Positions 1-64,000 of a stretch of 64,000 nucleotides of DNA are shown here, piece by piece. Within the stretch, counting starts at the first letter, position 1; each line of letters starts with the position of its first letter. Under the pieces are notes generated by a model. The model worked only from the letters and a program-made list of their open reading frames with translations. It was not told where the DNA came from and did no database searches. The DNA lies in contig NZ_QVNU01000010.1 of assembly GCF_003545715.1 (NCBI RefSeq), positions 62,001 through 126,000 of the forward strand. Reading direction: 5' to 3'. The stretch is from Taibaiella koreensis. Its GTDB lineage: Bacteria; Bacteroidota; Bacteroidia; Chitinophagales; Chitinophagaceae. A program made the position numbers and the translations under genes.

Positions 1-1650
1 ACCTACATGCTGCAAGCGCCCAACAATCAAACTTATACCTTGGAGCTGTCTGCGCAGCCGTATGTAATTGGTTTAAATGTAACGACAACTCCGATTGATC
101 ACACACCTCTAGTTGGCTGGGCGACAACAGGTGAAAATGCCAGTGGCACCAATACAGGCAACGGCGACCTGATTCCTAATAGCATCATGCAAGTAAATGT
201 ATTCACTACTTCTTTGATAGCGCGGAATTTTGGGATAACATGCCGCAGTGCAGGCGCCAACAGTGGTTTTAATGTTTGCGCAAATGAACCTTCGGTAATG
301 CCTTTAGCCGATTTTATATCTGGTGAAGATGTAGGCGGAGCCTGGACGCAGTTGACAGGATCGGGCATTACATTTGATGCTACAGCGGGAACTATTCAAT
401 TAACAGGCATGGCGGCAACAAGCTCTTATCGATACGATATGACTGCAGCAATGGGCTGTCCTGCCAGCTCAAGCGTCGCGACCGTTACCGTTAAGCAGAT
501 ACCCGTTGCTAACCAGAGCCTGACCATTTGCGCCGGGGATTCGGCGTGTATAGTCCATCCCGGCCTGGGATCTCGCACGCTTAATATGAATGAAAAAGGT
601 TGTTACACTACTGCTGGTATTTACGCTGATACGTTGTTAACTGCTACGGGCGACGGGTGCGACAGTATTGTGATCACAACTTTAATTGTGAATAGCTGCG
701 GTAGTATTGATATAACAGGTAGTGTGTTTAACGATGCCAACGGCAACACGATCATTAATGCAGGCGAGATCTTCACAGCACTACCGGTGCAATTGTATGT
801 GTATCTGGTAAACAGTAACAATTTTATTGTAGACTCGGCTTCCGTTGCAGTTAACGGAAACTATCTGGTGCAGGGATTGCCAGGCCAGGCTTATACACTT
901 AGCCTTTCTGCACAGCAGTATCCATTGGGTACCAAAGTGGCCGATACGTCGATCAGCAATACGCTCCCCGCAGACTGGGTGATTACCGGAGAGAATGGCA
1001 ACAACAATATTGGTACAGGCGATGGTACACCAGACGGTTCACTATCCGTAATCCTCAGCACAGGTAATCTAAGCAACCAGAATTTCGGTATCACTGAATC
1101 CAATGTATTACCGATTGGGCTGTATTCCTTCGAAGCTGCAAACTTAAATTCCAGCGTATTGTTGAGGTGGCGTACTGCGAGTGAAGAGAACAATCAAGGC
1201 TTTGAGATTGAAAGAAGCACGAACGGCAGCTATTGGACAAAGATTGGCTTCGTAAACAGTAAATCTGAAAATGGTAACAGTAATGCAAGACTGGATTATC
1301 GCTTTATCGACAATGGTCCAACGACTGGGAAAAGTTTCTACAGATTAAAGCAGATCGATCAGAATGGTGGTTTCGCTTATAGCAACGTTGCAGCTGTTAT
1401 GTTCAGAAAGGAAAAGAATGCTATATCACTTTATCCCAACCCTGCATCAAATGAACTGATAATCGAGGGACTTGAGCACAACGCTACTATATGCATCATG
1501 AATACTTTGGGTCAAAACCTGCGTACCCTGAAATCAAATGAAAATCAGGTTCATCTCAATGTCTCCGACTTGGTGGATGGGGTATATTATATAGTTGTTA
1601 CTGATCAAGATGATAAGGAGATCAACAGGCAGAAATTTTTGAAACAATAA
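1..1650 (+). CDS. T9SS type A sorting domain surface protein (5' end outside window)
   Basis: The reading frame is open from base 1, so the true start lies upstream; the first ATG at 7 is probably internal. The visible part is about 549 residues. Two related modules end in the phrase 'NFGIT' (around residues 35-80 and 237-365). The second opens 'ITGSVFNDANGN', typical of SdrD B-like/prealbumin folds of large adhesins. Next comes an FN3-like stretch ('VLLRWRTASEENNQGFEIER') and then a C-terminal type A sorting domain beginning 'SLYPNPASNELIIEG' and ending in a short basic tail 'RQKFLKQ'. In this family the C-terminal domain directs export through the type IX system and cell-surface anchoring. 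The protein is therefore probably a secreted adhesin-like protein. The ligand cannot be told from sequence. Confidence 0.9.
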   Translation, partial: TYMLQAPNNQTYTLELSAQPYVIGLNVTTTPIDHTPLVGWATTGENASGTNTGNGDLIPNSIMQVNVFTTSLIARNFGITCRSAGANSGFNVCANEPSVMPLADFISGEDVGGAWTQLTGSGITFDATAGTIQLTGMAATSSYRYDMTAAMGCPASSSVATVTVKQIPVANQSLTICAGDSACIVHPGLGSRTLNMNEKGCYTTAGIYADTLLTATGDGCDSIVITTLIVNSCGSIDITGSVFNDANGNTIINAGEIFTALPVQLYVYLVNSNNFIVDSASVAVNGNYLVQGLPGQAYTLSLSAQQYPLGTKVADTSISNTLPADWVITGENGNNNIGTGDGTPDGSLSVILSTGNLSNQNFGITESNVLPIGLYSFEAANLNSSVLLRWRTASEENNQGFEIERSTNGSYWTKIGFVNSKSENGNSNARLDYRFIDNGPTTGKSFYRLKQIDQNGGFAYSNVAAVMFRKEKNAISLYPNPASNELIIEGLEHNATICIMNTLGQNLRTLKSNENQVHLNVSDLVDGVYYIVVTDQDDKEINRQKFLKQ

Positions 1651-2096
1651 TCTTGTTCCAATTTACATAGTAAATATGATGTCATAGATTGTCACAACAA
1701 CCTAGGGCTACATCAATACTTATGCCAGCATTAGACCACAAGAAAGCAATCTGTAAAATTTGAAATATTTTATTGAACATTCTCAACGCAAGGAGCAGGA
1801 AGGAGCGGCAATATGATTATCAGGACTTCTATGGGCGAGCATATTTACATTCTACCTAACAGAATAAGCAAGAAGCGCGCACTCATTTTGAGGTTATTGA
1901 TTTGTCTTCCGTAGGTTTTTTTTGCGAAGACCACTTTTATCTACAACTACATATATTTGATTTCAACTATACTTATCTTTTTGGGGCTACACTTATATAT
2001 GACTGTTGATCACCTATACGATGGGTTACTTTGGAAGCGTAGGCTACATAAATCTCGAGTTAAGCCAAATATTTTTCATTATAAACTAAAACGACT
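1651..2096. other. Intergenic region, about 446 bases
   Basis: No coding sequence is supported here. A TATATTTG octamer at 1952-1959 fits the Bacteroidota -7 consensus TAnnTTTG and lies 138 bases before the next start. No TTTG was found at the expected 19-21 base spacing upstream, so it is only a weak promoter candidate. No convincing terminator hairpin was found behind the first gene. Confidence 0.4.
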
Positions 2097-4268
2097 ATGC
2101 AATTAACATCGTCTCTTAAAAAGAAATCACCGGTCAAAATTGTCAGGAAGGCCATTTTGTTTTGTAGTCTATCTGCTATTTCGCTTGGCGTTCAGGCGCA
2201 AATTACGATTAATAATAACTCAACGCTTACTGCATTGAGCATGGGCTACAATGGCTACAATCCACCGGCACAATTACGTTATAGTCCGGCAGGTGTCGTA
2301 ACAGGCTGGGCGGTAAGCGCTAGTACACCACTGCTTGCACCAACAAGTACTGGGGGGACGTATGGTTATAATTTACCGTTTCCTACTTCTACCACAACGG
2401 TCAATGCAACCTATACCAGCTATGGGGATGCAACGATTAATGCTTACAACGCCACTGGATTAGTAGCTTCCAAAGCGATCACAATTTACCCGCGCAATAT
2501 AGAAGTGCCCGGTTCCATTAGCTATTCTTCCGGCAACGTTTCAGGTTCAAAATCATTTACAGCTGGCGGCAATCGATGGGTAAACGCCGCGAGCTATTAT
2601 AGCTGGGGACTCAATTCATTTAACGCGGATGATTATACTATTGCCGGTAGCGGCGCTACGGCTATACTAACACCACAGCCATGGGCGCCTCTTGATCAAT
2701 ATGTGGCTGTGCTTTGCTACTTTGTTCCCAATGGAGCGCCATTTAACAGTTCAGACGGCTACCTTCCTTATGGTAGCTCGCCTTCCGGCACACTTCTCCG
2801 TGAGCCCCGGATCACATCAAGCAATCCTAACAACGTGATTTGCACAGGTACTCCTACCATTTTGACGGTTGATGTGGATGATAATCCCAATACCGGAACG
2901 TATATACCGGGCGGTACCTCCACCGCTACTTGACCATCATTCTGGCGCTGGCGTCATTTTGGTCGTAAATGGTACAAGAATAACGTAGAGATTCCTGGTG
3001 AAACAGGCAAGACACTGAATGCCACCACCTACGGGGCTGGCTCTTATCATTGTTATATCTGGCAATATAACCAAACCTCTGGCGGCGGTGGAACGTATGT
3101 TTGGTCCAGCACCCCTTCTGCAGAAAAAACGTCCAATATTATTGTACTCGGTGACCCTACGCCAACCGGTGGATTTACAGCTAACTTCACAATTAACGGA
3201 AATGCTATCAATGCAACTACGCCTCTGAATGCCTATTATTGTAACCCTATTATATTCAATAGCACATCAGGTGCGGTGGGCAATACTGCATACAGTATCG
3301 AAATTAGGCAGGGACTTACTGTAAAGTGGACAAGCGGCAATACGAATGGCGTTATGCCGGCAACATTTGACCTGAGATCAGTTTATCCCGGTCTCAACAC
3401 TGGCGGAGTCTTCGATATTGTCTATACTTTATATAACCAGTGCGGGATTGGTGGTACTACTAAAATAGGGAAGATAAATATCCAGACGCCTACGGCATTG
3501 TCCTCACTTCAAACTAATGCGGTTACGGCCGGTTACGAGGATGTATCCTATCCAAGCGCAACTAGCCCATCTTCGCCTAATGATGTAGGTCCCGTGGAAA
3601 CAACATTTCTTATTAACGGTAGCTACAATACAGTGCCTTCAACGGCCCCCGTATGTGCCTATAAATATCATGTAGAAAGGTGGGATGGAGGAACAACATG
3701 GACTACTGTTGGTGAAACAACTAGCAGGACGGCCGTCTGTTCTTTGGCCCTGGTTAAAACCATTGGGATCAATATAGCCGCCGGCGGCGCAGGAACACCG
3801 TATAAAGACTTTTTCGAAGATAATGTGAATGCTCCCGATTTGTCTGTTTGGCGTTTGGTAGTTGAATTAACTAACGATTGTGGCACTTATACCCAATATG
3901 CCGTATTCAGGATCAACAGAGGTGGATTCAGAAAGGATGGCCCGTCTACCGGTCAAACGTCGGACAATCTAAGTGTTAAAGGAGAGAATAGCAAATTTGG
4001 CAGTGAAGAGCTAGTTAATAAGGTCAGCTTCGCTCCGGTTCCCTTTACCAATAATGTCACCGCGCGGTTTTCCCTTTCAGAAGCTGCGCAGATTTCGATG
4101 CAGGTGTATGCCATCGACGGTCGTCTGGTCGCAGGCGTAAAAGAACATAGCATGAATGCAGGCAATCAAAAGCTGGAAATTGCTACCGCTGACTGGGCAT
4201 CAGGTATCTATTATTATACATGCACTATTGGCAAACAGGTATTCAACGGTAAAATCATTCGCAAGTAA
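2097..4268 (+). pseudogene. T9SS-type secreted protein interrupted by an in-frame TGA
   Basis: The ATG at 2097 opens a signal peptide ('AILFCSLSAISLGVQAQ') and an Ig/PKD-rich secreted protein. A TGA at 2931-2933 ends the frame after 278 residues. The same frame then stays open to 4268 and is clearly coding: 'FWRWRHFGRKWYKNNVEIPG' follows two codons after the stop and looks like the core strand of an Ig-like domain. The C-terminus (from about 4020) is a T9SS type A sorting domain ending 'NGKIIRK'. Rejoined, the product would have about 723 positions with one stop. A single base change (for example TGG to TGA) explains this; no frameshift is needed. It may be a true nonsense mutation, readthrough or a base-call error. 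As written, the first product would lack its sorting domain and could not be surface-anchored. Confidence 0.8.
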
Positions 4269-4403
4269 TACCTCGTTTGAAAAACAAATTGCGACAGTTA
4301 AATCAGCATAAAGCACTATATTTTCATCAACCATAAAAGCTAGATAAAAAGCAAATTGAAGCGGCTTGTGGATTGAATAGTATATAGTGGTATTCATCAC
4401 TGC

Positions 4404-4451
4404 GAACAGAAGAGGCTGTCTCACAGAATTCTGAGACAGCCCCTTCTGTTC
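4404..4451. terminator. Long bidirectional-type terminator hairpin between convergent genes
   Basis: A 20-bp stem (4404-4423 with 4432-4451) has one A-C mismatch and an 8-base loop. It lies between the rightward gene ending at 4268 and the leftward kinase ending at 4612, so it could serve both directions. The rest of the 4269-4611 gap shows no gene. Confidence 0.7.
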
Positions 4452-4611
4452 ATACCTATCGTGGTTTTCCAGATGATCAATTCGCGATTCAACTAATATC
4501 AAGTTTTTGCGCGAGAAATCCGACTTCAACGATTGTAGGTCGGCATAAATTTCGCACCTCCTGGCGATTGATATTTTACCAGCAAATACATGTTACTAAA
4601 TCGGATGCGAT

Positions 4612-6462
4612 TTACCTAAGCGTAACGACGATATTTATATCGTATCCATAGGGGTATCTGTTTTCGATATCGCATGCGCCATTAAGGTCCATCACACGCT
4701 CTTTTATATTTTGCAATCCTATCCCCACATACTCATTGCTACTGTCCCATCCTTTTCCATCGTCGCTATACTTTATTGCAAGCCTGTTCTTCTCTTGCTT
4801 GAATGAGATTTGGATTAGTTCAAATTCAGCGTGCTTTATGGTGTTGCTCAGGCATTCATGGAGTATGGCACGGATATGTGTAAACTGTTGATGGCTGATA
4901 AATCTCTTTTTATCCACGGTTTCTGTTACAGAATACTTGAATGTATTGTCAGGGTTGAGTTTATTCAGTGTAGTCCTGATTTCATGCGTTAGGTCAGGTA
5001 ATTTAATCAGCCTTTCCGACTTAAGATCATGCGAAAGATGGCGTATTACCTCCATCGTTCGTTCTATCTGCTTTTCAAGCTCGCTCTTTTCGGGCATAAG
5101 CTCTTCTGTTCGCTTCGCCTTAGCCAAGGCCTTTGCATAGAGAAGTGCCGGACCGGTTTCATCATGAATATTACGTGCCATACTAAGCTTGAATTCAATA
5201 AACCTGTCCCTTTGCTTACGCCGTATATATTGTATCATGAACAGGCTCATCATTATAAGCACGACAATAATGATCCCTGCTATTAGCAGCCGTCTTTCCG
5301 TAAGTCTCTTCGATGCTCTGGCTTCGTCAAGTAATACCTGTTGATCATCAGCTTTTGCCTGCGCGTAAAGCATTTCATCGACATTCTTAACTACTGATCC
5401 TCTCATAGAATCTATTATCAAAACGGCATCAAATAGCTCATCAGCACTTTTCCGGTACGCTGCATCGTCGTAGTCTGTTTTTGCATTAAGCCATTTCAGC
5501 CGGAACCTTGTACCTGGATTACTTTCATGCCAATTGAGGCTATCATAGATACGTAAATAATATCGGCTGCTGTCAATGTTCTTGTAGTACATGTAATAGC
5601 CCAATTTCCAGTCTACAAGTGTAGCTTCTATATCCTTCTTTAGATAGCCCGGCGTATTACCATCTGTTAGCAATTCCTCAAGCCTTCTAAAAACGGCTTG
5701 CAACCGGCCAGGATTTTCAGCGGATGCACATACTTGCTGGTAGTTAACAAAAATAAGCGAACAGTTTATATTGGCGATAATGTCGTTGCCTGGATGGTAA
5801 GTGCTCCTTATAGATCCGGCTAAACGTTCCATGACGGATACAACTTCATTGCCTATCAACGTATCTCCCAATTTATATAATGCATTTGCAGATTTTTCAA
5901 GTGCAGCTAATGCTTGAAGTGATTGGTCGCTACTACCGATTACCTTTTTGTTAACCAGCTCTGGAGTTTGAAGCAAGTAGTCCTTTTCCCTCATAAAGAT
6001 CTCTCGTACTTTTTCCGGCAACTGGTGCTTATCATAATAATCCATGATAACAGTAAGGCCACTTAATGACTTACGCCCGGTCATCTGCCGTTCCAGTTCG
6101 TCAATTTTTTCAGCATAGTACAACATTTCTCCATAACGCCCCGCCATTTGAGCCTGATTGCTAAAAACGGCATAGTACCTGCGAAGATGTCTTTTATTCT
6201 TTATCCTGACTGCGGCAACCTTGTACACCCGCAGTAGCTGGAGTAGTTCTTTATTACTAAAATCTACACTATTGGAAAGGGCACCACGCATCGTACCGAA
6301 CATCTGGTTTGAGAACCCGGTATCGGACAGTTGCCCTTTTTTATATAACGCCGTTAGCTTGTTTACTTCCTTTATGGTAGCTGCTTTACTGTTTTGAGCG
6401 CTGGTAATATGTGCAGATAGTAAAGCGCATAAGCAGATAATAACGATTAAGAATCGAAGCAT
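4612..6462 (-). CDS. Sensor histidine kinase, NarL/LiaS-like, with periplasmic TPR-like domain
   Basis: This is a 616-residue kinase. A signal peptide covers residues 1-22, followed by a helical TPR-like sensor of about 360 residues and one transmembrane helix near 391-413 ('IAGIIIVVLIMMSLFMI'). The dimerisation/phosphoacceptor segment is 'MARNIHDETGPALLYAK', with His at about 433. The ATPase domain shows an N-box 'LHECLSNTIKHA' near 532, 'DDGKGW' and 'GIGLQNIKERV'. These match the HisKA_3 plus HATPase_c architecture, which phosphorylates LuxR-type regulators. No response regulator is adjacent, so the kinase is an orphan here; its partner may be elsewhere. The start at 6462 is preferred because the signal peptide begins directly there. 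The gene is divergent from the large T9SS gene at 6831. Confidence 0.88.
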   Translation of the reverse strand: MLRFLIVIICLCALLSAHITSAQNSKAATIKEVNKLTALYKKGQLSDTGFSNQMFGTMRGALSNSVDFSNKELLQLLRVYKVAAVRIKNKRHLRRYYAVFSNQAQMAGRYGEMLYYAEKIDELERQMTGRKSLSGLTVIMDYYDKHQLPEKVREIFMREKDYLLQTPELVNKKVIGSSDQSLQALAALEKSANALYKLGDTLIGNEVVSVMERLAGSIRSTYHPGNDIIANINCSLIFVNYQQVCASAENPGRLQAVFRRLEELLTDGNTPGYLKKDIEATLVDWKLGYYMYYKNIDSSRYYLRIYDSLNWHESNPGTRFRLKWLNAKTDYDDAAYRKSADELFDAVLIIDSMRGSVVKNVDEMLYAQAKADDQQVLLDEARASKRLTERRLLIAGIIIVVLIMMSLFMIQYIRRKQRDRFIEFKLSMARNIHDETGPALLYAKALAKAKRTEELMPEKSELEKQIERTMEVIRHLSHDLKSERLIKLPDLTHEIRTTLNKLNPDNTFKYSVTETVDKKRFISHQQFTHIRAILHECLSNTIKHAEFELIQISFKQEKNRLAIKYSDDGKGWDSSNEYVGIGLQNIKERVMDLNGACDIENRYPYGYDINIVVTLR

Positions 6463-6765
6463 TTTGAAGTTGTTCCCGGTTTAGTTAAGATTTGAAATGA
6501 ATTGAATGCGCTCCTTGCAGAGGGGCAAATGTAGCACTTGTAATAGCCAAGTTCGATTACACTCTTTGGATATTTTAGAACTAATATATGTTTTGCATCA
6601 GCGCGCCGGCGACTTTCGTGCTCTTACGCTGATATAATAATCGATGCCGGTTTATCACAGCCGGACATCGTGTTTCTTCTTTTGGAAGCGTTTCTTAAGT
6701 AGAGTTTTCTCTATTGATCTATAGAGGTTGCACTGATTCTTTTAATGGCTCAAGGAGTTTGGAAT

Positions 6766-6773
6766 TAAATTTG
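6766..6773 (+). promoter_or_regulatory. Candidate -7 promoter box (TAAATTTG)
   Basis: The octamer matches TAnnTTTG exactly and lies 57 bases before the ATG at 6831. A T-rich stretch at about 6738-6743 is near the expected -33 position but is not a clear TTTG. The remainder of the 6463-6830 divergent gap shows nothing else recognisable. Confidence 0.45.
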
Positions 6774-6830
6774 ACAACGACATGTTAATGTTAACCTAAA
6801 CTACTTCCTGATTTCAACAAATCTTCAATT

Positions 6831-9800
6831 ATGAAAAGCAAATATTTACCGCTTAAGGCCTTTGTGCTTGCCGCGCTGTTCCATGCCGGAATGACAATGG
6901 AAGTTACGGCTCAGACCTGTTACACATCGAATGGCTGTTCCGATTATAGTAATTTCGGCTACAACTCGGATTCGGCTAATACCTTAGAATATGATAATTA
7001 TGTATCCGCCTTTCACTCTACTGTAGTCAGAGACCTGGATGGCTCCTTAAAAATATGGGGTGAAAGAACTAAAGCCAATGGAACGGGTAGCTGGTTGGTA
7101 CCCGCTACCATCAATGCCGGCAATTACCCCGGTCTTACCGGTACACCATTAAAAGTAGCTATGGGTAGCGGTGGCACCGATAACGTACAGTTTGTATTGC
7201 TCACAAGCGACAATAAGCTTTGGGTCTGGGGAGTTGAGGGCAATTTAGTTCACGACAATCTAACCTCTGGTACGTCTTTCCAGCAGCTAGGCCTGGGCCT
7301 ACCAGCAGGAGTGATTGCGGCCGAAGTTAAAATGTTATACGGTACATCATGCGGCCTCATTTTAACGACCTGTGGCGGACATGTGTATGTTTTAACTAAC
7401 TATCAGCCTTCCCTTCGCGGAGATGGTGTCACAAGTACTGCAGTAAGTAGCTTTACTACCTGGTCGCATGTAGAAAAACAAGGAGGTGGCTATTTAACAG
7501 GTATCGTAGCAGCTAGGGGGACCTTGAGTGGTGCTTTTGCGCTGGATAATTCTGGTAACCTATGGACATGGGGATTAAGCTGGAATGGGGTAAGTGCTTC
7601 CTCTGCCACGCGCAGCAGGGCTGTGTCGGTACCCTTACCTGCAGGTGCTACTGGTCCTATTAAAATGATCGGCATGACCCATACATCTAGCAATTATGAT
7701 AACAGTTATTATGTTTTATATAAAAACGGCAATCTGTATGCGATGGGTTATAATAATTTAGGGCAATTGGGTAACTGGAATACCACAAACCAACCTACCT
7801 GGGTACAGCCCCATTACACCTCGGCAAGTGGTCCAGTAATGAACGATATCAAATGGATTTCGCCTAATGAGCATGATCAGAGTTATGCCGCTATAAACGT
7901 ATTGACCAATGGTAAGATAATTTACAACTGGGGAGAGGAAAGCGGCAATATGATAGGACGCGGTTCTAATAATTCAGGACCGAGCGCAGTGAATCCGGGA
8001 CAGCCCAGTGGCTTCCAGGCAGGCTTTTCCAATACTAATATTGTTGCTGTAGAAAGTGGCGGACATACCACGATGATACTAAGAGAGTGTGCAAGTACTT
8101 TTGGCTATGTAGGTCATAGAGTCGATGGAAGCATGGGGGATAATGCAAGTGCTTCGGCTTACGACCCCATATATCACTTCAACACCAATGCCGTACAGGT
8201 ATGTGGTGCGCCTACCAGTACTGCCGGGCTGGATGCTTCGCTTAATGGACCCTGTTATACCGGCGGCGCAATACAGTTGATAGGCACGCCTGCAGGTGGA
8301 ACTTATGCTATCGATAATGCCGGGAGTACTGCAAGCGCTAGTTTAAGTGGCACCACGCTCACCTTTAATACTACTGGTACTTTAAGAGTAAACTATACTG
8401 TGAACACAGGTGGTAGCTGTGGAACTGCAACTGCGGTAAAAGTATTTAATGTATTAAGTGCAGTAGGCAGTAGTAACATACCCGTAACCATACCCGGTAC
8501 CATCTGGAACGATACAGATGGTGACGCCGTAAAAGATGCTGGTGAGAATGGCATTGTCAACGGCCTTTGGGTAAACCTGGTGGCACCCAATGGTACTGTG
8601 ATAGCGTCCACAGAAATAAAAACCGATGGCACTTATGCCTTTCTGGTGGGTACCAGTTATCTGGCGGCCAGCGGCAATTATTCCGTCATTGTCACCAACG
8701 ACGCTAAAGTAGAGGGTGATCCCCTTGCGACCGCCGATACACTTAACGGCGGCTATATCTATACCGGCGTCAATCGTGGCACTACGGGCATCGACGCGAC
8801 CAATCGTACAGGGAAGCTCAATGTGGGCAACCTGAGTACCGTTACCGGTGGAACAACTACCAACCCGGTAAATTTTGGCATCCGCCCCTTGTCACCTGTT
8901 GCCAATAATGATACGCTCAGTAGCCAGGCACGGGGAACGTCGGCAATTGTTCCCAATATCCTGGGTAATGATGTCGATTCAGCCGGAAATATGCTAATGG
9001 CCGATAGTATAACACTGATCATACCTGCTGGTATGCCGACCGGAACCCTCGCCAGCGCTACCGATGCCCAAGGCGATATTACAGAGATTACTGTGCCGGG
9101 AGAAGGTGTGTGGACGCTTAACCCAAATGGTACCGTAACGTTTGTTCCTGAAGCGGCTTTCTTTGATGATCCGACGCCCGTTCAATACATTGTAACCAGC
9201 CAAACGGGTACAACAAGTAATGCGGCCAGTATCAATATCGATTATAATGATGTTGTAAACGTAAGTGGGGTTATCTATCATGATGCCAATGGTATAATAG
9301 GTGGTGCGAACGGTACGCCTGCGGCAGGCATAACCGTTACCTTGTATGACACTGATGGCTTAACCGTTATTGCCACGGCCGTAACCGCTGCTAATGGTAG
9401 TTATAGCTTTGCAGGGGTTAATCCGGATAATTACATTGTATCTGTCACGCCTCCTGCCGGCTACGTTAACGTGAGTTCTACTGACGCCACACCCCTGAAC
9501 GGTTCGACGAGTGTCAATGCCAGTGGTACAAACGATATTCAGAACATCAATTTTGGTATCGAACAACCACCGGTGGCTGATGAAAAAGATTACCTCATAG
9601 ACCAGTCTGCATTTAGTGGCGCACCGCCTTCCGGCTTTCCCAATGTATCAACCCCTGGCGACAATTGGTATGCCATACCCATGTCTTCTCCTGAGCTGAC
9701 CGGAGCAACCGGGGGCGCTATGTCTGGTACCGATGCCGAAGATTGCACTGCCTTATCATCTTGTAATACCGGCACCGGCACTACATTTTCGATCCAAACC

Positions 9801-10571
9801 ATTAACAGCAATACTAAAGTGTTCTACGATTTTGGTGGCACCACCGGTATTGTTGCAATAGATGTGACCAGTGGCCCCGTTGCGATAGCCAACTTTGATT
9901 TGACGAAGCTGGTTATCTGGGGCCAGGAAGGCTCCGGTACCTCCGGCAACGAAATAGGATTTACGTATGCCATTACCGACAAAGCAGGTGTGTCAAGTAC
10001 TCCTGTTAGCTATGCGATTGGTACCGGCACTCCTCTTCCCGTAACGTTGCTCAGCTTCAATGCAAAGCGCCAGGGCAGCGCTGCATTGCTGAGCTGGACA
10101 ACCGCATCAGAAGTTAATAATCGTGGATTTGCAATCGAGCGCAGCAAAGATGCAACCGGTGGTTGGATAAATATAGGTTTTGTTGAAAGCCTGGCTCCAG
10201 GCGGAAATAGCTCCGCCCCCCTGGAATACAACTTTGTTGATTCCAAACCATTGAGCAATAATTTTTACAGGTTGAAACAGACCGATCTTGATGGCCGGTA
10301 TGTGTACAGCCTGGTCCGTCAGATTTCCTTTGGCCTGGATAAACAGATAACCATCAGTCCCAACCCGGCCAGCAATTACATTACCGTTGGCGGCCTCTCC
10401 GGGATGGAGACGATAAAAGTGTATGATGTGACAGGAAGGCTGATACGCAAAGAAAAAGCGGCCGGCAGCACTGTTGCCATTACCCTCGACGGTCTGCCCA
10501 GGGGGACTTACCATGTTGCCATTATATCCGGCGACGAAAAAATCGTCTCAGAAAAAGTGATGAAGCTGTAG
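6831..10571 (+). CDS. Large T9SS adhesin with RCC1-like, SdrD B-like and cadherin-like domains
   Basis: The protein has 1246 residues. A signal peptide covers about 1-27 (cleavage after 'MEVTAQ'). Residues about 50-430 hold RCC1-like propeller strands ('SLKIWGERTKANG', 'KLWVWGVEGN', 'NLWTWGLSWN', 'NLYAMGYNNLGQLGNW'). From about 553 there is an SdrD B-like module ('IPGTIWNDTDGDAVKDAGEN'), then a cadherin-like Ig domain ('VANNDTLSSQARGTSAIVPN'), a second SdrD-like module ('VSGVIYHDANGIIGG'), an FN3-like segment ('LPVTLLSFNAKRQGSAALLS') and a type A sorting domain from about 1170 ('TISPNPASNYITVGGLSG'). Such proteins are exported by type IX secretion and attached to the surface. RCC1-like propellers in this setting are likely structural or binding modules rather than nucleotide exchange factors. 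The gene appears intact. Confidence 0.92.
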   Translation: MKSKYLPLKAFVLAALFHAGMTMEVTAQTCYTSNGCSDYSNFGYNSDSANTLEYDNYVSAFHSTVVRDLDGSLKIWGERTKANGTGSWLVPATINAGNYPGLTGTPLKVAMGSGGTDNVQFVLLTSDNKLWVWGVEGNLVHDNLTSGTSFQQLGLGLPAGVIAAEVKMLYGTSCGLILTTCGGHVYVLTNYQPSLRGDGVTSTAVSSFTTWSHVEKQGGGYLTGIVAARGTLSGAFALDNSGNLWTWGLSWNGVSASSATRSRAVSVPLPAGATGPIKMIGMTHTSSNYDNSYYVLYKNGNLYAMGYNNLGQLGNWNTTNQPTWVQPHYTSASGPVMNDIKWISPNEHDQSYAAINVLTNGKIIYNWGEESGNMIGRGSNNSGPSAVNPGQPSGFQAGFSNTNIVAVESGGHTTMILRECASTFGYVGHRVDGSMGDNASASAYDPIYHFNTNAVQVCGAPTSTAGLDASLNGPCYTGGAIQLIGTPAGGTYAIDNAGSTASASLSGTTLTFNTTGTLRVNYTVNTGGSCGTATAVKVFNVLSAVGSSNIPVTIPGTIWNDTDGDAVKDAGENGIVNGLWVNLVAPNGTVIASTEIKTDGTYAFLVGTSYLAASGNYSVIVTNDAKVEGDPLATADTLNGGYIYTGVNRGTTGIDATNRTGKLNVGNLSTVTGGTTTNPVNFGIRPLSPVANNDTLSSQARGTSAIVPNILGNDVDSAGNMLMADSITLIIPAGMPTGTLASATDAQGDITEITVPGEGVWTLNPNGTVTFVPEAAFFDDPTPVQYIVTSQTGTTSNAASINIDYNDVVNVSGVIYHDANGIIGGANGTPAAGITVTLYDTDGLTVIATAVTAANGSYSFAGVNPDNYIVSVTPPAGYVNVSSTDATPLNGSTSVNASGTNDIQNINFGIEQPPVADEKDYLIDQSAFSGAPPSGFPNVSTPGDNWYAIPMSSPELTGATGGAMSGTDAEDCTALSSCNTGTGTTFSIQTINSNTKVFYDFGGTTGIVAIDVTSGPVAIANFDLTKLVIWGQEGSGTSGNEIGFTYAITDKAGVSSTPVSYAIGTGTPLPVTLLSFNAKRQGSAALLSWTTASEVNNRGFAIERSKDATGGWINIGFVESLAPGGNSSAPLEYNFVDSKPLSNNFYRLKQTDLDGRYVYSLVRQISFGLDKQITISPNPASNYITVGGLSGMETIKVYDVTGRLIRKEKAAGSTVAITLDGLPRGTYHVAIISGDEKIVSEKVMKL

Positions 10572-10635
10572 CGATACCCAGAGCATCTGGAAAGAAATTG
10601 AATAAAGTCTGCGTCTGGTTTGAGTACATACAAAA

Positions 10636-10664
10636 ACGGCCCTCAAAAGGGGCCGTATTTTTTG
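10636..10664 (+). terminator. Rho-independent terminator
   Basis: A 7-bp GC-rich stem (ACGGCCC at 10636-10642, GGGCCGT at 10650-10656) is followed by a run of T. It lies 64 bases past the stop of the RCC1/T9SS gene. Confidence 0.85.
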
Positions 10665-10790
10665 TGTCGCTTGTCGAAGGCACACGTTCCGTGGATAGGG
10701 CTATGAATAACAACGGCTTTGCCTAGGCCTGTTAAGTTCACCCTAAAATAGCTTCTCGGAAGTCCCCCAATCGCCATTTCCATAAAGCAA

Positions 10791-11147
10791 TTAAATATTG
10801 CCGGGAAGGACTCCCTCAGACGGCATAATTTCCAAAATTGCTCTCTGTATTTGCTCTACAGGTATATTTTTCGGAATACAACAATCGATTGTTGATTCTT
10901 CCAATAGCACCACTACTTTAATACGGGGTTGTACCGACTTGGCTTGCCGGATAAGCTCCAGGTTAAGCCTTTCACTAATCTTTCCTTCGCAGATTATTAT
11001 ATCTACCGTTTGTTCCCCCAGTATCCGAAAGCATTGCTGATGGGTACTGGCCTCCAGCAAAGTGGCATCAGAGAAAATACCTTGAATAATAAATGCCATT
11101 CCACGCCGTAGAATATCCATCTTACTTAAAATTAAAAAAGTTGGCAT
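10791..11147 (-). CDS. Stand-alone degenerate response-regulator receiver domain
   Basis: This 118-residue protein has the length and order of a lone REC domain. 'VDIIICEGKISERLNLELIR' aligns with the usual strand-loop-helix around the phosphorylation site, and 'KVVVLLEES' with the fourth strand. The phosphoacceptor Asp is replaced by Glu at position 54, and the paired acidic residues after the first strand are Ser-Lys ('FLILSKMD'). Phosphorylation is therefore unlikely. A Glu can mimic the phosphorylated state, so a constitutively active or purely protein-binding role is possible (inference). No DNA-binding domain follows. It sits alone between terminators, with RiPP precursors downstream of it in genome order. 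It could also be the remnant of a longer NarL-type regulator that lost its helix-turn-helix. Confidence 0.6.
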   Translation of the reverse strand: MPTFLILSKMDILRRGMAFIIQGIFSDATLLEASTHQQCFRILGEQTVDIIICEGKISERLNLELIRQAKSVQPRIKVVVLLEESTIDCCIPKNIPVEQIQRAILEIMPSEGVLPGNI

Positions 11148-11546
11148 CGATACATTTCATATTAAATTGAAAAGCGGTGATATTTACCTCCCCAATTTAA
11201 TATTACATCCAATAATTACCGGAACGTATAGTGGTATTTGATGAAACCAATTGAATGATTCAACGAAAGATTTGCCTTGTTTTAACCGACCATAATAAAT
11301 GTTGATCGAAAATGATCTAAATGAATTTTTGTTGCTGTATGATAAAAGATCAAATCAAACAAAGAATTGATTTCTCTCAATAGAGAAACATTAGTCTTGG
11401 TAAAGTGTTAGTAGATTTTTTGAAAAGAGTCCACTAAAATTGGATAAATACGATATACTAAGAACACCTTTTTTTGAAGTTATACTTTCAGCGAGGCCGG
11501 TGCTAGTAACGATGAATAAGATCAACCTCATACATTTTTTAAATAT
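11148..11546. other. Intergenic region without recognised genes
   Basis: About 400 AT-rich bases contain no supported reading frame or hairpin other than the terminator that begins at 11547. Confidence 0.5.
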
Positions 11547-11580
11547 TAAAAGCCATCCTTGAATTCAAGAATGGCTTTTA
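11547..11580 (-). terminator. Terminator of the leftward RiPP precursor pair
   Basis: A near-perfect palindrome (AAAAGCCAT arms around CTTGAATTCAAG, one mismatch) lies 20 bases past the stop of the 68-residue precursor. Read leftward, it ends in a T-rich tract. Confidence 0.75.
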
Positions 11581-11599
11581 TCGGATTATTGTTTAAAAC

Positions 11600-11806
11600 C
11601 TAGCAACCGGTACAGCCGGGATTGGTTTCAACAGTTAAACATCTAGGCGGCTGAGTAGGGCATGTAATTTGATAGGTAAGGTCACACAAAATGGGGCATG
11701 TATTTTGCCTGGTTGCTTTTCCTCCGATCAAATGAACCGATGCTAATGGAGATATCTTTTCTTTAGATAAAACCAATTTATTTAAGGAGATCTTTGTTTT
11801 TTTCAT
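11600..11806 (-). CDS. RiPP precursor peptide A (class I lanthipeptide-like GG leader)
   Basis: A 68-residue peptide. The leader 'MKKTKISLNKLVLSKEKI' plus 'SPLASVHLIGG' matches the leader shared by eight other peptides in this window: Lys-rich start, LxLxK repeat, a helix with Lys-Glu, then Gly-Gly. The core begins 'KATRQNTC' and holds six Cys with many Thr. In this Bacteroidota family the leader is recognised by a LanB-type dehydratase, Ser/Thr and Cys are cross-linked, and cleavage occurs after GG. No such enzyme is in the window, so maturation would have to happen in trans. It lies 81 bases downstream of precursor B on the same strand and probably shares its transcript. Lanthionine formation is inferred from the leader family only; disulfides or another modification are possible. 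Confidence 0.8.
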   Translation of the reverse strand: MKKTKISLNKLVLSKEKISPLASVHLIGGKATRQNTCPILCDLTYQITCPTQPPRCLTVETNPGCTGC

Positions 11807-11887
11807 AGTTGCTTTTTAAAACTTGAGGTTGTAAAGCACCACTGAAGATGATTTGCAACAGCATAGATATAAAACGGTCTTTCCGAG

Positions 11888-12205
11888 TTAGTTCCCTGCC
11901 ACGCAATAAATACAGGTATATGTGTTTAGACATGCATCACTTAAAGGTTTGCAGTCATTGCTGGCCGGGGATTGACATATTTGGCCGGGGTGGTATGTAA
12001 ACGGTTTAGGGCCGCAATTAGCCACTACAAGAGAATCCAGTAAGGTAGGACAGTTCGCCGCACATGACTCTCCGGCTGGGCTAGAAGCGCAATGTATAGC
12101 TGCTGAATCTCCGCCGCCCATCGTATGGGTCTTTTTACTAAGATCGACTATTTGATCTTTAGTCAGAATCAATTTTTTACCCAATTCAATTTTCTTCTTT
12201 TTCAT
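11888..12205 (-). CDS. RiPP precursor peptide B (class I lanthipeptide-like GG leader)
   Basis: A 105-residue peptide, the longest of the set. The leader 'MKKKKIELGKKLILTKDQ' runs to 'HTMGGG' at about residue 32. The core starts 'DSAAIHC' and contains nine Cys over about 73 residues, with many Ser, Thr, Pro and Asn. The start at 12205 gives the standard MKKKK leader. It is divergent from the LytS-type kinase whose start is at about 12409, leaving a 203-base shared upstream region, so the two could be co-regulated (inference). The core has no obvious similarity to the other cores in this window. It could be a lanthipeptide, a disulfide-rich peptide or a signal peptide-like molecule. Confidence 0.8.
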   Translation of the reverse strand: MKKKKIELGKKLILTKDQIVDLSKKTHTMGGGDSAAIHCASSPAGESCAANCPTLLDSLVVANCGPKPFTYHPGQICQSPASNDCKPLSDACLNTYTCIYCVAGN

Positions 12206-12408
12206 AAGATTATGTTTTTAGTAAAATTGAGCAGGTTTTACAACAAAAAAACTTCCGATTCACCGTTATGTCATTTGAGTTCATAATTCTGTAAGATTAG
12301 TCACAGGGATGTAAATGCAAAAGCTGTCCTCAAAGTCGGGCTGCTATGAAAAGCATGTCCTTAACCATACATCATTGAAATGATTTAATTTACCGTAAAT
12401 TATTTTGC

Positions 12409-15281
12409 TTGGTGAAAATTTTTCTCTGTAGCCTTCTCTGGTACTTATTTTTTTATACATACTGCCTGGCGCAGACGTATACCTACGCCCATTATGATAC
12501 AAAGGATGGCCTTGCGGGATCAACGGTATATGGTATGGCGCAAACCCGGGATGGTTTTATATGGTTTGGCACCGAAACGGGTTTAAGCCGTTTTGATGGG
12601 ATTCACTTCAAAACGTTCTCCACCGCCGACGGCTTACCGAGTAACGAAATTCTAACGCTCTTTCTTGACAGTAAGGGCCGGCTTTGGATGTCTCCTTTCA
12701 AAAATGCGGTCTGCTATTATGCAAATGGCAAAATCCATAACCAGGAAAATGATAGTACGCTAAAGAAGATTGATATTAGCTCGATCATCTATGGTATAGG
12801 GGAAAGTAGCAAAGGCGATATTCTGATCCAGCAATTCTTTAATACTACTATTGTCACAGCGGACAATCATGTCAAAAAATGTGCTATTGGTGTGGGCAAG
12901 CCTTCGGTGCGTGTTCCATATCCCTTTACTATCCGGTCTGCCGTTGGGGTCATTGTCGCCAACTTAGTAGAAATGCCAGCTGAAATCCGAGAAAAAATAA
13001 AGCCCGATTGGCTTTATATAGGTAAAGCACAACATAGCAATAACCTATATTACGTGTTTCAGAATAATGAGGCCATTAAGATGATCAATGCAAAGGAAAA
13101 CCTGACTAAGACAATTCCCAAGAGGAGCACTATCTTGCTTTTAAATAATCATGAATATGCTGTATGCCCCCCATCTAACGGAACCGAGATTCTTGATCTG
13201 GTGCGCAAAGGAAGCTTTGAGGGCTATTTTAAGGATTGCCGGGTTCATTTTGTCATGAAGGATATAGAACAAAATCTATGGTTCTCTACACAGGGTCTGG
13301 GTGTATTTAAAGTAAACCGTAACCGGTTTAAAAACTTATTCATAACCGATGAAAAAGAAGCTATTGATATAAGGGACATTCACAAATTTGGACCTGATAT
13401 TTACATCGGCGGGTTTAATAATCATTACTGGAAAGTAAAGGCTGTGGACGATCTGTTTTTCAGGAGGGAAACACTAAAAAAACCAATATCTTTTCTTTCC
13501 GACCGGGCTTTTCTTCTGGCGATACCGGACCATACCATTATCCATAACGGGAGTTCCGATTTTCTGAATTTGAAAAGGCTTGAGCCAGATTCCCTGAGTG
13601 TACTAAAGACAACTTTATCCTTTGGAGACACCCTTTTGGCGGCAGGAAACTGGGGGGTATTTCTCATAAGCAAAAAGCAGGATCGGATTTTGAAAAAGAT
13701 ATATTCGGGCCGCGCGACTTGTGCTTATAAACAAGACGGGACTTATTATATCGGTACTTTCGATGGACTATATGAAATGGGGCCAGATCAGAAAATTATT
13801 TTTATAGGCGACCGGTTCCCTCAGTTCAAAAGTAGTACCAGCTCTTTCACAGAAAGTAGCGACGGCACCCTTTGGATCGGCAATGCGGACAATGGCGTAT
13901 GGGGTCTTCGGAGAGGCAAGATAATCGCAGCTTTTAATCTAAAAAACGGGTTGAACAGTAACCTGTGCCGTAGTCTTTTTGCTTACGAAAACAAACTTTG
14001 GGTTGGCACAGAAAAGGGACTTAATGAAATTGACATCTCCCCCGGTACCTATAGGTAACAGTAAGTATTACTACCAATGACGGATTAAACTCAAATGTTA
14101 TAAATGCCATTTGTAACGATAGTAATTTTGTTTATGTCGGCACTCCTATAGGTGTTACCGTATTCGATGAACGGAACATCAGGAGACATGGCATTTGTTA
14201 TCTTAACATGACGGCTATTACTGTTTCCGGGCGACCATTGAACCCCTTGCAGCAAAATTTAGTATTGAAGCACAAGGACAATAATATCTCTTTTGAATAT
14301 TCTGGGATATCTTTTCTATCAGAGGGTGATATTACCTATAGATACAGGATTAAAGGTCTGGATGATCACTGGAAGACGACCCGCGAATCTGTGCTGACCT
14401 ACCCATCTTTGCCATCCGGCGTATATACGTTGGAGTTGGTTGCCATCAACAAGTTCCGGGATGAAAGTAAAGTTTTGCAATATCACTTCAAGATTGAAAA
14501 GTCCATCTTAGAAACAGCCTGGTTCAGAATGATAGCCGCCCTTATAACAGTATTGTCTATTGTTCTGGTTGTCCGCTATACGATCCGGCTGTCGCACCGT
14601 AAAGAAACAAACAGGATAAAGATCGATTATAAAATAAAGTCACTCGAGCAAATGGCTTTAAGAGCACAGATGAATCCACATTTCATATTCAATTGCCTTA
14701 ATTCCATGCAGCAGTATATTTTGGTGGGCGATGTTAAAAAGGCTAATTTCTATTTGAGCAAGTTTTCAGAATTGGTAAGGGAGACATTAAATAACGCATC
14801 GAGGATCTATATTTCTCTGGAAGAAGAACTGAGCTACCTCACCAAGTATATAGACCTGGAGCGGTTGCAGCTTTCAAATACTTTTGATTATGAGATCGAA
14901 GTTGATCCTGAGCTCGACCAGAAAAAGATCATGGTGCCCAACATGGTATTACAGCCGTATGTTGAAAATGCGATAAAGCACGGGTTAAGCAGAGTAACGG
15001 CACACGGGCGTTTGCGTGTACGGTTCGGCCTGCTTCGGGAACAGCAAATATTGGAATGTATTGTTGAAGATAACGGACCTGGCATTGAACATGTATCGTC
15101 TAATTCCAAATCACCCCTTAGAAAAGACCGGTCAAAGGGCATGTCGATAACCGGTAAACGGATTGACACCCTGAATGAGCTTAGCTCGCAGGTGGCGCCA
15201 ATCAAATTGCGGGTCCGAGACATCAGTAATGAGCATACAGGAGCTACCGGTACCAGAATAAGTATTGACTTCCCATTCTAA
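12409..15281 (+). pseudogene. LytS-type sensor kinase with beta-propeller sensor, frameshifted
   Basis: The first part (12409-14058) has a signal peptide and two-component propeller repeats ('DGFIWFGTETGLSRFDG', 'ADGLPSNEILTLFLDSKG'). A Y_Y_Y domain ('GDITYRYRIKGLDDHW') follows, then a transmembrane helix ('MIAALITVLSIVLVVRY'), the His_kinase motif 'QMNPHFIFNCLNSMQQY' near joined residue 757, and an ATPase domain ('LQPYVENAIKHGL', 'VEDNGPGIEH'). A -1 shift is needed between 14052 and 14058. The upstream frame stops at TAA 14056-14058, whereas 'VTVSITTNDGLNSN' continues in the next frame from 14055; that downstream frame itself has a stop at 14052. One missing G explains it. The start is TTG 12409 or GTG 12412, because no ATG exists after the upstream in-frame stop. 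The partner regulator follows after 5 bases. Confidence 0.82.
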
Positions 15282-15286
15282 TATCT

Positions 15287-16032
15287 ATGCTTAAAGCCTT
15301 AATTATCGACGATAAGCCAGCTAATATTAATACGCTTGTAAAACTGGTAGAAATGTATTGCCCGCAGTTGAGCATCTGCGCCACATGTCGCAATATTAAA
15401 GAAGGCTATATAGCCATTCTTAAACTGCAGCCCGCGCTTATTTTCCTGGACATTGAAATGCCGGACGGTAATGGCTTCGATCTGTTTCAAAGGTTTGAAC
15501 GTTTGCCTTTCGAGGTCATCTTCACTACTGCTTACGATCAATACGCGGTGCAGGCCTTCCGGGAAAATGCGCTGGACTACCTTATGAAGCCTATCGATAT
15601 TGAGGCCTTACAGCACGCAGTTGCCAAAGCTCAGGAAAAAGCAAGTCTGGTACACAATAACGATCGTCTCGAACAGTACTTGTCGCAGTTACGAACGCCT
15701 GTTCCCAGCAAGGTTAGCATTCCGGTGCTGGATGGCTATCTGTTTATCAATCATCAGGATATTATTCGCTGCGAAGCATCAGGTAGTTACAGCCATTTTT
15801 TCATGGTTGATGGCAAAAAGCTTGTGGTCAGCTTGCGGCTTAAAGAATGTGAGCATATGCTGCCGGAAAAGTTTTTTTTCGGGTACATCATTCCCATATG
15901 ATCAATCTTCAGTACATAACCCGATATGTAAGAGGCAGAGGCGGTTATGTGATTATGGAAGATCAAAGTATGGTAGAAGTTGCAGCCAGCAGAAAAGATG
16001 AATTTCTTGAACGGATGAAGCAAGGATGTTAA
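15287..16032 (+). pseudogene. LytTR response regulator, frameshifted in a T8 tract
   Basis: The receiver domain is complete ('LIIDDKP' acidic pocket, phosphoacceptor Asp55 in 'IFLDIEMPDG', 'TTAYDQYAVQAF', Lys in 'YLMKPID'). The LytTR DNA-binding domain starts at about residue 140 ('VSIPVLDGYLFINHQDIIRC'). At 15872-15879 there are eight T; in the written frame the protein then ends as 'GYIIPI'. One base earlier in phase, the expected LytTR ending follows: 'RVHHSHMINLQYITRYVRGR' and on to 'ERMKQGC' with TAA at 16030-16032. A tract of nine (or six) T would restore a regulator of about 248 residues. It forms an operon with the preceding kinase. Family members bind promoters through the LytTR domain. 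Slippage, phase variation or a base-call error are all possible. Confidence 0.82.
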
Positions 16033-16248
16033 ACAAAGAAATAGGCTCAAAACCCGGAATAATCCATTGTACCTTTTGCTGGAATTCGTTTGTTAATTAA
16101 ACCCTGGCCTGCTTTTGCTGTCCATAAGTATACCATTCCTATATAAAAGACAAAATATTGCACTTTTATTTATGTCAATTCACAGCCCAGTATTGCCAGC
16201 CTTGGAGGATAAACTTTGTGTACACGACGATAAAGGCAATCTGAATAG

Positions 16249-16473
16249 ATGGAAAAGACAGTACAAATTAAAAATCAACCACCTTATGGATTCGCCTGTG
16301 GTATGGCCTAGAAAAGGTGGACAGACCGCACCGGGTATATGCCATGGGGTCAGCCTAAAACACTCATCGGTAGCGATACCATCTATGAAATAAGTGATCA
16401 TTGTTGTAAATTAATAAGGTTGCACGGGAAAGGCAATACGCTGGATGTATACCTCGAACCTTACTTTTCGTGA
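16249..16473 (+). pseudogene. Small unrecognised reading frame with internal TAG
   Basis: ATG 16249 starts 'MEKTVQIKNQPPYGFACGMA', TAG interrupts at 16309-16311, and the same frame continues 'KRWTDRTGYMPWGQPKTLIG' to a TGA at 16471-16473. The two halves read as one small soluble protein of about 73 residues. An internal ATG at 16339 could start a 44-residue version. I do not recognise a family. The rest of the 16033-16500 gap shows nothing else. Confidence 0.3.
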
Positions 16474-16500
16474 GGCACCTGTCTTAATCACCATTTTTTT

Positions 16501-18972
16501 ATGAGACTAGTTCTTCTTGCTGAAAGAATAAGGAGTGGCCGGCATTTGTTTTGCTATCCGGTCTCTGTGATAATGCTATTATGCTATGGCGTCTTGTCCT
16601 ATGCAGGAAAAGCCGATTCCGTTTTCTCGGCCGGGCTTTTGGCAAGGGTAAAACAATACGATCTGGAAAAGGGCAACCAGGGTTTATACCTGCATACCGA
16701 TAAGACGGTCTACACCCATAGGGAATTCATTTGGTTCACGGCATATCAACTTACGGATGCCGACAGCACAGCCAATACGCTTTTCGTGAGCTTGCAGAAA
16801 GCCGGAGAGGACACTGCTGCCGAAATAAATCGGTTTATCTTAAAAGATGGCTTAGCGAGGGGGGCAATCTACCTATCCGATTCACTGAAAGACGGGGATT
16901 ATCGCTTGCTGGCTTTTTCCAATATCCAGCTGGACCATCCCGGTAAGCCGGTATTTCAGCAAACGATAAGGTTAGTATCGACTTTTGGTCGTAAGTACTC
17001 TTTGCTAAAGCTACCAATGGAGCGCTCCGACACCGCAAAGATAGCCATGGATGTGCGCTACAAGGTGATTTTGGACGATGGGGCTTCGGCAGATAAAGGC
17101 AATGTCAGCTATGCGCTTTTTTCAGGGAAGTGCTTGGTTTCTGAGGGAAGAGAAAAGCTGAACGGTGCCGGCGAATTTCGGGTACCGCTGCCTCCAAATT
17201 ACGGAGATACTACATTACGGTTACAAGTATTGCTACACCATGGATATGACCGGGAAAGATTCAGTCTTCCTGTTAAGGTTTCCGGCTGCCGAATAAAATT
17301 TTATCCCGAGAGTGGCCATTTACTCGACGGTGTACCTTGCAGCGTCGCTTTTGAAGTGAAAGGCAACGAGGGGAAATTATTGAGCGGAAGTCTGAGAGAG
17401 AATGGAAAGATAGTCGCCCGTTTACAGCCGGACAAAAGAGGACGTGGCATATTCCGCTTTACGCCCCTCGCAGGCCGCCGGTATATAGTTGATATAAATG
17501 ATGGCCGGCTTGCAAGCTATAGCTTTCCGGAAGTGGAGGTGAAAGGTATGGTGTTGTCTGTAGACCGGGATGTGGTGGAAAATGATGTAGATGTTACGAT
17601 CTCTTCGTCAGATATGGAAAATGCCTGCTACCTGGTGGTGCATAACTACAAGGAAGTTTTCAACGTACGGAAATATAACTTTAGAGAAGCCAAAGCAAAA
17701 GTGCACATACCCTTGGGGAATGTAGAGGGGAAGGGTGTGCTCACATTAACCTTGCTGGATACCTCTATGCAGCCGCTTGCAGAGCGCTGTATCTTTCGGA
17801 GAGACTCCGGGCAGGTGTTGGCGTCGCTGAACACAGATCTTCGGGAGTATGGAACAAGGCAAAAAGTAAGGCTCAGAATTACACTCCGTGATCAGCGTGG
17901 CAATGCTGTGAAGGGACTTTTCTCTATCGGCTGCGTTGCAATGCGCGACCGGGACAGTAATAGTATCGTCAGCCTCCCCGCGTTTTGGTATGCCGGCCAG
18001 TATTTACCTGTTTCCACAAACGTGCTGGCTGGGTTTAATATGAGCGATACTGCCGATATAAGCCTGATGTTGCAAACGGTTTTCTGGACGCGTTATCGTT
18101 GGGGGGAAATGATGAAACCCCGGCCTTTGCCTGTGCCTGCTGCCTCCTTATCTGAGCGCATACCTGCGCAAATATTCTACAAGAACAAACCCCTTCAATG
18201 CCCGATTGATTACGCCATTATAACAGATGACGGCTGGAAGCCTTTTGCCACAGATAGCTTCGGGAATTTCGCTATCCGTTGGAATAGCCTCTACGCGCCG
18301 GCGAATGGGAAGGTGGGTATTATTCCAATGGTGACGAAAGGTTCGAAATACGAAGATATACATCAATTCAGGCTAGGACTGGATTGGGGACGTGTAACTG
18401 TTGTAATGGATGGTTCCCTGTCCGGCAATGCTTTCCCGGAAATTGCAGAAGCATATGAAGAAAGTTATACGCTTAAAGCAAAGCACCTTCTTAAAGAGGT
18501 ATATATAAAGGGGAAGAGCAGCAGGCAGGAACAAAAAGTGTTTGTTTCGAAAAACTGCAGAGATTATGTTTGTATCTTTAATGTCCTTAATTGTATCAAC
18601 CATTCTGCCGGAACTAAGCCTGTCGAAGGGCAGGTATACTGGTATTATACCGATGCTTCGAATTTAACAGAGGTTATCTACAGGGGATGCGAAGATACCT
18701 CTACAACCAGGTTCCTTTATTATCTCAATGGAACATGGCAGAGCAAGGAATTTTACGTGGTCGACTTTGATCGTGATAATATTTCCGGACAAGAAAAGAC
18801 AAGTACATTGTTCTGGTCGCACGAAGTGCACACCAACGCGGAGGGAGAGGCAGAGCTTAGTTTCTTTACAAACGATCTGGTAGGGCATTTTATCCTGCAC
18901 CTGCAGGGGGTCAGCAGCGGAGGACCTTTGAGCGGTGTTACCACCTTCCGGGTAAAGAGTGCTTCTCCCTGA
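16501..18972 (+). CDS. Secreted MG2 (macroglobulin)-domain protein
   Basis: The protein has 823 residues with an N-terminal hydrophobic export signal near residues 20-36 ('VSVIMLLCYGVLSYAG'). Soon after, 'LYLHTDKTVYTHREFIWFTA' is the hallmark of the first macroglobulin-like MG2 strand in Bacteroidota proteins. The middle contains repeated beta-sandwich strands. The C-terminus ('LFWSHEVHTNAEGEAELSFF', then 'TNDLVGHFILHLQGV') resembles the last alpha-2-macroglobulin-type domain. There is no thioester motif (CxEQ), so it is not a classical protease trap. Homologues are often TonB-linked carboxypeptidase-regulatory-like envelope proteins. It follows the LytTR pair by about 470 bases with no terminator seen, but operon membership is not shown. 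The function is probably envelope-associated; substrate unknown. Confidence 0.7.
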   Translation: MRLVLLAERIRSGRHLFCYPVSVIMLLCYGVLSYAGKADSVFSAGLLARVKQYDLEKGNQGLYLHTDKTVYTHREFIWFTAYQLTDADSTANTLFVSLQKAGEDTAAEINRFILKDGLARGAIYLSDSLKDGDYRLLAFSNIQLDHPGKPVFQQTIRLVSTFGRKYSLLKLPMERSDTAKIAMDVRYKVILDDGASADKGNVSYALFSGKCLVSEGREKLNGAGEFRVPLPPNYGDTTLRLQVLLHHGYDRERFSLPVKVSGCRIKFYPESGHLLDGVPCSVAFEVKGNEGKLLSGSLRENGKIVARLQPDKRGRGIFRFTPLAGRRYIVDINDGRLASYSFPEVEVKGMVLSVDRDVVENDVDVTISSSDMENACYLVVHNYKEVFNVRKYNFREAKAKVHIPLGNVEGKGVLTLTLLDTSMQPLAERCIFRRDSGQVLASLNTDLREYGTRQKVRLRITLRDQRGNAVKGLFSIGCVAMRDRDSNSIVSLPAFWYAGQYLPVSTNVLAGFNMSDTADISLMLQTVFWTRYRWGEMMKPRPLPVPAASLSERIPAQIFYKNKPLQCPIDYAIITDDGWKPFATDSFGNFAIRWNSLYAPANGKVGIIPMVTKGSKYEDIHQFRLGLDWGRVTVVMDGSLSGNAFPEIAEAYEESYTLKAKHLLKEVYIKGKSSRQEQKVFVSKNCRDYVCIFNVLNCINHSAGTKPVEGQVYWYYTDASNLTEVIYRGCEDTSTTRFLYYLNGTWQSKEFYVVDFDRDNISGQEKTSTLFWSHEVHTNAEGEAELSFFTNDLVGHFILHLQGVSSGGPLSGVTTFRVKSASP

Positions 18973-19145
18973 AGCCGTTAGTAAACACTTCCGGGAATAT
19001 ATCCATTACCAATTGGGACCGGAACCACGCCAACAGGCCCGGATGTCTCATGTGGTGTTCCCGGGGCTTGTATTCGGACCGTTGACAGGGATGACCTGCT
19101 AAATCTAACAGCTGAATATGATCAGCTTGTAAGGGCCCTGCTCCG

Positions 19146-19409
19146 TTATAGCGGTCTTCCTAATGCTGGAGCTTTTATCAAAGTAGTGGACATCATACTG
19201 TAATCACCAGTTTCTTGCTTTAATGCGCCCGAAAGATTTGCCTTACGTGCTTCCTTGTCCTTAAAAGCCAGAGCTACGAATTTTCCAATTTCTTTTTCAG
19301 CGTCTAGTTTCGTAATCGCTTCGGGTTCAGGTAAGTCGTGGTGATTTCTTGAGCAATTCGTGAGGAGTATGCAAATAACTCCCAATAAGAGTAAATGTGT
19401 TTTTCTCAT
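19146..19409 (-). CDS. Small putative lipoprotein, possibly 3'-truncated
   Basis: An 87-residue product with a lipoprotein signal: 'LLLLGVICILLTNC', lipidated Cys at about 19. The segment 'KEIGKFVALAFKDKEARKAN' followed by 'LSGALKQETGDY' resembles the N-terminal part of longer Bacteroidota lipoproteins with a 'KQFDxDYDVLY'-like motif. After 'GDY' the frame runs out quickly ('GRPL'), while another frame reads 'QYDVHYFDKSSS' directly from the same bases. This suggests a frameshifted remnant, but the match is by eye only. Function unknown. Confidence 0.45.
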   Translation of the reverse strand: MRKTHLLLLGVICILLTNCSRNHHDLPEPEAITKLDAEKEIGKFVALAFKDKEARKANLSGALKQETGDYSMMSTTLIKAPALGRPL

Positions 19410-20091
19410 TTCGATGTTTAATATTTACGGTTATAAAATGGGTTACTAATCATGTTGTTAGCGCTACAATCAGTTATTAGTAATTAAAATATATGATCAT
19501 AAATTATACAAACAATTTAAAACACAAAATATTTGAAACATATTCAAATGCCTTCAAATGCCTTGAAATATCCGAAGAGTTGCACTAAAAATTCCTAAAA
19601 ACGTCGTGGTTGAACTCATACTATTAATTTGTTGGACGAACTGGCATAATCTGATATGGCGAAAGCTACACTTCGAATACCTAAAGGCAAGTTGCAGCAA
19701 TTGCAACCTATAGCGAAGCCCTAAATCTCAGGAAGATTATCGGTAAAAACGGTAGAGGCGCATATGCCAAAAGCCCTTGCTACATTAAGGAAGCAATTAA
19801 GCAACGCTGCTTTTATAAGCGTTTTGGCGGGTGTATGTGTCTATGGCATGTAGGTTTTTTAGGAAAGCATTTCTCATGGTTATTCATTTTTTAGGGCACC
19901 CTGGCAAATCACTGCCGGGGTTTTCTTTTTTGATACAACTTCAGGTGGTTGCGCTATGCCGAAATGAATTTTGGTAGAAACTTCAAACTGTTATGTGTAA
20001 CCAGGCTTGCTGCGGCATCATAAAAACAAAACATAGAGAAACATTCCTTAAAAAACGGGAAAAATACCTTTTTTAATGTCAAAACGTATAA
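19410..20091. other. Intergenic region, AT-rich, no supported gene
   Basis: Short coding-like stretches occur at about 19657-19880 but none has a convincing start and end. The only clear structure is the terminator-like hairpin at 19899-19932. Confidence 0.4.
19899..19932 (+). terminator. Terminator hairpin with no recognised upstream gene
   Basis: CCCTGGCA (19899-19906) pairs with TGCCGGGG (19913-19920) with one wobble pair, followed by a T-rich tail to 19932. No gene on this strand ends nearby, so it may close a small RNA or a decayed gene. Confidence 0.6.
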
Positions 20092-20099
20092 TATGTTTG
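20092..20099 (+). promoter_or_regulatory. Candidate -7 promoter box (TATGTTTG)
   Basis: An exact TAnnTTTG match 69 bases before the lipoprotein start at 20168. The region about 20 bases upstream is T-rich, but no clear TTTG is present there. Confidence 0.4.
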
Positions 20100-20167
20100 T
20101 TGTGATACCATTTGTTTACCCAAAAAATCACTAGAAAAATAATCATAATTTTAGAACTATCAAGACT

Positions 20168-20431
20168 ATGAAACACAAGTTGAAGCTAACTTTTGGCATT
20201 ATCTTGCTAACCATTATTACCATCATCTCTTGCAAGAGGGAAGAAGTTATAAACAAGCCATATTTAATCAGTACTGTCACAGCTCAGGCCTGGTTTGAGA
20301 AAAATGGCGGTGCATATAAGAGCGGAGCTATCAGAGAGGTATATCTCCATAGAAATTTGTCAGATAAAAAAATAGAAGAGAACGGATATAAAGCATTTTG
20401 CCGCTTAGTTGCCTTTTCAAATCGGCAGTAG
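20168..20431 (+). CDS. Small putative lipoprotein, probably the 5' part of a decayed gene
   Basis: An 87-residue product with a clear lipoprotein signal 'ILLTIITIISCKREEV' (Cys at about 22). The mature part contains 'TAQAWFEKNGG', similar to the start of longer Bacteroidota lipoproteins with an 'AKAWYE' motif (by-eye resemblance). After the stop, another frame is open from 20440 to 20616 and reads like protein ('LPLEGGIQLPLAIVTLIEYL'). The pair may be remains of one frameshifted gene. The sequence 'cttccattgg' occurs three times between about 20461 and 20632, in part inside that remnant. Function unknown. The next gene, 356 bases on, is a RiPP precursor. Confidence 0.45.
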   Translation: MKHKLKLTFGIILLTIITIISCKREEVINKPYLISTVTAQAWFEKNGGAYKSGAIREVYLHRNLSDKKIEENGYKAFCRLVAFSNRQ

Positions 20432-20786
20432 CCGGCTAAGCGGGTGCATTAGCTCCGGATCTTCCATTGGAAGGAGGAATACAGCTTCCATTGGCGATAG
20501 TTACATTAATAGAATACTTGAGTCAGCTTAACAACGGAAAGAAATGTGGTGGGTCTGGCTTATTCAATTCAGGCATTCGTTTTGCCGATAAGGCGATAAT
20601 AGGCTACTTTTTATAGAGCCTTCTCTTCCATTGGCGAAACACTGCAGATATTGCTTTTTAGGTACGGATAATCAATGGTGCTTTTGTTGGGCGTTTCTTT
20701 GGTTTAGTATTGCAATAATGCTGAACATTCGCCCCACGGCAGAGCCTGGCTAAAGACAGGGGTGGACATCACTAAAGACCACAACA

Positions 20787-20978
20787 ATGAAAAAGAAAAA
20801 TGTGAGTTTAAGTAAAAAGCTTTTGTTGCAGAAGGAAAATATTGCTGTTTTAAATGCAGGACAGATTAAAGGCGGCTTTTCGTTTGATTGCTCTATCAGA
20901 GGTACGTGCCCGCCTAACTGTGTTAACTCAATAGGCGGTACCTGTTTCGGTTCTGCATGCATTTGCTCTGGCGGATAA
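20787..20978 (+). CDS. RiPP precursor peptide C (class I lanthipeptide-like GG leader)
   Basis: A 63-residue peptide. The leader 'MKKKNVSLSKKLLLQKEN' continues 'IAVLNAGQIKGG' and closely matches the other leaders here. The core from 'FSFDCSIRGTC' onward is short (33 residues) and has six Cys, with Ser and Thr close to them and Gly at the end. It stands alone with its own strong terminator 49 bases after the stop. Enzymes for maturation are absent nearby, so modification in trans is assumed. The core is compact enough to be a lanthipeptide or a disulfide-knotted peptide. Confidence 0.8.
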   Translation: MKKKNVSLSKKLLLQKENIAVLNAGQIKGGFSFDCSIRGTCPPNCVNSIGGTCFGSACICSGG

Positions 20979-21026
20979 CCTGGGACTGGAATGTTCAAAA
21001 ATTAAGTTGGAAGGTATAGTGTGATT

Positions 21027-21072
21027 GAATGTCTCTCAAGGCTTTTTTGTCTTTGAGAGACATTCTTTTATT
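21027..21072 (+). terminator. Terminator of RiPP precursor C
   Basis: A perfect 13-bp stem (GAATGTCTCTCAA at 21027-21039 with its complement at 21053-21065) is followed by a T-rich tail. Confidence 0.85.
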
Positions 21073-21166
21073 GCAAATCACTGAAAAAAATTGGTTGTCT
21101 TTAGGACATTAAAGGATCAAAATGTGTTGATATCGCGGTCGGCTTTGCGCTAAGGACACCTTGATT

Positions 21167-21415
21167 TTATTGTATTGGCATTTCGATCAAACGACCTGGA
21201 TTGTTATAACGATTTAGCCGACGCAACCTTTGCCAGGATTCTGCAGCAATGGAAATATTAGGTTCAATGACCGGAATCTGAAGAATATAACCGTTACATC
21301 GAAACAAATAACCATTCGCTAAATCGCAGACTTTTATTTTGCGCCGGGCCATATCTTCATAGCGTAATTTCTCATTATTTCTCCTGCTGCCTGTACTTTG
21401 AAAATCATAAACCAG
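21167..21415 (-). other. Open frame of unknown status
   Basis: A leftward frame is open from about 21415 to a stop at 21167. From ATG 21352 it gives 61 residues beginning 'MARRKIKVCDLANGYLFRCN'. The upstream extension ('RRNNEKLRYED') also reads like protein but has no start codon. It could be a remnant of a larger gene or chance. It overlaps the upstream region of the T9SS gene at 21475. Confidence 0.25.
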
Positions 21416-21474
21416 TCATTATGTCATTTCCAATAAGCAACACGTTTATCGCACTACAATCTAAATCATTCGTA

Positions 21475-23907
21475 ATGTTTACCCGATACAACTTAGTCAA
21501 TACCCCATTCTACGTTTTTCTGTTTTTTTTCTGTTTTGCGACCATGACCATTAGGGCGCAGACCTTATATACCCAAAATATAAATGGGGGAACTTATAAT
21601 TTTACAGACCCCGGTGGCGTGATTGTTCCTGCCGGCAATGTGATTTATATTGACAATGCAGATCTTACTTTTACCAACGGGCTTAAGATCGGGCACGATG
21701 CTATTGTCAATATTAACCATAGTAAGGTGAAAATAGGCGCCGACAAATATATTGTGCTTCAAAACTGTGTGCCCATCAGTAACGGCGGCAGCCAATGGGC
21801 ACCCTGGAATCAAAGCGGAGGAGAAATCGTCATTCTCAACTCACTTGTAACTTCGATAAACTCTTCGGTTAATGATATGTGGGGAGGAATTAAGGCCGAA
21901 GAGGGGATAAGGTATTATGGAACTGGTCCGGCTAAGACTTATATGGATGGCAGCACAATCCAGTATTCCAAATGTGCCTGGACCACCGGAGTATATATTC
22001 CTCCTTATGGTAGTACATCTAATCCGGTCATTTTTGCCCAGGCCGATACCTTCAGAAACAACATACGGAATATCTATTCCTCCGAATCAGGGACGCCCCA
22101 GTTGGCAGGGAGCACACTCGATCCGGCTCAATCCCTGGATATTCATTTGTGTACATTTGATTATACTGAAGATTTTCCGCTAAATCCGCCGGATATGGTC
22201 TACCTGGAGGATAATGTCGCTAACAGTGTTCTGTTCAGCTCCTGCTCCTTCTTAGGAAAAACGACTTCGCCAGCTTACACGACGGGTATTAATGGCGTTA
22301 ATACCGAGTGTATTGTGCAAAAGGACCCTTATGCTTCTTATAACTCCAGGTTCGTCAATCTTAAAAAAGGCATTACCAATACCGCAAACCTTACCGCCGA
22401 ACGGCATATGACCGTTAAAAACACTTTCTTCTATTGCAGGTACGCTATCGATTTAAGCAGCAATGTAGGATCAAGCATTCTGAACTGCTCGTTTGCTGGC
22501 CCTGTTCCTCTCGATCCATCTATTGATCCGTCGACGGCTGATTATTGTTTTATTTTTTTGCGTAATTGCACGAGTTATGCAGTAGAGGGTAACGCATGGG
22601 GTTATGATATTCCCGACAACTGGAGAAATAAAGCTGGTCTGGTGGTCATGAATTCGGGGCCGGCCAACAATGAAATTTACCGTAACGGACGCAACTCGCC
22701 TGTCAGCCTGAATATTCAGGCGTTGGGGACCAACAAATCCGTTTCTGGGATGACTGGCCTTAAAATTCTATGCAATCAAAATGCACTTTCCAATTACGAC
22801 ATTTCTGTTATGAAGGATGTCGCCGTTAATAGTAATAACGGTATCCATAACCTGCAATATATTCAGGGTATCAACCCGTCCCTGGATATATCGGCCGCGA
22901 ACAGGTTCACCGCCTTACCTTATCCTATTGTTGCTCCCTATGGTAACTATTATATCGAACCTGGCGTCAATAATCTCGCCCAGTTTGTATACAAATACAA
23001 TACGAATACACCCAATGAAAAGCCAAATAACACCAACGTTCCTTTGCTCCTGATGACAAATGCCAATACATGTCCGCCGCACAATACGAGTACCCCACCT
23101 CCTCCCTTTCCATTCTCTAGCTTTATTATCCAGCTACATAATGCAGAGGACCAAATCAACAGCATAGAATCTAATCCTGCCCCGACATATTCAGATACTG
23201 TTCACTTGAGCTATTTACTGAGCAGACATTCCGCAATTATTGATAGCGTGATCGATCCCTACAGGCGTAATGCAGACATAGACAGTATCATTCTTGTATA
23301 TCAACAAGTGAAGGTGGGATACCACTATCGAGTTATGCTGGCTGCAGCTTATGGCGATAAAAGCCGTTATGATGACGCTACTCAAACTCTCCTGCAGACT
23401 CTTGATAATTATAGCCTTACTGCAGACGAACAGGAGCAGATCAATAGGGCGATCACAATGTATACTGTAATACAGTGGCTAGATAACAACAATAATGACT
23501 GGGCGAAGCTACCGGAGGAAATGAAGCAAAGTGTTTATGATGCCGACATGCAAGACCCTATGTACGCCGGTGCAATAGCACGTTACTTGCGGGTAAAATA
23601 CGAAGGCTTCGAATACGACCCTATATTTCGTAGTCCCGAGGCACTCAGCCCATTGTCTGCATCGATGACGTTAAAGCAGCAAGAAATTATCTATCCCAAT
23701 CCGGCACACAATAAGCTATTTGTAAGATGGGCAGAAGACAATGCGACATTAACGCTTACCAGCATTAATGGGGAAGTGCTATTACGTCAATCTTTACAAC
23801 ATGGGGTGACCGGAATTCCTTTGGATAAATTGGCAGCAGGAGTATACATTGCGCAAATTGAGGTGGGGTCTAAGATGGTCTACAAACAAAAAATAATAAA
23901 GGATTAG
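21475..23907 (+). CDS. T9SS-exported parallel beta-helix-like surface protein
   Basis: The frame is open from an ATG at 21421, but the ATG at 21475 gives a normal signal peptide directly ('YVFLFFFCFATMTIRAQ') and is preferred; the product has about 810 residues. The first 500 residues contain stacked short strands with Asn/Gly turns ('GLKIGHDAIVNINHSKVKIG', 'DGSTIQYSKCAWTTGVYI') typical of right-handed parallel beta-helices. A helical segment follows at about 560-700, then a type A sorting domain from about 735 ('EIIYPNPAHNKLFVRW') ending 'YKQKIIKD'. It is probably exported by type IX secretion. Beta-helices in such proteins often bind or cut polysaccharide, but no catalytic residues can be assigned. 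A TACTTTG sequence near 21389 may be part of its promoter. Confidence 0.85.
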   Translation: MFTRYNLVNTPFYVFLFFFCFATMTIRAQTLYTQNINGGTYNFTDPGGVIVPAGNVIYIDNADLTFTNGLKIGHDAIVNINHSKVKIGADKYIVLQNCVPISNGGSQWAPWNQSGGEIVILNSLVTSINSSVNDMWGGIKAEEGIRYYGTGPAKTYMDGSTIQYSKCAWTTGVYIPPYGSTSNPVIFAQADTFRNNIRNIYSSESGTPQLAGSTLDPAQSLDIHLCTFDYTEDFPLNPPDMVYLEDNVANSVLFSSCSFLGKTTSPAYTTGINGVNTECIVQKDPYASYNSRFVNLKKGITNTANLTAERHMTVKNTFFYCRYAIDLSSNVGSSILNCSFAGPVPLDPSIDPSTADYCFIFLRNCTSYAVEGNAWGYDIPDNWRNKAGLVVMNSGPANNEIYRNGRNSPVSLNIQALGTNKSVSGMTGLKILCNQNALSNYDISVMKDVAVNSNNGIHNLQYIQGINPSLDISAANRFTALPYPIVAPYGNYYIEPGVNNLAQFVYKYNTNTPNEKPNNTNVPLLLMTNANTCPPHNTSTPPPPFPFSSFIIQLHNAEDQINSIESNPAPTYSDTVHLSYLLSRHSAIIDSVIDPYRRNADIDSIILVYQQVKVGYHYRVMLAAAYGDKSRYDDATQTLLQTLDNYSLTADEQEQINRAITMYTVIQWLDNNNNDWAKLPEEMKQSVYDADMQDPMYAGAIARYLRVKYEGFEYDPIFRSPEALSPLSASMTLKQQEIIYPNPAHNKLFVRWAEDNATLTLTSINGEVLLRQSLQHGVTGIPLDKLAAGVYIAQIEVGSKMVYKQKIIKD

Positions 23908-24159
23908 GTCCCAAGTTTATCATGTGACAAACCTAGTTGCGACACGATCCAGGAATCTTATTTATGAAGGTTCCATCAAAGATCAAATCAAAATCGCGTC
24001 CAATGAAGCCTTCATGCCCACTAAAACACTAATCAAGAATTGCATCTATCAACGGTTGTGATACCGGGAAAAGATCGAATACGTAAACCCTTTTAATTGT
24101 GATTTTATTTCTGATTCTATCCATTTCTATAAGACTACATAAAGCGTCCAAAAGCGACG

Positions 24160-24912
24160 TTATCTTTTCGGCGTAGCGAAGCTTCTTACAATGTGTGTCT
24201 TATTTCGCCTCGATACCGGAATCAGGCTCTCATCGCTCATTTCCAGGAGGCAGCTCTGGGTATCGAATTGAATCATATGCTTCACCGAGACAATGTGCGA
24301 TTTATGGACTTGTATGAATTCCTTTTCCGATAGTATTTTCCTGAATTCGCCTAGATTGTAAGTGCTTAGCATTTTTTCGCCCTTGAACAGATAGATCCAG
24401 GTGTAGGTGTTATGACTCTCCAACCGGATGATATCTTGAAAGTATTCAAACCGGTAGCCCTTGCCTGTCGGAATGGCTAATTTCCCCATCTGCTCCTGTT
24501 GGCCGGGAAGGACCCTTTGCAGTATCTCGGCCAGCTGGTGTATTGTTCCGGCATCTATTCTTTTGCGCGCATTGGCGATAGCCGTTGCGAGTGCGGGCTT
24601 AAACACCGGCTTCAGGATATAGCCGACGGCAGCGTAGTCAAAAGCCTGCTGCCAGAATACATCGTGCGCCGTTACGAAAATAACTTCCGCACTCCTGTGC
24701 GGCAGCGCATCCAATACAGCAAAACCCGAGCCTTCCGGCAACATAATATCGAGGAAGATTAGTTGTGGTTGATGCGCTTCGATACCTTCAATGCCGGCGC
24801 CGACATCGTCGAAGATGCCTGAAATTTCAATCCCGGTGTCCGTCTCTTGAATTGTCTCCCTCAAATAATCGGCCAGCGGCCTTTCGTCTTCTATAATGAT
24901 CGCTTTTATCAT
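24160..24912 (-). CDS. LytTR-family response regulator
   Basis: A 250-residue regulator. The receiver domain shows 'AIIIEDERPLADYL', phosphoacceptor Asp55 in 'LIFLDIMLPEGSG', 'VIFVTAHDVFWQQAF' and Lys in 'YILKPVFKP'. The LytTR DNA-binding domain starts at about 140 ('KLAIPTGKGYRFEYFQDIIR') with 'FIQVHKSHIVSVKHMI' in the recognition region. It is translated directly after the sensor kinase on the same strand and overlaps its written 3' end by 86 bases. In this family the kinase phosphorylates the receiver and the LytTR domain binds direct repeats at target promoters. A RiPP precursor gene lies immediately upstream of the kinase and is an attractive target (inference). This copy is intact, unlike the related regulator at 15287. 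Confidence 0.92.
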   Translation of the reverse strand: MIKAIIIEDERPLADYLRETIQETDTGIEISGIFDDVGAGIEGIEAHQPQLIFLDIMLPEGSGFAVLDALPHRSAEVIFVTAHDVFWQQAFDYAAVGYILKPVFKPALATAIANARKRIDAGTIHQLAEILQRVLPGQQEQMGKLAIPTGKGYRFEYFQDIIRLESHNTYTWIYLFKGEKMLSTYNLGEFRKILSEKEFIQVHKSHIVSVKHMIQFDTQSCLLEMSDESLIPVSRRNKTHIVRSFATPKR

Positions 24913-27880
24913 AGTCGTTTAAAAAAAATCGGATGATCACACGCGTACCACAAGCGATATTGTCGCGGTCGTATTTATCCCTGATTTCATGTTCGATGCG
25001 GGTCTTGCCGGTTGCCTTCAATACTTGAATACGATCGGTAACCAGGTTATTTCCTTTTGACGGATAAGCTCTGGGCATACTCTGCCCGATCTCGGCGGCC
25101 CTTATCCTGCCTATACCGTTGTCATCAACAACCACCGTCAGCATATGCTCCTGTTCAATAAAAAATATCTTTAGTTGCCCGTTTCGTCCGGGTTTGCGGT
25201 ACAGCCCATGATTGATCGCATTTTCAACGATAGGTTGCAGGATCATGGGAGGGATTTGCCACAGGGGATACCCTCCTTGTCTTACACGGATCCTGAACAG
25301 TACGATAAATTTATTATCAAACCTGCGTCTTTCAATATCGGTATACAATTGCAGTGCCGCCAGCTCCTGTTGAAAGGAAATGAACGGGCTACCCGAGAAC
25401 TCGAGGTACAGACGTATCAACCGAGAGAAGTCTTCCAACAGTTGTTCGGCTTCGGCTATTTTATTAAACTTGAAATGACTTTTAACTGCGCTGAGCGCAT
25501 TGAAAATAAAATGTGGGTTCATTTGCGATTGCAGTGCCCGTAGCTCCATTTGGGCAGCCCTGCTCTTCAAGTGAGCCTGCAACTTTAATTTGCTCCTGTA
25601 ACGGCGCAGACGCCACTCGAAGAGCAGATAAATACAGATCAGCAGGAACAGCGCCAGGCCTACTTTCAACCACACAGATTGCCACCACCGTGGCTTTATG
25701 ATGAGCAAAATCGTAGTCGTTGCAGAGGTAATACCCAGGTCGTTTACCCTTGCCGTAAGGTGAAAGGTGTAGCGGCCCGGCGGCAATACCGGGTAAGAAA
25801 CTGTTTGCGCAGTAGTCACCTGCATAGAGAAATCGAACCCTTCCAGGTAGTATTCATAGCTTATATTTCCCAGGTAGGAAACACTGTTGGCGCTAAACCG
25901 GAAAAGGAGGCCGGATCGTTCCCAATTTTTCTGTAGGACCGTGCCAGTGATGTTACCGTCCCGTGCGGAATAGAGGGATACAAAAGGTTTTTCTGTAAAA
26001 TAGGGATCCCTGTAAGCGATGCCCTCCAAGGGGCAACGCAGCATGCCATTTTTGGTAACCAGCGTCACATCTACGCTGTCGTCGAGCAAATCAGCAACCT
26101 CGTCGTAAAGAACTCCCCTAATGTTTGGAATGAATCTTTTAACATGGTATACATCATTGTGCCACGTCAGCAGCTTTATCCCTTTGGCAGAAGCAACCCA
26201 GAGGCCGTTTCCGGTCATTTTGATCAGCTGTACCGTAGGCTCCGGGATGATGCCAGGTGCTTGCTTTTTTTTGCTGAAGACAAAGACGCCTCTTCCATTC
26301 ACCTGTGCAACGACATTGCCTGCAGGATCGGCAACCATATCCGAGATCTGAAGAGTGCTGATTTGTTTGGGCGCGGTCAAAAGCACCTTTCCTTTTGCAA
26401 TATTTTTTTGCCAGCTGGTAATACCATCATCATTGGCCAACCAAAGCTCATGCTCACCGGCAAGGGCCACATGATTGTAACGTCCGGCGAGGATATTGTC
26501 GTCCAGTCCGCCGGATGGACTGTAGGCACATAGCTTATTATATAAGAGGAAATAATACCTATCCTCAGCGGCGTCGTAAAAAGCGTCTTTTACAGATACC
26601 GTCCAATTGTCACGAGGGTGCTTCAGGTACGACATGTCCATAATACGGCCCTGTGCATCCCGATAGAACATTCCCTTTATAGAGGCAATGTAGAGTCCTC
26701 CGTGCTTATCAGGCCGCAGGGTAATGTTTTCGGGCGCCCTGCCTGGACTGGTCCTGTCTGGCAATACTATCCTTTGTCGATAGTGATCATGTTCCAGCTC
26801 CAAAAGGTTGCCTTCATCATCCAGGCAATATTGCCGCACGCCAACGCGCACACATTTCATCATACTTGCGTCGGTAGGCAATGTCAACCGGTGGACATTC
26901 CTATAAAAAGCCGGCAACAGGTAGAGCCCGTCATTACAAGTCGCGATCCAGATATTGCCGGCCCTGTCCTTGATCATTTCTGCAACCGTGTTCCTATTCA
27001 GGCCGGGAGGAAAGGGAACGCTGTCCTTAACCTCAAGGTTTGTATCTAAAACGACCAGGCCTCGGTCCGTGGTAAAGCTGATCTCGTGGTTCCAGCATTT
27101 GAGCCTGCTCACCCGGGTAGCTCCCATTCCGCTGACATTCAGCTTCGCCATTCTCCGATGAAGGCAATCGACAAATTCATAGGATGCCTGGCCTGTTTTG
27201 AAAAATATTTTACCCTGATAGTAAAACGGCCAGTTGCCACTGAGCAGGTAATAGAGCCTTTTTATCGTCTCCGCTTTTACAGGAAGAGGAATAGTAGCTG
27301 GTCGACCTTTTTCTACCAGCGATAGTTTACCGGGCTCCCAAATGATCGCCCGATCAAAGTCGCAATAAACGATCTCCCCGTTTCTGTGTGCATTAGATAC
27401 AGAATTATAAAAAGCATTACGTCGTACTGTATCGCCGGCAATATAGAACCGGCCGTATTCCCTTCCCATAAAACTGACGAGGAATATGCTATCGGTGCCG
27501 ACAGATTCCGCTGTGGGGAAGTATTTTTGGGAAAGAGCGAAAGATTTAATGTTATGCAATGAATCTCTTTTCAGGTAGTGAATGCCTTTGTTAAAATCCA
27601 AAAGCCATATTTTCCCTCTTGAATCTGGGAAAATGGCAAATATATCATTTGTAGGCAGCCCATCTGCAACGGTAAACTTCCTGAACTGCATTCCATCAAA
27701 CATGCATAATCCGTTAGGCGTCGCTACCCAAATATAACCATCACTCGATTCATGAATGCTGTAAATTTTGTTACTGCTTAAGCCGTCTTTTATTGTATAG
27801 TGACAAGAAACAAGCTCTTGCGCCATGGCATCAGATAACAGCAGCCACAACAGGCAAGCAACTAAAAAATATTTTTTCAT
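24827..27880 (-). CDS. LytS-type sensor kinase with beta-propeller and Y_Y_Y domains
   Basis: The start at 27880 ('MKKYFLVACLLWLLLSDAMA') gives a clean signal peptide and is preferred to 27895. The product has about 1017 residues. The periplasmic part has two-component propeller repeats ('SSDGYIWVATPNGLCMFDG', 'RAGNIWIATCNDGLYLL') and a Y_Y_Y domain ('ISYEYYLEGFDF'). A transmembrane helix lies near 735-760 and the His_kinase motif 'SQMNPHFIFNALSAVKS' near 788, followed by 'LQPIVENAINHGL' and 'VDDNGIGRIRA'. The canonical ending 'GTRVIIRFF' is followed here by about 30 unusual residues that overlap the regulator gene. A T8 tract (plus-strand A 24921-24928) lies exactly at that point, and with seven T the protein would stop at RFF. 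The system probably senses an extracellular ligand through the propeller. Confidence 0.9.
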   Translation of the reverse strand: MKKYFLVACLLWLLLSDAMAQELVSCHYTIKDGLSSNKIYSIHESSDGYIWVATPNGLCMFDGMQFRKFTVADGLPTNDIFAIFPDSRGKIWLLDFNKGIHYLKRDSLHNIKSFALSQKYFPTAESVGTDSIFLVSFMGREYGRFYIAGDTVRRNAFYNSVSNAHRNGEIVYCDFDRAIIWEPGKLSLVEKGRPATIPLPVKAETIKRLYYLLSGNWPFYYQGKIFFKTGQASYEFVDCLHRRMAKLNVSGMGATRVSRLKCWNHEISFTTDRGLVVLDTNLEVKDSVPFPPGLNRNTVAEMIKDRAGNIWIATCNDGLYLLPAFYRNVHRLTLPTDASMMKCVRVGVRQYCLDDEGNLLELEHDHYRQRIVLPDRTSPGRAPENITLRPDKHGGLYIASIKGMFYRDAQGRIMDMSYLKHPRDNWTVSVKDAFYDAAEDRYYFLLYNKLCAYSPSGGLDDNILAGRYNHVALAGEHELWLANDDGITSWQKNIAKGKVLLTAPKQISTLQISDMVADPAGNVVAQVNGRGVFVFSKKKQAPGIIPEPTVQLIKMTGNGLWVASAKGIKLLTWHNDVYHVKRFIPNIRGVLYDEVADLLDDSVDVTLVTKNGMLRCPLEGIAYRDPYFTEKPFVSLYSARDGNITGTVLQKNWERSGLLFRFSANSVSYLGNISYEYYLEGFDFSMQVTTAQTVSYPVLPPGRYTFHLTARVNDLGITSATTTILLIIKPRWWQSVWLKVGLALFLLICIYLLFEWRLRRYRSKLKLQAHLKSRAAQMELRALQSQMNPHFIFNALSAVKSHFKFNKIAEAEQLLEDFSRLIRLYLEFSGSPFISFQQELAALQLYTDIERRRFDNKFIVLFRIRVRQGGYPLWQIPPMILQPIVENAINHGLYRKPGRNGQLKIFFIEQEHMLTVVVDDNGIGRIRAAEIGQSMPRAYPSKGNNLVTDRIQVLKATGKTRIEHEIRDKYDRDNIACGTRVIIRFFLNDYDKSDHYRRRKAAGRLFEGDNSRDGHRD

Positions 27881-28133
27881 TGGTCTTATGAGCATTATCC
27901 AGCAGCCGAACTTTCTTGATCATAAATGTAAAATATTCTGGATAGGGAACCGCGCTTTTGCATCGTGTAGCCAAGTAGCTTCGGGGAATATCATGCATCG
28001 CGCATCTGGCCCTGTTGAAGAGCGTGTTTCAGTAAATAGCATAATGCTCACCCGTTTTATATTCGAATGAGCATTATAGCAAGATTGGTCATTAAAGCTT
28101 CTTGACAGCCTCAATTAGAACAGAAAATCTTGT

Positions 28134-28349
28134 TTAGCATGTCGTCTCGTGATTCGGGCATATTGTCTCCCTCGTAGGGCAGCCATTTGCGCAGGTAAGG
28201 AATATTGTAGGTAGCTGACAGGCGCCGTGAGCCGGGCAGGTATCTGTAAGTCCGCCACCGACTACTGCTGCGTAATGCGCTTCGCCCAATTTCGAAACAA
28301 AATCCTTACCCAATGCTAATTTCTGCAATTTCAAATTTTTCTTTTTCAT
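28134..28349 (-). CDS. RiPP precursor peptide D (class I lanthipeptide-like GG leader)
   Basis: A 71-residue peptide. The leader 'MKKKNLKLQKLALGKDFV' ends at 'HYAAVVGGG'. The core starts 'LTDTCPAHGAC' and has six Cys with many Thr. The gene lies 253 bases upstream of the LytS/LytTR pair on the same strand and could be cotranscribed or be its target. A TATCTTTA sequence about 25 bases upstream of the start approximates a -7 promoter box. The core opening 'LTDTCP' is also found in the decayed precursor at 29554-29822, so the two are relatives. No maturation enzyme is nearby. Confidence 0.8.
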   Translation of the reverse strand: MKKKNLKLQKLALGKDFVSKLGEAHYAAVVGGGLTDTCPAHGACQLPTIFLTCANGCPTRETICPNHETTC

Positions 28350-28793
28350 AGATATTGTCTTTTTGTTTGCCTAAAGATAGTGTCGTAGTTCAATGCCATA
28401 ATGCGGGATTTAGTAAAAGGTCACATTCGTGAATCTGCGGTCGTATTTGCAAGTATCCGGATAAAAGCATGAAAGGATTACCACAGAAATCACAGTCATA
28501 TTTCTAGTTTTTTAAATATGTCAAGTTCATTGACCACTTGCACTCTTCCCCAGATATTACGCTTGATCCGTTGTTATTTTAATGTGTAAGCATACAGCAA
28601 AACCAGTCAGACAGGCATGAAAAAAATGCTAACCGTTTAATAAAGAAAGCTAAAGGCAGGTGCTGAAATAAGCGCAAAGATTGAATCACTGCGTTTTATG
28701 CTTAATAGATACAGCTAGTGCCAAAGACACACCTAACACTGGAAAGCATTAGCTAACAGTTCTGATTTTAGTTACCAATTTGAAATACGCTAA
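28350..28793. other. Intergenic region, nothing recognised
   Basis: About 440 bases without supported genes. A short ATG-AAA-AAA start at about 28617 runs only seven codons. Confidence 0.5.
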
Positions 28794-29339
28794 TTATTGT
28801 TGCAGAACTATGTTGTTTTTAAAGGAATCCGTACGAATACTATTTATACCTTCATATATCGCGATAACTTTTCCAGCGTCTTTGTACTGTGGTTTTCCGC
28901 TAATTAGCACAGTTGGGGTAGCGAGTATTTTAATGGATGCGCTTTGCTCATTAGAGCTAATGTCCGGTGTAAGCTTTTCGATTTCGATGTCAATTAGAAC
29001 ATTTGATGATAGTCCTGTAAGATCTTTCCCTTTTGACGTTCCGTGATAAAGGATAAGCTTCCAACGCTGGGAGCCTGAATGCAGAATAGCATCGTTAATG
29101 GGAATGCTTGTGTTTACCGTGCCGTCGGCATCTCCAAAATATTGCTCCACCGGCACGTCGTTGATCAGTAGTTCAAAATTGCTGGCACCGATCTGGATAT
29201 TTGCCCGGTATTCAACAGCCTGGTTTTTAAACTGCACATGTTTATAAAGGTTCTTAATCTGATCCTTTTCGTGTTTATTTTGAGCGTGACAAATTGAAAA
29301 TACTATTGCCATTATCGAAATCATTATTCCTTTGATCAT
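28794..29339 (-). CDS. Small secreted protein of unknown function
   Basis: The product has 181 residues with a signal peptide at about 1-19 ('MISIMAIVFSICHAQ'). The mature part reads as one beta-rich domain with 'NFELLINDVPVEQYFGDADG', 'SIPINDAILHSGSQRWKLIL' and 'VLIDIEIEKLTP'. I have seen this 'LINDVPV...IPINDAIL.SG' pattern in uncharacterised Bacteroidota proteins but cannot name a family with certainty. It is the last gene of the leftward series RHS, RHS-toxin, immunity and decayed RiPP, but a strong terminator (29493-29525) precedes it. It is therefore probably transcribed separately. An accessory or second immunity role is possible; this is speculation. Confidence 0.65.
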   Translation of the reverse strand: MIKGIMISIMAIVFSICHAQNKHEKDQIKNLYKHVQFKNQAVEYRANIQIGASNFELLINDVPVEQYFGDADGTVNTSIPINDAILHSGSQRWKLILYHGTSKGKDLTGLSSNVLIDIEIEKLTPDISSNEQSASIKILATPTVLISGKPQYKDAGKVIAIYEGINSIRTDSFKNNIVLQQ

Positions 29340-29492
29340 AATGCTGCTTGTTATGTCAATCTTTGTCGATTTAGCTTTATAGCAACTAAAAATTGACAGA
29401 TCGCATCAGTCGCAATAAATGTGCCGGAACCAACAATAGGTGGTGAAATTAAATAGTGGCTAGTCCTAAAAATACGATACAGGATTAGAGAA

Positions 29493-29525
29493 TAAAAAAA
29501 GCTGTCTCTTTTAAGGAGACAACCA
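29493..29525 (-). terminator. Terminators behind the decayed RiPP gene
   Basis: Read leftward, GTCTC-CTTAAAA-GAGAC is followed by a run of seven T (plus-strand A 29494-29500). Just before it, 29521-29555 forms a perfect 15-bp hairpin. The two hairpins in tandem end the RHS-immunity-RiPP series. Confidence 0.8.
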
Positions 29526-29553
29526 GCATTTGTATCTGTAATACAAATGCTGG

Positions 29554-29822
29554 TTAATCGCAGACAGCCGGAGTAGTATCTTTTACGTAGCAATTCGGAG
29601 AGGTATTGGTACCTCCGCAACAGTTTGTTGCTGGGCAAATGTTGACAGAGGGTTGGCATTGGCGGTTAGCGGGCACCCCGTAACGTAGGGCAGCTTGCGG
29701 TATAGATACAACCACAGGGGAAGACTAACAGGACAAGTATCCGTTAAACAACAATTTCCCACATCCGAATTTTTATGCCCGATTAGACTGTTAACTGAAT
29801 TTCTGGTGCGGGATTCGAACAT
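29554..29822 (-). pseudogene. Decayed RiPP precursor peptide E
   Basis: From ATG 29822 one frame reads through 'DVGNCCLTDTCPVSLP'. After a run of four C (plus-strand G 29717-29720) a different frame continues 'SIPQAALRYGVPANRQ', 'NICPATNCCGGTNTSPN' and 'CYVKDTTPAVCD' to a TAA at 29554. Five C would join the frames. 'LTDTCP' is identical to the core start of precursor D, and 'CPATNC' recurs in precursor G. This shows it belongs to the same family. The leader is badly damaged: no MKKK start and no clear GG. It lies just downstream of the immunity gene of the RHS toxin and is followed by the tandem terminator. Confidence 0.6.
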
Positions 29823-29954
29823 TTATAAGGCTAGGAAAGTTAAAATGAAGGCGTTGATTGGACTACTTACTTTTCAGTGTCATTTTTTGAACATATTTAA
29901 TTGATTATTTATAGTTTAAGAATAATAGACATGTCTTATGCACTAATCAATATT

Positions 29955-30185
29955 CTATCGTTCAAGACTTTCTTCCTTTATTGCCACCAACACATTTACG
30001 CCATCAAGGTTCTGTTCTTCTACTAAAACATATGTACCTGGTAGAAATTCCCAAGTTTCATCTTCTGGGTCATAAATTTCAAAACCTTGTACTTCATAAA
30101 TATTGTTCTCAATTTCTATTGCTTGAACAGGTCTATAAACCTTAGTCCCTTCTTCTAACAACTGTATATAAATATTTTTCTTCAT
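29955..30185 (-). CDS. Putative immunity protein for the RHS-linked RNase toxin
   Basis: A 76-residue acidic protein ('IQLLEEGTKVYRPVQAIEIE', 'YDPEDETWEFLPGTYVLVEE') without export signal, so it is cytoplasmic. It starts 5 bases after the stop of the toxin gene on the same strand, the standard place for a cognate immunity gene. It is visibly more AT-rich than the RHS core, like the toxin tip. Similar small proteins with 'EEG..VYRPV...' and 'WEF.PG' are widespread, but I cannot name a Pfam immunity family with certainty. The expected role is to bind and block the C-terminal RNase domain and protect the producer from itself and its siblings. Confidence 0.65.
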   Translation of the reverse strand: MKKNIYIQLLEEGTKVYRPVQAIEIENNIYEVQGFEIYDPEDETWEFLPGTYVLVEEQNLDGVNVLVAIKEESLER

Positions 30186-30190
30186 ATGGT

Positions 30191-33100
30191 TTAATATATA
30201 AATCCGGGTCCTCCTACATGTAGAAGTTCCCTTGTTAAGTTATCAATAACTACTGACTGTCCGGTTGTTGGATGCACATATCTTGTTGCTGAATTGGCTT
30301 TGTTTACCATATTTACAGCATCAAAACTTTTACCCTTCTTTACGGCTTCCGTAATTTGTTCAGCTGTCCAACCTCTCTTAGATAATTGTCCCGCCCATTT
30401 GGCTTCCGATTTGAATGCACCATAAACCCACCTACTTCCTCTCTTAGCAGCTTTAGTACCCCTAGCTCCTCTCGTCGCCAACCGCGCCACCGTCCTGCCT
30501 GCTTTCATCTGGCTGAGGCTGGGTACCAGTATGCCCGCCGCGCTAAGACCGGCCCCAACATAATCACCCTGGTATATCGAGAACCCGGCGCTTGCAGCAT
30601 CAGCGATCTGGCTCAGTACCGGGACCTCCGTCGCTGCAATTGCATCACACATGGCGCCCATTGACTGCGCATCGGAAGGCATCGGCATCAAGCCCATTTC
30701 TGCGGCCCGCTTGTAAGCGTCCATATTAGGCTCCTGTGCAGTCTCTATTTCAGAAAGATCGACACGCCCATCGCCAACAGGAGCGTCAACATTCGGCATT
30801 GCGGCATCGGCCACCTTGCCGGATGCATTTCCGCTGGACCCGCCATTGCTGCGCGGGGAATGCCTTGTATACCTGCCGGAGCCGTTGCCTATGGCGCCAC
30901 GTGCCCAGATCGGTGGCGCACCAATATACCCACCGGAAAACCCTTCGTGCGGTACGATCCTATTCTTATGACTCTTTCCGCCAACCACAACATTATCCAA
31001 CCAGTAACCGTAGTTCATATATAGATCCCACAGGAGCTTACTAACAAAGTTGCCATCTACCAGCCCATACGGATCGGTGCGGCTAACCGGATTATTGGAC
31101 ATTGCGGCATAAGGACTCTTGATATCGCTTAAGCCCGCCAGCGGGTCAATGCTGTTAAAGCGGCCGATCTGCGCATCGTACTGGCGGAAGTCAAAATCCA
31201 TCGTATTCAGCCCCAGCTCGGTCTGGTTGGCGTTACCTTGGTAACGGTGCCGGTTATCCTTAAAGCCCGAGGCAGCCATACCGATATTACCCATAGGCAA
31301 GCCGTGTGGATAATAATGGGTTTCTTCCTTCAGCTTCCCGCGCGTAAAGCGGAGCACCATCTGATCAAAGAACACATCAATCGTACTAAAGCCATTCAGG
31401 TAGACCGCCAGGTAGCCATTGGCAGGTATTACCAGCGGTTCCGTCGTGCCTATCTCGCTCCAGGTACCATTCCCGTTCGCCTGAAAAGCCCCGCTGAAGC
31501 TGCTGACGATCTGCATATTCTCACTGAAGAGAACATAATTGAGGTAAGCTTTCGGACGGCTGGGATTGGTCGTACTATTTACAATATTAGTAAACTGCGC
31601 GTAATTATTGCCGTTAAATACTTGGTTAACCAGTTGGGGATTGTGGCTTTCGCTGCCACCCAAACCGCCTACGCCGGCGGTCAGGGTACTGAGGATACTC
31701 CCGAGCATAACAGATGCGTTGACCGGCGCATCTGCTCCCGGGTTATAGCCCTCGTAGAAGCTGTTGACCATCATTTCCACTTTATCGCCGGCCATCACCC
31801 GCATAAGCAGCGCCGTTCCTACCCGATGATCAGCCTGCGAGCCATTCACCCTCCCAGCCTGCCGGTTCTCCACGTCCGTACTGGAAGGGTTTGCCTCGGA
31901 AATTTCCACGTGATGATCGAAGTAAAGGCTTTCCAGTCCTGCACTTGCTACTTCGTAGGTTCCCAGGTATTCTAGTATCGGGTACATATACACATCCACC
32001 ACGCTGCGTATATTGCCCAAATGATCTTTTACAAAGAACTCTTCCTTGTTGGTGCCCGCCATATTATCATAAACTGTTCTTCCTACCGGTGTGTAGGAAT
32101 ACTGCAAGGTGTCGTCGCGGTACACCTGGTTCCCGATATAAGACAGCTTGTTCACCTTCCCGTTTACCACATCATTAATGATCTCGTATATGCGGCTGCC
32201 TTCAGCATCATAGGAGTATTGGATCTTATTCCCATTGCTGAAAGCAACAGAAACCGGCTTATTGAAATGGTTGTATATTATGGTATCGACTTTTTTGTTC
32301 TTGTCTTTCGAGAGATTACCGTTAGCGTCATAGGTATAATCGTTGGTGCCGCTGTTGTTATTGACAAAGTCGCCGAGCGCGTAGTTATAGGTTACTGTAT
32401 CTTCCACACGCAAAAGCCGGTTGCTGTTAGCCTCATATACATAATTCAGCCGGTCCATATCAACCGGTACTATGGAGCTGCCACCAGATGGAATGCCCAT
32501 GCCGCGCTGCTTCATGGATTTTATATTACCGTTTGCATCATAGGCAAGGTTCGACACGGAATAATCGGTCCAGGTACTAGCCCAGGCACCGGATGGATAA
32601 GTAGTATTTACCTCCCATTTACGGTAATCAGCGGCCTTTAATCTGCCGCTATGGTCGTAGTTATAACCATAAGCCATAGCGTTGCCTGAAGCCCCCCGCC
32701 AGATCATACCAGTAATGTTACCATCCAGCTTGCGCTTGCTGAATCCGTAATCATATTTAAGCGATTGCCCGAAGCTGCGGCTTTCTCCACCTTTATTGCC
32801 GGTTTCGGCATAAATGGCGTTGATACCCGTCAGCTGTCCGCGGATGTTATAGGAAAGGTCCTGAACCTCTCCGTAATTGCCGAGCACCTGCCGTTTTTCA
32901 TTGCCGAGCTCATCATAGTCATGGATAGAGAGTATCTGCCAGCCGCCATCATCTACCTTGTGGCTTTGTTTGAGCAGCCTGCCGGTACCGGTTTCGTATT
33001 CAAAGCTATTCAGCTCACTATGTGTACTAGCCCCCTGAGCATTGAGCTGGTTAATCGAAGTATGTTTCGCCAGCAGGAGCCGGTTGCCGAAATCAAATTG

Positions 33101-34690
33101 TGCGCTGACAAAATTCGCCCTGCGGTATACCGTTTGGCTTTCGCTGGCCAGTTTATGAAAGGAAGCTACACCGATCTGCCTGCCTTTATCATCATAATAA
33201 TAAACTGTTTGCGTCCAGTCGCCGATACCGGCCGGCGCGTCGGCAGAACGCAGTATCCGTTGCTTGCTACCCGTGACCATTCCGTGTGTACGGAGGCTGC
33301 GGACCGGGATCTCAGCACCCGGAACAGACAGCAGATCGGCTGAAAAACCCTGTGTGCTCAGCCAGAGGTTATAGATATAATTATTGTTGTCCAGCGTCTT
33401 TGCATAGCTATCATAATAGGTATAGCTCATGATGGTATTACCCGTCACGGTTGTTTCGCCGGGCACAATGCCTTCCCCAGCATCGGACGCCAGGTAATAC
33501 AGAATGTTGGACGCGGTAAGGCCGCCTGGTGGGGCGTCGATGCTGGCCTGCCAGGCATCACGGGATTGCGTGGAATTCAACAGCGAGGTAGCGATCATAC
33601 GGTCCGATTTATCATAATACATGATTTCCCATTGGCCCGCTGCTTTCTCTGTAGGTGTCTGCCGCATCACAATACGTTTATAGCGATCATAAACGTAATA
33701 CTGGAAATCACCCTGGCCCGGTTTCCGGTAAGCGCTCATCCGACCTTTTGTATCGTATTGGTACTGGAAGCAGAGACTGTTGAGAATGGCGTCGCTTATA
33801 GTTGTAGCGCTGGTTCCTATGGCTTCCGCCGCATTGGGCGGAATAATGTACCGGAGCCGTCCGGCTTCATCATAGACATAAAACTTTTTTGATATAGTAA
33901 ACGTGACTGAGGGCACTACACCGACCATGTCGGTTACAATCTGCTTGTAGACCAGTCGCCCGCTTTTATCCGTATATCCTTCGCTGATATGGCCTTCCTC
34001 ATCCGTTACCATGTTACCGAACAGCTCATTGATCTTATAATAACCGGGTGAAGCGGGCTTTTTCGAAGCATTTAGTTTCCAGATACGGATTGTGCTGGCT
34101 TCGTTGGCTTTCAGCAGGGAAGTTGTTCCCTCGTCCTGGCCGATAAAGCTTTTACCCGGCGCCAGGTGCTTTTCGCCGCGCTTTGTTGCAGAGGATACAT
34201 TGACTACGCCACTATAGGCTGTATATCCTTCACCGGGATAGAGCGAGGCATAATAAGACTTTTGCTCGGAAAATGGCGATACCGTAAAGCCGGCAGTATT
34301 GGCGTAGGGCAGGTATTCATATTGCTTTCCCGCCAGGCTCCGGTTATCGTAAGGGATTACCAGGTTCTTCTTGCCACTGCTGTTGAAATTTCGGACAATG
34401 GTCTGGATACCCTCACCTGCGCCGTTGAAATAGGTAGTGGACATACCAACATCGGATACAGCGCTGCTTTCCGTAATGCTGGCTTCATTGTCTATTGGAA
34501 TGAAAGGAATGAACGTCCGGACGTAGTTATTATTATCATCCCCGAAAAGATTGTAGCCCGGGTGCACCGGTAGTTCCGTCGCTGCACCTGCAGGGGCCGT
34601 CTCTGATAGTACCGGCAGGTTCTGGGCATGAATACTTGACAATCCCAGGCAGGCCACAGCCAATAAAAAGCTATTTATATAAAATTTCAT
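30191..34690 (-). CDS. RHS polymorphic toxin with colicin E5-like C-terminal ribonuclease
   Basis: The start at 34690 ('MKFYINSFLLAVACLGLSSI') gives a signal peptide; the frame is open further up to 34813. The product has about 1499 residues. The N-terminal part is the DUF6443-type domain that begins many Bacteroidota RHS proteins, followed by YD-repeat segments ('YSYDAEGSRIYE', 'YNYDHSGRLKAADYRKW') and an RHS core near 1160-1207 ('QYDAQIGRFNSIDPLAGLSD', 'NNPVSRTDPYGL'). The last ~75 residues ('KWAGQLSKRGWTAEQITEAV', 'NKANSATRYVHPTTGQSVVI', 'DNLTRELLHVGG') match the colicin E5 RNase pattern. Enzymes of that family cut tRNA anticodons of Tyr, His, Asn and Asp. The tip and next gene are AT-rich relative to the core, the usual sign of toxin-tip exchange. 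Cargo of this kind kills or inhibits neighbouring cells. Confidence 0.82.
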   Translation of the reverse strand: MKFYINSFLLAVACLGLSSIHAQNLPVLSETAPAGAATELPVHPGYNLFGDDNNNYVRTFIPFIPIDNEASITESSAVSDVGMSTTYFNGAGEGIQTIVRNFNSSGKKNLVIPYDNRSLAGKQYEYLPYANTAGFTVSPFSEQKSYYASLYPGEGYTAYSGVVNVSSATKRGEKHLAPGKSFIGQDEGTTSLLKANEASTIRIWKLNASKKPASPGYYKINELFGNMVTDEEGHISEGYTDKSGRLVYKQIVTDMVGVVPSVTFTISKKFYVYDEAGRLRYIIPPNAAEAIGTSATTISDAILNSLCFQYQYDTKGRMSAYRKPGQGDFQYYVYDRYKRIVMRQTPTEKAAGQWEIMYYDKSDRMIATSLLNSTQSRDAWQASIDAPPGGLTASNILYYLASDAGEGIVPGETTVTGNTIMSYTYYDSYAKTLDNNNYIYNLWLSTQGFSADLLSVPGAEIPVRSLRTHGMVTGSKQRILRSADAPAGIGDWTQTVYYYDDKGRQIGVASFHKLASESQTVYRRANFVSAQFDFGNRLLLAKHTSINQLNAQGASTHSELNSFEYETGTGRLLKQSHKVDDGGWQILSIHDYDELGNEKRQVLGNYGEVQDLSYNIRGQLTGINAIYAETGNKGGESRSFGQSLKYDYGFSKRKLDGNITGMIWRGASGNAMAYGYNYDHSGRLKAADYRKWEVNTTYPSGAWASTWTDYSVSNLAYDANGNIKSMKQRGMGIPSGGSSIVPVDMDRLNYVYEANSNRLLRVEDTVTYNYALGDFVNNNSGTNDYTYDANGNLSKDKNKKVDTIIYNHFNKPVSVAFSNGNKIQYSYDAEGSRIYEIINDVVNGKVNKLSYIGNQVYRDDTLQYSYTPVGRTVYDNMAGTNKEEFFVKDHLGNIRSVVDVYMYPILEYLGTYEVASAGLESLYFDHHVEISEANPSSTDVENRQAGRVNGSQADHRVGTALLMRVMAGDKVEMMVNSFYEGYNPGADAPVNASVMLGSILSTLTAGVGGLGGSESHNPQLVNQVFNGNNYAQFTNIVNSTTNPSRPKAYLNYVLFSENMQIVSSFSGAFQANGNGTWSEIGTTEPLVIPANGYLAVYLNGFSTIDVFFDQMVLRFTRGKLKEETHYYPHGLPMGNIGMAASGFKDNRHRYQGNANQTELGLNTMDFDFRQYDAQIGRFNSIDPLAGLSDIKSPYAAMSNNPVSRTDPYGLVDGNFVSKLLWDLYMNYGYWLDNVVVGGKSHKNRIVPHEGFSGGYIGAPPIWARGAIGNGSGRYTRHSPRSNGGSSGNASGKVADAAMPNVDAPVGDGRVDLSEIETAQEPNMDAYKRAAEMGLMPMPSDAQSMGAMCDAIAATEVPVLSQIADAASAGFSIYQGDYVGAGLSAAGILVPSLSQMKAGRTVARLATRGARGTKAAKRGSRWVYGAFKSEAKWAGQLSKRGWTAEQITEAVKKGKSFDAVNMVNKANSATRYVHPTTGQSVVIDNLTRELLHVGGPGFIY

Positions 34691-34712
34691 TGTTATTGTT
34701 TTTGATAGGAAA

Positions 34713-37700
34713 TTAATAGAGCTCACCACCGATTTTATAGTACTTTGTCTTCCTGACAATTTTTCCTTCCTGGTCCCGTTCAACGACAAGATTTCCCAGC
34801 TTATCATATTCAAAATAGACTACCCGGCCGCTGACGTCTGTTTTTGAGCCGGCGCCAAAGAGCGGCTCATAGGTGCTGGATTCCATCACAGCCTCTGCAG
34901 GATGCAGCCGGACCTCATCAAGATAGATCGTTGTGGTAATCGGGTCAAGCCTGACCTTTCCTGCAGCCGATGGCGTAAAACGATAAATGTATTGCTTCCA
35001 CAATCCTTTCGTGTAAGCGACTGCTGGTGTTGTAAGCAAAGTAGTCCCTATGTAGACTTTAGGTACGCCGCCTCTCGCCCAAAGGGACAGCAGGTACTCT
35101 TTGCCGGCGGCCAGGTTATTGACGCCGAGAATATAGCTATGGTCCAGGCTTCCCCCAGTTGGTGGAGGCGTCATCTGGTATATATATCTGCCGGTAACGC
35201 TGTTGAGCGTAGAGGAGGAAGATATATCCAACACTTTTCCTGAATTCATGTCCCAATTACCACGATTAGTGTAAGCGGTATTTGCACCATAGAAATCCTC
35301 GAAGCTGGAATAGGCTATGTCCTGGTACCTACAGTTCGCCTCGGCGAGCTTATCGCCAGAAGTAAGGTCCCAAACGGCACTCTGGTATTTGTTTTGGCCC
35401 AGGAACTGGGTCTCCAGCGCATTGCCCTTATCATCGAACAGCGTGGTGGTATTGGTACGTTGGACAAAGGGAACGGCAGCGGTCGTATTATTTATATCAA
35501 TGATCTTCTTATACGGATGTGCTGCGGGGCCGCTGGCCGACAGACCGGTATAATCCGTATACGTGATCGGCAGGTCCGTTAGCAGATCATTTTCACTCTT
35601 TCTGAAAAGCTTGGTACCGCTGTATTGAAAGCCGGTAATACTGGCATTTACAAGGGTATTGGAGTAAGGTTTTGTGCCTGTGTTGTCTTCGTCCCAATAT
35701 TCGACAGAAACAAGCTCTTCCAGATTGTTTTCGGTCATTTTATAGATTGCCGTACCCGGGAAGGTGGAAACATGTGTAGAGCCCGGACCATCCACATCAT
35801 AGTTATATATCAGCTTTGTTGTTCTTTTTTCGCCCTCGCTGTTTTTTGCAACGGAAGTTTTCGGGTTGTTCCTTTCGTCATACGCGATCCATACGGTGTC
35901 CGTAATGAAACGGGTATCAGAAGCATACTTTAAGGTAACGGTACGTGTAAGATTAGCTATTCCCGTATAAGGAGTGTAAACGTCGGTGAATATTTTTTTG
36001 TTAGGGTAGTATGGCGGCATTCCCATGGCTATCGGCGGAATTACTGAGGTGCCCGCGCTCACTTTTACCCTTTTGGTATTGGATACGTAGGAACTGGCTG
36101 AAAGGTCCACTGCCGAAAAAGTATAAGTGTTGATTACCTTCGAGACAATCTTATCATTATTGTCGTAACTGGTGATCTCACGCGGCAGGCCGATCTCCCA
36201 GTCTTTTATATACTGTTTCTGGGTGTAAGGGTATTCATAAAATTGCTTGCTTCCCGAAACCCGATAGTACCTGGGCGTAGATGTTGTAGGATCAGATATG
36301 TTGGTAAACAGCATTTCCCGCCGGGAAAGCAGCTCATTTGCCCCGTTGTACTCCCGTACATTGACCGTAGAATAACCATGATTGGAACCGTTGATCAGGT
36401 CATGGGGAGTCAGGAACATACTTTGGTAAACTACTTTTTGGGGGGTAGTCGCCGTACCGGTTGTAAAATACGTCGGGTAGTGAAAATATCCGCCAGGGGT
36501 GAATAGTTTTCCATCAGCATAAGATATCCTGATCCTCTTTAAATGATTGGGTTTCTCGTAATAATCTGCTTCTACTATGCTATCCACACGAACGGCATAG
36601 CGGTCGTCGGTCCCACGATAATTTTCAGCCGTAGGAAGACCCGTTAATACCTTCACTGCTTCGTTATCGCCATAATAAAAGGTAGCAGTGCCACCGTATT
36701 CGTTCGTTATCTTTTTCAGGAGTGACGCCTGCGCTCTCCAGTGGACCGGGAATCGGGATAAGCCATAGTTTGGGAGACCGGTTTCCCAATTGTGGGCTGG
36801 AATGGTGATCTTATTGCCGGAGGCTTCTAACGGCGCAGCAATTGAATCGCCGTTATAATAGCCGAATAGGTCTTTACCGCCATTTAGCCTGTCCGGAAGT
36901 GTATATTCTGTATTATACCCAAAAGAATAATAGGTTTTGCCATCGGTCATACCACAACCCAGCTTATCAAGCCGGTCAAGTTGAAACCGCTTGTTAAAAG
37001 TAGAATGCACAAACCGGTAAATGATGCAATTGGGACCCGAGTTGTGGGATATCTCCCTTAGCATAGCATGCTGTGCTTCATTCTTATTGGTAGCATGGTA
37101 GTAAAAATTTACTGATTCGTTATTGGGATATACGATGTCGGTCAGCGGGTAATAGGTTCCCTGGTACATCTCATCTTCAAGGCCAAGGTATGATGCACCT
37201 GCGCTGATCTCTGCTGCGCTGTAATTTCTGTATAGTTTAAAGAGGGAGGATTGGTATTCTCCGTAGTTGTATGTGATCTCGCTGCCATCGGCGAAGAGAA
37301 TTCTTTTGATCACCCACTGATCAATCTGTTTTGCATTGACCAGCTCATCGTAATCACCATCCCAGTACGTATTATCAAAATAACGTTTCCCCTGGAACTC
37401 GCCTACGATGAAAAAATACTGGTTTCCTACCTCATCTGTCACTTTAAATTCCAAAGTGTTTGGTGCATCGTCTACACCACTGACCTGGGTGGTAATCTTA
37501 GAAATCGCTGTCGTTCCGAGCATAGGCTGGATCTTTATATTCTGGTGGGGGTGCGTAAATATCTTACCATCTTTGCCGAGGTTAAATGTAACAGACTGTC
37601 CGCCTATAGAAAGGATGAAGTCATCACATTCGCCATCCCTATATACATTAGTCCGGGCAGTCTCCGCCGTTGTCTCGCCATAAACAGCCAGCTTTCCCTT

Positions 37701-38141
37701 AACATATTTATGTGGGTTATAAATACCGATTTCGGTGGAGCCAGGGTACAAAGAATCGGGATGAAATCCCGGATAAACTCGAAAAGTATAATTTATCTCA
37801 TCCGGGATATCCTTAACGATTCGTTGGATTGAAGGCCCTGTATTTAAAACCCAATGCAGGCCCGCAATTGAGGATATTTCATCAACGGGGATGCCACGTG
37901 TATTGTAGTTCATGGACACGCCAAAATTCATCTGGTCTTTTACAAAGCTGTAGAAGGGCACAGAAATATTGACAGTACCGTCAAAATAGTTGGTACTGTA
38001 GGCTGTGCCGATACCGTAGCTCGTCGCAGTTGCTCCAGGGATCATAGCCTGGTCGGGTTTACCGCCTTCCTGTGCATTGATTTGATGCACGAGGTGGCAT
38101 AGCATAAGGAGTATAGCCAGTTTCATAGATGTTTTCTTCAT
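34713..38141 (-). CDS. RHS/YD-repeat secreted protein upstream of the toxin
   Basis: An 1142-residue protein with a signal peptide at 1-23 ('LAILLMLCHLVHQINAQ'). The N-terminal half contains strands typical of RHS-associated Bacteroidota proteins ('SYGIGTAYSTNYFDGTVNIS', 'NMNYNTRGIPVDEI'-like phrases, 'WVIKRILFADGSEITYNYGE'). A carbohydrate-binding-module-like jelly-roll lies near 960-1080 ('EYLLSLWARGGVPKVYIGTT'), and the end is YD-like ('VVYFEYDKLGNLVVERDQEG', 'KIVRKTKYYKIGGELY'). Its stop is 22 bases before the start of the RHS toxin, so the two form an operon, an arrangement commonly seen in Bacteroidota. It lacks a toxin tip and probably forms part of the shell or delivery structure together with the next protein. 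Role by inference. Confidence 0.75.
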   Translation of the reverse strand: MKKTSMKLAILLMLCHLVHQINAQEGGKPDQAMIPGATATSYGIGTAYSTNYFDGTVNISVPFYSFVKDQMNFGVSMNYNTRGIPVDEISSIAGLHWVLNTGPSIQRIVKDIPDEINYTFRVYPGFHPDSLYPGSTEIGIYNPHKYVKGKLAVYGETTAETARTNVYRDGECDDFILSIGGQSVTFNLGKDGKIFTHPHQNIKIQPMLGTTAISKITTQVSGVDDAPNTLEFKVTDEVGNQYFFIVGEFQGKRYFDNTYWDGDYDELVNAKQIDQWVIKRILFADGSEITYNYGEYQSSLFKLYRNYSAAEISAGASYLGLEDEMYQGTYYPLTDIVYPNNESVNFYYHATNKNEAQHAMLREISHNSGPNCIIYRFVHSTFNKRFQLDRLDKLGCGMTDGKTYYSFGYNTEYTLPDRLNGGKDLFGYYNGDSIAAPLEASGNKITIPAHNWETGLPNYGLSRFPVHWRAQASLLKKITNEYGGTATFYYGDNEAVKVLTGLPTAENYRGTDDRYAVRVDSIVEADYYEKPNHLKRIRISYADGKLFTPGGYFHYPTYFTTGTATTPQKVVYQSMFLTPHDLINGSNHGYSTVNVREYNGANELLSRREMLFTNISDPTTSTPRYYRVSGSKQFYEYPYTQKQYIKDWEIGLPREITSYDNNDKIVSKVINTYTFSAVDLSASSYVSNTKRVKVSAGTSVIPPIAMGMPPYYPNKKIFTDVYTPYTGIANLTRTVTLKYASDTRFITDTVWIAYDERNNPKTSVAKNSEGEKRTTKLIYNYDVDGPGSTHVSTFPGTAIYKMTENNLEELVSVEYWDEDNTGTKPYSNTLVNASITGFQYSGTKLFRKSENDLLTDLPITYTDYTGLSASGPAAHPYKKIIDINNTTAAVPFVQRTNTTTLFDDKGNALETQFLGQNKYQSAVWDLTSGDKLAEANCRYQDIAYSSFEDFYGANTAYTNRGNWDMNSGKVLDISSSSTLNSVTGRYIYQMTPPPTGGSLDHSYILGVNNLAAGKEYLLSLWARGGVPKVYIGTTLLTTPAVAYTKGLWKQYIYRFTPSAAGKVRLDPITTTIYLDEVRLHPAEAVMESSTYEPLFGAGSKTDVSGRVVYFEYDKLGNLVVERDQEGKIVRKTKYYKIGGELY

Positions 38142-39137
38142 AGGAATGTATGTGTTGTTTACTGTTATTTACTCTCTCCCAGTCATTCTGGCGTACGTCT
38201 CCTTGGCTGCTGTCACAAAAAATAATAAGGTAGCAAGGCGGTGTCGCTCCATTAGCTATTAATCCTGTAGCGCTTTATCAGGTCGCTCCAGGTTCTGGTA
38301 AAACAGACCTGGTGCTTTCATTTCCCGCTTATATGACGCCGTACTACCATTGACAGTCAGCATAGGCTTGGGAGCTGAGATGTATTTCTGCAAAAATCAT
38401 CAGGCGTTCAGTAGAGCCATGGACGCCAGGCCTAACCTCGCCATTTGCTTCTTTCGGTTTATCTTTTCTGTGATAGGGAAGGAGTTTTATGAGGCCATCT
38501 CTTACTCAGAATATCATTTCGTGATAGATATTTACTTACCCGGATCTCACGTTCTTTCCAAGGGTACAACCATTGCCTTCTTAAAAAAGGTTATGTTTGT
38601 TCTCACCAACAGTGTAAGTCTGTTTTTCTCTCGTAAGTGAAATATTACCTTTCCTGGATGAAATACTGCCATCAATACGCTCTTACAATGGCCTTGCTCC
38701 TTAATGGATTTATAGAATGCAAGTGTTTATGTATTTTTTGCTGTGTCCAGCTTTTTCCTTCGGCGGTACATTGCGTACCTTAGTTTATCTTGCTTTTGAC
38801 CTCCTTCGCCTTTCTACTTACATCGTTACATCTTTTCTAAAGCTGCAATACATAACGGGGAAAGCTCATGTCCGGCTTATTTCTGCTATTGTTTAGATTG
38901 GCTGCTGATAAAAATTAGCTGTAAGGTTGCGGAAGGGGATCCGATTCAAAAGAAAATGTATCTCTGGCCGGACATGAACTGCCGGTAAGTAAAACATGAT
39001 ATCTGATAAGGATAAACCCTACATTCCATACTTAGCAACACAATATCAGACGGATTGACATATGTGCCAATTTTCTTCACCTGCATCAAAAATAGAATAG
39101 CTGTAGAATAGAAGCATAGTAAGAATGCGACATCTTT
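38142..39137. other. Long intergenic region, about 1 kb
   Basis: No reliable gene. A rightward open frame at 38350-38640 has hydrophobic, biased composition and no family resemblance. The region between two leftward genes may hold the promoter of the RHS operon, but no clear TAnnTTTG box was found near 38141. Confidence 0.4.
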
Positions 39138-39971
39138 TTAGGTACCGCGTTCAAAGAGGTTTACCAATTTTAAGGAAGCGGGAAGATCGTTGTTGATATA
39201 AGAAGGGGTATGTCCTGCAAAGTGCTGGAAATCGTGTATGAGATGCATCTGATCATGATAGCCAAATTCATGCGCTATCTTTATCCAGGGTGTTTGTGGG
39301 TGACCCTCCTTGTACATGTAGGCTTTGGAGAAACGAATAAGCCTTGCAAATAGTTTTGGGGACATGCCCAATCCCTCAATGGATTTTCGTTCAAATTGAC
39401 GCTTGCTTAAACAGCTTAAGGCAGCAGTCTTCTCGATACTGAGGTTACCATGGTGCTTAACCATTTCGTTTATGGCGTGGTCAAATGGACGTATTTCTTT
39501 CGCTTTGGACAAGCGCCTTAATAAGAATTGCACCAAGATAGTGGCCATGATCTCAGGCTGCCGGCTATCTTTTAGTCGCCTTTCTATGACTGCAATTTCA
39601 GGTCCGAAAATCAGCGATGCTTCTATCTCTTTATTTACAAGCTCGCCTATTGAAACGCCGGTTAGGCGTTGCAGACCGCCAGCACAAAAACAGACCGCCG
39701 CCGTTAGTGTGCCTTTGCCGAAGTCAAGATAAGTCTCCGTCAATTGAGGACCAACTACAAAGCTCGACGTAAGCGCGCTAAACGGGTCATTGAGCTTTTT
39801 CTTAACACTAATCAAATCGCCCTCAATGTAAAAGCATAGCCGAATCTGAGCAGACCATGGGTAATGATAGGTGGATGGTAGACCCGATCCTGCAAAGTCC
39901 GCATTCATGATGCCGATTGAACTTACGATTGTTTTGAGTGCGAAATGAGGTTTGAAAAAAAACTGTTGCAT
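39138..39971 (-). CDS. AraC-family transcriptional regulator
   Basis: About 277 residues from the ATG at 39971 ('MQQFFFKPHFALKTIVSSIG'); an ATG at 39989 is also possible. The N-terminal domain resembles the DUF6597-type sensor of Bacteroidota AraC proteins ('SALTSSFVVGPQLTETYLDF'). The C-terminal part has the two helix-turn-helix units: 'LSIEKTAALSCLSKRQFERK' and 'WIKIAHEFGYHDQMHLIHDF', ending with the family signature 'FQHFAGHTPSYI'. It should bind DNA as a regulator of a nearby or distant operon. No target is evident; the adjacent rightward DNA is a zone of gene fragments. No operon partner. Confidence 0.88.
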   Translation of the reverse strand: MQQFFFKPHFALKTIVSSIGIMNADFAGSGLPSTYHYPWSAQIRLCFYIEGDLISVKKKLNDPFSALTSSFVVGPQLTETYLDFGKGTLTAAVCFCAGGLQRLTGVSIGELVNKEIEASLIFGPEIAVIERRLKDSRQPEIMATILVQFLLRRLSKAKEIRPFDHAINEMVKHHGNLSIEKTAALSCLSKRQFERKSIEGLGMSPKLFARLIRFSKAYMYKEGHPQTPWIKIAHEFGYHDQMHLIHDFQHFAGHTPSYINNDLPASLKLVNLFERGT

Positions 39972-40213
39972 AGATCCTGTACGAAACAATCAATTTTGAA
40001 ATGCTTTCCTTATGCAATTTATGTATAAAATATAAAAGCAAAAGCGATCTGCAGTGCATATGCTTTCGATTTAAACTCATAGCTAACGTTAAAGGGATTC
40101 TTAGCAAAACAATCAACTGAAGAATTCAACAAGCTGATGGTACAGTTACAAAGGCATATTTTCATTTTTTTAATAGCTTTTCTAGATATTAAGGTTAGCA
40201 ATATCCTGAATGA

Positions 40214-40620
40214 CGGACTCGCGGCTTTGGTTGGAAGGTAAGGCTGGACAATGTGTATAGCTATAATGCGCAGCGGATGGATTACCAATTATCTTACGGT
40301 TACCGCGGCAACATGCAATTTATAGCAGCGATGAGACTGGATACGGCACTACACCGCAGAGCACAGCTTATGGGCTAAATATCACCAATCAACTGGCAAC
40401 TGTATTTAACGGTACGCCGTTGAGAATGCCAGTGAACAGCAACCTGACCGTTATGGGGTCGAAGTTATGCGGCGCACCAACCGTTAACGGCAAATGTCAG
40501 TACGCGATCAGGTTCTTCTACAATGGTGCGGCCAAGATCTATAACTCCGTGATCTCTTCCTGGAACGAGCGCGGCATGATCCTGGATGGACCAACCTCGG
40601 TGTGGTTCAAAAAACAGTAA
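40214..40620 (+). pseudogene. Fragment of an unrecognised secreted protein (3' part)
   Basis: One frame from about 40214 reads 'WKVRLDNVYSYNAQRMDYQL' and 'SYGYRGNMQF'. After a one-base shift near 40313-40320 it continues 'SSDETGYGTTPQSTAYGLNI' and so on to 'TSVWFKKQ' and TAA at 40618-40620. Both parts read as one beta-rich extracellular protein that has lost its 5' end. No start or signal peptide is present. The family is not recognised; an origin in an RHS-like or adhesin gene is possible. Its stop lies only three bases before the ATG of a RiPP precursor. Confidence 0.5.
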
Positions 40621-40623
40621 AAT

Positions 40624-40797
40624 ATGAAAAAGAAAAGTTCAGACCAGAAAAAGCTCGACTTAAACAAGAAAGAGATTGTTTTATTAAACAATCAGGTTAG
40701 GATCGTAGGTGGCGCCACCTTGCCGCCAACGCTCTGCGGTTATGTTAGCGCAACATGTATTGAGATATGCATTACGCAAACTGGCACGACGTGCTAA
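40624..40797 (+). CDS. RiPP precursor peptide F (class I lanthipeptide-like GG leader)
   Basis: A 57-residue peptide. The leader 'MKKKSSDQKKLDLNKKEI' continues 'VLLNNQVRIVGG'. The core of 27 residues begins 'ATLPPTLCGYVSATC' and ends 'TGTTC', with four Cys and seven Thr/Ser. This is the smallest core in the window and the most lanthipeptide-like. The start codon is three bases past the stop of a gene fragment, and a short terminator follows at 40819-40836. Enzymes are absent nearby. Confidence 0.78.
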   Translation: MKKKSSDQKKLDLNKKEIVLLNNQVRIVGGATLPPTLCGYVSATCIEICITQTGTTC

Positions 40798-40818
40798 GAT
40801 GCGAACTTGCGAATAAAG

Positions 40819-40836
40819 AGCCACCCGAAGGTGGCT
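40819..40836 (+). terminator. Short hairpin behind RiPP precursor F
   Basis: AGCCACC-cgaa-GGTGGCT, a perfect 7-bp stem with a tetraloop but only a weak T tail. Confidence 0.5.
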
Positions 40837-40927
40837 TGACCCGGTCTGTTTCAAGACAGTTTTAGGGGAGTGAACCGACACGGTAGCCAAACTTACTTCG
40901 CTACTGGTCTTAGTAAACAAAGAACAG

Positions 40928-43198
40928 TTATCGCAGTAAAGTAAGATTTCCCTGGTAATGCTCGGGATGTACCCCATCGATCTCGACATCGATCAGGTAG
41001 ATATAGACCCCTTCCGGTTGCGGACTGTTATTGAATTTGCCATCCCATCCTCTGCCATTGACCGCCGTTGTCTCGAATACGATCTGTCCCCAGCGGTTGA
41101 AGAGCTGCATTTTGAACCGGGTCACTTTTCGTGACAAAAGCTGCCGCGAAAAGAAATAGTCATTGACGCCGTCATTGTTCGGGGTAAAGGCATTGGGAAT
41201 ATCGATATAACAGTCTTTATGTACGTTCATCGTTTCTGTGGTGCTGCAGCCCAGCGGGCCGGCGCTGATAGTCAGGCTGTAAGTGCCGGGATGTACGAGC
41301 TTGATGCGGGAGGCCGTATCCCCATTGCTCCAGAAACAATGATAAATGCCTTCCGGCGGCGGTTGAAGGTTCTGGAGAAAAATGGGTGCGCCATTGAGGC
41401 AAAGGCCGGTATCGGGCCCGAGATCGACCAGAGGTAATGGATAAACATATATAGAATCGGTGTAGGCAGTAGCAGGGCAGGCGCGGAAGCGGGTGCTTAG
41501 CTGCACCGGATATACGCCCTCCCGGTCGTATGCATGTTGCGTTGCACTTACGGCCGCCATAAAGCCGTTGCCGTCACCGAAATGCCATTCGAGGCTCATT
41601 GCAGAGCTATCCGTATACGGATTAAAATAAATGGTTTCTCCGGTGCAGATACTATCTCTGTCTTTCAAAAAATTCCCGGTGAACAAAGAATCCACTTCAA
41701 TATCTCGATAAGCCGTATCGAAGCAGGGATAAGGCGTGCGCGCCATCAGCCTGACGGTATAGCGGCCGGGCTGTGGATAGGTATGATGGGGATTTTCTAT
41801 ACCAGGACCGGTACTCCATCCATCGCCGAAAGTCCATTGCCAGGAATCGAAGGCCGGACCGGAAATATTGGTAAAGGAAACGCTATCACCCATACAGATC
41901 ACGCTATCGGATACGGAAAACAGCGCATCATAGAGCGGTAAGGGTACAGGTATCGTTAAGGTAGTATCGCAACCGTCTGCTGTGGTTATGCGCAACGTGT
42001 ACACTGCACCGCCGGTGATCTGGGATAAGGTGTCTCCGTGTCCGGTCGGTACGGGTCCGCGCAGGGTATCTCCCGCTGCATTCCGCCACAGGTAGGTATA
42101 GATGGCGGTATCACCGGCCGTGGACAGGGCGCGTATCCTGCCATTGGTCTGGTCCCGGCATCCGGCGTCGGTAAGCAGTGCAGGCAAGGTGTAGGTGGCC
42201 TGCAGGCGGAAGGTGTCAGTGTGCCAGGCACAGGGTGCGGTGCGGTAGCTGATCCAGTATTGGCCAGGTACATTGGTCGTGAGTACAGGACCCGTAATGC
42301 CGTTGCTCCACTGGTAATCCCATCCTGACAGGTTACTGGCCTGTAGCGTCGTTATGTCTGCAAAGCAAGGCATCTTGAGCTGGATGATGGTCAGCACGGT
42401 ATCTTTTATAATCACTGGCACCGGATTGGGCAGTCCTCCCGTGGCGTTAGTTGAGTCGGCAAGGGTAAGGAAGGCTGGTTGGTGCTGAGCCGCAACGCCT
42501 GTCAGGTTGGGCGATGCAAAGCGGCCTATGGTGGTGCCGTTACTAGCATAATAGACTTTACCATCGGGGCCGGTCTTCAGCTGTGAAAAGAAGTTGAAGG
42601 GATAATGGGTTAATGCTGCTGCAATGGCCGCCGGCGTGCCGGCATTAAGATCGTATTGGAACAGGAAACTTCCCGGACCGAGATTAGTTGAGCCGTAAAG
42701 CTTGGAGTTATCGGGTGAAAAACAGAGGCCATACACACCCAGTGATGTGGGTGATAGCGGCAGCTCGTTGGAAAGCTGGCCGGTTAAAGGGTCGAAGTCA
42801 AACACAAATAAGTTATTATCCGGTGTGATGGCGCTGATAGCGACCCTTCTCCGGCCCGGAGCAACAGCCATGGTGCCGGGAGCGCCCAGGAAAGCGTTTT
42901 GACTGCAGGCTGAAAGGACCGGTGTCGTGTTGATGCCGGATTCCGATATTTCATAGGCCTTTACATAGATGCCGGCAGCTCTTGTCAGCAGCCATACATT
43001 ACAACGGTCTCCGCAGACTGCTGTCATTTTTTCGGTCAGCATCGAGTCCAGCAAAATGCCTTTCTGCCCGGCGACAATATCACCCAGCCCTCCGTTCAGA
43101 CTCATATCCACCACGCTGTAGTAAAGCCTTCCGGCGTAGTTACCAAATTCTGCGGCGGTTAAGGAGAACAGGTAATATTTACCCGGAACACCGGGAAT
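40928..43198 (-). pseudogene. Gliding-motility C-terminal-domain protein lacking its 5' end
   Basis: The coding frame extends from the stop at 40928 to about 43198. It contains propeller-like N-terminal strands ('KYYLFSLTAAEFGNYAG', 'LYYSVVDMSLNGGLGDIV'), PKD domains ('WQWTFGDGWSTGP', 'LEWHFGDGNGFMAA') and a type B gliding-motility C-terminal domain ('IPNAFTPNNDGVNDYFFSRQ', 'FNRWGQIVFET'). Relatives start about 120 residues further upstream with a signal peptide. Here the frame runs into unrelated rightward sequence at about 43196-43203 and stops at 43211-43213 without a start codon. The only starts are internal (GTG at 43114, ATG at 43105). Without a signal peptide the protein cannot be exported, so it is probably inactive. 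Confidence 0.75.
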
Positions 43199-43436
43199 GG
43201 GTATGAATACTTACGGTTCTTCAGTGATGCAGCGGGGCATGGCCTGTAGCATCAGTGTGGTGAACTATTTGTCCGACACAGCGGAAACGATTACCAGCAA
43301 TGGCATAGCGATGAGCGGCAGTGGCGGCGTGTGGGCGAACGGCAGCGGCAGCTGGACGCTCCAGGATACCTTTAAAACGAATGGCAGTATAGTATCCGAT
43401 TTCACCCTGCAGCAGGGCACGCTCAACACCGAGGCG
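43197..43436 (+). pseudogene. Internal fragment of a surface adhesin
   Basis: The frame reads 'SSVMQRGMACSISVVNYLSD' and 'SGSWTLQDTFKTNGSIVSDF', then 'TLQQGTLNTE', the repeat style of LamG/T9SS adhesins in this phylum. It has neither signal peptide nor C-terminal domain. After 'LNTE' the resemblance stops although the frame stays open to 43499. Its left edge abuts the truncated gliding-domain gene and its right edge overlaps a leftward fragment, so both ends are breakpoints. Confidence 0.5.
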
Positions 43437-43631
43437 GCGCCGAAACCTGGTTCTGAATGGCCTTTTCCAATTGTAGTAAGCGCTTTAGTGGTGGATTGAA
43501 CGGATGGCTCAGATTAAAAGTCGCTTCTGCTCCTTTAATTTCAACTGTTATTAAACCTTCGGAGGTATTGAATTCGCTTTTAATTCAGCGGCATATGCTA
43601 CTCTTTCACAACGTCCTGCAAGTTGCTTCAT
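43423..43631 (-). pseudogene. Small frameshifted gene, family unknown
   Basis: A leftward frame from ATG 43631 reads 'MKQLAGRCERVAYAAELK'. After a run of four A (plus-strand T 43578-43581) the next frame continues 'SEFNTSEGLITVEIKGAEAT' and 'FNLSHPFNPPLKRLLQLEKA' to a TGA at 43423-43425. Five A would join them. The end overlaps the adhesin fragment, so it too may be truncated. It resembles a small soluble domain; an immunity or antitoxin role is only a guess. Confidence 0.4.
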
Positions 43632-43651
43632 CTTGTAATTTTTTGATTTAA

Positions 43652-43768
43652 CATTGCAATCTGGTTATTTTACAAGAGGGTGATAAATATGTTAAGGACG
43701 AAAAATTCGTAGTAAATAAATTAGTATTAAATCCCGTTGATTTTGATATTGAAAATTATCAAATTTAA
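43652..43768 (+). other. Remnant of a protein C-terminus in AT-rich DNA
   Basis: The frame 'LVILQEGDKYVKDEKFVVNK' then 'LVLNPVDFDIENYQI' ends at TAA 43766-43768, without a start. It lies 30 bases before an intact AT-rich gene. It looks like the last ~35 residues of a larger protein, possibly a toxin tip left behind with its immunity gene. Confidence 0.35.
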
Positions 43769-43798
43769 AAGAAAAATGTAACCTTAAAATAAGAATTG

Positions 43799-44440
43799 AT
43801 GTTAGTATATTTTGGTGATTTTTTGTACGATTCGCTTTTGGAAGCGCAAGAAGACTTTGGCACAATTGAGGAAGTAGATAGTGATGGTAATTTAGGCGTC
43901 AAAATGGATTTGCCGGCGCTTACAAGACTAGACACAGTGCACAAAGGCATAGAAGAATTTTACAGAAAACGGAATAACGGTTGGGAAAAAAGCTGGGAAA
44001 AAGCAAAAAATGGAAATATAGGCGGTTACATGAGATTAACTGAAACTAAGTATTTGTTTGCAGAAGATAACGGTATATATGGAGAGGGAGATGAGGAAGA
44101 TCTTAAATATTTTCGCCCACTTGATTATCCATCACCAGAAACCTATGTGGGTTTTATAATAAAACCGGACATTATATACAAGTCGCTCTATTATATGAGT
44201 GTAAGTAATTACGAATTGAATAATTTGGATTTGGATTATAATGGTTATACCCAAATGGCATTTGAGGCTCGTATATTTAATCATTGGCAACTTGTTTTAT
44301 TATACTATATGGATGGCACTGGTATTGGTTCGGTAGAAACGGAAACTTTTAAAACAGAGATGCCCAAAATTTTTCCGGGCTGGACTTGGGAAAATTTCAT
44401 TGCCAAATTTGAAAGTTTTCGTCTTTCTAATAAAAAATAA
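43799..44440 (+). CDS. AT-rich hypothetical protein, possible orphan immunity protein
   Basis: The product has 213 residues from the ATG at 43799 (a TTG just before it is less likely). It is acidic, soluble, without signal peptide or transmembrane segment, and rich in Tyr, Phe, Asn and Asp ('VYFGDFLYDSLLEAQEDFGT', 'FAEDNGIYGEGDEEDL', 'KIFPGWTWENFIAKFESF'). I do not recognise a family. Its base composition is clearly more AT-rich than the neighbours, like the toxin-tip/immunity pair at 29955-30480. It follows a remnant that reads like a protein C-terminus. That layout fits an immunity gene retained after loss of its toxin (inference). It ends with a strong terminator. Confidence 0.6.
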   Translation: MLVYFGDFLYDSLLEAQEDFGTIEEVDSDGNLGVKMDLPALTRLDTVHKGIEEFYRKRNNGWEKSWEKAKNGNIGGYMRLTETKYLFAEDNGIYGEGDEEDLKYFRPLDYPSPETYVGFIIKPDIIYKSLYYMSVSNYELNNLDLDYNGYTQMAFEARIFNHWQLVLLYYMDGTGIGSVETETFKTEMPKIFPGWTWENFIAKFESFRLSNKK

Positions 44441-44460
44441 ATAATTTCAAAAAAAGACAA

Positions 44461-44498
44461 AAAGCGGAACCTTTTAAGTAAGGCTCCGCTTTTTTTTA
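44461..44498 (+). terminator. Terminator of the AT-rich hypothetical gene
   Basis: AAAGCGGA (44461-44468) pairs with TCCGCTTT (44485-44492), extended by CCTT/AAGG, and is followed by a T run. The rest of 44499-44864 shows no gene. Confidence 0.85.
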
Positions 44499-44864
44499 TA
44501 GCATCTTTTTCGATTGATCTGCAATGTCAGCCCAATAATAGCCGGTGACTGGTGCCGATACTGTAACCATAGCATGCCAAACAGAGACCCGTAACACTGG
44601 TTTTGGTATATGATGATGAAGATGGCACCACACTTGTCAATTTAGTTCACACGTTTATCGCTTGCGGCACACATTTGATCATTAGCACTAGGCGTAGACC
44701 CGCTCATGCGTTAATATTGATATGTCTTAATTCAATTACAACGTTTTTTTATGTTTTAAAGTAACAGCTACCCCAAAGAAGCAGCTGGTTGTGCTTTTGG
44801 ACATGAAGGGAAGCTAGATCTTCTTCCGGAAATACTTTTATTATTCACCAATTAAAATTGCTTT

Positions 44865-45107
44865 ATGAAAAAGAAAAAGATTGATCTTAGTAAAAAATTA
44901 TTTCTGAACAAAGAAATGCTGGTAGCATTGAATGACCTCGCAAGCCAGAAGGTTATTGGCGGTACCAATGTTTCCTGTAATGGGGAGCCTTGCTTTACAC
45001 CCGGAGCCGGTAGCTGTCCGGCAACCAATTGCGGCGCTACGAATGCAATTACGGGTTGCCCTCCCTTTGTCTGCAATACGGCCGCCGGGTGTCAAGGTAC
45101 TAACTGA
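44865..45107 (+). CDS. RiPP precursor peptide G (class I lanthipeptide-like GG leader)
   Basis: An 80-residue peptide. The leader 'MKKKKIDLSKKLFLNKEM' continues to 'ASQKVIGG'. The core begins 'TNVSCNGEPC' and has seven Cys within 47 residues. It contains 'CPATNC', shared with decayed precursor E, and repeated 'TG/TN' units. It is followed 101 bases later by precursor H on the same strand with no terminator between, so the two are probably cotranscribed. It may act as one half of a two-peptide system (inference). Confidence 0.8.
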   Translation: MKKKKIDLSKKLFLNKEMLVALNDLASQKVIGGTNVSCNGEPCFTPGAGSCPATNCGATNAITGCPPFVCNTAAGCQGTN

Positions 45108-45208
45108 TATCCGTAGCAAAGTATGAACCGGCGTTAAAGCCTCAAATGTTGCTTGCGCTTACTATTCACTTTACATTTATTGAAACCCAGTTAATAAACC
45201 AGGAAAAA

Positions 45209-45427
45209 ATGAAAAAGAAAACCTTAAGCCTGAACAGGCTGACACTGAACAAAGCAACGATCACTCCTTTGGCGGGCAAAGAACAAATGGGCGTTCGCGG
45301 CGGTGAAACTGCTGCTGCCGATACCTGCATCTCCAGTCTACCATTTACCATGGTTAATTGTCCGGTGACTTTAAAACCGATGACGCAACCCTGCGGTACG
45401 CAAGGCTGTGGCGGCACAAGCGCCTAA
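45209..45427 (+). CDS. RiPP precursor peptide H (class I lanthipeptide-like GG leader)
   Basis: A 72-residue peptide. The ATG at 45209 is chosen because it gives the family start 'MKKKTLSLNRLTLNKATI' and follows an AGGA-like ribosome site; the frame is open further upstream. The leader ends 'EQMGVRGG'. The core 'ETAAADTCISSLPF' onward has four Cys and many Thr/Ser and ends in 'CGTQGCGGTSA'. It closes the G-H transcript at a very strong terminator. Confidence 0.78.
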   Translation: MKKKTLSLNRLTLNKATITPLAGKEQMGVRGGETAAADTCISSLPFTMVNCPVTLKPMTQPCGTQGCGGTSA

Positions 45428-45508
45428 AAGCATATATGCTACGGTGGCAAACGGGAAGCCTGGCATAACAAACCTATGCCTGCCCCTGCGTCAATGAAGC
45501 AATAGTAT

Positions 45509-45553
45509 AAACAGGCCGTTCCAAATTCAGGAACGGCCTGTTTGCTTTTTATA
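45509..45553 (+). terminator. Terminator of the RiPP G-H transcript
   Basis: A perfect 14-bp stem (45509-45522 with 45530-45543), a 7-base loop and a T-rich tail. Confidence 0.9.
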
Positions 45554-45696
45554 TTTCTATGCTTCTGAAGTATTAGGCATACTGCAAGATAGCACTGCTT
45601 TCTGTATGGTTCTTATATAAGTGATACCAGTGATCATTGGCCTCTCCCGGCGTCTGCGATCCGGATGCGTCGTCCGGGGCGGGGCATGGAAATTCC

Positions 45697-45704
45697 TATA
45701 TTTG
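45697..45704 (+). promoter_or_regulatory. Candidate -7 promoter box (TATATTTG)
   Basis: An exact TAnnTTTG match 42 bases before the preferred start at 45746. It lies inside the longer version of the open frame, which supports the shorter start. No clear -33 element. Confidence 0.4.
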
Positions 45705-45745
45705 ACCGGAAAATCGAAAGATCGCTTTACTTAATAAACACAAAC

Positions 45746-46489
45746 ATGGCAGTTTGGATTTATGCTTACGGGGCCAATGGCCTGCTTTCTGAAAATAACA
45801 ACGACAATCAAAAGTATATAGACGTTCTGAATACTGTCCCCTTAGACGAAGTTACTTTCCTGGACAGTATCAGGCCGCGTACTCCACCGGGCGAGCACAC
45901 CCGGAAACATTACGAGGAACACAGGGAGCAATTGGATCGTTGGCTGGAATCGTTGACGGCAGCAGACTACAATGCCTACCTGGACTCCATTAAATACCCC
46001 CGCATAGAAAAAGCAAAGCTTGTCGACTATTTCATTGCGGATGCGATAAGAAGGGAGCAGGAAGATCTTGATCGCTTTAATGCGGCCTATGCATTGAGCA
46101 GAGATGGACGGGCAAAATCAACATGGGAACCGGAGGGTGAGCGACATTTCATTAACCGGGTTCATGAATTCGGTAACCGTGATGGCTTGCGGCTGAACCT
46201 GATCAATGATCTGGTCAGGATTACAGGCTCATCTGATATCTTTTCCCATTTTGGGACCTTTCTTCATGATATATCGCCTGCAACGAAAGAATTCTATCAT
46301 GATTATTTCAAACGTGTTTTGCGTGCTTTTAAGAGTGATTTTATTCTATATACCCATGAATGGACAGGGCTCGACGATGAAGACAATGAGGCCTTCGATC
46401 TGGCTGAGCTCAAAGAATCGTCGAACTGGGAAGTAACCAGCAGCGATACGATACATACCATGAAGGATTTTTACTACGAAGGGCTTTAG
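45746..46489 (+). CDS. Hypothetical soluble protein between RiPP genes
   Basis: The frame is open from 45665, but the ATG at 45746 ('MAVWIYAYGANGLLSENN') is preferred because a promoter-like box lies between; 247 residues. No signal peptide or transmembrane segment. The protein is charged and helical ('HTRKHYEEHREQLDRWLESL', 'FIADAIRREQEDLDRFNAAY') with an acidic C-terminal part ('EWTGLDDEDNEAFDLAELK'). No family is recognised. It is flanked on both sides by strong terminators and sits between precursors H and I. A self-protection role for a peptide system would fit the place but nothing in the sequence proves it. Confidence 0.6.
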   Translation: MAVWIYAYGANGLLSENNNDNQKYIDVLNTVPLDEVTFLDSIRPRTPPGEHTRKHYEEHREQLDRWLESLTAADYNAYLDSIKYPRIEKAKLVDYFIADAIRREQEDLDRFNAAYALSRDGRAKSTWEPEGERHFINRVHEFGNRDGLRLNLINDLVRITGSSDIFSHFGTFLHDISPATKEFYHDYFKRVLRAFKSDFILYTHEWTGLDDEDNEAFDLAELKESSNWEVTSSDTIHTMKDFYYEGL

Positions 46490-46541
46490 GGCCTGATCAG
46501 GAACTATGATGGCAAGAGGTCCGGCATATACCGTTAGCCAC

Positions 46542-46573
46542 CACAAGAGCCGGTTCTTTCTCCGGCTCTTGTG
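46542..46573. terminator. Terminator hairpin between convergent genes
   Basis: A perfect 12-bp stem CACAAGAGCCGG (46542-46553) with its complement (46562-46573). It separates the hypothetical gene from leftward precursor I. Confidence 0.75.
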
Positions 46574-46670
46574 ATGTATCTATCTGGCGTATGTATTTTG
46601 CTGCACATAGTCTCTACGGTCGCTTATCCTGAATCTGCGCAGGCGGGCACTATTACCCCAAGGGGCCGGC

Positions 46671-46904
46671 TCAGCATATATCAACAGAATACACACATTG
46701 AGGCCCGAGCAGGGTGTCGCAATTGGCTTTAGTAAGTAATTGACAGTGCTGAAGACAGGTATCGTCAAACACGGTCTTGGGAGGAGGACACTGGCATAGC
46801 GAATTATCTGTTTGTCCGCCACTTACTTCACCTTGCCGGTGAAGCGACATGATAGCTTCTTTGCTGAACCGTAATCTGGACAGGCCGATTGCTTTTTTCT
46901 TCAT
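46671..46904 (-). CDS. RiPP precursor peptide I (class I lanthipeptide-like GG leader)
   Basis: A 77-residue peptide. The leader 'MKKKAIGLSRLRFSKEAI' continues 'MSLHRQGEVSGG'. The core 'QTDNSLCQCPPPKTV' onward has seven Cys and several Thr, Asp and Gln, with a CxC pair near its start. It is monocistronic and convergent with the hypothetical gene at 45746. It is the rightmost member of the nine-peptide set; beyond it the window becomes ordinary. Confidence 0.8.
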   Translation of the reverse strand: MKKKAIGLSRLRFSKEAIMSLHRQGEVSGGQTDNSLCQCPPPKTVFDDTCLQHCQLLTKANCDTLLGPQCVYSVDIC

Positions 46905-47190
46905 TGGATATTGCTTTTAGTAAGCTTGCAATTTACCCGGCAGCCCCCGGCCTCTCCTAGTCGCTTTTAATAAGTGCGTGCGGTGACTTGGTAAGTGTGC
47001 CCTGCAAAGCGACCCATTATTCCATCTTGTCATCGCAATATTTGGGTCGTAACCGAATAAAAGGGATCAGTGCTATCCCTGCGGTTATTGAAGCTTTCTG
47101 CGGCATATGCAGTAACCGGAACAACCGATAGCGCTATCTTTCTTTGAGAAAGAACTAGGCGGCTTAGCGATCTTTCCTCAATTTTGTAGT

Positions 47191-48225
47191 ATGAATCACA
47201 ACACTATGGATGCGGTGGTCCAGGTACGGAAGGGTAAAGTAGCGCAGGCATTTGAGATGAGGAAAGTACCGGTGCCGCAGCCCGCCGCTCATGAGGTATT
47301 GATACGGGTAGAGGCCTTTGGACTAAATTATGCCGATGGTATGGCGATAAAGGGTCAATACCGCGACGCTCCTCCCTTACCTTGTGTATTGGGATACGAT
47401 GTTTGCGGAACAGTGGCAGACAAAGGTTCGGCGGTAACGGACATTGCCATCGGCGATCGCGTTACCGCGATGACCCGCTTCGGCGGCTATGCACAATATG
47501 CCGTTACGGATCAGCGTGCTGTTGTGCGGATAGATGCCGCTACCTCGCTGACAGATGCACTAGCATTGGCCACACAAGCCGCAACTGCCTGGTACTGCAC
47601 AAGAGAGGCTTGCACGGTATACCCGGGCGAGCGGGTGATCGTTACAGCAGCTGCCGGCGGCGTAGGATCACTGATCGTACAGCTTTGTAAGCTGCAGCAT
47701 GCAAAAGTCTACGGTATTGTCAGCACAGAGAAGAAGGAAGTAATTGCCCGGTCCCTGGGCGCCGATGCCACCCTGAACCGGAGCAAAGGCGATGTGTTTG
47801 CGCAATACGAGCAGCTGGAAGGCTCTAAAGCAATTGATGTTATGTTCGATTCGGCTGGTGGTTCCTATATCCGGAAGGCGATGCGTAGCCTGGCGCCTGG
47901 CGGCCGCCTTGTTGGCTATGGCGGCGCGCAGGGCAACGATGCCGGCAATATTTTCAAACTGGTTTCCTTTGCGCTTTCTTTTGGTTTCTTTCATCCCGCA
48001 CCCTTCCTGCTCAACAGCCGGTCATTCACGGGAGTCAATATGCTGCGGCTGGCCGATCATAAGTCCGGGCTCGTGCAGCATTGCCTGGCAAAGGCCTCGC
48101 AACTGTTCCGCGAAGGCTTACTGCGGCCCCTGCCGGGGAAAGTATATCCGGTGACCGACCTGGTGGCCGCACATAACGACCTGATGAGCGGTAAGGTACC
48201 CGGTAAGATCGCCATAACCTGGTAG
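47191..48225 (+). CDS. NAD(P)H:quinone oxidoreductase-like medium-chain dehydrogenase
   Basis: A 344-residue protein of the MDR superfamily (an alternative start is Met6). The N-terminal GroES-like domain shows 'VPVPQPAAHEVLIRVEAFGL' and 'GYDVCGTVADKGSAV'. The Rossmann fold has 'VTAAAGGVGSLIVQLCKLQH', a nucleotide-binding loop, then 'FDSAGGSYIRKAMRSLAPGG'. Zinc ligands of alcohol dehydrogenases are not present in the usual places, so it belongs to the zinc-free quinone oxidoreductase (zeta-crystallin-like) branch. These reduce quinones or activated alkenes with NADPH in the cytoplasm. It stands alone, and its substrate is not evident. Confidence 0.88.
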   Translation: MNHNTMDAVVQVRKGKVAQAFEMRKVPVPQPAAHEVLIRVEAFGLNYADGMAIKGQYRDAPPLPCVLGYDVCGTVADKGSAVTDIAIGDRVTAMTRFGGYAQYAVTDQRAVVRIDAATSLTDALALATQAATAWYCTREACTVYPGERVIVTAAAGGVGSLIVQLCKLQHAKVYGIVSTEKKEVIARSLGADATLNRSKGDVFAQYEQLEGSKAIDVMFDSAGGSYIRKAMRSLAPGGRLVGYGGAQGNDAGNIFKLVSFALSFGFFHPAPFLLNSRSFTGVNMLRLADHKSGLVQHCLAKASQLFREGLLRPLPGKVYPVTDLVAAHNDLMSGKVPGKIAITW

Positions 48226-48307
48226 CTTTTTACAATAATGGTAAATTCAGACTACAGGTATAGCATTATTTCCATTTTAGGAGTATATATAAAGTGGGCG
48301 ACCGGGA

Positions 48308-49516
48308 TTATTTTTTTGAAACGCTCACTTTAACTTTGTAGCTACCGTCATTGTCCGATGGATCCGTATCGTTGACAATAAGATTTAATCGGCCACTTTG
48401 TTGTGCAATAATAGTTCCCTTGCTTCCAACCAATATCCAGGGCGCCACATCGCCGACTCTGGCCATGAGCGCTCCGTAATTTACATCTGACTTGTAAGTC
48501 CAAAGCCTGCTCCACTGGATGCCATCAGGACCAGATGAACCAGAAAAGCTACCCAAAACGATTGCGCCTGTCGCAATAATGGAAATGTGATCTCCCTTTT
48601 TTACGGTTATATTTGTCGCGTTGGTATAGGAGGTTACTTCTATATAGTCACCTACTTTTTGGGCTATATTATCATCTGTGCTATTGTCAATGTTAGTTGT
48701 GCCAGATGTTTTTACAGCGGTAACATTGTTGGCAACGTACTGTCCAAGATACTGACGGTGACCAAAAGTATTATTAAAAGCAGGCGAGATGTCGACATAC
48801 TCTATGAATTGATCAGGTGCAACAGAGGTCGAAATATCTGAATATTCAGTTTTATCTCTTGACCAAGAATAATTGTTATGAAGGCCTTTCAGAAAAACGG
48901 TGGTATTGCATTTATTCTGCCAGGCATCCACTTCTGTTGAGCCTTCTTCCGGGTCATACCGTATGTCAACATTTCCTCTTTCATCAACGATTTCTTTTTT
49001 TACCCCATAGGTAAACCTTCTCTCCGCAACTGTTTTAATAAGGCAGTCACAAGGTTTAAATTTTGCGAAGGCAAGGGTCTGATATCTTTTAATAGCAGCG
49101 AGAGACAGATTTTCAGCTCCTGATAGTCTTACTAAACCATCGTCATTTTTGGCTAATGTGGCTCCCTTTTCTCCATTATCGTACAGGGCAGCGTAATAGG
49201 CCCCATTAGCATTTTTATAGGTAGCAGGCCCATTCAACTTTCCGTTTTTGAAATAACCTTCAATCTGGTACCTGACCTCATATCCTCCATTATTGCTGAT
49301 CCCGATCCCGTATCCATTTACACAATCTCCGGATACGCACGTAAAATTAATACCCTGTGTAGCGGCTGTCTTCCATATAGACGATTCTGTCATTAAGGGC
49401 TTTGCATTATTGAAAAGCGCCCAAAGCTTATCTATATCTGAAACTTCCTGAGCATACCCTCGTTGCAGGCAACAAAGGATTAATAGAGTTATGGTCGATA
49501 GGTGCTTGTGGAACAT
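48308..49516 (-). CDS. Secreted protein with MORN-like repeat and LecA-like lectin domain
   Basis: A 402-residue protein with a signal peptide at about 1-22 ('TLLILCCLQRGYAQ'). Residues about 68-115 contain MORN-like strands ('YQIEGYFKNGKLNGPATYKN'). The last ~100 residues resemble the galactophilic lectin LecA (PA-IL): 'ITVKKGDHISIIATGAIVLG', 'GPDGIQW', 'YGALMARVG' and 'GRLNLIVNDTDPSDNDGSYK'. In LecA the 'YNDVPG...NNSG' loop holds the calcium and sugar ligands; here Asp of 'VND' and the following Asp/Asn are kept while spacing differs. Calcium-dependent sugar binding is therefore possible but unproven. There is no T9SS sorting domain, so the protein may be periplasmic or released. Confidence 0.65.
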   Translation of the reverse strand: MFHKHLSTITLLILCCLQRGYAQEVSDIDKLWALFNNAKPLMTESSIWKTAATQGINFTCVSGDCVNGYGIGISNNGGYEVRYQIEGYFKNGKLNGPATYKNANGAYYAALYDNGEKGATLAKNDDGLVRLSGAENLSLAAIKRYQTLAFAKFKPCDCLIKTVAERRFTYGVKKEIVDERGNVDIRYDPEEGSTEVDAWQNKCNTTVFLKGLHNNYSWSRDKTEYSDISTSVAPDQFIEYVDISPAFNNTFGHRQYLGQYVANNVTAVKTSGTTNIDNSTDDNIAQKVGDYIEVTSYTNATNITVKKGDHISIIATGAIVLGSFSGSSGPDGIQWSRLWTYKSDVNYGALMARVGDVAPWILVGSKGTIIAQQSGRLNLIVNDTDPSDNDGSYKVKVSVSKK

Positions 49517-49594
49517 AGGTTTATGTTTTGGGATCTAAATTATGGAAAACTGCAAAAGATAATGTATTCGGAATATTAAATTGATATTTTCCTT

Positions 49595-49630
49595 AAATAA
49601 AAACAAAAGCCGCCTCATACTGGAGGCGGC
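49595..49630 (-). terminator. Terminator of the seven-repeat propeller gene
   Basis: Read leftward, GCCGCCTC pairs with GAGGCGGC (49609-49616 and 49623-49630) and a T-rich tract follows. Confidence 0.8.
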
Positions 49631-49652
49631 CTTTAGAGACTGGTTCAAGATT

Positions 49653-51806
49653 CTACTGCTTTACTAGCCGGGTCCTGTATGATTGTTCTGCCACTTGCAG
49701 CTCTACAATATAGACTCCCGGCAGCAGGGCGCTGATATCGAAGGTCAGCTGCGTACCATTCAAGTTACCTTGTTGCAACACTTCCCGGCCGGGCATATCC
49801 AGAATACGGCAAATGGCATGATGGAACGGCGTATTGGAGAATAGGGTTACTTTATCTTTTGCCGGGTTCGGCGCCAGGGTTAAGGTGCCTGGTTCAGCCA
49901 CATCTTTAATAGACATGCCTGTGACCTGGAGGCAGACGGAGGTATCCCGGCAAGCGCCTTTCGTGAGCACAACGGCATAGCTGCCATTCTGCAACGCCGT
50001 ATAGCTTTGCTGGGTTGCCCCGGCTATCGGTTGCTGTTGATTGCAATTGATCCATTGATACGTAGCGCCTGCCTGGGCAGCGCCGAGCACATTCCCTGCG
50101 AGGCTTACAGAGCGGTCAAGGGCATCCAGGTGTAGAGTGAGCACAACGCTGCTGTCGCATCCGGCGGCGTTGGTAAAGGTTTGTGTATAGGTCCCGCTTT
50201 GTGTATAGGTGGTCCCGTTAAGCCGGAAGCTGTCGCAGGCGGCGATGGTGAGCGCAGTAGTAATAGGGCTGCAGTTGTTCAGCTTCAATACAAAGACATT
50301 GTTGCTGACTGCAGTAAGGTTGAATGTACCCGGACCCGGATCGAAATCGGCAGTGCCGGAAAATTCACTGACAATGTGAATGCTGTTGTCCAGCGGACTA
50401 AGCGCTATATCCTCACCATTAATCCCGATGCTGACGCCTGCGCCGCTGACATTCGTTGCCCATACAAAGCGGCCCGCCGAATCCAGCTTGGACAGAAACA
50501 ACGCGCTTGATGACACAGGCGTCATGGTATAAGTACCGGTATCCGAGGGGTCGAAATCGGCCGGCCCGCCAAAGACGCCTATCGTGTATACATTGCCGGA
50601 CTCATCGGTGGTAATGCCATATCCGATATCGGAATAGATGCTTCCCATTCCTTTTGCCCAGGCCAATTGACCGCTGCTATCCAGCTTGCAAACGAATATA
50701 TCCGCATCATTCGCTCCGGTTAAGGTAGAGACCAGATTCGCGGTTCCCGTACCCGGATCAAAATCGACTGTATCCGAGAAACTGCCGGTGATATAAGTAT
50801 TGCCTCCGGCATCGGCTGCCAATGCAAAGGGCATCGTACTGCTGCTATGTATATTGGCTGGTACGCCCAGTTTCCTGGCCCAGATATAATTACCGCCGGG
50901 GTCAAGTTTTGACACGAACATATTGGTGGTTGGCCAGCTGTACGGACCGGGAGCTGTGGTCATATTTTCGATGCCGGCTCCTGGATCAAAGTCGGCTGTT
51001 CCCGCAAAGGCGCCCAGGGTATAAATATTACCATCGACATCTGTTCTTATACCTTTAGCGATGGTTTGATCGGTGCCGCCGATTCTTTTCGCCCATACAT
51101 AATCGCCTCCATTGTTCAGCTTGGTAATAAACACATCGCCCACGCTGCTGCTGGCTGTGAGATTAGCTACCGCGGCGCCGGGATTAAAGTCTGCTGTACC
51201 TCTGAAGGTCCCGGTTACCAGCACATCGCCCGTGCCGGTCAGGGCAATCCCGGTGCTGGCATCGCTTTTGTCGCCTCCAAGTTGCCTGGCCCATATAAAT
51301 CCTCCTGTGGCATCCAGTTTTACTACGAAAACGTCGGTAGTGTAAAGGTCTCCCGAAGTATTGAGGGTATGGGTGCCCGGCCCCGGATCAAAATCGACCG
51401 TACCCGGCGTGCCGAATGAACCGAAATTGCCGCTGATATAAATATTGCCCGAAGCGTCGAGAACTATATCGCTGGGTTCCGATAGCACATCGGCGTTACT
51501 GGCTTCAAATTGCCGTACCCATTCAAAGCCGCCCGCGGCATTCAGCTTCAGCAAGAACGCGTCCGATCCGGACGAGGTCAGGTTATGCACGCCGGTCCCC
51601 GGATCAAAGTCGGTAATATAGCTGAAACGACCGGCTATATAAACGTTTCCGGAAGCATCTACGGCGGTAGCGCTGGCAGCATCGTATCCGTCACTGGTCA
51701 GATGTTTTGCCCATGACAGGTTTTGCGCCTGTATGGAACCCGCACAACAACATATCCCGAGGCCCAGGAGCATTTTTTTTACAGGAGGTAATAGACTTTT
51801 TTTCAT
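49653..51806 (-). CDS. SBBP-repeat beta-propeller surface protein with T9SS sorting domain
   Basis: A 717-residue protein. The signal peptide covers about 1-28 ('LLGLGICCCAGSIQAQ'). Seven repeats each carry a 'DFDPG'-type motif ('DFDPGTGVHN', 'DFDPGPGTHT', 'DFNPGAAVAN', 'DFDPGAGIEN', 'DFDPGTGTAN', 'DFDPSDTGTY', 'DFDPGPGTFN') followed by 'VFVLKLN/SKLD' strands. This is the pattern of a seven-bladed SBBP propeller. Two small Cys-containing domains follow ('AACDSFRLNGTTYTQSGTYT', 'YQWINCNQQQPIAGATQQSY'), then a type A sorting domain from about 640 ('TLAPNPAKDKVTLFSN'). It should be exported and surface-attached. The repeats are also visible at DNA level, so the region can recombine. It probably forms a series with the related gene upstream (51988-55254). 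Confidence 0.9.
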   Translation of the reverse strand: MKKSLLPPVKKMLLGLGICCCAGSIQAQNLSWAKHLTSDGYDAASATAVDASGNVYIAGRFSYITDFDPGTGVHNLTSSGSDAFLLKLNAAGGFEWVRQFEASNADVLSEPSDIVLDASGNIYISGNFGSFGTPGTVDFDPGPGTHTLNTSGDLYTTDVFVVKLDATGGFIWARQLGGDKSDASTGIALTGTGDVLVTGTFRGTADFNPGAAVANLTASSSVGDVFITKLNNGGDYVWAKRIGGTDQTIAKGIRTDVDGNIYTLGAFAGTADFDPGAGIENMTTAPGPYSWPTTNMFVSKLDPGGNYIWARKLGVPANIHSSSTMPFALAADAGGNTYITGSFSDTVDFDPGTGTANLVSTLTGANDADIFVCKLDSSGQLAWAKGMGSIYSDIGYGITTDESGNVYTIGVFGGPADFDPSDTGTYTMTPVSSSALFLSKLDSAGRFVWATNVSGAGVSIGINGEDIALSPLDNSIHIVSEFSGTADFDPGPGTFNLTAVSNNVFVLKLNNCSPITTALTIAACDSFRLNGTTYTQSGTYTQTFTNAAGCDSSVVLTLHLDALDRSVSLAGNVLGAAQAGATYQWINCNQQQPIAGATQQSYTALQNGSYAVVLTKGACRDTSVCLQVTGMSIKDVAEPGTLTLAPNPAKDKVTLFSNTPFHHAICRILDMPGREVLQQGNLNGTQLTFDISALLPGVYIVELQVAEQSYRTRLVKQ

Positions 51807-51987
51807 CGTAATCTTTTTATAATTAAAAAATGGATTGTCTTGTTATGTAGTGATCGTGCGGATACAGGAAGGTTGGCATCCTGGAGCTTACCGAAACAGG
51901 AAAAACAATGTTCCATAGCCGGGGTTTGGTAATGGTTGATAGTGTTTCCTGTAGCTTATAGCCGGCTTGTCTTTTCACTCCCGGCAG

Positions 51988-54900
51988 CTACCGGACCAGG
52001 GTTATGTCTCCTTTAAATACCTTTTCTTCGCCACTGATGGTACGCAACCGGGCGTAATAATGATAAGTACCTACATCGGCAGGCTGTTTTTTATATTGAC
52101 CGTTCCATCCCTGCGCTGGATCAGTAGTAAAAAATACTTCTTGTCCCCAACGGTTGAAAACACGGAATTCTGCCAGCTTATGGTAGCCATAATTGCCGAT
52201 CTTGAATACATCATTGATCCCATCGCCATTTGGAGAAAATGCATTGGGCATAAATACAGCGTCGTGAATATCGATATGAACCGTTAGAGAAGCTTTGCAG
52301 CCGTGTTCGCTGTACCCGGTAACTGTATAAGTAACCGGCTGCCGGGGCGCAGCAACAGGACGGGCAACAGCAGGGTTATCCAGCCCGTCTTCCGGCTGCC
52401 ACCGGTAAAGGTTGGCGCCCGTAGCCCATAATTGTACCTTTTGTCCCGCGGCGATGGTCGTATCGTTGCTCACGTCCAGAACGACTTCCGGGAAGGTCTC
52501 GATCGTAAAGGGTAGAGTAGTGTCGCAGTCCGCAGCAAGTACTTGTACCTTATAGTGCCCTGCACTCAGTCCCTCGGCTGTATCACCCTTATTGCGCTGC
52601 ATTGTCCGGATCAGTGTCCCGGCATCATCATACCAGTTATAAGTGTAGGTATTACTATTGCCGGGAGCGACGGCTGCAACAGCCATACCGCCGGCCGGGC
52701 AACCCTCCAGCGCCGTCAATACCGGCAGAGGATAGATCTTTACATTAAAAGTGTCGGCATCGGGACAACCATCGGCGCGACGGTAACGGACCACATAGGT
52801 TCCTGATGTGCTCACCTCAGTACTGAAGCCGGAAACGCCGTGATCCCATGCATAGTTAGTGCCCGAAGTATCGTAGGCCTTCAGCTGTACGCTATCGCGG
52901 CTAAAGCAGGGTATTACCACCTGCTCTGTAACCGGCATGATGAACTTTGCCAGGAAAGCATCACGTTGTAGGCTCAGCTGGCCACCCAGCACATTCTTGA
53001 AGCTTCCGGCTGTCGCGATGCGTGTTGGGCTGGTGGTCGTTCCTGTTGCGTAAACCGCGATACCCTTTTCGGTATTCGTTGCCGCCAGGGAACAGCCCCA
53101 GTCTTCGTAAGCGCCGCCATAATAAGTGGCGTACTCCCGGTTGCCGGCGGTATCGAATATGCTCAGATAAGCCGAGACGCTGCCCCCTGTAGCAAAAAGA
53201 CCCGGGTTGTCGGTCTGGTAAGCACAAGGTGTTGCCAGCCCCACGGCATCCGAACTGACCAACAGGAAAATTTTATTGTTTTTACAAGCCAGGCCGGCGC
53301 CCGCCTTTGCATTATTGCCATAGTAATAGGTGCCCCATCTTCTTTGTCCCTGGCCCGAGAACTTTGCCAGGAAAGAACCGCCGTCTGGTGGTATAGTGGG
53401 GAGAAAGCCTCCCGGCGAAGCTACGCTCCAGGTGCCGTTAATACTATTGGTAAAAGGGCTGGTATACCCGGCCATGTAAACATTGTTACTGTCGTCGCAG
53501 GCAACGGTGTAGCCGCCATCCGGGGCGTTGCCGCCGTAATACGTACCCCACAGGCGGTGCCCGGCGCTATCCCACTTCTGCAGGAAAGCATCGGGTGTGC
53601 AATTGGGTGGTCCCCAGGACGAAAAGGTGCAGCCGCCGTATTGCGACTGGAAGCTGCCTATCGTCGCTGCGGACACCGCAGTGCTGATGCCGTCGCCTAT
53701 TACATAGCCGGTAATATAGATATGCTCTTCCTTGTCCAATGCAATATCATAAACCGTGCTGAGGATGTTCTCTACATCGGCAATATAGGTGCCCCATCGC
53801 CGTTGTCCCTGGGCATTAAAGCAAGTAAGGAAGCCCGAATACAAAGCAGAACCAGGGCCGGGAGGAACCAAAAAAGCACCGGGAGAGGCAATTACATCTA
53901 CGGGTGGCAGGAAGGACTGTGATGCTCCTGCAAGATATATTTTACTGCCATCTTTTGTTACAGCTACCGAGCCACCTTCGTCTATACGTGGATTGCCCAG
54001 ATAGGTGGACCATTGCCGGGTGCCATCGTTCCGGAACTTTACCAGGTACAAGTCGGGCCATCCATGGATACCGTTTCGCGTCATCTGATAAGCGCCGGGC
54101 GTAGCAATACCGCTATCGTTGAAAGTATTGCCCGCCATATAGATATTGCCCAGCGTATCGCAGGCAATGGAGTGCCCTCTGCCCGATACGGTACCCATAT
54201 AGGCGCCGTCTTCGTCAAGGCTACCGTTGTAACCACCGAAATAGGTGCCCCATACACGCTGCCCCGAGGCCGTAAACCTGGCCAGGTAGGCGCAGCTGCC
54301 GTTGGATAAGGTAACCTGGTGCGTACCCAGTGTGGCTATGTTATCGATGCTTGAGGTTGTGCCGGAAATATAGACATCACCGTTGTGATCGGTGATCACA
54401 GAATTGCCATAGGCATAATAGCCATAGAAGCTATGTCCGGCATATTGTCCCGATTCTGTACCGCTTCCGCCGTAATAGGTAGCCCATTGCAGGCGGAGTG
54501 CCGGGTCTATGACCAAAGTGCCTTCGTATGCGCCCACTTCAAATCCGGCTATATCCTTATCCAGCACAAAACGGGAAGTCACGGTGTCACCACTGTTTTT
54601 CTTATAGCTAAATGGCTTTTCTTCCTTTATGCTGCCCATGGGTGTAGTAGCAACCAGCATACCATCCTTTATAGCAATGTCGCCGGCGCCGTCATAGCGC
54701 ATCTTTATATCGCCGGCCCTGGCTCCCGGATGCAACACAAAGTCGTATTTCAGCTCGCTGCCGCGGGTATACAATACCCAATCTATATTGGGATAAATAT
54801 TCTGGTAAGTGATCTTGTGCCATGAGGCTGCCCTGGCGCCATTCAGGCCATAAGCATAGTAGACTGTGGCATCGGGAAGTTGTTCTTCCTTAATTACAGG

Positions 54901-55254
54901 AGCATCGGTATTGCAATCCAGCAAGGTAACGTCCAGGCGATAGGTATTGAAGGAAAGAAAGGAGGGTGGTGCCGGCTTGCCTATCGCAGCTGCTGTCGCA
55001 TCCGGCGTCGTCGTCTTTGCCGGTAGGGCTTCATTCCATTGGTAGTGGATCTTACCTTTTCCTATGAACACTGAAAGTCCGTCGGTGCTGAGCTGGAACT
55101 GTATATCTTTCCTTGGGTGGTTGCGCTGATCGGTGATCTGCCCCACGTTTTCGCGGAAAGCCAGGCTGCCGGGAACATAAGGCTCCGGCCCCGATCTGGC
55201 GCAAACGATCTGGCTGATCAGGAAGAAGGCCACTAAACAGTAAATTGATTTCAT
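51988..55254 (-). CDS. SBBP-repeat protein with gliding-motility C-terminal domain
   Basis: A 1088-residue protein. A signal peptide covers 1-19 and is followed by the DUF7948-type N-terminal domain ('LAFRENVGQITDQRNHPRKD', 'YQNIYPNIDWVLYTRGSELK', 'YEGTLVIDPAL') common in Bacteroidota SBBP proteins. Propeller repeats carry 'WGTYFGG', 'WSTYLGN', 'WGTYYGG' and 'YATYYGG' motifs. Two PKD-like segments come next ('NYAWDHGVSGFSTEVSTSGT', 'LWATGANLYRWQPEDGLDNP') and a type B C-terminal domain ('VFMPNAFSPNGDGINDVFKI', 'FNRWGQEVFFTTD'). Type B domains also use the type IX system. The gene starts 12 bases after a small lipoprotein gene, so they form an operon. It is probably a surface structural or adhesion protein. 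Confidence 0.9.
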   Translation of the reverse strand: MKSIYCLVAFFLISQIVCARSGPEPYVPGSLAFRENVGQITDQRNHPRKDIQFQLSTDGLSVFIGKGKIHYQWNEALPAKTTTPDATAAAIGKPAPPSFLSFNTYRLDVTLLDCNTDAPVIKEEQLPDATVYYAYGLNGARAASWHKITYQNIYPNIDWVLYTRGSELKYDFVLHPGARAGDIKMRYDGAGDIAIKDGMLVATTPMGSIKEEKPFSYKKNSGDTVTSRFVLDKDIAGFEVGAYEGTLVIDPALRLQWATYYGGSGTESGQYAGHSFYGYYAYGNSVITDHNGDVYISGTTSSIDNIATLGTHQVTLSNGSCAYLARFTASGQRVWGTYFGGYNGSLDEDGAYMGTVSGRGHSIACDTLGNIYMAGNTFNDSGIATPGAYQMTRNGIHGWPDLYLVKFRNDGTRQWSTYLGNPRIDEGGSVAVTKDGSKIYLAGASQSFLPPVDVIASPGAFLVPPGPGSALYSGFLTCFNAQGQRRWGTYIADVENILSTVYDIALDKEEHIYITGYVIGDGISTAVSAATIGSFQSQYGGCTFSSWGPPNCTPDAFLQKWDSAGHRLWGTYYGGNAPDGGYTVACDDSNNVYMAGYTSPFTNSINGTWSVASPGGFLPTIPPDGGSFLAKFSGQGQRRWGTYYYGNNAKAGAGLACKNNKIFLLVSSDAVGLATPCAYQTDNPGLFATGGSVSAYLSIFDTAGNREYATYYGGAYEDWGCSLAATNTEKGIAVYATGTTTSPTRIATAGSFKNVLGGQLSLQRDAFLAKFIMPVTEQVVIPCFSRDSVQLKAYDTSGTNYAWDHGVSGFSTEVSTSGTYVVRYRRADGCPDADTFNVKIYPLPVLTALEGCPAGGMAVAAVAPGNSNTYTYNWYDDAGTLIRTMQRNKGDTAEGLSAGHYKVQVLAADCDTTLPFTIETFPEVVLDVSNDTTIAAGQKVQLWATGANLYRWQPEDGLDNPAVARPVAAPRQPVTYTVTGYSEHGCKASLTVHIDIHDAVFMPNAFSPNGDGINDVFKIGNYGYHKLAEFRVFNRWGQEVFFTTDPAQGWNGQYKKQPADVGTYHYYARLRTISGEEKVFKGDITLVR

Positions 55255-55266
55255 GTCTTAAGGAAC

Positions 55267-55581
55267 TTAATGGTGGAAATATCGTTTACCGCCATGTTCT
55301 GGTTGGTTTACTATCGGGTGCAAAAGGTACCGGGTACTATCCTTGTATTTCCAGGGCCGGTCGGCGCCAAACATCAATATCATCCCGTTATCCATTAAGA
55401 ACATACCGGTGTTGTTGTAGCGGCTTGTTGACGACGCCTTCTTTTCCGTCGTATAGTCTGTTTCAGACGTCAGGTCGGGCTCCCGGTCAACAGGGTATTC
55501 TTCCTGGCGTGCCTTGCAGGCGCCAATGGTTAACATTATCGCCACCCACCATTTTTGTATCCGCATTCTTTTCAAGATCAT
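55267..55581 (-). CDS. Small putative lipoprotein
   Basis: 104 residues from 55581, or 99 from an internal ATG at 55566. The export signal 'WWVAIMLTIGACKARQEE' ends in a lipobox-like IGAC, with Cys at about 22. The mature part is hydrophilic ('DREPDLTSETDYTTEKKASS') and ends 'GGKRYFHH'. No family is recognised. It is the first gene of the leftward operon with the large SBBP protein and is divergent from the kinase gene at 55735. It may be an envelope partner of the SBBP protein. Confidence 0.6.
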   Translation of the reverse strand: MILKRMRIQKWWVAIMLTIGACKARQEEYPVDREPDLTSETDYTTEKKASSTSRYNNTGMFLMDNGMILMFGADRPWKYKDSTRYLLHPIVNQPEHGGKRYFHH

Positions 55582-55643
55582 ATTGATGCCCCATCAGCAA
55601 AAACAAAATTCCTATATTAAAAATTAAGAACATAGAGGGCTTC

Positions 55644-55677
55644 CACTGAATTTAGAATTCAGTGTTTCTACTGAATT
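55644..55677. promoter_or_regulatory. Inverted repeat plus third half-site, candidate operator
   Basis: CACTGAATT (55644-55652) and its complement AATTCAGTG (55656-55664) form a 9-bp palindrome with a 3-base gap. A third ACTGAATT copy lies at 55670-55677. The element is in the divergent region between a lipoprotein and a histidine kinase gene, 58 bases before the kinase start. It could be a binding site of the LuxR-type regulator, or simply a hairpin. Confidence 0.4.
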
Positions 55678-55734
55678 ACCGAAGGAAAAGACGAGCCAGG
55701 TTCTATTTCCTTAACTTGTGGTAGATTTATTGTC

Positions 55735-57588
55735 ATGACGCCTGCCGGAATACTAAAGCTGTTTTGCTTTGTCCTTCTTATTCTTATGCTGCCTGTTGCC
55801 AGTCCGGCACAGCATAATGAATTGCCGGCAATAGGGAACAATAAGGAGAGCCGTATAAAAGAGGGTATCGAGTCGGGCAAGGAGCTTATCCAGGATGGCT
55901 ATTATGATTCCGCTATCGCACTCTTCCGCAACCTGCGGCCTATGTGTAAGGGGATACATGATGAAACAAGACTCGTATCCCTGATCAATAATTATATCGG
56001 ATCAACCTATATTTTCAAAGGCAATTTTGACCATGCCGTACAATACCTTTCCCTGGCGGCCGCAACCCTTATCGATAGTCCCGCAGTCCATTCCATGCTG
56101 CTCATCAGAATATATAACAATCTTTCCGTAGCCCTCAACCGTATTTCGGAAAATGAAAGCGCATTGCTTTATCTCGATAAGGCCGAAGCCATAGCGATGC
56201 AGTACGGCCTGATAAAAATGCTGCCCGGTATATTGATCAACCAGGGACGGATCTACAAGGAAATGCAGCAGTGGGAAAAAAGCAAAAGCAGGTTTGACCA
56301 GGTGCTGCGCCTGCTGGATACTGTTACCATCGAAAGTAATCTTTTGGGTCTGTCCCAGCTTGAAATAAGACAGATCAGCTATACGAACCTGGGGCAGCTG
56401 TACCTAACGCAAAATGATATACAAACGGCCCTGTTTTACTTTCAAAAAAGCAGTAAAATACTGTCGTCCCGGTCCAATCCTTACTACCAGGTACCCAACC
56501 TGATTGGTCTGGGCAGGGTTTACCTGAGCCAAAAGCATTATGATCTTGCCGGAAAGTACCTGACGGATGCGATGGCGCTTGCTCAGAAAAGTGGCATAGG
56601 GGATGGCATATCCGAAGCCGCTCACTATTTGTCGGACCTGTATGCAGCAACGGGAAAATTTGAAAAAGCTTATCAATTCCATTTTGAATACAAAAAAATG
56701 GAAGACAGCATAAGACAAAACGAAAAGGCCAAAGAAGTAAGACAGCTGGAAGCCAAATACCGTATCGTCGAAAAAGACAAGAAGCTGGCGGAGAGCCGGC
56801 TGCTACGTGCGCAGCAGGAACGTTTGCTCAAGAACCGGAACCTTTGGATACTGCTGATCTCGGTCATCGCTCTTTTGGTGACCATTATCCTCATCGTCAT
56901 GTTCCGTAGCTACCGGCAGAAGCAAAGGATACAGCAGCAGAATTTATACACCCTTGAAAAAGACAAGCAGATTGCCGTGATGAAAGCGATGCTTGAAGGA
57001 GAGGAGAAAGAAAGAGGACGTATAGCCGGCAATCTTCACGATGGCATCGGAAGCATTATTTCGGCGGTAAAGATGAATTTTAGTATTCTAAAGCTGGCTC
57101 ATTTTGAAAACCGGGATATCTATAATAAGGGAATGGTATTGCTGGATGAAGCCGCTAAAGAGATCAGGGCTACGGCGCATAACCTGATGCCTGAGATATT
57201 GGTACAGGAGGGTTTAGAGGCCGCTGTCCGTAATTTTTGCAAACGGATGGAGCAGACCCGGCTGCTCCAGATTGAATGCCAGATGAACGGCGACTTTTCC
57301 AGAATAGAAAAGGACATGGCCTTGCTGGTGTACCGTATCGTACAGGAGCTGGTCAGTAACGTAGTGAAACATGCAATGGCTGCCCATGCCCTGGTTCAGA
57401 TCAATTACAGCGATGGACTTTTAATGATAGCAGTAGAGGACAATGGCTGCGGCATGCTGGAGCACGATGGCGCCGGGGGCATGGGATTGCGCAGCATTAA
57501 AGAAAAAGTAGGTATGCTTAACGGCTTGATGAGTGTCGAAAGCATTGCTGCAGAAGGAACACAGGTTTATATCGAAATTGATTGCTGA
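55735..57588 (+). CDS. TPR-containing NarL-type sensor histidine kinase
   Basis: A 617-residue kinase. A signal peptide (about 1-25) is followed by a TPR domain to about 330 ('HDETRLVSLINNYIGSTYIF', 'LLGLSQLEIRQISYTNLGQL', 'GRVYLSQKHYDLAGKYLTDA'), a coiled coil and one transmembrane helix at about 372-392 ('WILLISVIALLVTIILIVMF'). HisKA_3 has 'GRIAGNLHDGIGSIISAVKM' with His435. The ATPase shows 'VYRIVQELVSNVVKHAMAA', 'VEDNGCGML' and 'GMGLRSIKEKVGMLNG'. Its LuxR-type regulator follows 17 bases later. This matches a complete membrane two-component system in which a periplasmic TPR domain senses a signal, possibly by contact with another envelope protein. An inverted repeat in the upstream region may serve autoregulation. 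Confidence 0.93.
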   Translation: MTPAGILKLFCFVLLILMLPVASPAQHNELPAIGNNKESRIKEGIESGKELIQDGYYDSAIALFRNLRPMCKGIHDETRLVSLINNYIGSTYIFKGNFDHAVQYLSLAAATLIDSPAVHSMLLIRIYNNLSVALNRISENESALLYLDKAEAIAMQYGLIKMLPGILINQGRIYKEMQQWEKSKSRFDQVLRLLDTVTIESNLLGLSQLEIRQISYTNLGQLYLTQNDIQTALFYFQKSSKILSSRSNPYYQVPNLIGLGRVYLSQKHYDLAGKYLTDAMALAQKSGIGDGISEAAHYLSDLYAATGKFEKAYQFHFEYKKMEDSIRQNEKAKEVRQLEAKYRIVEKDKKLAESRLLRAQQERLLKNRNLWILLISVIALLVTIILIVMFRSYRQKQRIQQQNLYTLEKDKQIAVMKAMLEGEEKERGRIAGNLHDGIGSIISAVKMNFSILKLAHFENRDIYNKGMVLLDEAAKEIRATAHNLMPEILVQEGLEAAVRNFCKRMEQTRLLQIECQMNGDFSRIEKDMALLVYRIVQELVSNVVKHAMAAHALVQINYSDGLLMIAVEDNGCGMLEHDGAGGMGLRSIKEKVGMLNGLMSVESIAAEGTQVYIEIDC

Positions 57589-57605
57589 CAATAATACCAG
57601 GCGTT

Positions 57606-58247
57606 ATGATCAGGGTTTCCATATTAGATGATCAGTACATTGTGCTGAACGGTATACAGCAAATGCTGGCAGACAATACCATCGTACAGCTTACCGGCAT
57701 GTACCGTAGTAAAGCCGAGCTGGAGGAAGGCCTGAAAGTTGAGGAGCCGGATGTATTGCTGCTCGACATAAGGATGCCGGGCGAAGATGGCGTTAGCATT
57801 GCCGAATGGCTCTCGGAACAGTGGCCGGAGATAAAAATATTGGCGCTGACCAATTTTGATACGACACAATATGTGACGAAGATGATGCAGGCTGGTGTGA
57901 AGGGGTATCTGCTCAAAAATACGGACCTCAACACGCTGGTAGATGCTATCCGGTGCGTTTACCAGGATGAGCAATATATTGAACCCGGCCTGAAAGAGCA
58001 GATCGTGAGCGAATCGTTGCAGCTAAAAAAGCAGAAAGGCCACATCCCCTCGCTTACCAGGAGAGAGAAGGAAATATTAAGGCTCATCGTCAGAGAACAT
58101 GCCTCGAGCAAGGAGATAGCCGACAAGCTGTTTTTAAGCTTGAGGACTGTGGAAAGCCACCGTTATCATTTATTTCAGAAGCTGGACGTGAAAAATGTAA
58201 CAGGCCTTGTAGCCAAAGCGCTTGAAATGGGATTGCTTCTGGGCTGA
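57606..58247 (+). CDS. LuxR/NarL-family response regulator
   Basis: A 213-residue regulator starting at ATG 57606 ('MIRVSILDDQYIVLNGIQQM'); the frame is open from an earlier TTG. The receiver has Asp8/Asp9, phosphoacceptor Asp54 in 'VLLLDIRMPGEDG' and Lys in 'GYLLKNTDLNTL'. The C-terminal LuxR helix-turn-helix is complete: 'LTRREKEILRLIVREHASSK', 'EIADKLFLSLRTVESHRYHL' and 'KLDVKNVTGLVAKAL'. It is paired with the preceding kinase. On phosphorylation it should dimerise and bind DNA. Candidate targets are the divergent lipoprotein-SBBP operon and its own promoter, where an inverted repeat lies. Confidence 0.94.
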   Translation: MIRVSILDDQYIVLNGIQQMLADNTIVQLTGMYRSKAELEEGLKVEEPDVLLLDIRMPGEDGVSIAEWLSEQWPEIKILALTNFDTTQYVTKMMQAGVKGYLLKNTDLNTLVDAIRCVYQDEQYIEPGLKEQIVSESLQLKKQKGHIPSLTRREKEILRLIVREHASSKEIADKLFLSLRTVESHRYHLFQKLDVKNVTGLVAKALEMGLLLG

Positions 58248-58296
58248 AAGCAGCTTTTGTCCGGAAAGATAGCAGGATAGGCTATCTTCGAAAACA

Positions 58297-58908
58297 TCAC
58301 TCCTTCCAGCGTACATTTAAGACCTTCTCTCCGGCAGGTATTTCGATCTCTTTTATCAGGTCTTCCTTGTAGAAGGTATTGTAGTTTTCCCGGGAGTAGT
58401 GATCGGCCTGCCCGCCGTAGTTATCATAGCTGCTGCCTTGATAACGGTCGTAGGTACGCGTGGACGACTTGTCGACCGTAACGCACAGAAAGTATTTTCC
58501 CGGCTTCAGGTTCGGGAAGCCAAATTTGCCTTCCACATTGGCCAGGCACCAATAGCTATACCGGTGCGCCGTACTATCCATCGATGGTACTTTTATCATA
58601 CCCTTTTTTACCTGGACGCCCTTCTTCTTCATATCATACCATTCTCTGAAATAAGGTGTATTGGGAAACAGGTAGATAGTCTTAAAGCCATCGCCGAATT
58701 CAACGCCCTTGGTTTTCGAATAGAGCACTCCATTGACGGTAGCGGGGCCGGGTGCTAAGGCATTTTTGGCGGCAATGGAGTCGAAGGGCTGTGTGGGAAA
58801 AACCTCTTCGATTGATGATTTAATATCGTTGGGTTGTACATATTGGCCGCTTGCGGTAGCTGTAATTACTATACCGGCTATGGCAGCGCAGAATAATTTC
58901 TTCATCAT
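58297..58908 (-). CDS. Secreted hypothetical protein
   Basis: The frame is open from 59022, but the ATG at 58908 (or the next at 58905) gives a clear signal peptide, 'MMKKLFCAAIAGIVITATAS', so about 203 residues are expected. The mature part has a transthyretin/carboxypeptidase-like strand pattern ('ANVEGKFGFPNLKPGKYFLC'), a Tyr-rich stretch ('RTYDRYQGSSYDNYGGQADH') and a final strand 'EIPAGEKVLNVRW'. It may be a small prealbumin-like envelope protein. It is convergent with the response regulator gene. Function unknown. Confidence 0.65.
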   Translation of the reverse strand: MMKKLFCAAIAGIVITATASGQYVQPNDIKSSIEEVFPTQPFDSIAAKNALAPGPATVNGVLYSKTKGVEFGDGFKTIYLFPNTPYFREWYDMKKKGVQVKKGMIKVPSMDSTAHRYSYWCLANVEGKFGFPNLKPGKYFLCVTVDKSSTRTYDRYQGSSYDNYGGQADHYSRENYNTFYKEDLIKEIEIPAGEKVLNVRWKE

Positions 58909-59119
58909 TGGAATGGGGGCAAATATTAATAAACCGTAGCGGCCGTTGTTGCTTACATGCGAAATTATACAATAGATGCTGAGCGGAAATACCTGCTTCC
59001 CGGTAGATTTGCCGGCAGGCAACTACCTATTCCCGATAAGGATACATCATTTCCCGATACAGCTACAGACAATATTAAAAGCCGGCCCATCTTTGCATCA
59101 TCATTTAAAAACGAAAAAG

Positions 59120-59986
59120 ATGGAAACGAAAAAAGTATGGCTGGTAACCGGTGCATCCAAGGGACTTGGTTTGTCCCTGGTAAAAAAGCTGCTGCAAGAG
59201 GGCTTTCGCGTGGTGGCAACAACAAGAGATGTAGCGTCCCTGACTAAGGAGATCCCAGCCTCCCCGGCTGACTTTCTACCGCTCGCGGTAAGGCTGACGG
59301 ATAATGACGATGTGAAGAAAGCTATCGAACAAAGTATAGCACATTTCGGACAATTGGATGTAGTGGTCAACAATGCCGGCTATGGGCAGATCGGTACGCT
59401 GGAAGAACTGACAGACGAAGAAGCCAGGAGCAATTTCGATGTCAATGTCTTTGGCGCGCTGAACGTGATCCGGAATGTGATGCCCTATTTGAGAGAACGC
59501 AGATCGGGACACGTAATCAATATCGCTTCTGTAGGCGGCTATTTCGGTAGCTTCCCGGGCTGGGGTATCTATTGCGCAACCAAATTTGCCCTCGCGGGCC
59601 TCACGGAAAGCCTCGCAGAAGAGATCCGGGAATTCGGGCTGAAGGCTACCGTCATTTACCCGGGCTATTTCCGCACCGACTTTCTATCGCAGGGTTCTAT
59701 TAAGACACCACAGCGCGCCATCGGAGCCTATGAAGCCGCCAGGAAGCTGGAACAGGCACATCTTGATGATATCAATGGCAACCAGGCCAATGATCCCGAA
59801 AAAGCGGCCGGGGTGCTGATCGCCATCAGCAGGGAAAAGAATCCGCCGGTGCACTTGTTCCTGGGACAGGATGCTTACGGTGTGTTTAAAAGAAAAAATG
59901 AGCTTATCGCCAATGATGTAGCGCAATGGCAAGACCTTACCGTATCCACCGCGATAACCGCTCAGGAAAATAATGTCGTAAATTAG
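59120..59986 (+). CDS. Short-chain dehydrogenase/reductase
   Basis: 288 residues starting at ATG 59120 ('METKKVWLVTGASKGLG'); an upstream extension to 58976 lacks domain support. It carries the classical SDR motifs: TGxxxGxG at 10-17 ('TGASKGLG'), 'VVNNAGYGQ', active-site Ser in 'INIASVGGYFG', 'YCATK' for the YxxxK pair, and 'YPGYFRTDFLS'. It should use NAD(P)H to reduce or oxidise a small carbonyl/alcohol substrate in the cytoplasm. A CATCTTTG sequence at about 59090 resembles a -7 promoter box. It overlaps no other gene and is followed after four bases by an AraC regulator, so the two form an operon. Confidence 0.9.
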   Translation: METKKVWLVTGASKGLGLSLVKKLLQEGFRVVATTRDVASLTKEIPASPADFLPLAVRLTDNDDVKKAIEQSIAHFGQLDVVVNNAGYGQIGTLEELTDEEARSNFDVNVFGALNVIRNVMPYLRERRSGHVINIASVGGYFGSFPGWGIYCATKFALAGLTESLAEEIREFGLKATVIYPGYFRTDFLSQGSIKTPQRAIGAYEAARKLEQAHLDDINGNQANDPEKAAGVLIAISREKNPPVHLFLGQDAYGVFKRKNELIANDVAQWQDLTVSTAITAQENNVVN

Positions 59987-59990
59987 CGCA

Positions 59991-60905
59991 ATGGACAAGA
60001 CATTCCGCTTTCGGTCGCTATCCGATTTTCACCGCTTCTGCGGTTTACCTGCGCCGGAGCATCCGCTCATCAGCCTTATCGACTACAGTAAGGTTGTTTA
60101 TCCTCTTCAGGGCAATGAGCTGAAATGGATACAGGACTTCTATTCCATAGGGTTAAAGCGGAACGTCAGTGCCCGGTTCAACTACGGACAGCAGCCCTAT
60201 GACTTTGACTCCGGTGTGCTTACCTTCGTCTCTCCGCTCCAGTTCCTGAAAGCAGAGATGAATCCGGATGCGGTAGCGGCGCCCAGTGGCTGGTTGTTGC
60301 TGATCCATCCCGATTTTATATGGAATACTTCGCTGGCGGCCAAGATAAAATCTTATGATTTTTTCCAGTACGCGGTGAATGAAGCCCTTTTTCTTTCTGA
60401 AAAGGAAGAGCAGGTCATTGTATCGATATTGCAGCAAATAGCGCAGGAATATCAGTCCAATATCGACAAATTCAGCCAGGAGCTCATCATTGCCCAGATA
60501 GAACTGCTGCTGATCTATTCGGAAAGGTTTTATGAAAGGCAGTTCATTACCCGGAAAAAAGCCAACCACGAATTGGTTGCTCATTTTGAGCAGATCCTTG
60601 CACGACATTTTGATGAGCGCAACCTGGCGGGTAAAGGGATGCCAACAGTAACAACCATAGCAGCACAGATGAATATTTCGCCCAGTTACCTGGGAAAGCT
60701 CCTGCGCATGCATACCCAGCAAAATACCCAGCAGCATATCCAGAACCGGCTGATCGATCATGCAAAGGAACGGCTGAGCACCACGAATATGTCGGTAAGC
60801 GAAATAGCCTATGAGCTGGGATTTGAGCATCCGCAATCTTTCAGCAAACTCTTCAGACAAAAGACCAGTCAGTCGCCACTGGCCTTCCGGCAGGCCTTTC
60901 ATTAA
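59991..60905 (+). CDS. AraC-family transcriptional regulator
   Basis: A 304-residue regulator. The N-terminal cupin-like sensor ('NYGQQPYDFDSGVLTFVSPL') is followed by the double helix-turn-helix ('TVTTIAAQMNISPSYLGKLL', 'SVSEIAYELGFEHPQSFSKL') and the final 'FRQKTSQSPLAFRQAFH'. It starts four bases after the SDR stop and shares its transcript. Regulators in this position usually control their own operon, here perhaps in response to the SDR substrate (inference). A very strong terminator follows immediately. Confidence 0.92.
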   Translation: MDKTFRFRSLSDFHRFCGLPAPEHPLISLIDYSKVVYPLQGNELKWIQDFYSIGLKRNVSARFNYGQQPYDFDSGVLTFVSPLQFLKAEMNPDAVAAPSGWLLLIHPDFIWNTSLAAKIKSYDFFQYAVNEALFLSEKEEQVIVSILQQIAQEYQSNIDKFSQELIIAQIELLLIYSERFYERQFITRKKANHELVAHFEQILARHFDERNLAGKGMPTVTTIAAQMNISPSYLGKLLRMHTQQNTQQHIQNRLIDHAKERLSTTNMSVSEIAYELGFEHPQSFSKLFRQKTSQSPLAFRQAFH

Positions 60906-60945
60906 AAAGATCAGGGCGCTTCTGGTGAAGTGCCCTGATCTTTTT
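60904..60945 (+). terminator. Terminator of the SDR-AraC operon
   Basis: A perfect 14-bp stem (AAAAAGATCAGGGC at 60904-60917 with 60932-60945) ends in TTTTT. It begins one base before the end of the stop codon. Confidence 0.92.
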
Positions 60946-61537
60946 AATCTGACTATCCGGATATAGGAAATCAGCTAAAATAGTAGCAATAAAGAAATAA
61001 TCCTTTGGGTCAATGATTAAAACGTTGATCTATGACCCTATGCCCGGCAATGCTGCATTAAAGTTGCTATCTGTTTTTAAGCCTGGGTGCGCCGGCCACA
61101 AAAAAACAGCGGAGCATTGTTTTTTTGCCGCCTTTTTTATTTCTTTTTTGGCGGAGCAACTTTTCTCATGAGCGCCATAACAAGCAATGAACATAGATGC
61201 GAATAAAAAAGAAAAGATAGTAACACCAAACAAAAAGAGGGGTAAAACAAAGCGTCCCAGTTGATATTTATAGACGTGCAAAACTTTGTTTCCTTTATCC
61301 GGATAGTCAATCTTTTTTAATAACTGGTGGCATGTAAAAACAACCGGCGACCGAATGCCATATCGTATATCCTTCCCGTACCTCAGGAAGCGATCTCATG
61401 CGATTTTTTTAGCCGTAAGAAAGTATCTTTTCGCTCTTCTTGCCAGTCCCGGCACGCCATCTTTCACTTCACTGGCATAGGTAATGCCTTTGTTTATATG
61501 GTTCAATATTAAATGTATCTTTTCTTGATTCAGCGAT
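60946..61537. other. Intergenic region, about 590 bases
   Basis: A leftward open frame at 61030-61281 would encode a small one-pass membrane peptide, but it has no family resemblance and no clear promoter. Nothing else was found except the promoter-like box that follows. Confidence 0.35.
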
Positions 61538-61545
61538 TATTTTTG
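61538..61545 (+). promoter_or_regulatory. Candidate -7 promoter box (TATTTTTG)
   Basis: An exact TAnnTTTG match 20 bases before the ATG at 61566. No clear -33 element at the usual distance. Confidence 0.45.
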
Positions 61546-61565
61546 GTACACCAATAATTCAATTT

Positions 61566-62309
61566 ATGAAAATCTGTATCGCTACATCACTCTTCCTGTC
61601 TTCCGTATTGTTGTTGAAGACGAACCTTGCCACTGCCCAGGCAGCCATTGGCACCACAACGCCCGATGCTTCTGCCATGCTCGACATTACTGCCACGGGC
61701 AAAGGCTTGCTGGTACCACGTATGCCTTTGGCCAGCCGCCCCGCTTCGCCGGCAACCGGCCTGCTCATTTACCAGACGGACAATACGCCTGGCTTTTACG
61801 TGTACAATGGCTCGGCCTGGACGCCGGTAACTGCTACGCCTGCCCGCGACAGCACAGTGATCATTACGCCTGCGGTGGGCGCCTATAGAGCAGGTACGCC
61901 GGCACTGGGGCCGCTTTTTTTCAGTCCCGTACCCTACCAGAGTCCGCAGGCAAGCGTTTACTATGACAATACCGCTGCAACGACTACCAATGGCACTACG
62001 CAAACGACAGCTTATATAGTGCCTGCCGCTTGTACTTTTAATCGTCTGTACGTGGCAAGCCGTGTAGTACCTGGTGGCTCGCTTATCGGCGGAGCCAATA
62101 CCATTACGATCACGCTATATAAAAACGGTGTGTCGACCGGTCTTACTGCTTCCGCCACAGCCGCGCTGGCCGTGGGCTCAACGGGATCGGGTCAAAGCAC
62201 GGGCACTACAACCGTTTCCGTGGTGCCGGGAGATATACTCTCTTACAGTTTTACACAGACCAACCAGGAGCCTGCTACGCTGTTTACCGTTATGCTGAAA
62301 GGGTACTAA
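61566..62309 (+). CDS. Secreted repeat-type surface protein (GTTTPDASA motif)
   Basis: A 247-residue protein with a signal peptide at about 1-25. The mature N-terminus '[20 protein letters not shown]' and '[11 protein letters not shown]', then '[20 protein letters not shown]', is the standard opening of many Bacteroidota secreted fibre-like proteins. The C-terminal half is a beta-sandwich rich in Thr, Ser and Gly with jelly-roll-like strands ('[16 protein letters not shown]', '[20 protein letters not shown]'). No sorting domain is present. It lies 94 bases before a T9SS protein on the same strand, and the two probably work or are transcribed together. Confidence 0.75.
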
Positions 62310-62403
62310 GTTGCCATCGGACCCAACCCAATTGTTTTCCTCATCCGGGCACTTTTGTCAGCCGTACAATAGCTGGTGAAGTCTTAGACCTAAAATCAAA
62401 AAC

Positions 62404-63384
62404 ATGAAACGCTTAGCATTTTTAATAGCAATGGGAGGCATGGCCACGGTAACCCGGGCCCAGCTGGCCACGGGAAGCGCCGGCCTGCTGATCAAAGCGG
62501 GTACGCCCCTTGCCAGCCAGGGACTGGTATTGACACCCGCTACCGACCTGACCTTGCAGAACGATACGATACGCTTGTCCAATACACCGACTACAGCCGG
62601 CAGCGGTAGCAGCATCGCAAGGGTATACACTATTTCCCCCTCGCTTACCTTTTCGGGTATGGCGGGTATTCATTATGCCGCACCGGAGCTGGGCGTCAAC
62701 CAGGAAGGTACCCTGTCCATGATCAATGCCAGTCCCGGTGGCGGCTTCCTGCGCTTTAACAGCACGGCGAGCACCAACAATACTTATTATGTTTACAGCT
62801 CCGGAATGCCCACTATCGTATTGAACAGGATCACAGCAACCAGCACCAGCATTCCTTTGCCTGTCCATTATCGGGACTTCGCGGCAGCGCCTGGCTCCTC
62901 TTGCTCTATACAGCTGATCTGGCATGCCGATGGAGCGCAGCCCGGCAATTTCCAGATAGAACGTAGTACGGACGGTAAATCGTTCAGCGCAATACAAGCA
63001 AGTGTATTGCAAACCGGTAATCTGTTTTCCTTAACCGATCTTTCGCCCTTGCCGGGAATGAATAGCTATCGCCTGGCGATCAGCGAACAGGGTAGGGCGG
63101 CCTTGTACAGCCAGGTGATCACGGCGACCAGTCCCTGCCAACGGGCCGGCGAAACGAAGATTTATCCAAATCCTGCCGGCGCGTCCGTTACCGTAACGCT
63201 GAGTCAGGTACCACAGGGAATGGCAACGATCGAGCTGCTGGGGATGGATGGCAGGTTGCTCAAAACATTCCATACTGCAGTACAGAACTGCATCCTCGGG
63301 TTGCAGGATATAGCACCGGGTAGCTATTGCCTGAAAATAGGGAACGGCGTATCTAATGAAAGCATCAAGCTTGTAAAGCAGTAA
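62404..63384 (+). CDS. T9SS type A sorting domain protein
   Basis: A 326-residue protein. The signal peptide covers about 1-19 ('LAFLIAMGGMATVTRAQ'). The mature part holds a beta-rich region, an FN3-like segment ('PVHYRDFAAAPGSSCSIQLI', 'FQIERSTDGKSFSAIQ') and a type A sorting domain from about 250 ('KIYPNPAGASVTVTLS') ending 'SIKLVKQ'. Export through type IX secretion is expected. It follows the preceding secreted protein by 94 bases and is closed by its own terminator. The ligand is unknown. Confidence 0.9.
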   Translation: MKRLAFLIAMGGMATVTRAQLATGSAGLLIKAGTPLASQGLVLTPATDLTLQNDTIRLSNTPTTAGSGSSIARVYTISPSLTFSGMAGIHYAAPELGVNQEGTLSMINASPGGGFLRFNSTASTNNTYYVYSSGMPTIVLNRITATSTSIPLPVHYRDFAAAPGSSCSIQLIWHADGAQPGNFQIERSTDGKSFSAIQASVLQTGNLFSLTDLSPLPGMNSYRLAISEQGRAALYSQVITATSPCQRAGETKIYPNPAGASVTVTLSQVPQGMATIELLGMDGRLLKTFHTAVQNCILGLQDIAPGSYCLKIGNGVSNESIKLVKQ

Positions 63385-63405
63385 AGAATATCCTGCTGAC
63401 TACTC

Positions 63406-63437
63406 AAAAGCCATGGCAAATGCTATGGCTTTTTTTA
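63406..63437 (+). terminator. Rho-independent terminator
   Basis: AAAGCCAT (63407-63414) pairs with ATGGCTTT (63425-63432) and is followed by a T run. Confidence 0.85.
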
Positions 63438-63583
63438 CGTTCCTGCTGCAAATGATTCCCTTTATAAATCTTGCTATTTTTTTTGAGCAAGATATTCAAT
63501 AGTATTCAGGTTAAGTAAGAGTGTCTTTGTTGTAAATTAATAATAGTAATAAATTCTATTTATTGAAAAAAAATTTACAAATA

Positions 63584-64000
63584 ATGAGATCACACAAAAA
63601 GATGGTTTTAATGTTGTCGGCGCTCACGGCTTTGAGCATGGCCGCCTGTAAAAAATCCTTCCTGGAACGAAAGCCTACAGATCAGGCTGTTACGGAAGAT
63701 GTTTTCAAAACGGTTGAAGGCGCCCAGGCTGCCGTACAGGGTATGAACCGCCTGATTTACCGGATCGGGGACGAAACCAACAGCTTCAGCTTCCTATCCC
63801 AGTGCCTCACCTACGACCTGATGGGGGAGGATATGCCCATCAACAGTTTCGGATCCAACTGGTTCGTTGCGGAGTACAGTTATATAGCAGCACGCGTCCC
63901 CGTCGACAATGGCCTGTATGCCTGGGGCTACTACTACCAATTCGTCAATAACGCCAACTTTATCATTGCCAATGTAGGCAACGTAGTTGGCGATCAGGGT
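63584..64000 (+). CDS. SusD/RagB-family outer-membrane lipoprotein (3' end outside window)
   Basis: 139 codons are visible from ATG 63584. A lipoprotein signal 'ALTALSMAACKKSFLE' (Cys at about 22) is followed by the SusD N-terminal pattern 'KPTDQAVTEDVFKTVEGAQA' and then 'AVQGMNRLIYRIGD', and 'YYYQFVNNANFIIANV', where SusD proteins have their TPR-like helices. SusD proteins sit over a SusC TonB-dependent porin and bind glycans or peptides. No susC lies directly upstream, where it would normally be; the previous gene is a T9SS protein with a terminator. A susC partner could be elsewhere, or this is an orphan. Confidence 0.9.
   Translation, partial: MRSHKKMVLMLSALTALSMAACKKSFLERKPTDQAVTEDVFKTVEGAQAAVQGMNRLIYRIGDETNSFSFLSQCLTYDLMGEDMPINSFGSNWFVAEYSYIAARVPVDNGLYAWGYYYQFVNNANFIIANVGNVVGDQG

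What the first reader, a model, noticed from the sequence alone, without database searches (positions are those of the whole stretch)
11600..46904. Nine-member family of orphan RiPP precursors with one leader and unrelated cores
Eight intact genes (11600-11806, 11888-12205, 20787-20978, 28134-28349, 40624-40797, 44865-45107, 45209-45427, 46671-46904) and one decayed gene (29554-29822) fit a leader of MKKK, LxL/K repeats, a short helix and GG. The cores have 4-9 Cys each and share almost nothing. The genes are scattered, on both strands and mostly with their own terminators, and no LanB, LanC, protease or ABC transporter is in the window. Family knowledge: such leaders belong to Bacteroidota class I lanthipeptide/GG-type precursors. 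Inference: one distant set of promiscuous enzymes could process a dispersed library of cores, a combinatorial system rather than a classical cluster.
Basis: partly seen in the sequence, partly recalled or inferred. Interest (0 to 1): 0.85.

Follow-up and report, generated by a model that had tools for sequence, protein, structure and literature searches.

The report
Genome-wide scattered lanthipeptide precursor library
The eight small genes are part of a library of roughly 127 scattered genes in one Bacteroidota bacterium, nearly all encoding a different cysteine-rich peptide behind the same address tag, probably served by one shared set of modifying and export genes and partly governed by shared control elements, which would make it an unusually large natural peptide toolkit.

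Summary
In detail: all eight intact ORFs are at the stated coordinates and match the class I lanthipeptide leader NF038153 (4 of 8 over its cut-off). It is the tip of something larger. The leader has 129 hits in this 5.94-Mb genome (93 over cut-off); I kept 127, scattered over 12 contigs. The genome has one full-length LanB beside a C39-peptidase ABC exporter, one shorter LanB, and four LanCs elsewhere. The genus is probably Taibaiella. Two congeners have 79 and 70 kept hits plus LanB/LanC; a third has none of the three. In 43 between-species pairs core Cys is kept 248 of 250 times, with core dN/dS about 0.09. Cores show a directional [Ser/Thr]-x4-Cys spacing in all three species. Two control elements precede subsets: a 21-bp dyad, also before one LanC and a microviridin-family precursor, and a covarying 5'-UTR pseudoknot without an Rfam match. 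A shared enzyme set is supported by genome content but untested at the bench; "combinatorial" is not supported. Closest analogue: prochlorosins (class II, cyanobacteria).

The parts
11600..11806 (-). precursor gene, 68 aa, leader to ...HLIGG, core with 6 Cys
   Evidence: ORF; NF038153 14.6 bits, below cut-off 22
11888..12205 (-). precursor gene, 105 aa, leader to ...HTMGGG, core with 9 Cys; close paralogue at C20:328266
   Evidence: ORF; NF038153 17.3 bits, below cut-off; core pair
20716..20767 (+). H-type pseudoknot candidate in the 5' UTR of the next gene, about 20 nt before its ATG
   Evidence: no Rfam match at gathering score
20787..20978 (+). precursor gene, 63 aa, core with 6 Cys
   Evidence: NF038153 32.9 bits, over cut-off
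28134..28349 (-). precursor gene, 71 aa, core with 6 Cys
   Evidence: NF038153 28.1 bits, over cut-off
29557..29762 (-). decayed precursor: frameshifted core remnant, leader not recognisable
   Evidence: tblastn of the C10:407260 precursor, best E 9e-13, three frames; frames shown
40624..40797 (+). precursor gene, 57 aa, core with 4 Cys
   Evidence: NF038153 16.2 bits, below cut-off
44865..45107 (+). precursor gene, 80 aa, core with 7 Cys
   Evidence: NF038153 35 bits, over cut-off
45209..45427 (+). precursor gene, 72 aa, core with 4 Cys
   Evidence: NF038153 32.1 bits, over cut-off; terminator-like stem 45508-45544
46671..46904 (-). precursor gene, 77 aa, core with 8 Cys
   Evidence: NF038153 14.3 bits, below cut-off

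Best explanation
A genome-wide, dispersed library of about 127 class I lanthipeptide precursors. Nearly all have the LxLxK-type leader ending in GG and a Cys/Thr/Ser/Pro-rich core of their own. Inferred mechanism: mostly single-gene units are expressed, some in co-regulated subsets, through a 21-bp dyad just upstream of a -7-like promoter element or a 5'-UTR pseudoknot. The leader docks on the hub LanB (C16 locus), which dehydrates core Ser/Thr. One of four unlinked LanCs closes rings, often between a Ser/Thr and the Cys five residues downstream; LanC_C19, which carries the same dyad, is the best candidate for the dyad subset. The adjacent C39-ABC/HlyD exporter cuts after GG and secretes the product. 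Shown by sequence: the gene family, enzyme inventory, co-occurrence, directional spacing, purifying selection in alignable pairs, both cis elements. Inferred: enzyme-substrate pairing, ring pattern, regulation, export, activity.
For: Leader family: 129 hits, 93 over cut-off; 127 kept, 125 with GG, 123 of those 125 cores with >=3 Cys. Cys 6 of 3872 leader residues against 796 of 5826 core residues. Enzymes: PF04738 and PF14028 in the same two genes; four LanCs, each with WCYG and CHG, the C-gap-CH zinc triad named in PMC10352776 (passage); the C39-ABC protein has DCGPTC (C39 active-site motif recalled) and matches a solved bacteriocin exporter over its whole length. Co-occurrence over 59 genomes: 6 of 6 with a leader over cut-off (identified from their best E-values) have LanB, 2 of 53 others do, Fisher 6e-7; congener G002 lacks leaders, LanB and LanC. 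Spacing: Ser/Thr five residues before Cys enriched on one core per similarity cluster, z 6.1, 8.1, 4.8 in three species, while five after is not. Selection: 43 pairs, core dN/dS 0.09, Cys kept 248/250; Ser/Thr at -5 kept as Ser/Thr 82/83, at -2/-3/-4/-6 170/180, other 86/95; first against last p 0.02. Dyad with <=1 mismatch at 17 places genome-wide: 14 before leader genes, 1 before LanC_C19, 1 before a microviridin-family precursor, 1 inside a CDS; the LanC_C19 dyad recurs in G003. Pseudoknot: 90.4% of cells paired against 80.8+-1.3 shuffled (0 of 500) and 42-50% when slid, covariation score 0.381 against 0.210; 31 of 33 model hits at E<=1e-3 lie 16-28 nt before a leader gene.
Against: No expression, mass-spectrometry or binding data. 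36 of 129 hits, including 4 of 8 in the window, are below the family cut-off. The four LanCs lie beside leader genes of their own, so they could be dedicated and the dispersed genes uncyclised. The hub locus lacks a LanC. A second, shorter LanB (C20) could take some substrates. More than 80 of 127 genes carry neither cis element as I defined them (36 with the dyad at <=3 mismatches; 10 with the pseudoknot at E<=1e-3). No dyad with <=2 mismatches in the 532 kb held of G001. No window gene has a convincing dyad. Spacing is not purely -5: -3 is enriched too (z 4.5), and so is Ser/Thr two after Cys (z 4.9 on all cores; 1.1, 4.3, 1.9 non-redundant), which may follow from the Cys-Cys spacing of seven. 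For the pseudoknot, the number of pairs with a double change (6) and of extra pair types (16) do not exceed shuffles (233 and 63 of 500), the sequences are related, and the search pattern itself fixed several paired bases. dS is near saturation (1.5) and the 43 pairs were chosen for core identity >=50%.
Confidence: 0.75

Rival explanations
1. The peptides are double-glycine secreted Cys-rich peptides that are not lanthionine-modified; the C39-ABC exporter processes them and their cysteines form disulfides.
For: GG leaders and one C39-ABC exporter are enough for this. Only two LanB genes serve about 127 precursors. Cys is by far the best conserved core residue, which disulfides would also give.
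Against: The leader is the curated class I lanthipeptide leader. The five-residue Ser/Thr spacing is directional, before and not after Cys, and Ser/Thr at -5 are kept slightly better. Thr is 12.2% of core residues. LanB presence tracks leaders over 59 genomes. A LanC shares the dyad in two species.
Confidence: 0.1
2. The scattered genes are remnants of many separate lanthipeptide clusters that lost their enzymes: orphans drifting towards decay.
For: Some members are decayed or truncated: window 29557-29762, C16:155127 with an internal stop, C18:617947 without a usual start codon at the leader. Congeners hold 2-3 LanBs and 4-6 LanCs.
Against: Core dN/dS 0.09 and Cys 248/250 kept over 43 pairs; 30 of 43 pairs keep both flanks, 8 one, 5 none, so most of these are selected where they stand. 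Shared control elements on part of the genes.
Confidence: 0.05
3. A freely diversifying combinatorial library in the sense of the first reader: any core will do and individual peptides are not selected.
For: Core diversity is very high, 113 groups among 125 cores; of 127 and 70 genes only 55 reciprocal-best pairs exist between G000 and G003, 51 had readable cores and 43 aligned well, so turnover is large. None of the eight window genes is among the 43.
Against: Those that persist are constrained in sequence, core mean identity 0.80 against 0.749 in the leader. Pairs were selected for similarity, so this tests the survivors, not the birth of new cores.
Confidence: 0.1

Closest known systems
Prochlorosins / synechococsins (ProcM, SyncM; marine picocyanobacteria)
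   Same: One promiscuous synthetase, tens of precursors (29 for ProcM; 79-83 in Synechococcus), genes scattered over the genome, conserved leader ending in GG, variable core, transporter gene lanTP in the complete clusters (passages of PMC10783134; abstract start of PMC9872173 in a listing).
   Different: Those are class II (LanM, Nif11 family leader). Here LanB and LanC are separate class I enzymes with an LxLxK leader in Bacteroidota, about 127 members in one genome, several LanCs, cores under measurable purifying selection, and shared cis elements. I did not test whether prochlorosins have such selection or elements.
Bacteroidetes class I lanthipeptides with LxLxKx5L...GG leaders (Walker et al. 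2020)
   Same: Same leader motif, GG end, C39 protease often in the clusters (passages of PMC7268733).
   Different: There described for precursors in gene clusters; a large dispersed library served from elsewhere is not described in the passages I read.
Pedobacter lusitanus PedA15-type class I lanthipeptides and pinensins
   Same: Class I lanthipeptides of the same phylum; PedA15.2 was processed with the C39 domain LahT150 (passage of PMC12328550).
   Different: Primary papers not held or not looked up, and not read; I cannot say how their precursor genes are arranged.
Microviridin/marinostatin and grasp-with-spasm RiPPs
   Same: In this genome one precursor of the first kind carries the perfect dyad, and one GG peptide near a grasp-with-spasm maturase carries the pseudoknot.
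   Different: Unrelated chemistry; linked here only by the control elements.

Membership tests
Class I lanthipeptide precursors, leader L1a (NF038153) | score over the curated cut-off of 22 bits | tested here: inconclusive
   4 of 8 window genes over, 4 below; genome 93 of 129 over
Class I lanthipeptide precursors, leader L1a (NF038153) | leader almost without Cys, GG end, core with Cys and Ser/Thr | tested here: met
   125 of 127 with GG; Cys 6/3872 leader, 796/5826 core; 121 of 125 cores have Ser+Thr >= Cys
Class I lanthipeptide system | LanB dehydratase and LanC cyclase in the genome | tested here: met
   LanC motifs
Class I lanthipeptide system | precursor clustered with LanB and LanC | tested here: not met
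   10 of 127 within 10 kb of any LanB/LanC gene; no LanB or LanC in the window
Class I lanthipeptide system | (methyl)lanthionine in the product | not testable with these tools
   only indirect: [Ser/Thr]x4Cys asymmetry
Prochlorosin-like libraries | many dispersed precursors with one leader and divergent cores | tested here: met
   127 genes, 95 groups at <1.5 kb, 72 single; 113 core groups
Prochlorosin-like libraries | Nif11-type leader and LanM synthetase | tested here: not met
   leader is NF038153; the enzymes found are LanB and stand-alone LanC. LanM itself was not searched for genome-wide
Any RNA family of Rfam 15 (for the pseudoknot) | match at gathering score | tested here: not met
   window 0 matches; permissive scans of window 20600-20800, L154 and L235 gave five weak hits below gathering, one (sR46, 16.7 of 50 bits) overlapping the element. 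Other copies were not scanned

The most novel reading that the evidence does not exclude
The genome holds a RiPP regulon. Two unrelated cis elements, a 21-bp DNA dyad and an H-type pseudoknot RNA in the 5' UTR for which I found no Rfam match, co-ordinate subsets of about 127 dispersed class I lanthipeptide genes, a cyclase, and precursors of other RiPP classes. Each peptide is individually selected, so one LanB/exporter hub runs a standing toolkit of dozens of distinct functional peptides, called out in sets by different signals.
Probability: 0.5. Interest if true: 0.9.

Novelty: new variant of a known kind. Interest (0 to 1): 0.82.

Why it matters
If true, it would be a class I, Bacteroidota counterpart of the prochlorosin system with more precursors in one genome than the 79-83 I saw reported for Synechococcus. 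It offers two directly testable points: single cores appear to be under purifying selection, and part of the genes carry shared control elements. It would give a promiscuous LanB/LanC set for peptide engineering, over a hundred natural core scaffolds, a candidate regulatory RNA, and a handle (the dyad) on when such a library is made. Mining that looks only next to LanB and LanC genes would miss most precursors here (10 of 127 lie within 10 kb).

Tried and rejected
Tried without result: a plain Bacteroidota promoter pattern (TTG-N18-22-TAnnTTTG, recalled) is no commoner before these genes than before long ORFs (3 of 127 against 17 of 558). Rfam gives no name for the pseudoknot. No dyad with <=2 mismatches in the 532 kb held of G001. 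At the hub locus the only dyad-like matches have 4 mismatches: two inside genes and one some 480 bases before the precursor gene. The 400-aa protein beside LanC_C2 has no family match. Papers naming Taibaiella with lanthipeptides: none in the held library. Single-linkage clustering of cores at E<=1e-3 without composition correction chained 66 of 125 cores; for counting core groups I used identity/coverage clusters with composition correction instead, but the non-redundant spacing test used the coarse clusters. A search of 23 loci of other Bacteroidota and T. chishuiensis with the pseudoknot model gave nothing at E<=1e-3; the best (L136, E 0.0099) lies at the hub precursor of T. chishuiensis.

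Rejected: chance or HMM artefact (0 of 14 controls, 7 of 59 genomes including this one at E<=0.1; but 5 of 14 controls ring at E<=10, none over cut-off). Decaying orphans. Rows dropped before counts: G000 C16:549447 (a protease-like frame) and C16:155127 (26 aa, stop inside); G001 C8:207366; G003 C27:557449 (for G000, for the others). Two of 127 G000 peptides without GG were left out of core counts; 4 of 79 in G001 (3 without GG, one with GG but an empty core) and 5 of 70 in G003 likewise. The cut after GG was mechanical and falls early in a few G001 and G003 peptides. In one search, 110 of 148 candidates of G000 were scored; at most 19 candidates per genome were scored, so G000 shows only 19 there, and no other genome listed reached 19.

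Caution on controls: the tool's control for the dyad (pattern read backwards, 1 site) may understate chance, because the reversed pattern holds CG steps; by my own arithmetic about 19 chance sites are expected at <=2 mismatches and about 1 at <=1. I therefore rest the case on the 17 sites with <=1 mismatch. In the whole-strand shuffles, stem P2 exceeds all 2000 shuffles on both measures, stem P1 exceeds them on double changes (153 against a maximum of 140) but not on pairing (91 against a maximum of 92).
Full report
1. CHECK OF THE OBSERVATION. The eight ORFs are real and exactly placed. Every one hits NCBIfam NF038153, 'class I lanthipeptide' leader L1a; four pass its cut-off and four fall below (14.3-17.3 bits). 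The ninth, decayed gene is recognisable as a frameshifted core remnant, homologous to an intact precursor elsewhere in the genome, without a recognisable leader.

2. THE WINDOW IS THE TIP. Searching the window's own genome (5,940,849 bases, 24 contigs, 99.65% complete) with NF038153 gives 129 matches at E<=10, 110 at E<=0.1, 93 over cut-off. I fetched the DNA of all of them and read the peptides: 127 were kept as short ORFs with the leader; two were dropped (one protease-like frame, one truncated). 125 of 127 have GG; the leaders hold 6 Cys in 3872 residues, the cores 796 in 5826; 123 of 125 cores have at least three Cys. They lie on 12 contigs, 63 of 127 on the + strand, in 95 groups of which 72 are single genes. 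Cores are diverse: 113 groups at >=40% identity and >=70% coverage, 101 of them single.

3. WHO HAS IT. Among 59 genomes (this one and 58 relatives), only three of the genus carry many matches (107, 73, 65 at E<=0.1); the fourth congener has none, and four other genomes have one to three. In a sample of 396 genomes of the class (at most 19 candidates scored per genome), 56 have a match at E<=0.1, 27 over cut-off, and the highest count besides this genome is 11 (twice), mostly clustered on one contig. G001 has contig C1 of the same length as NZ_PYGD01000001.1, Taibaiella chishuiensis, which also came up by LanB similarity; the genus is therefore probably Taibaiella, Chitinophagaceae.

4. ENZYMES. 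The genome has two LanB genes: a 1074-aa one on C16, followed by a C39-peptidase ABC exporter, an HlyD-type protein and a Crp/Fnr-like regulator, with one precursor gene upstream; and a 922-aa one on C20. It has four LanCs on four contigs, none at the hub, each with a leader gene nearby. All four keep WCYG and CHG, and the alignment of LanC_C19 to a solved LanC-like protein places these in register. The exporter matches a solved C39-type bacteriocin exporter over its whole length. In T. chishuiensis the counterpart locus is a fuller cluster: LanC, LanB (56% identical), a second LanC, exporter (84%), HlyD (68%). In G003 the LanB is 89% identical; LanC_C18 and LanC_C19 have counterparts at 78% and 92%. 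Presence: congener G002 lacks leaders, LanB and LanC alike; over 59 genomes 6 of 6 with a leader over cut-off have LanB against 2 of 53 others (Fisher 6e-7).

5. WHAT THE CORES SAY. Within-core shuffles show Ser/Thr enriched five residues before Cys (262 against 143, z 12.5), less so three before (z 4.5), and also two after (z 4.9); Cys-Cys spacing of seven is enriched (z 4.0), which may explain the last. Because paralogues could inflate this, I repeated it with one core per similarity cluster and in the two congeners: 78 against 42.8 (z 6.1), 77 against 35.3 (z 8.1), 66 against 39.7 (z 4.8) at five before, with no excess five after (z -1.4, -0.9, -1.4); two after gives z 1.1, 4.3, 1.9. G003 is not independent of G000; G001 largely is. 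A one-directional Ser/Thr-to-Cys spacing is what thioether rings closed onto an upstream dehydrated residue could leave; disulfides give no reason for it. The rings themselves are inferred.

6. SELECTION. Between G000 and G003 there are 55 reciprocal best hits; of 51 with a readable core, 43 pass >=50% core identity and >=80% coverage. In these the core is at least as conserved as the leader (0.80 against 0.749 identity), dN/dS is about 0.09 (core) and 0.14 (leader), Cys is kept in 248 of 250 positions, Thr 209 of 231, Ser 111 of 127, Val only 69 of 119. dS is near saturation and the pairs were picked for similarity, so the figures are approximate. 30 of the 43 pairs keep both flanking regions, 8 one and 5 neither. 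So most of these scattered positions are older than the split, and single peptides matter. None of the eight window precursors is in this set of 43 pairs; the contig of the window is rich in precursors (61 per Mb against 21).

7. SHARED CONTROL ELEMENTS. (a) A dyad CACTGCA-N7-TGCAGTG, in most listed sites followed about eight bases later (by eye) by a -7-like (T/G)AnnTTTG: within 3 mismatches in 36 of 127 upstream regions (33 with spacing exactly 7) and 19 of 71 in G003, against 11 of 558 for long ORFs and 2 of 80 in G001. A search of the whole genome finds 17 sites with at most one mismatch: 14 stand less than 120 bases before a leader gene, one before LanC_C19, one (perfect) before a 70-aa peptide of the microviridin family, and one inside a gene. 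At two mismatches 9 of 23 are before leader genes, the rest compatible with chance. In the 530 kb held of G003, 15 of 18 sites with at most two mismatches are before leader genes and one before the counterpart of LanC_C19. (b) An RNA-like element 16-28 bases before the ATG: stem nnGC/GCnn whose loop's nnCCCC pairs with GGGGnn after AAAGACA. 25 distinct copies were found by pattern, 24 before leader genes. Covariation: 90.4% of cells paired (shuffled 80.8+-1.3, none of 500 as high; slid 42-50%), 36 cells with both sides changed (shuffled 13.5, none of 500), covariation score 0.381 against 0.210; the number of pairs with a double change (6 against 5.4) and of extra pair types (16 against 14.1) do not stand out. 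The pattern fixed several paired bases, so those say nothing. Whole-strand shuffles support stem P2 clearly and P1 partly. A model built on these copies finds 33 matches at E<=1e-3 in 2.80 Mb held from the three genomes (overlaps counted): 31 before leader genes (10, 11, 10), one before a 77-aa GG peptide near a grasp-with-spasm ATP-grasp maturase, one inside coding sequence. The held DNA was chosen around leader genes, but the G000 part alone has 558 ORFs of >=300 aa. Rfam has no match at gathering score in the window. In the window the element lies at 20716-20767.

8. READING. The best account is a dispersed class I lanthipeptide library run by one LanB/exporter hub and several LanCs, with co-regulated subsets. 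The step from inventory to chemistry is inference. The likeliest error is in who modifies what: the LanCs may be dedicated to their neighbours, and the short LanB may have its own substrates.

9. WHAT IS KNOWN. The leader type (LxLxKx5L...GG, C39) was described for Bacteroidetes class I lanthipeptides by Walker et al. 2020 (passages of PMC7268733). Scattered libraries under one promiscuous enzyme are known as prochlorosins and synechococsins, class II, with up to 83 precursors in a genome (passages of PMC10783134; abstract start of PMC9872173 in a listing). In Bacteroidales, LanB was reported absent (passages of PMC10352776). A review of promiscuous lanthipeptide enzymes mentions P. lusitanus PedA15.2 but, in the passages I read, no dispersed class I library (PMC12328550). 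In ten library searches I saw, among the titles and abstract starts listed, no paper on such a library in this genus; subscription papers are mostly not held, so this is weak evidence of novelty. I therefore rate it a new variant of a known kind, with the two control elements as the most novel part.

Noticed in passing
window 30191-34813 (-): RHS-repeat protein whose C-terminal tip matches the Colicin E5 ribonuclease domain (25.0 bits, exactly at the cut-off): a polymorphic-toxin-like gene.
   Followed up: no
window 55644-55664, 55735-57588 (+), 57582-58247 (+): A palindrome of the dyad type (2 mismatches) 71 nt before a TPR histidine kinase gene that overlaps a LuxR-type response regulator gene. 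No good -7 element follows by eye; could be chance or autoregulation.
   Followed up: partly
L240:4293-4505 (+) (C10:268292-268504): Microviridin/marinostatin-family precursor (NF033738, 48 bits, cut-off 26) with a perfect dyad upstream. Whether an ATP-grasp ligase lies nearby was not searched; of its listed neighbours only one, a UvrD-like helicase, was scanned.
   Followed up: partly
L078:6147-6377 (-): 77-aa GG peptide preceded by the pseudoknot, near a grasp-with-spasm ATP-grasp maturase (TIGR04192 over cut-off).
   Followed up: partly
L044:7957-9162 (-), L155:8387-9376 (-): 400-aa protein without a family match and with a hydrophobic N-terminal stretch, directly upstream of LanC_C2, with a 24% identical counterpart beside a LanC in T. 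chishuiensis; the 328-aa protein beside the LanB there matches erythromycin esterase.
   Followed up: partly
L171:5773-6906 (+): E1/ThiF-like protein with a weak TOMM leader-binding match (below cut-off) beside a LanC in G001.
   Followed up: no
G003 C2:153810: A one-mismatch dyad before a short frame starting MKKKQLNLC, possibly a further decayed leader gene.
   Followed up: no
L228:6562-9663 (+) (G003 C33:61813-64914): Second LanB of G003 is read as two ORFs of 726 and 302 aa: split or frameshifted.
   Followed up: no
L115:10129-10614 (-): Stand-alone C39 peptidase (about 160 aa, lipoprotein-like start) beside a protein with a SecDF P1-head match.
   Followed up: no
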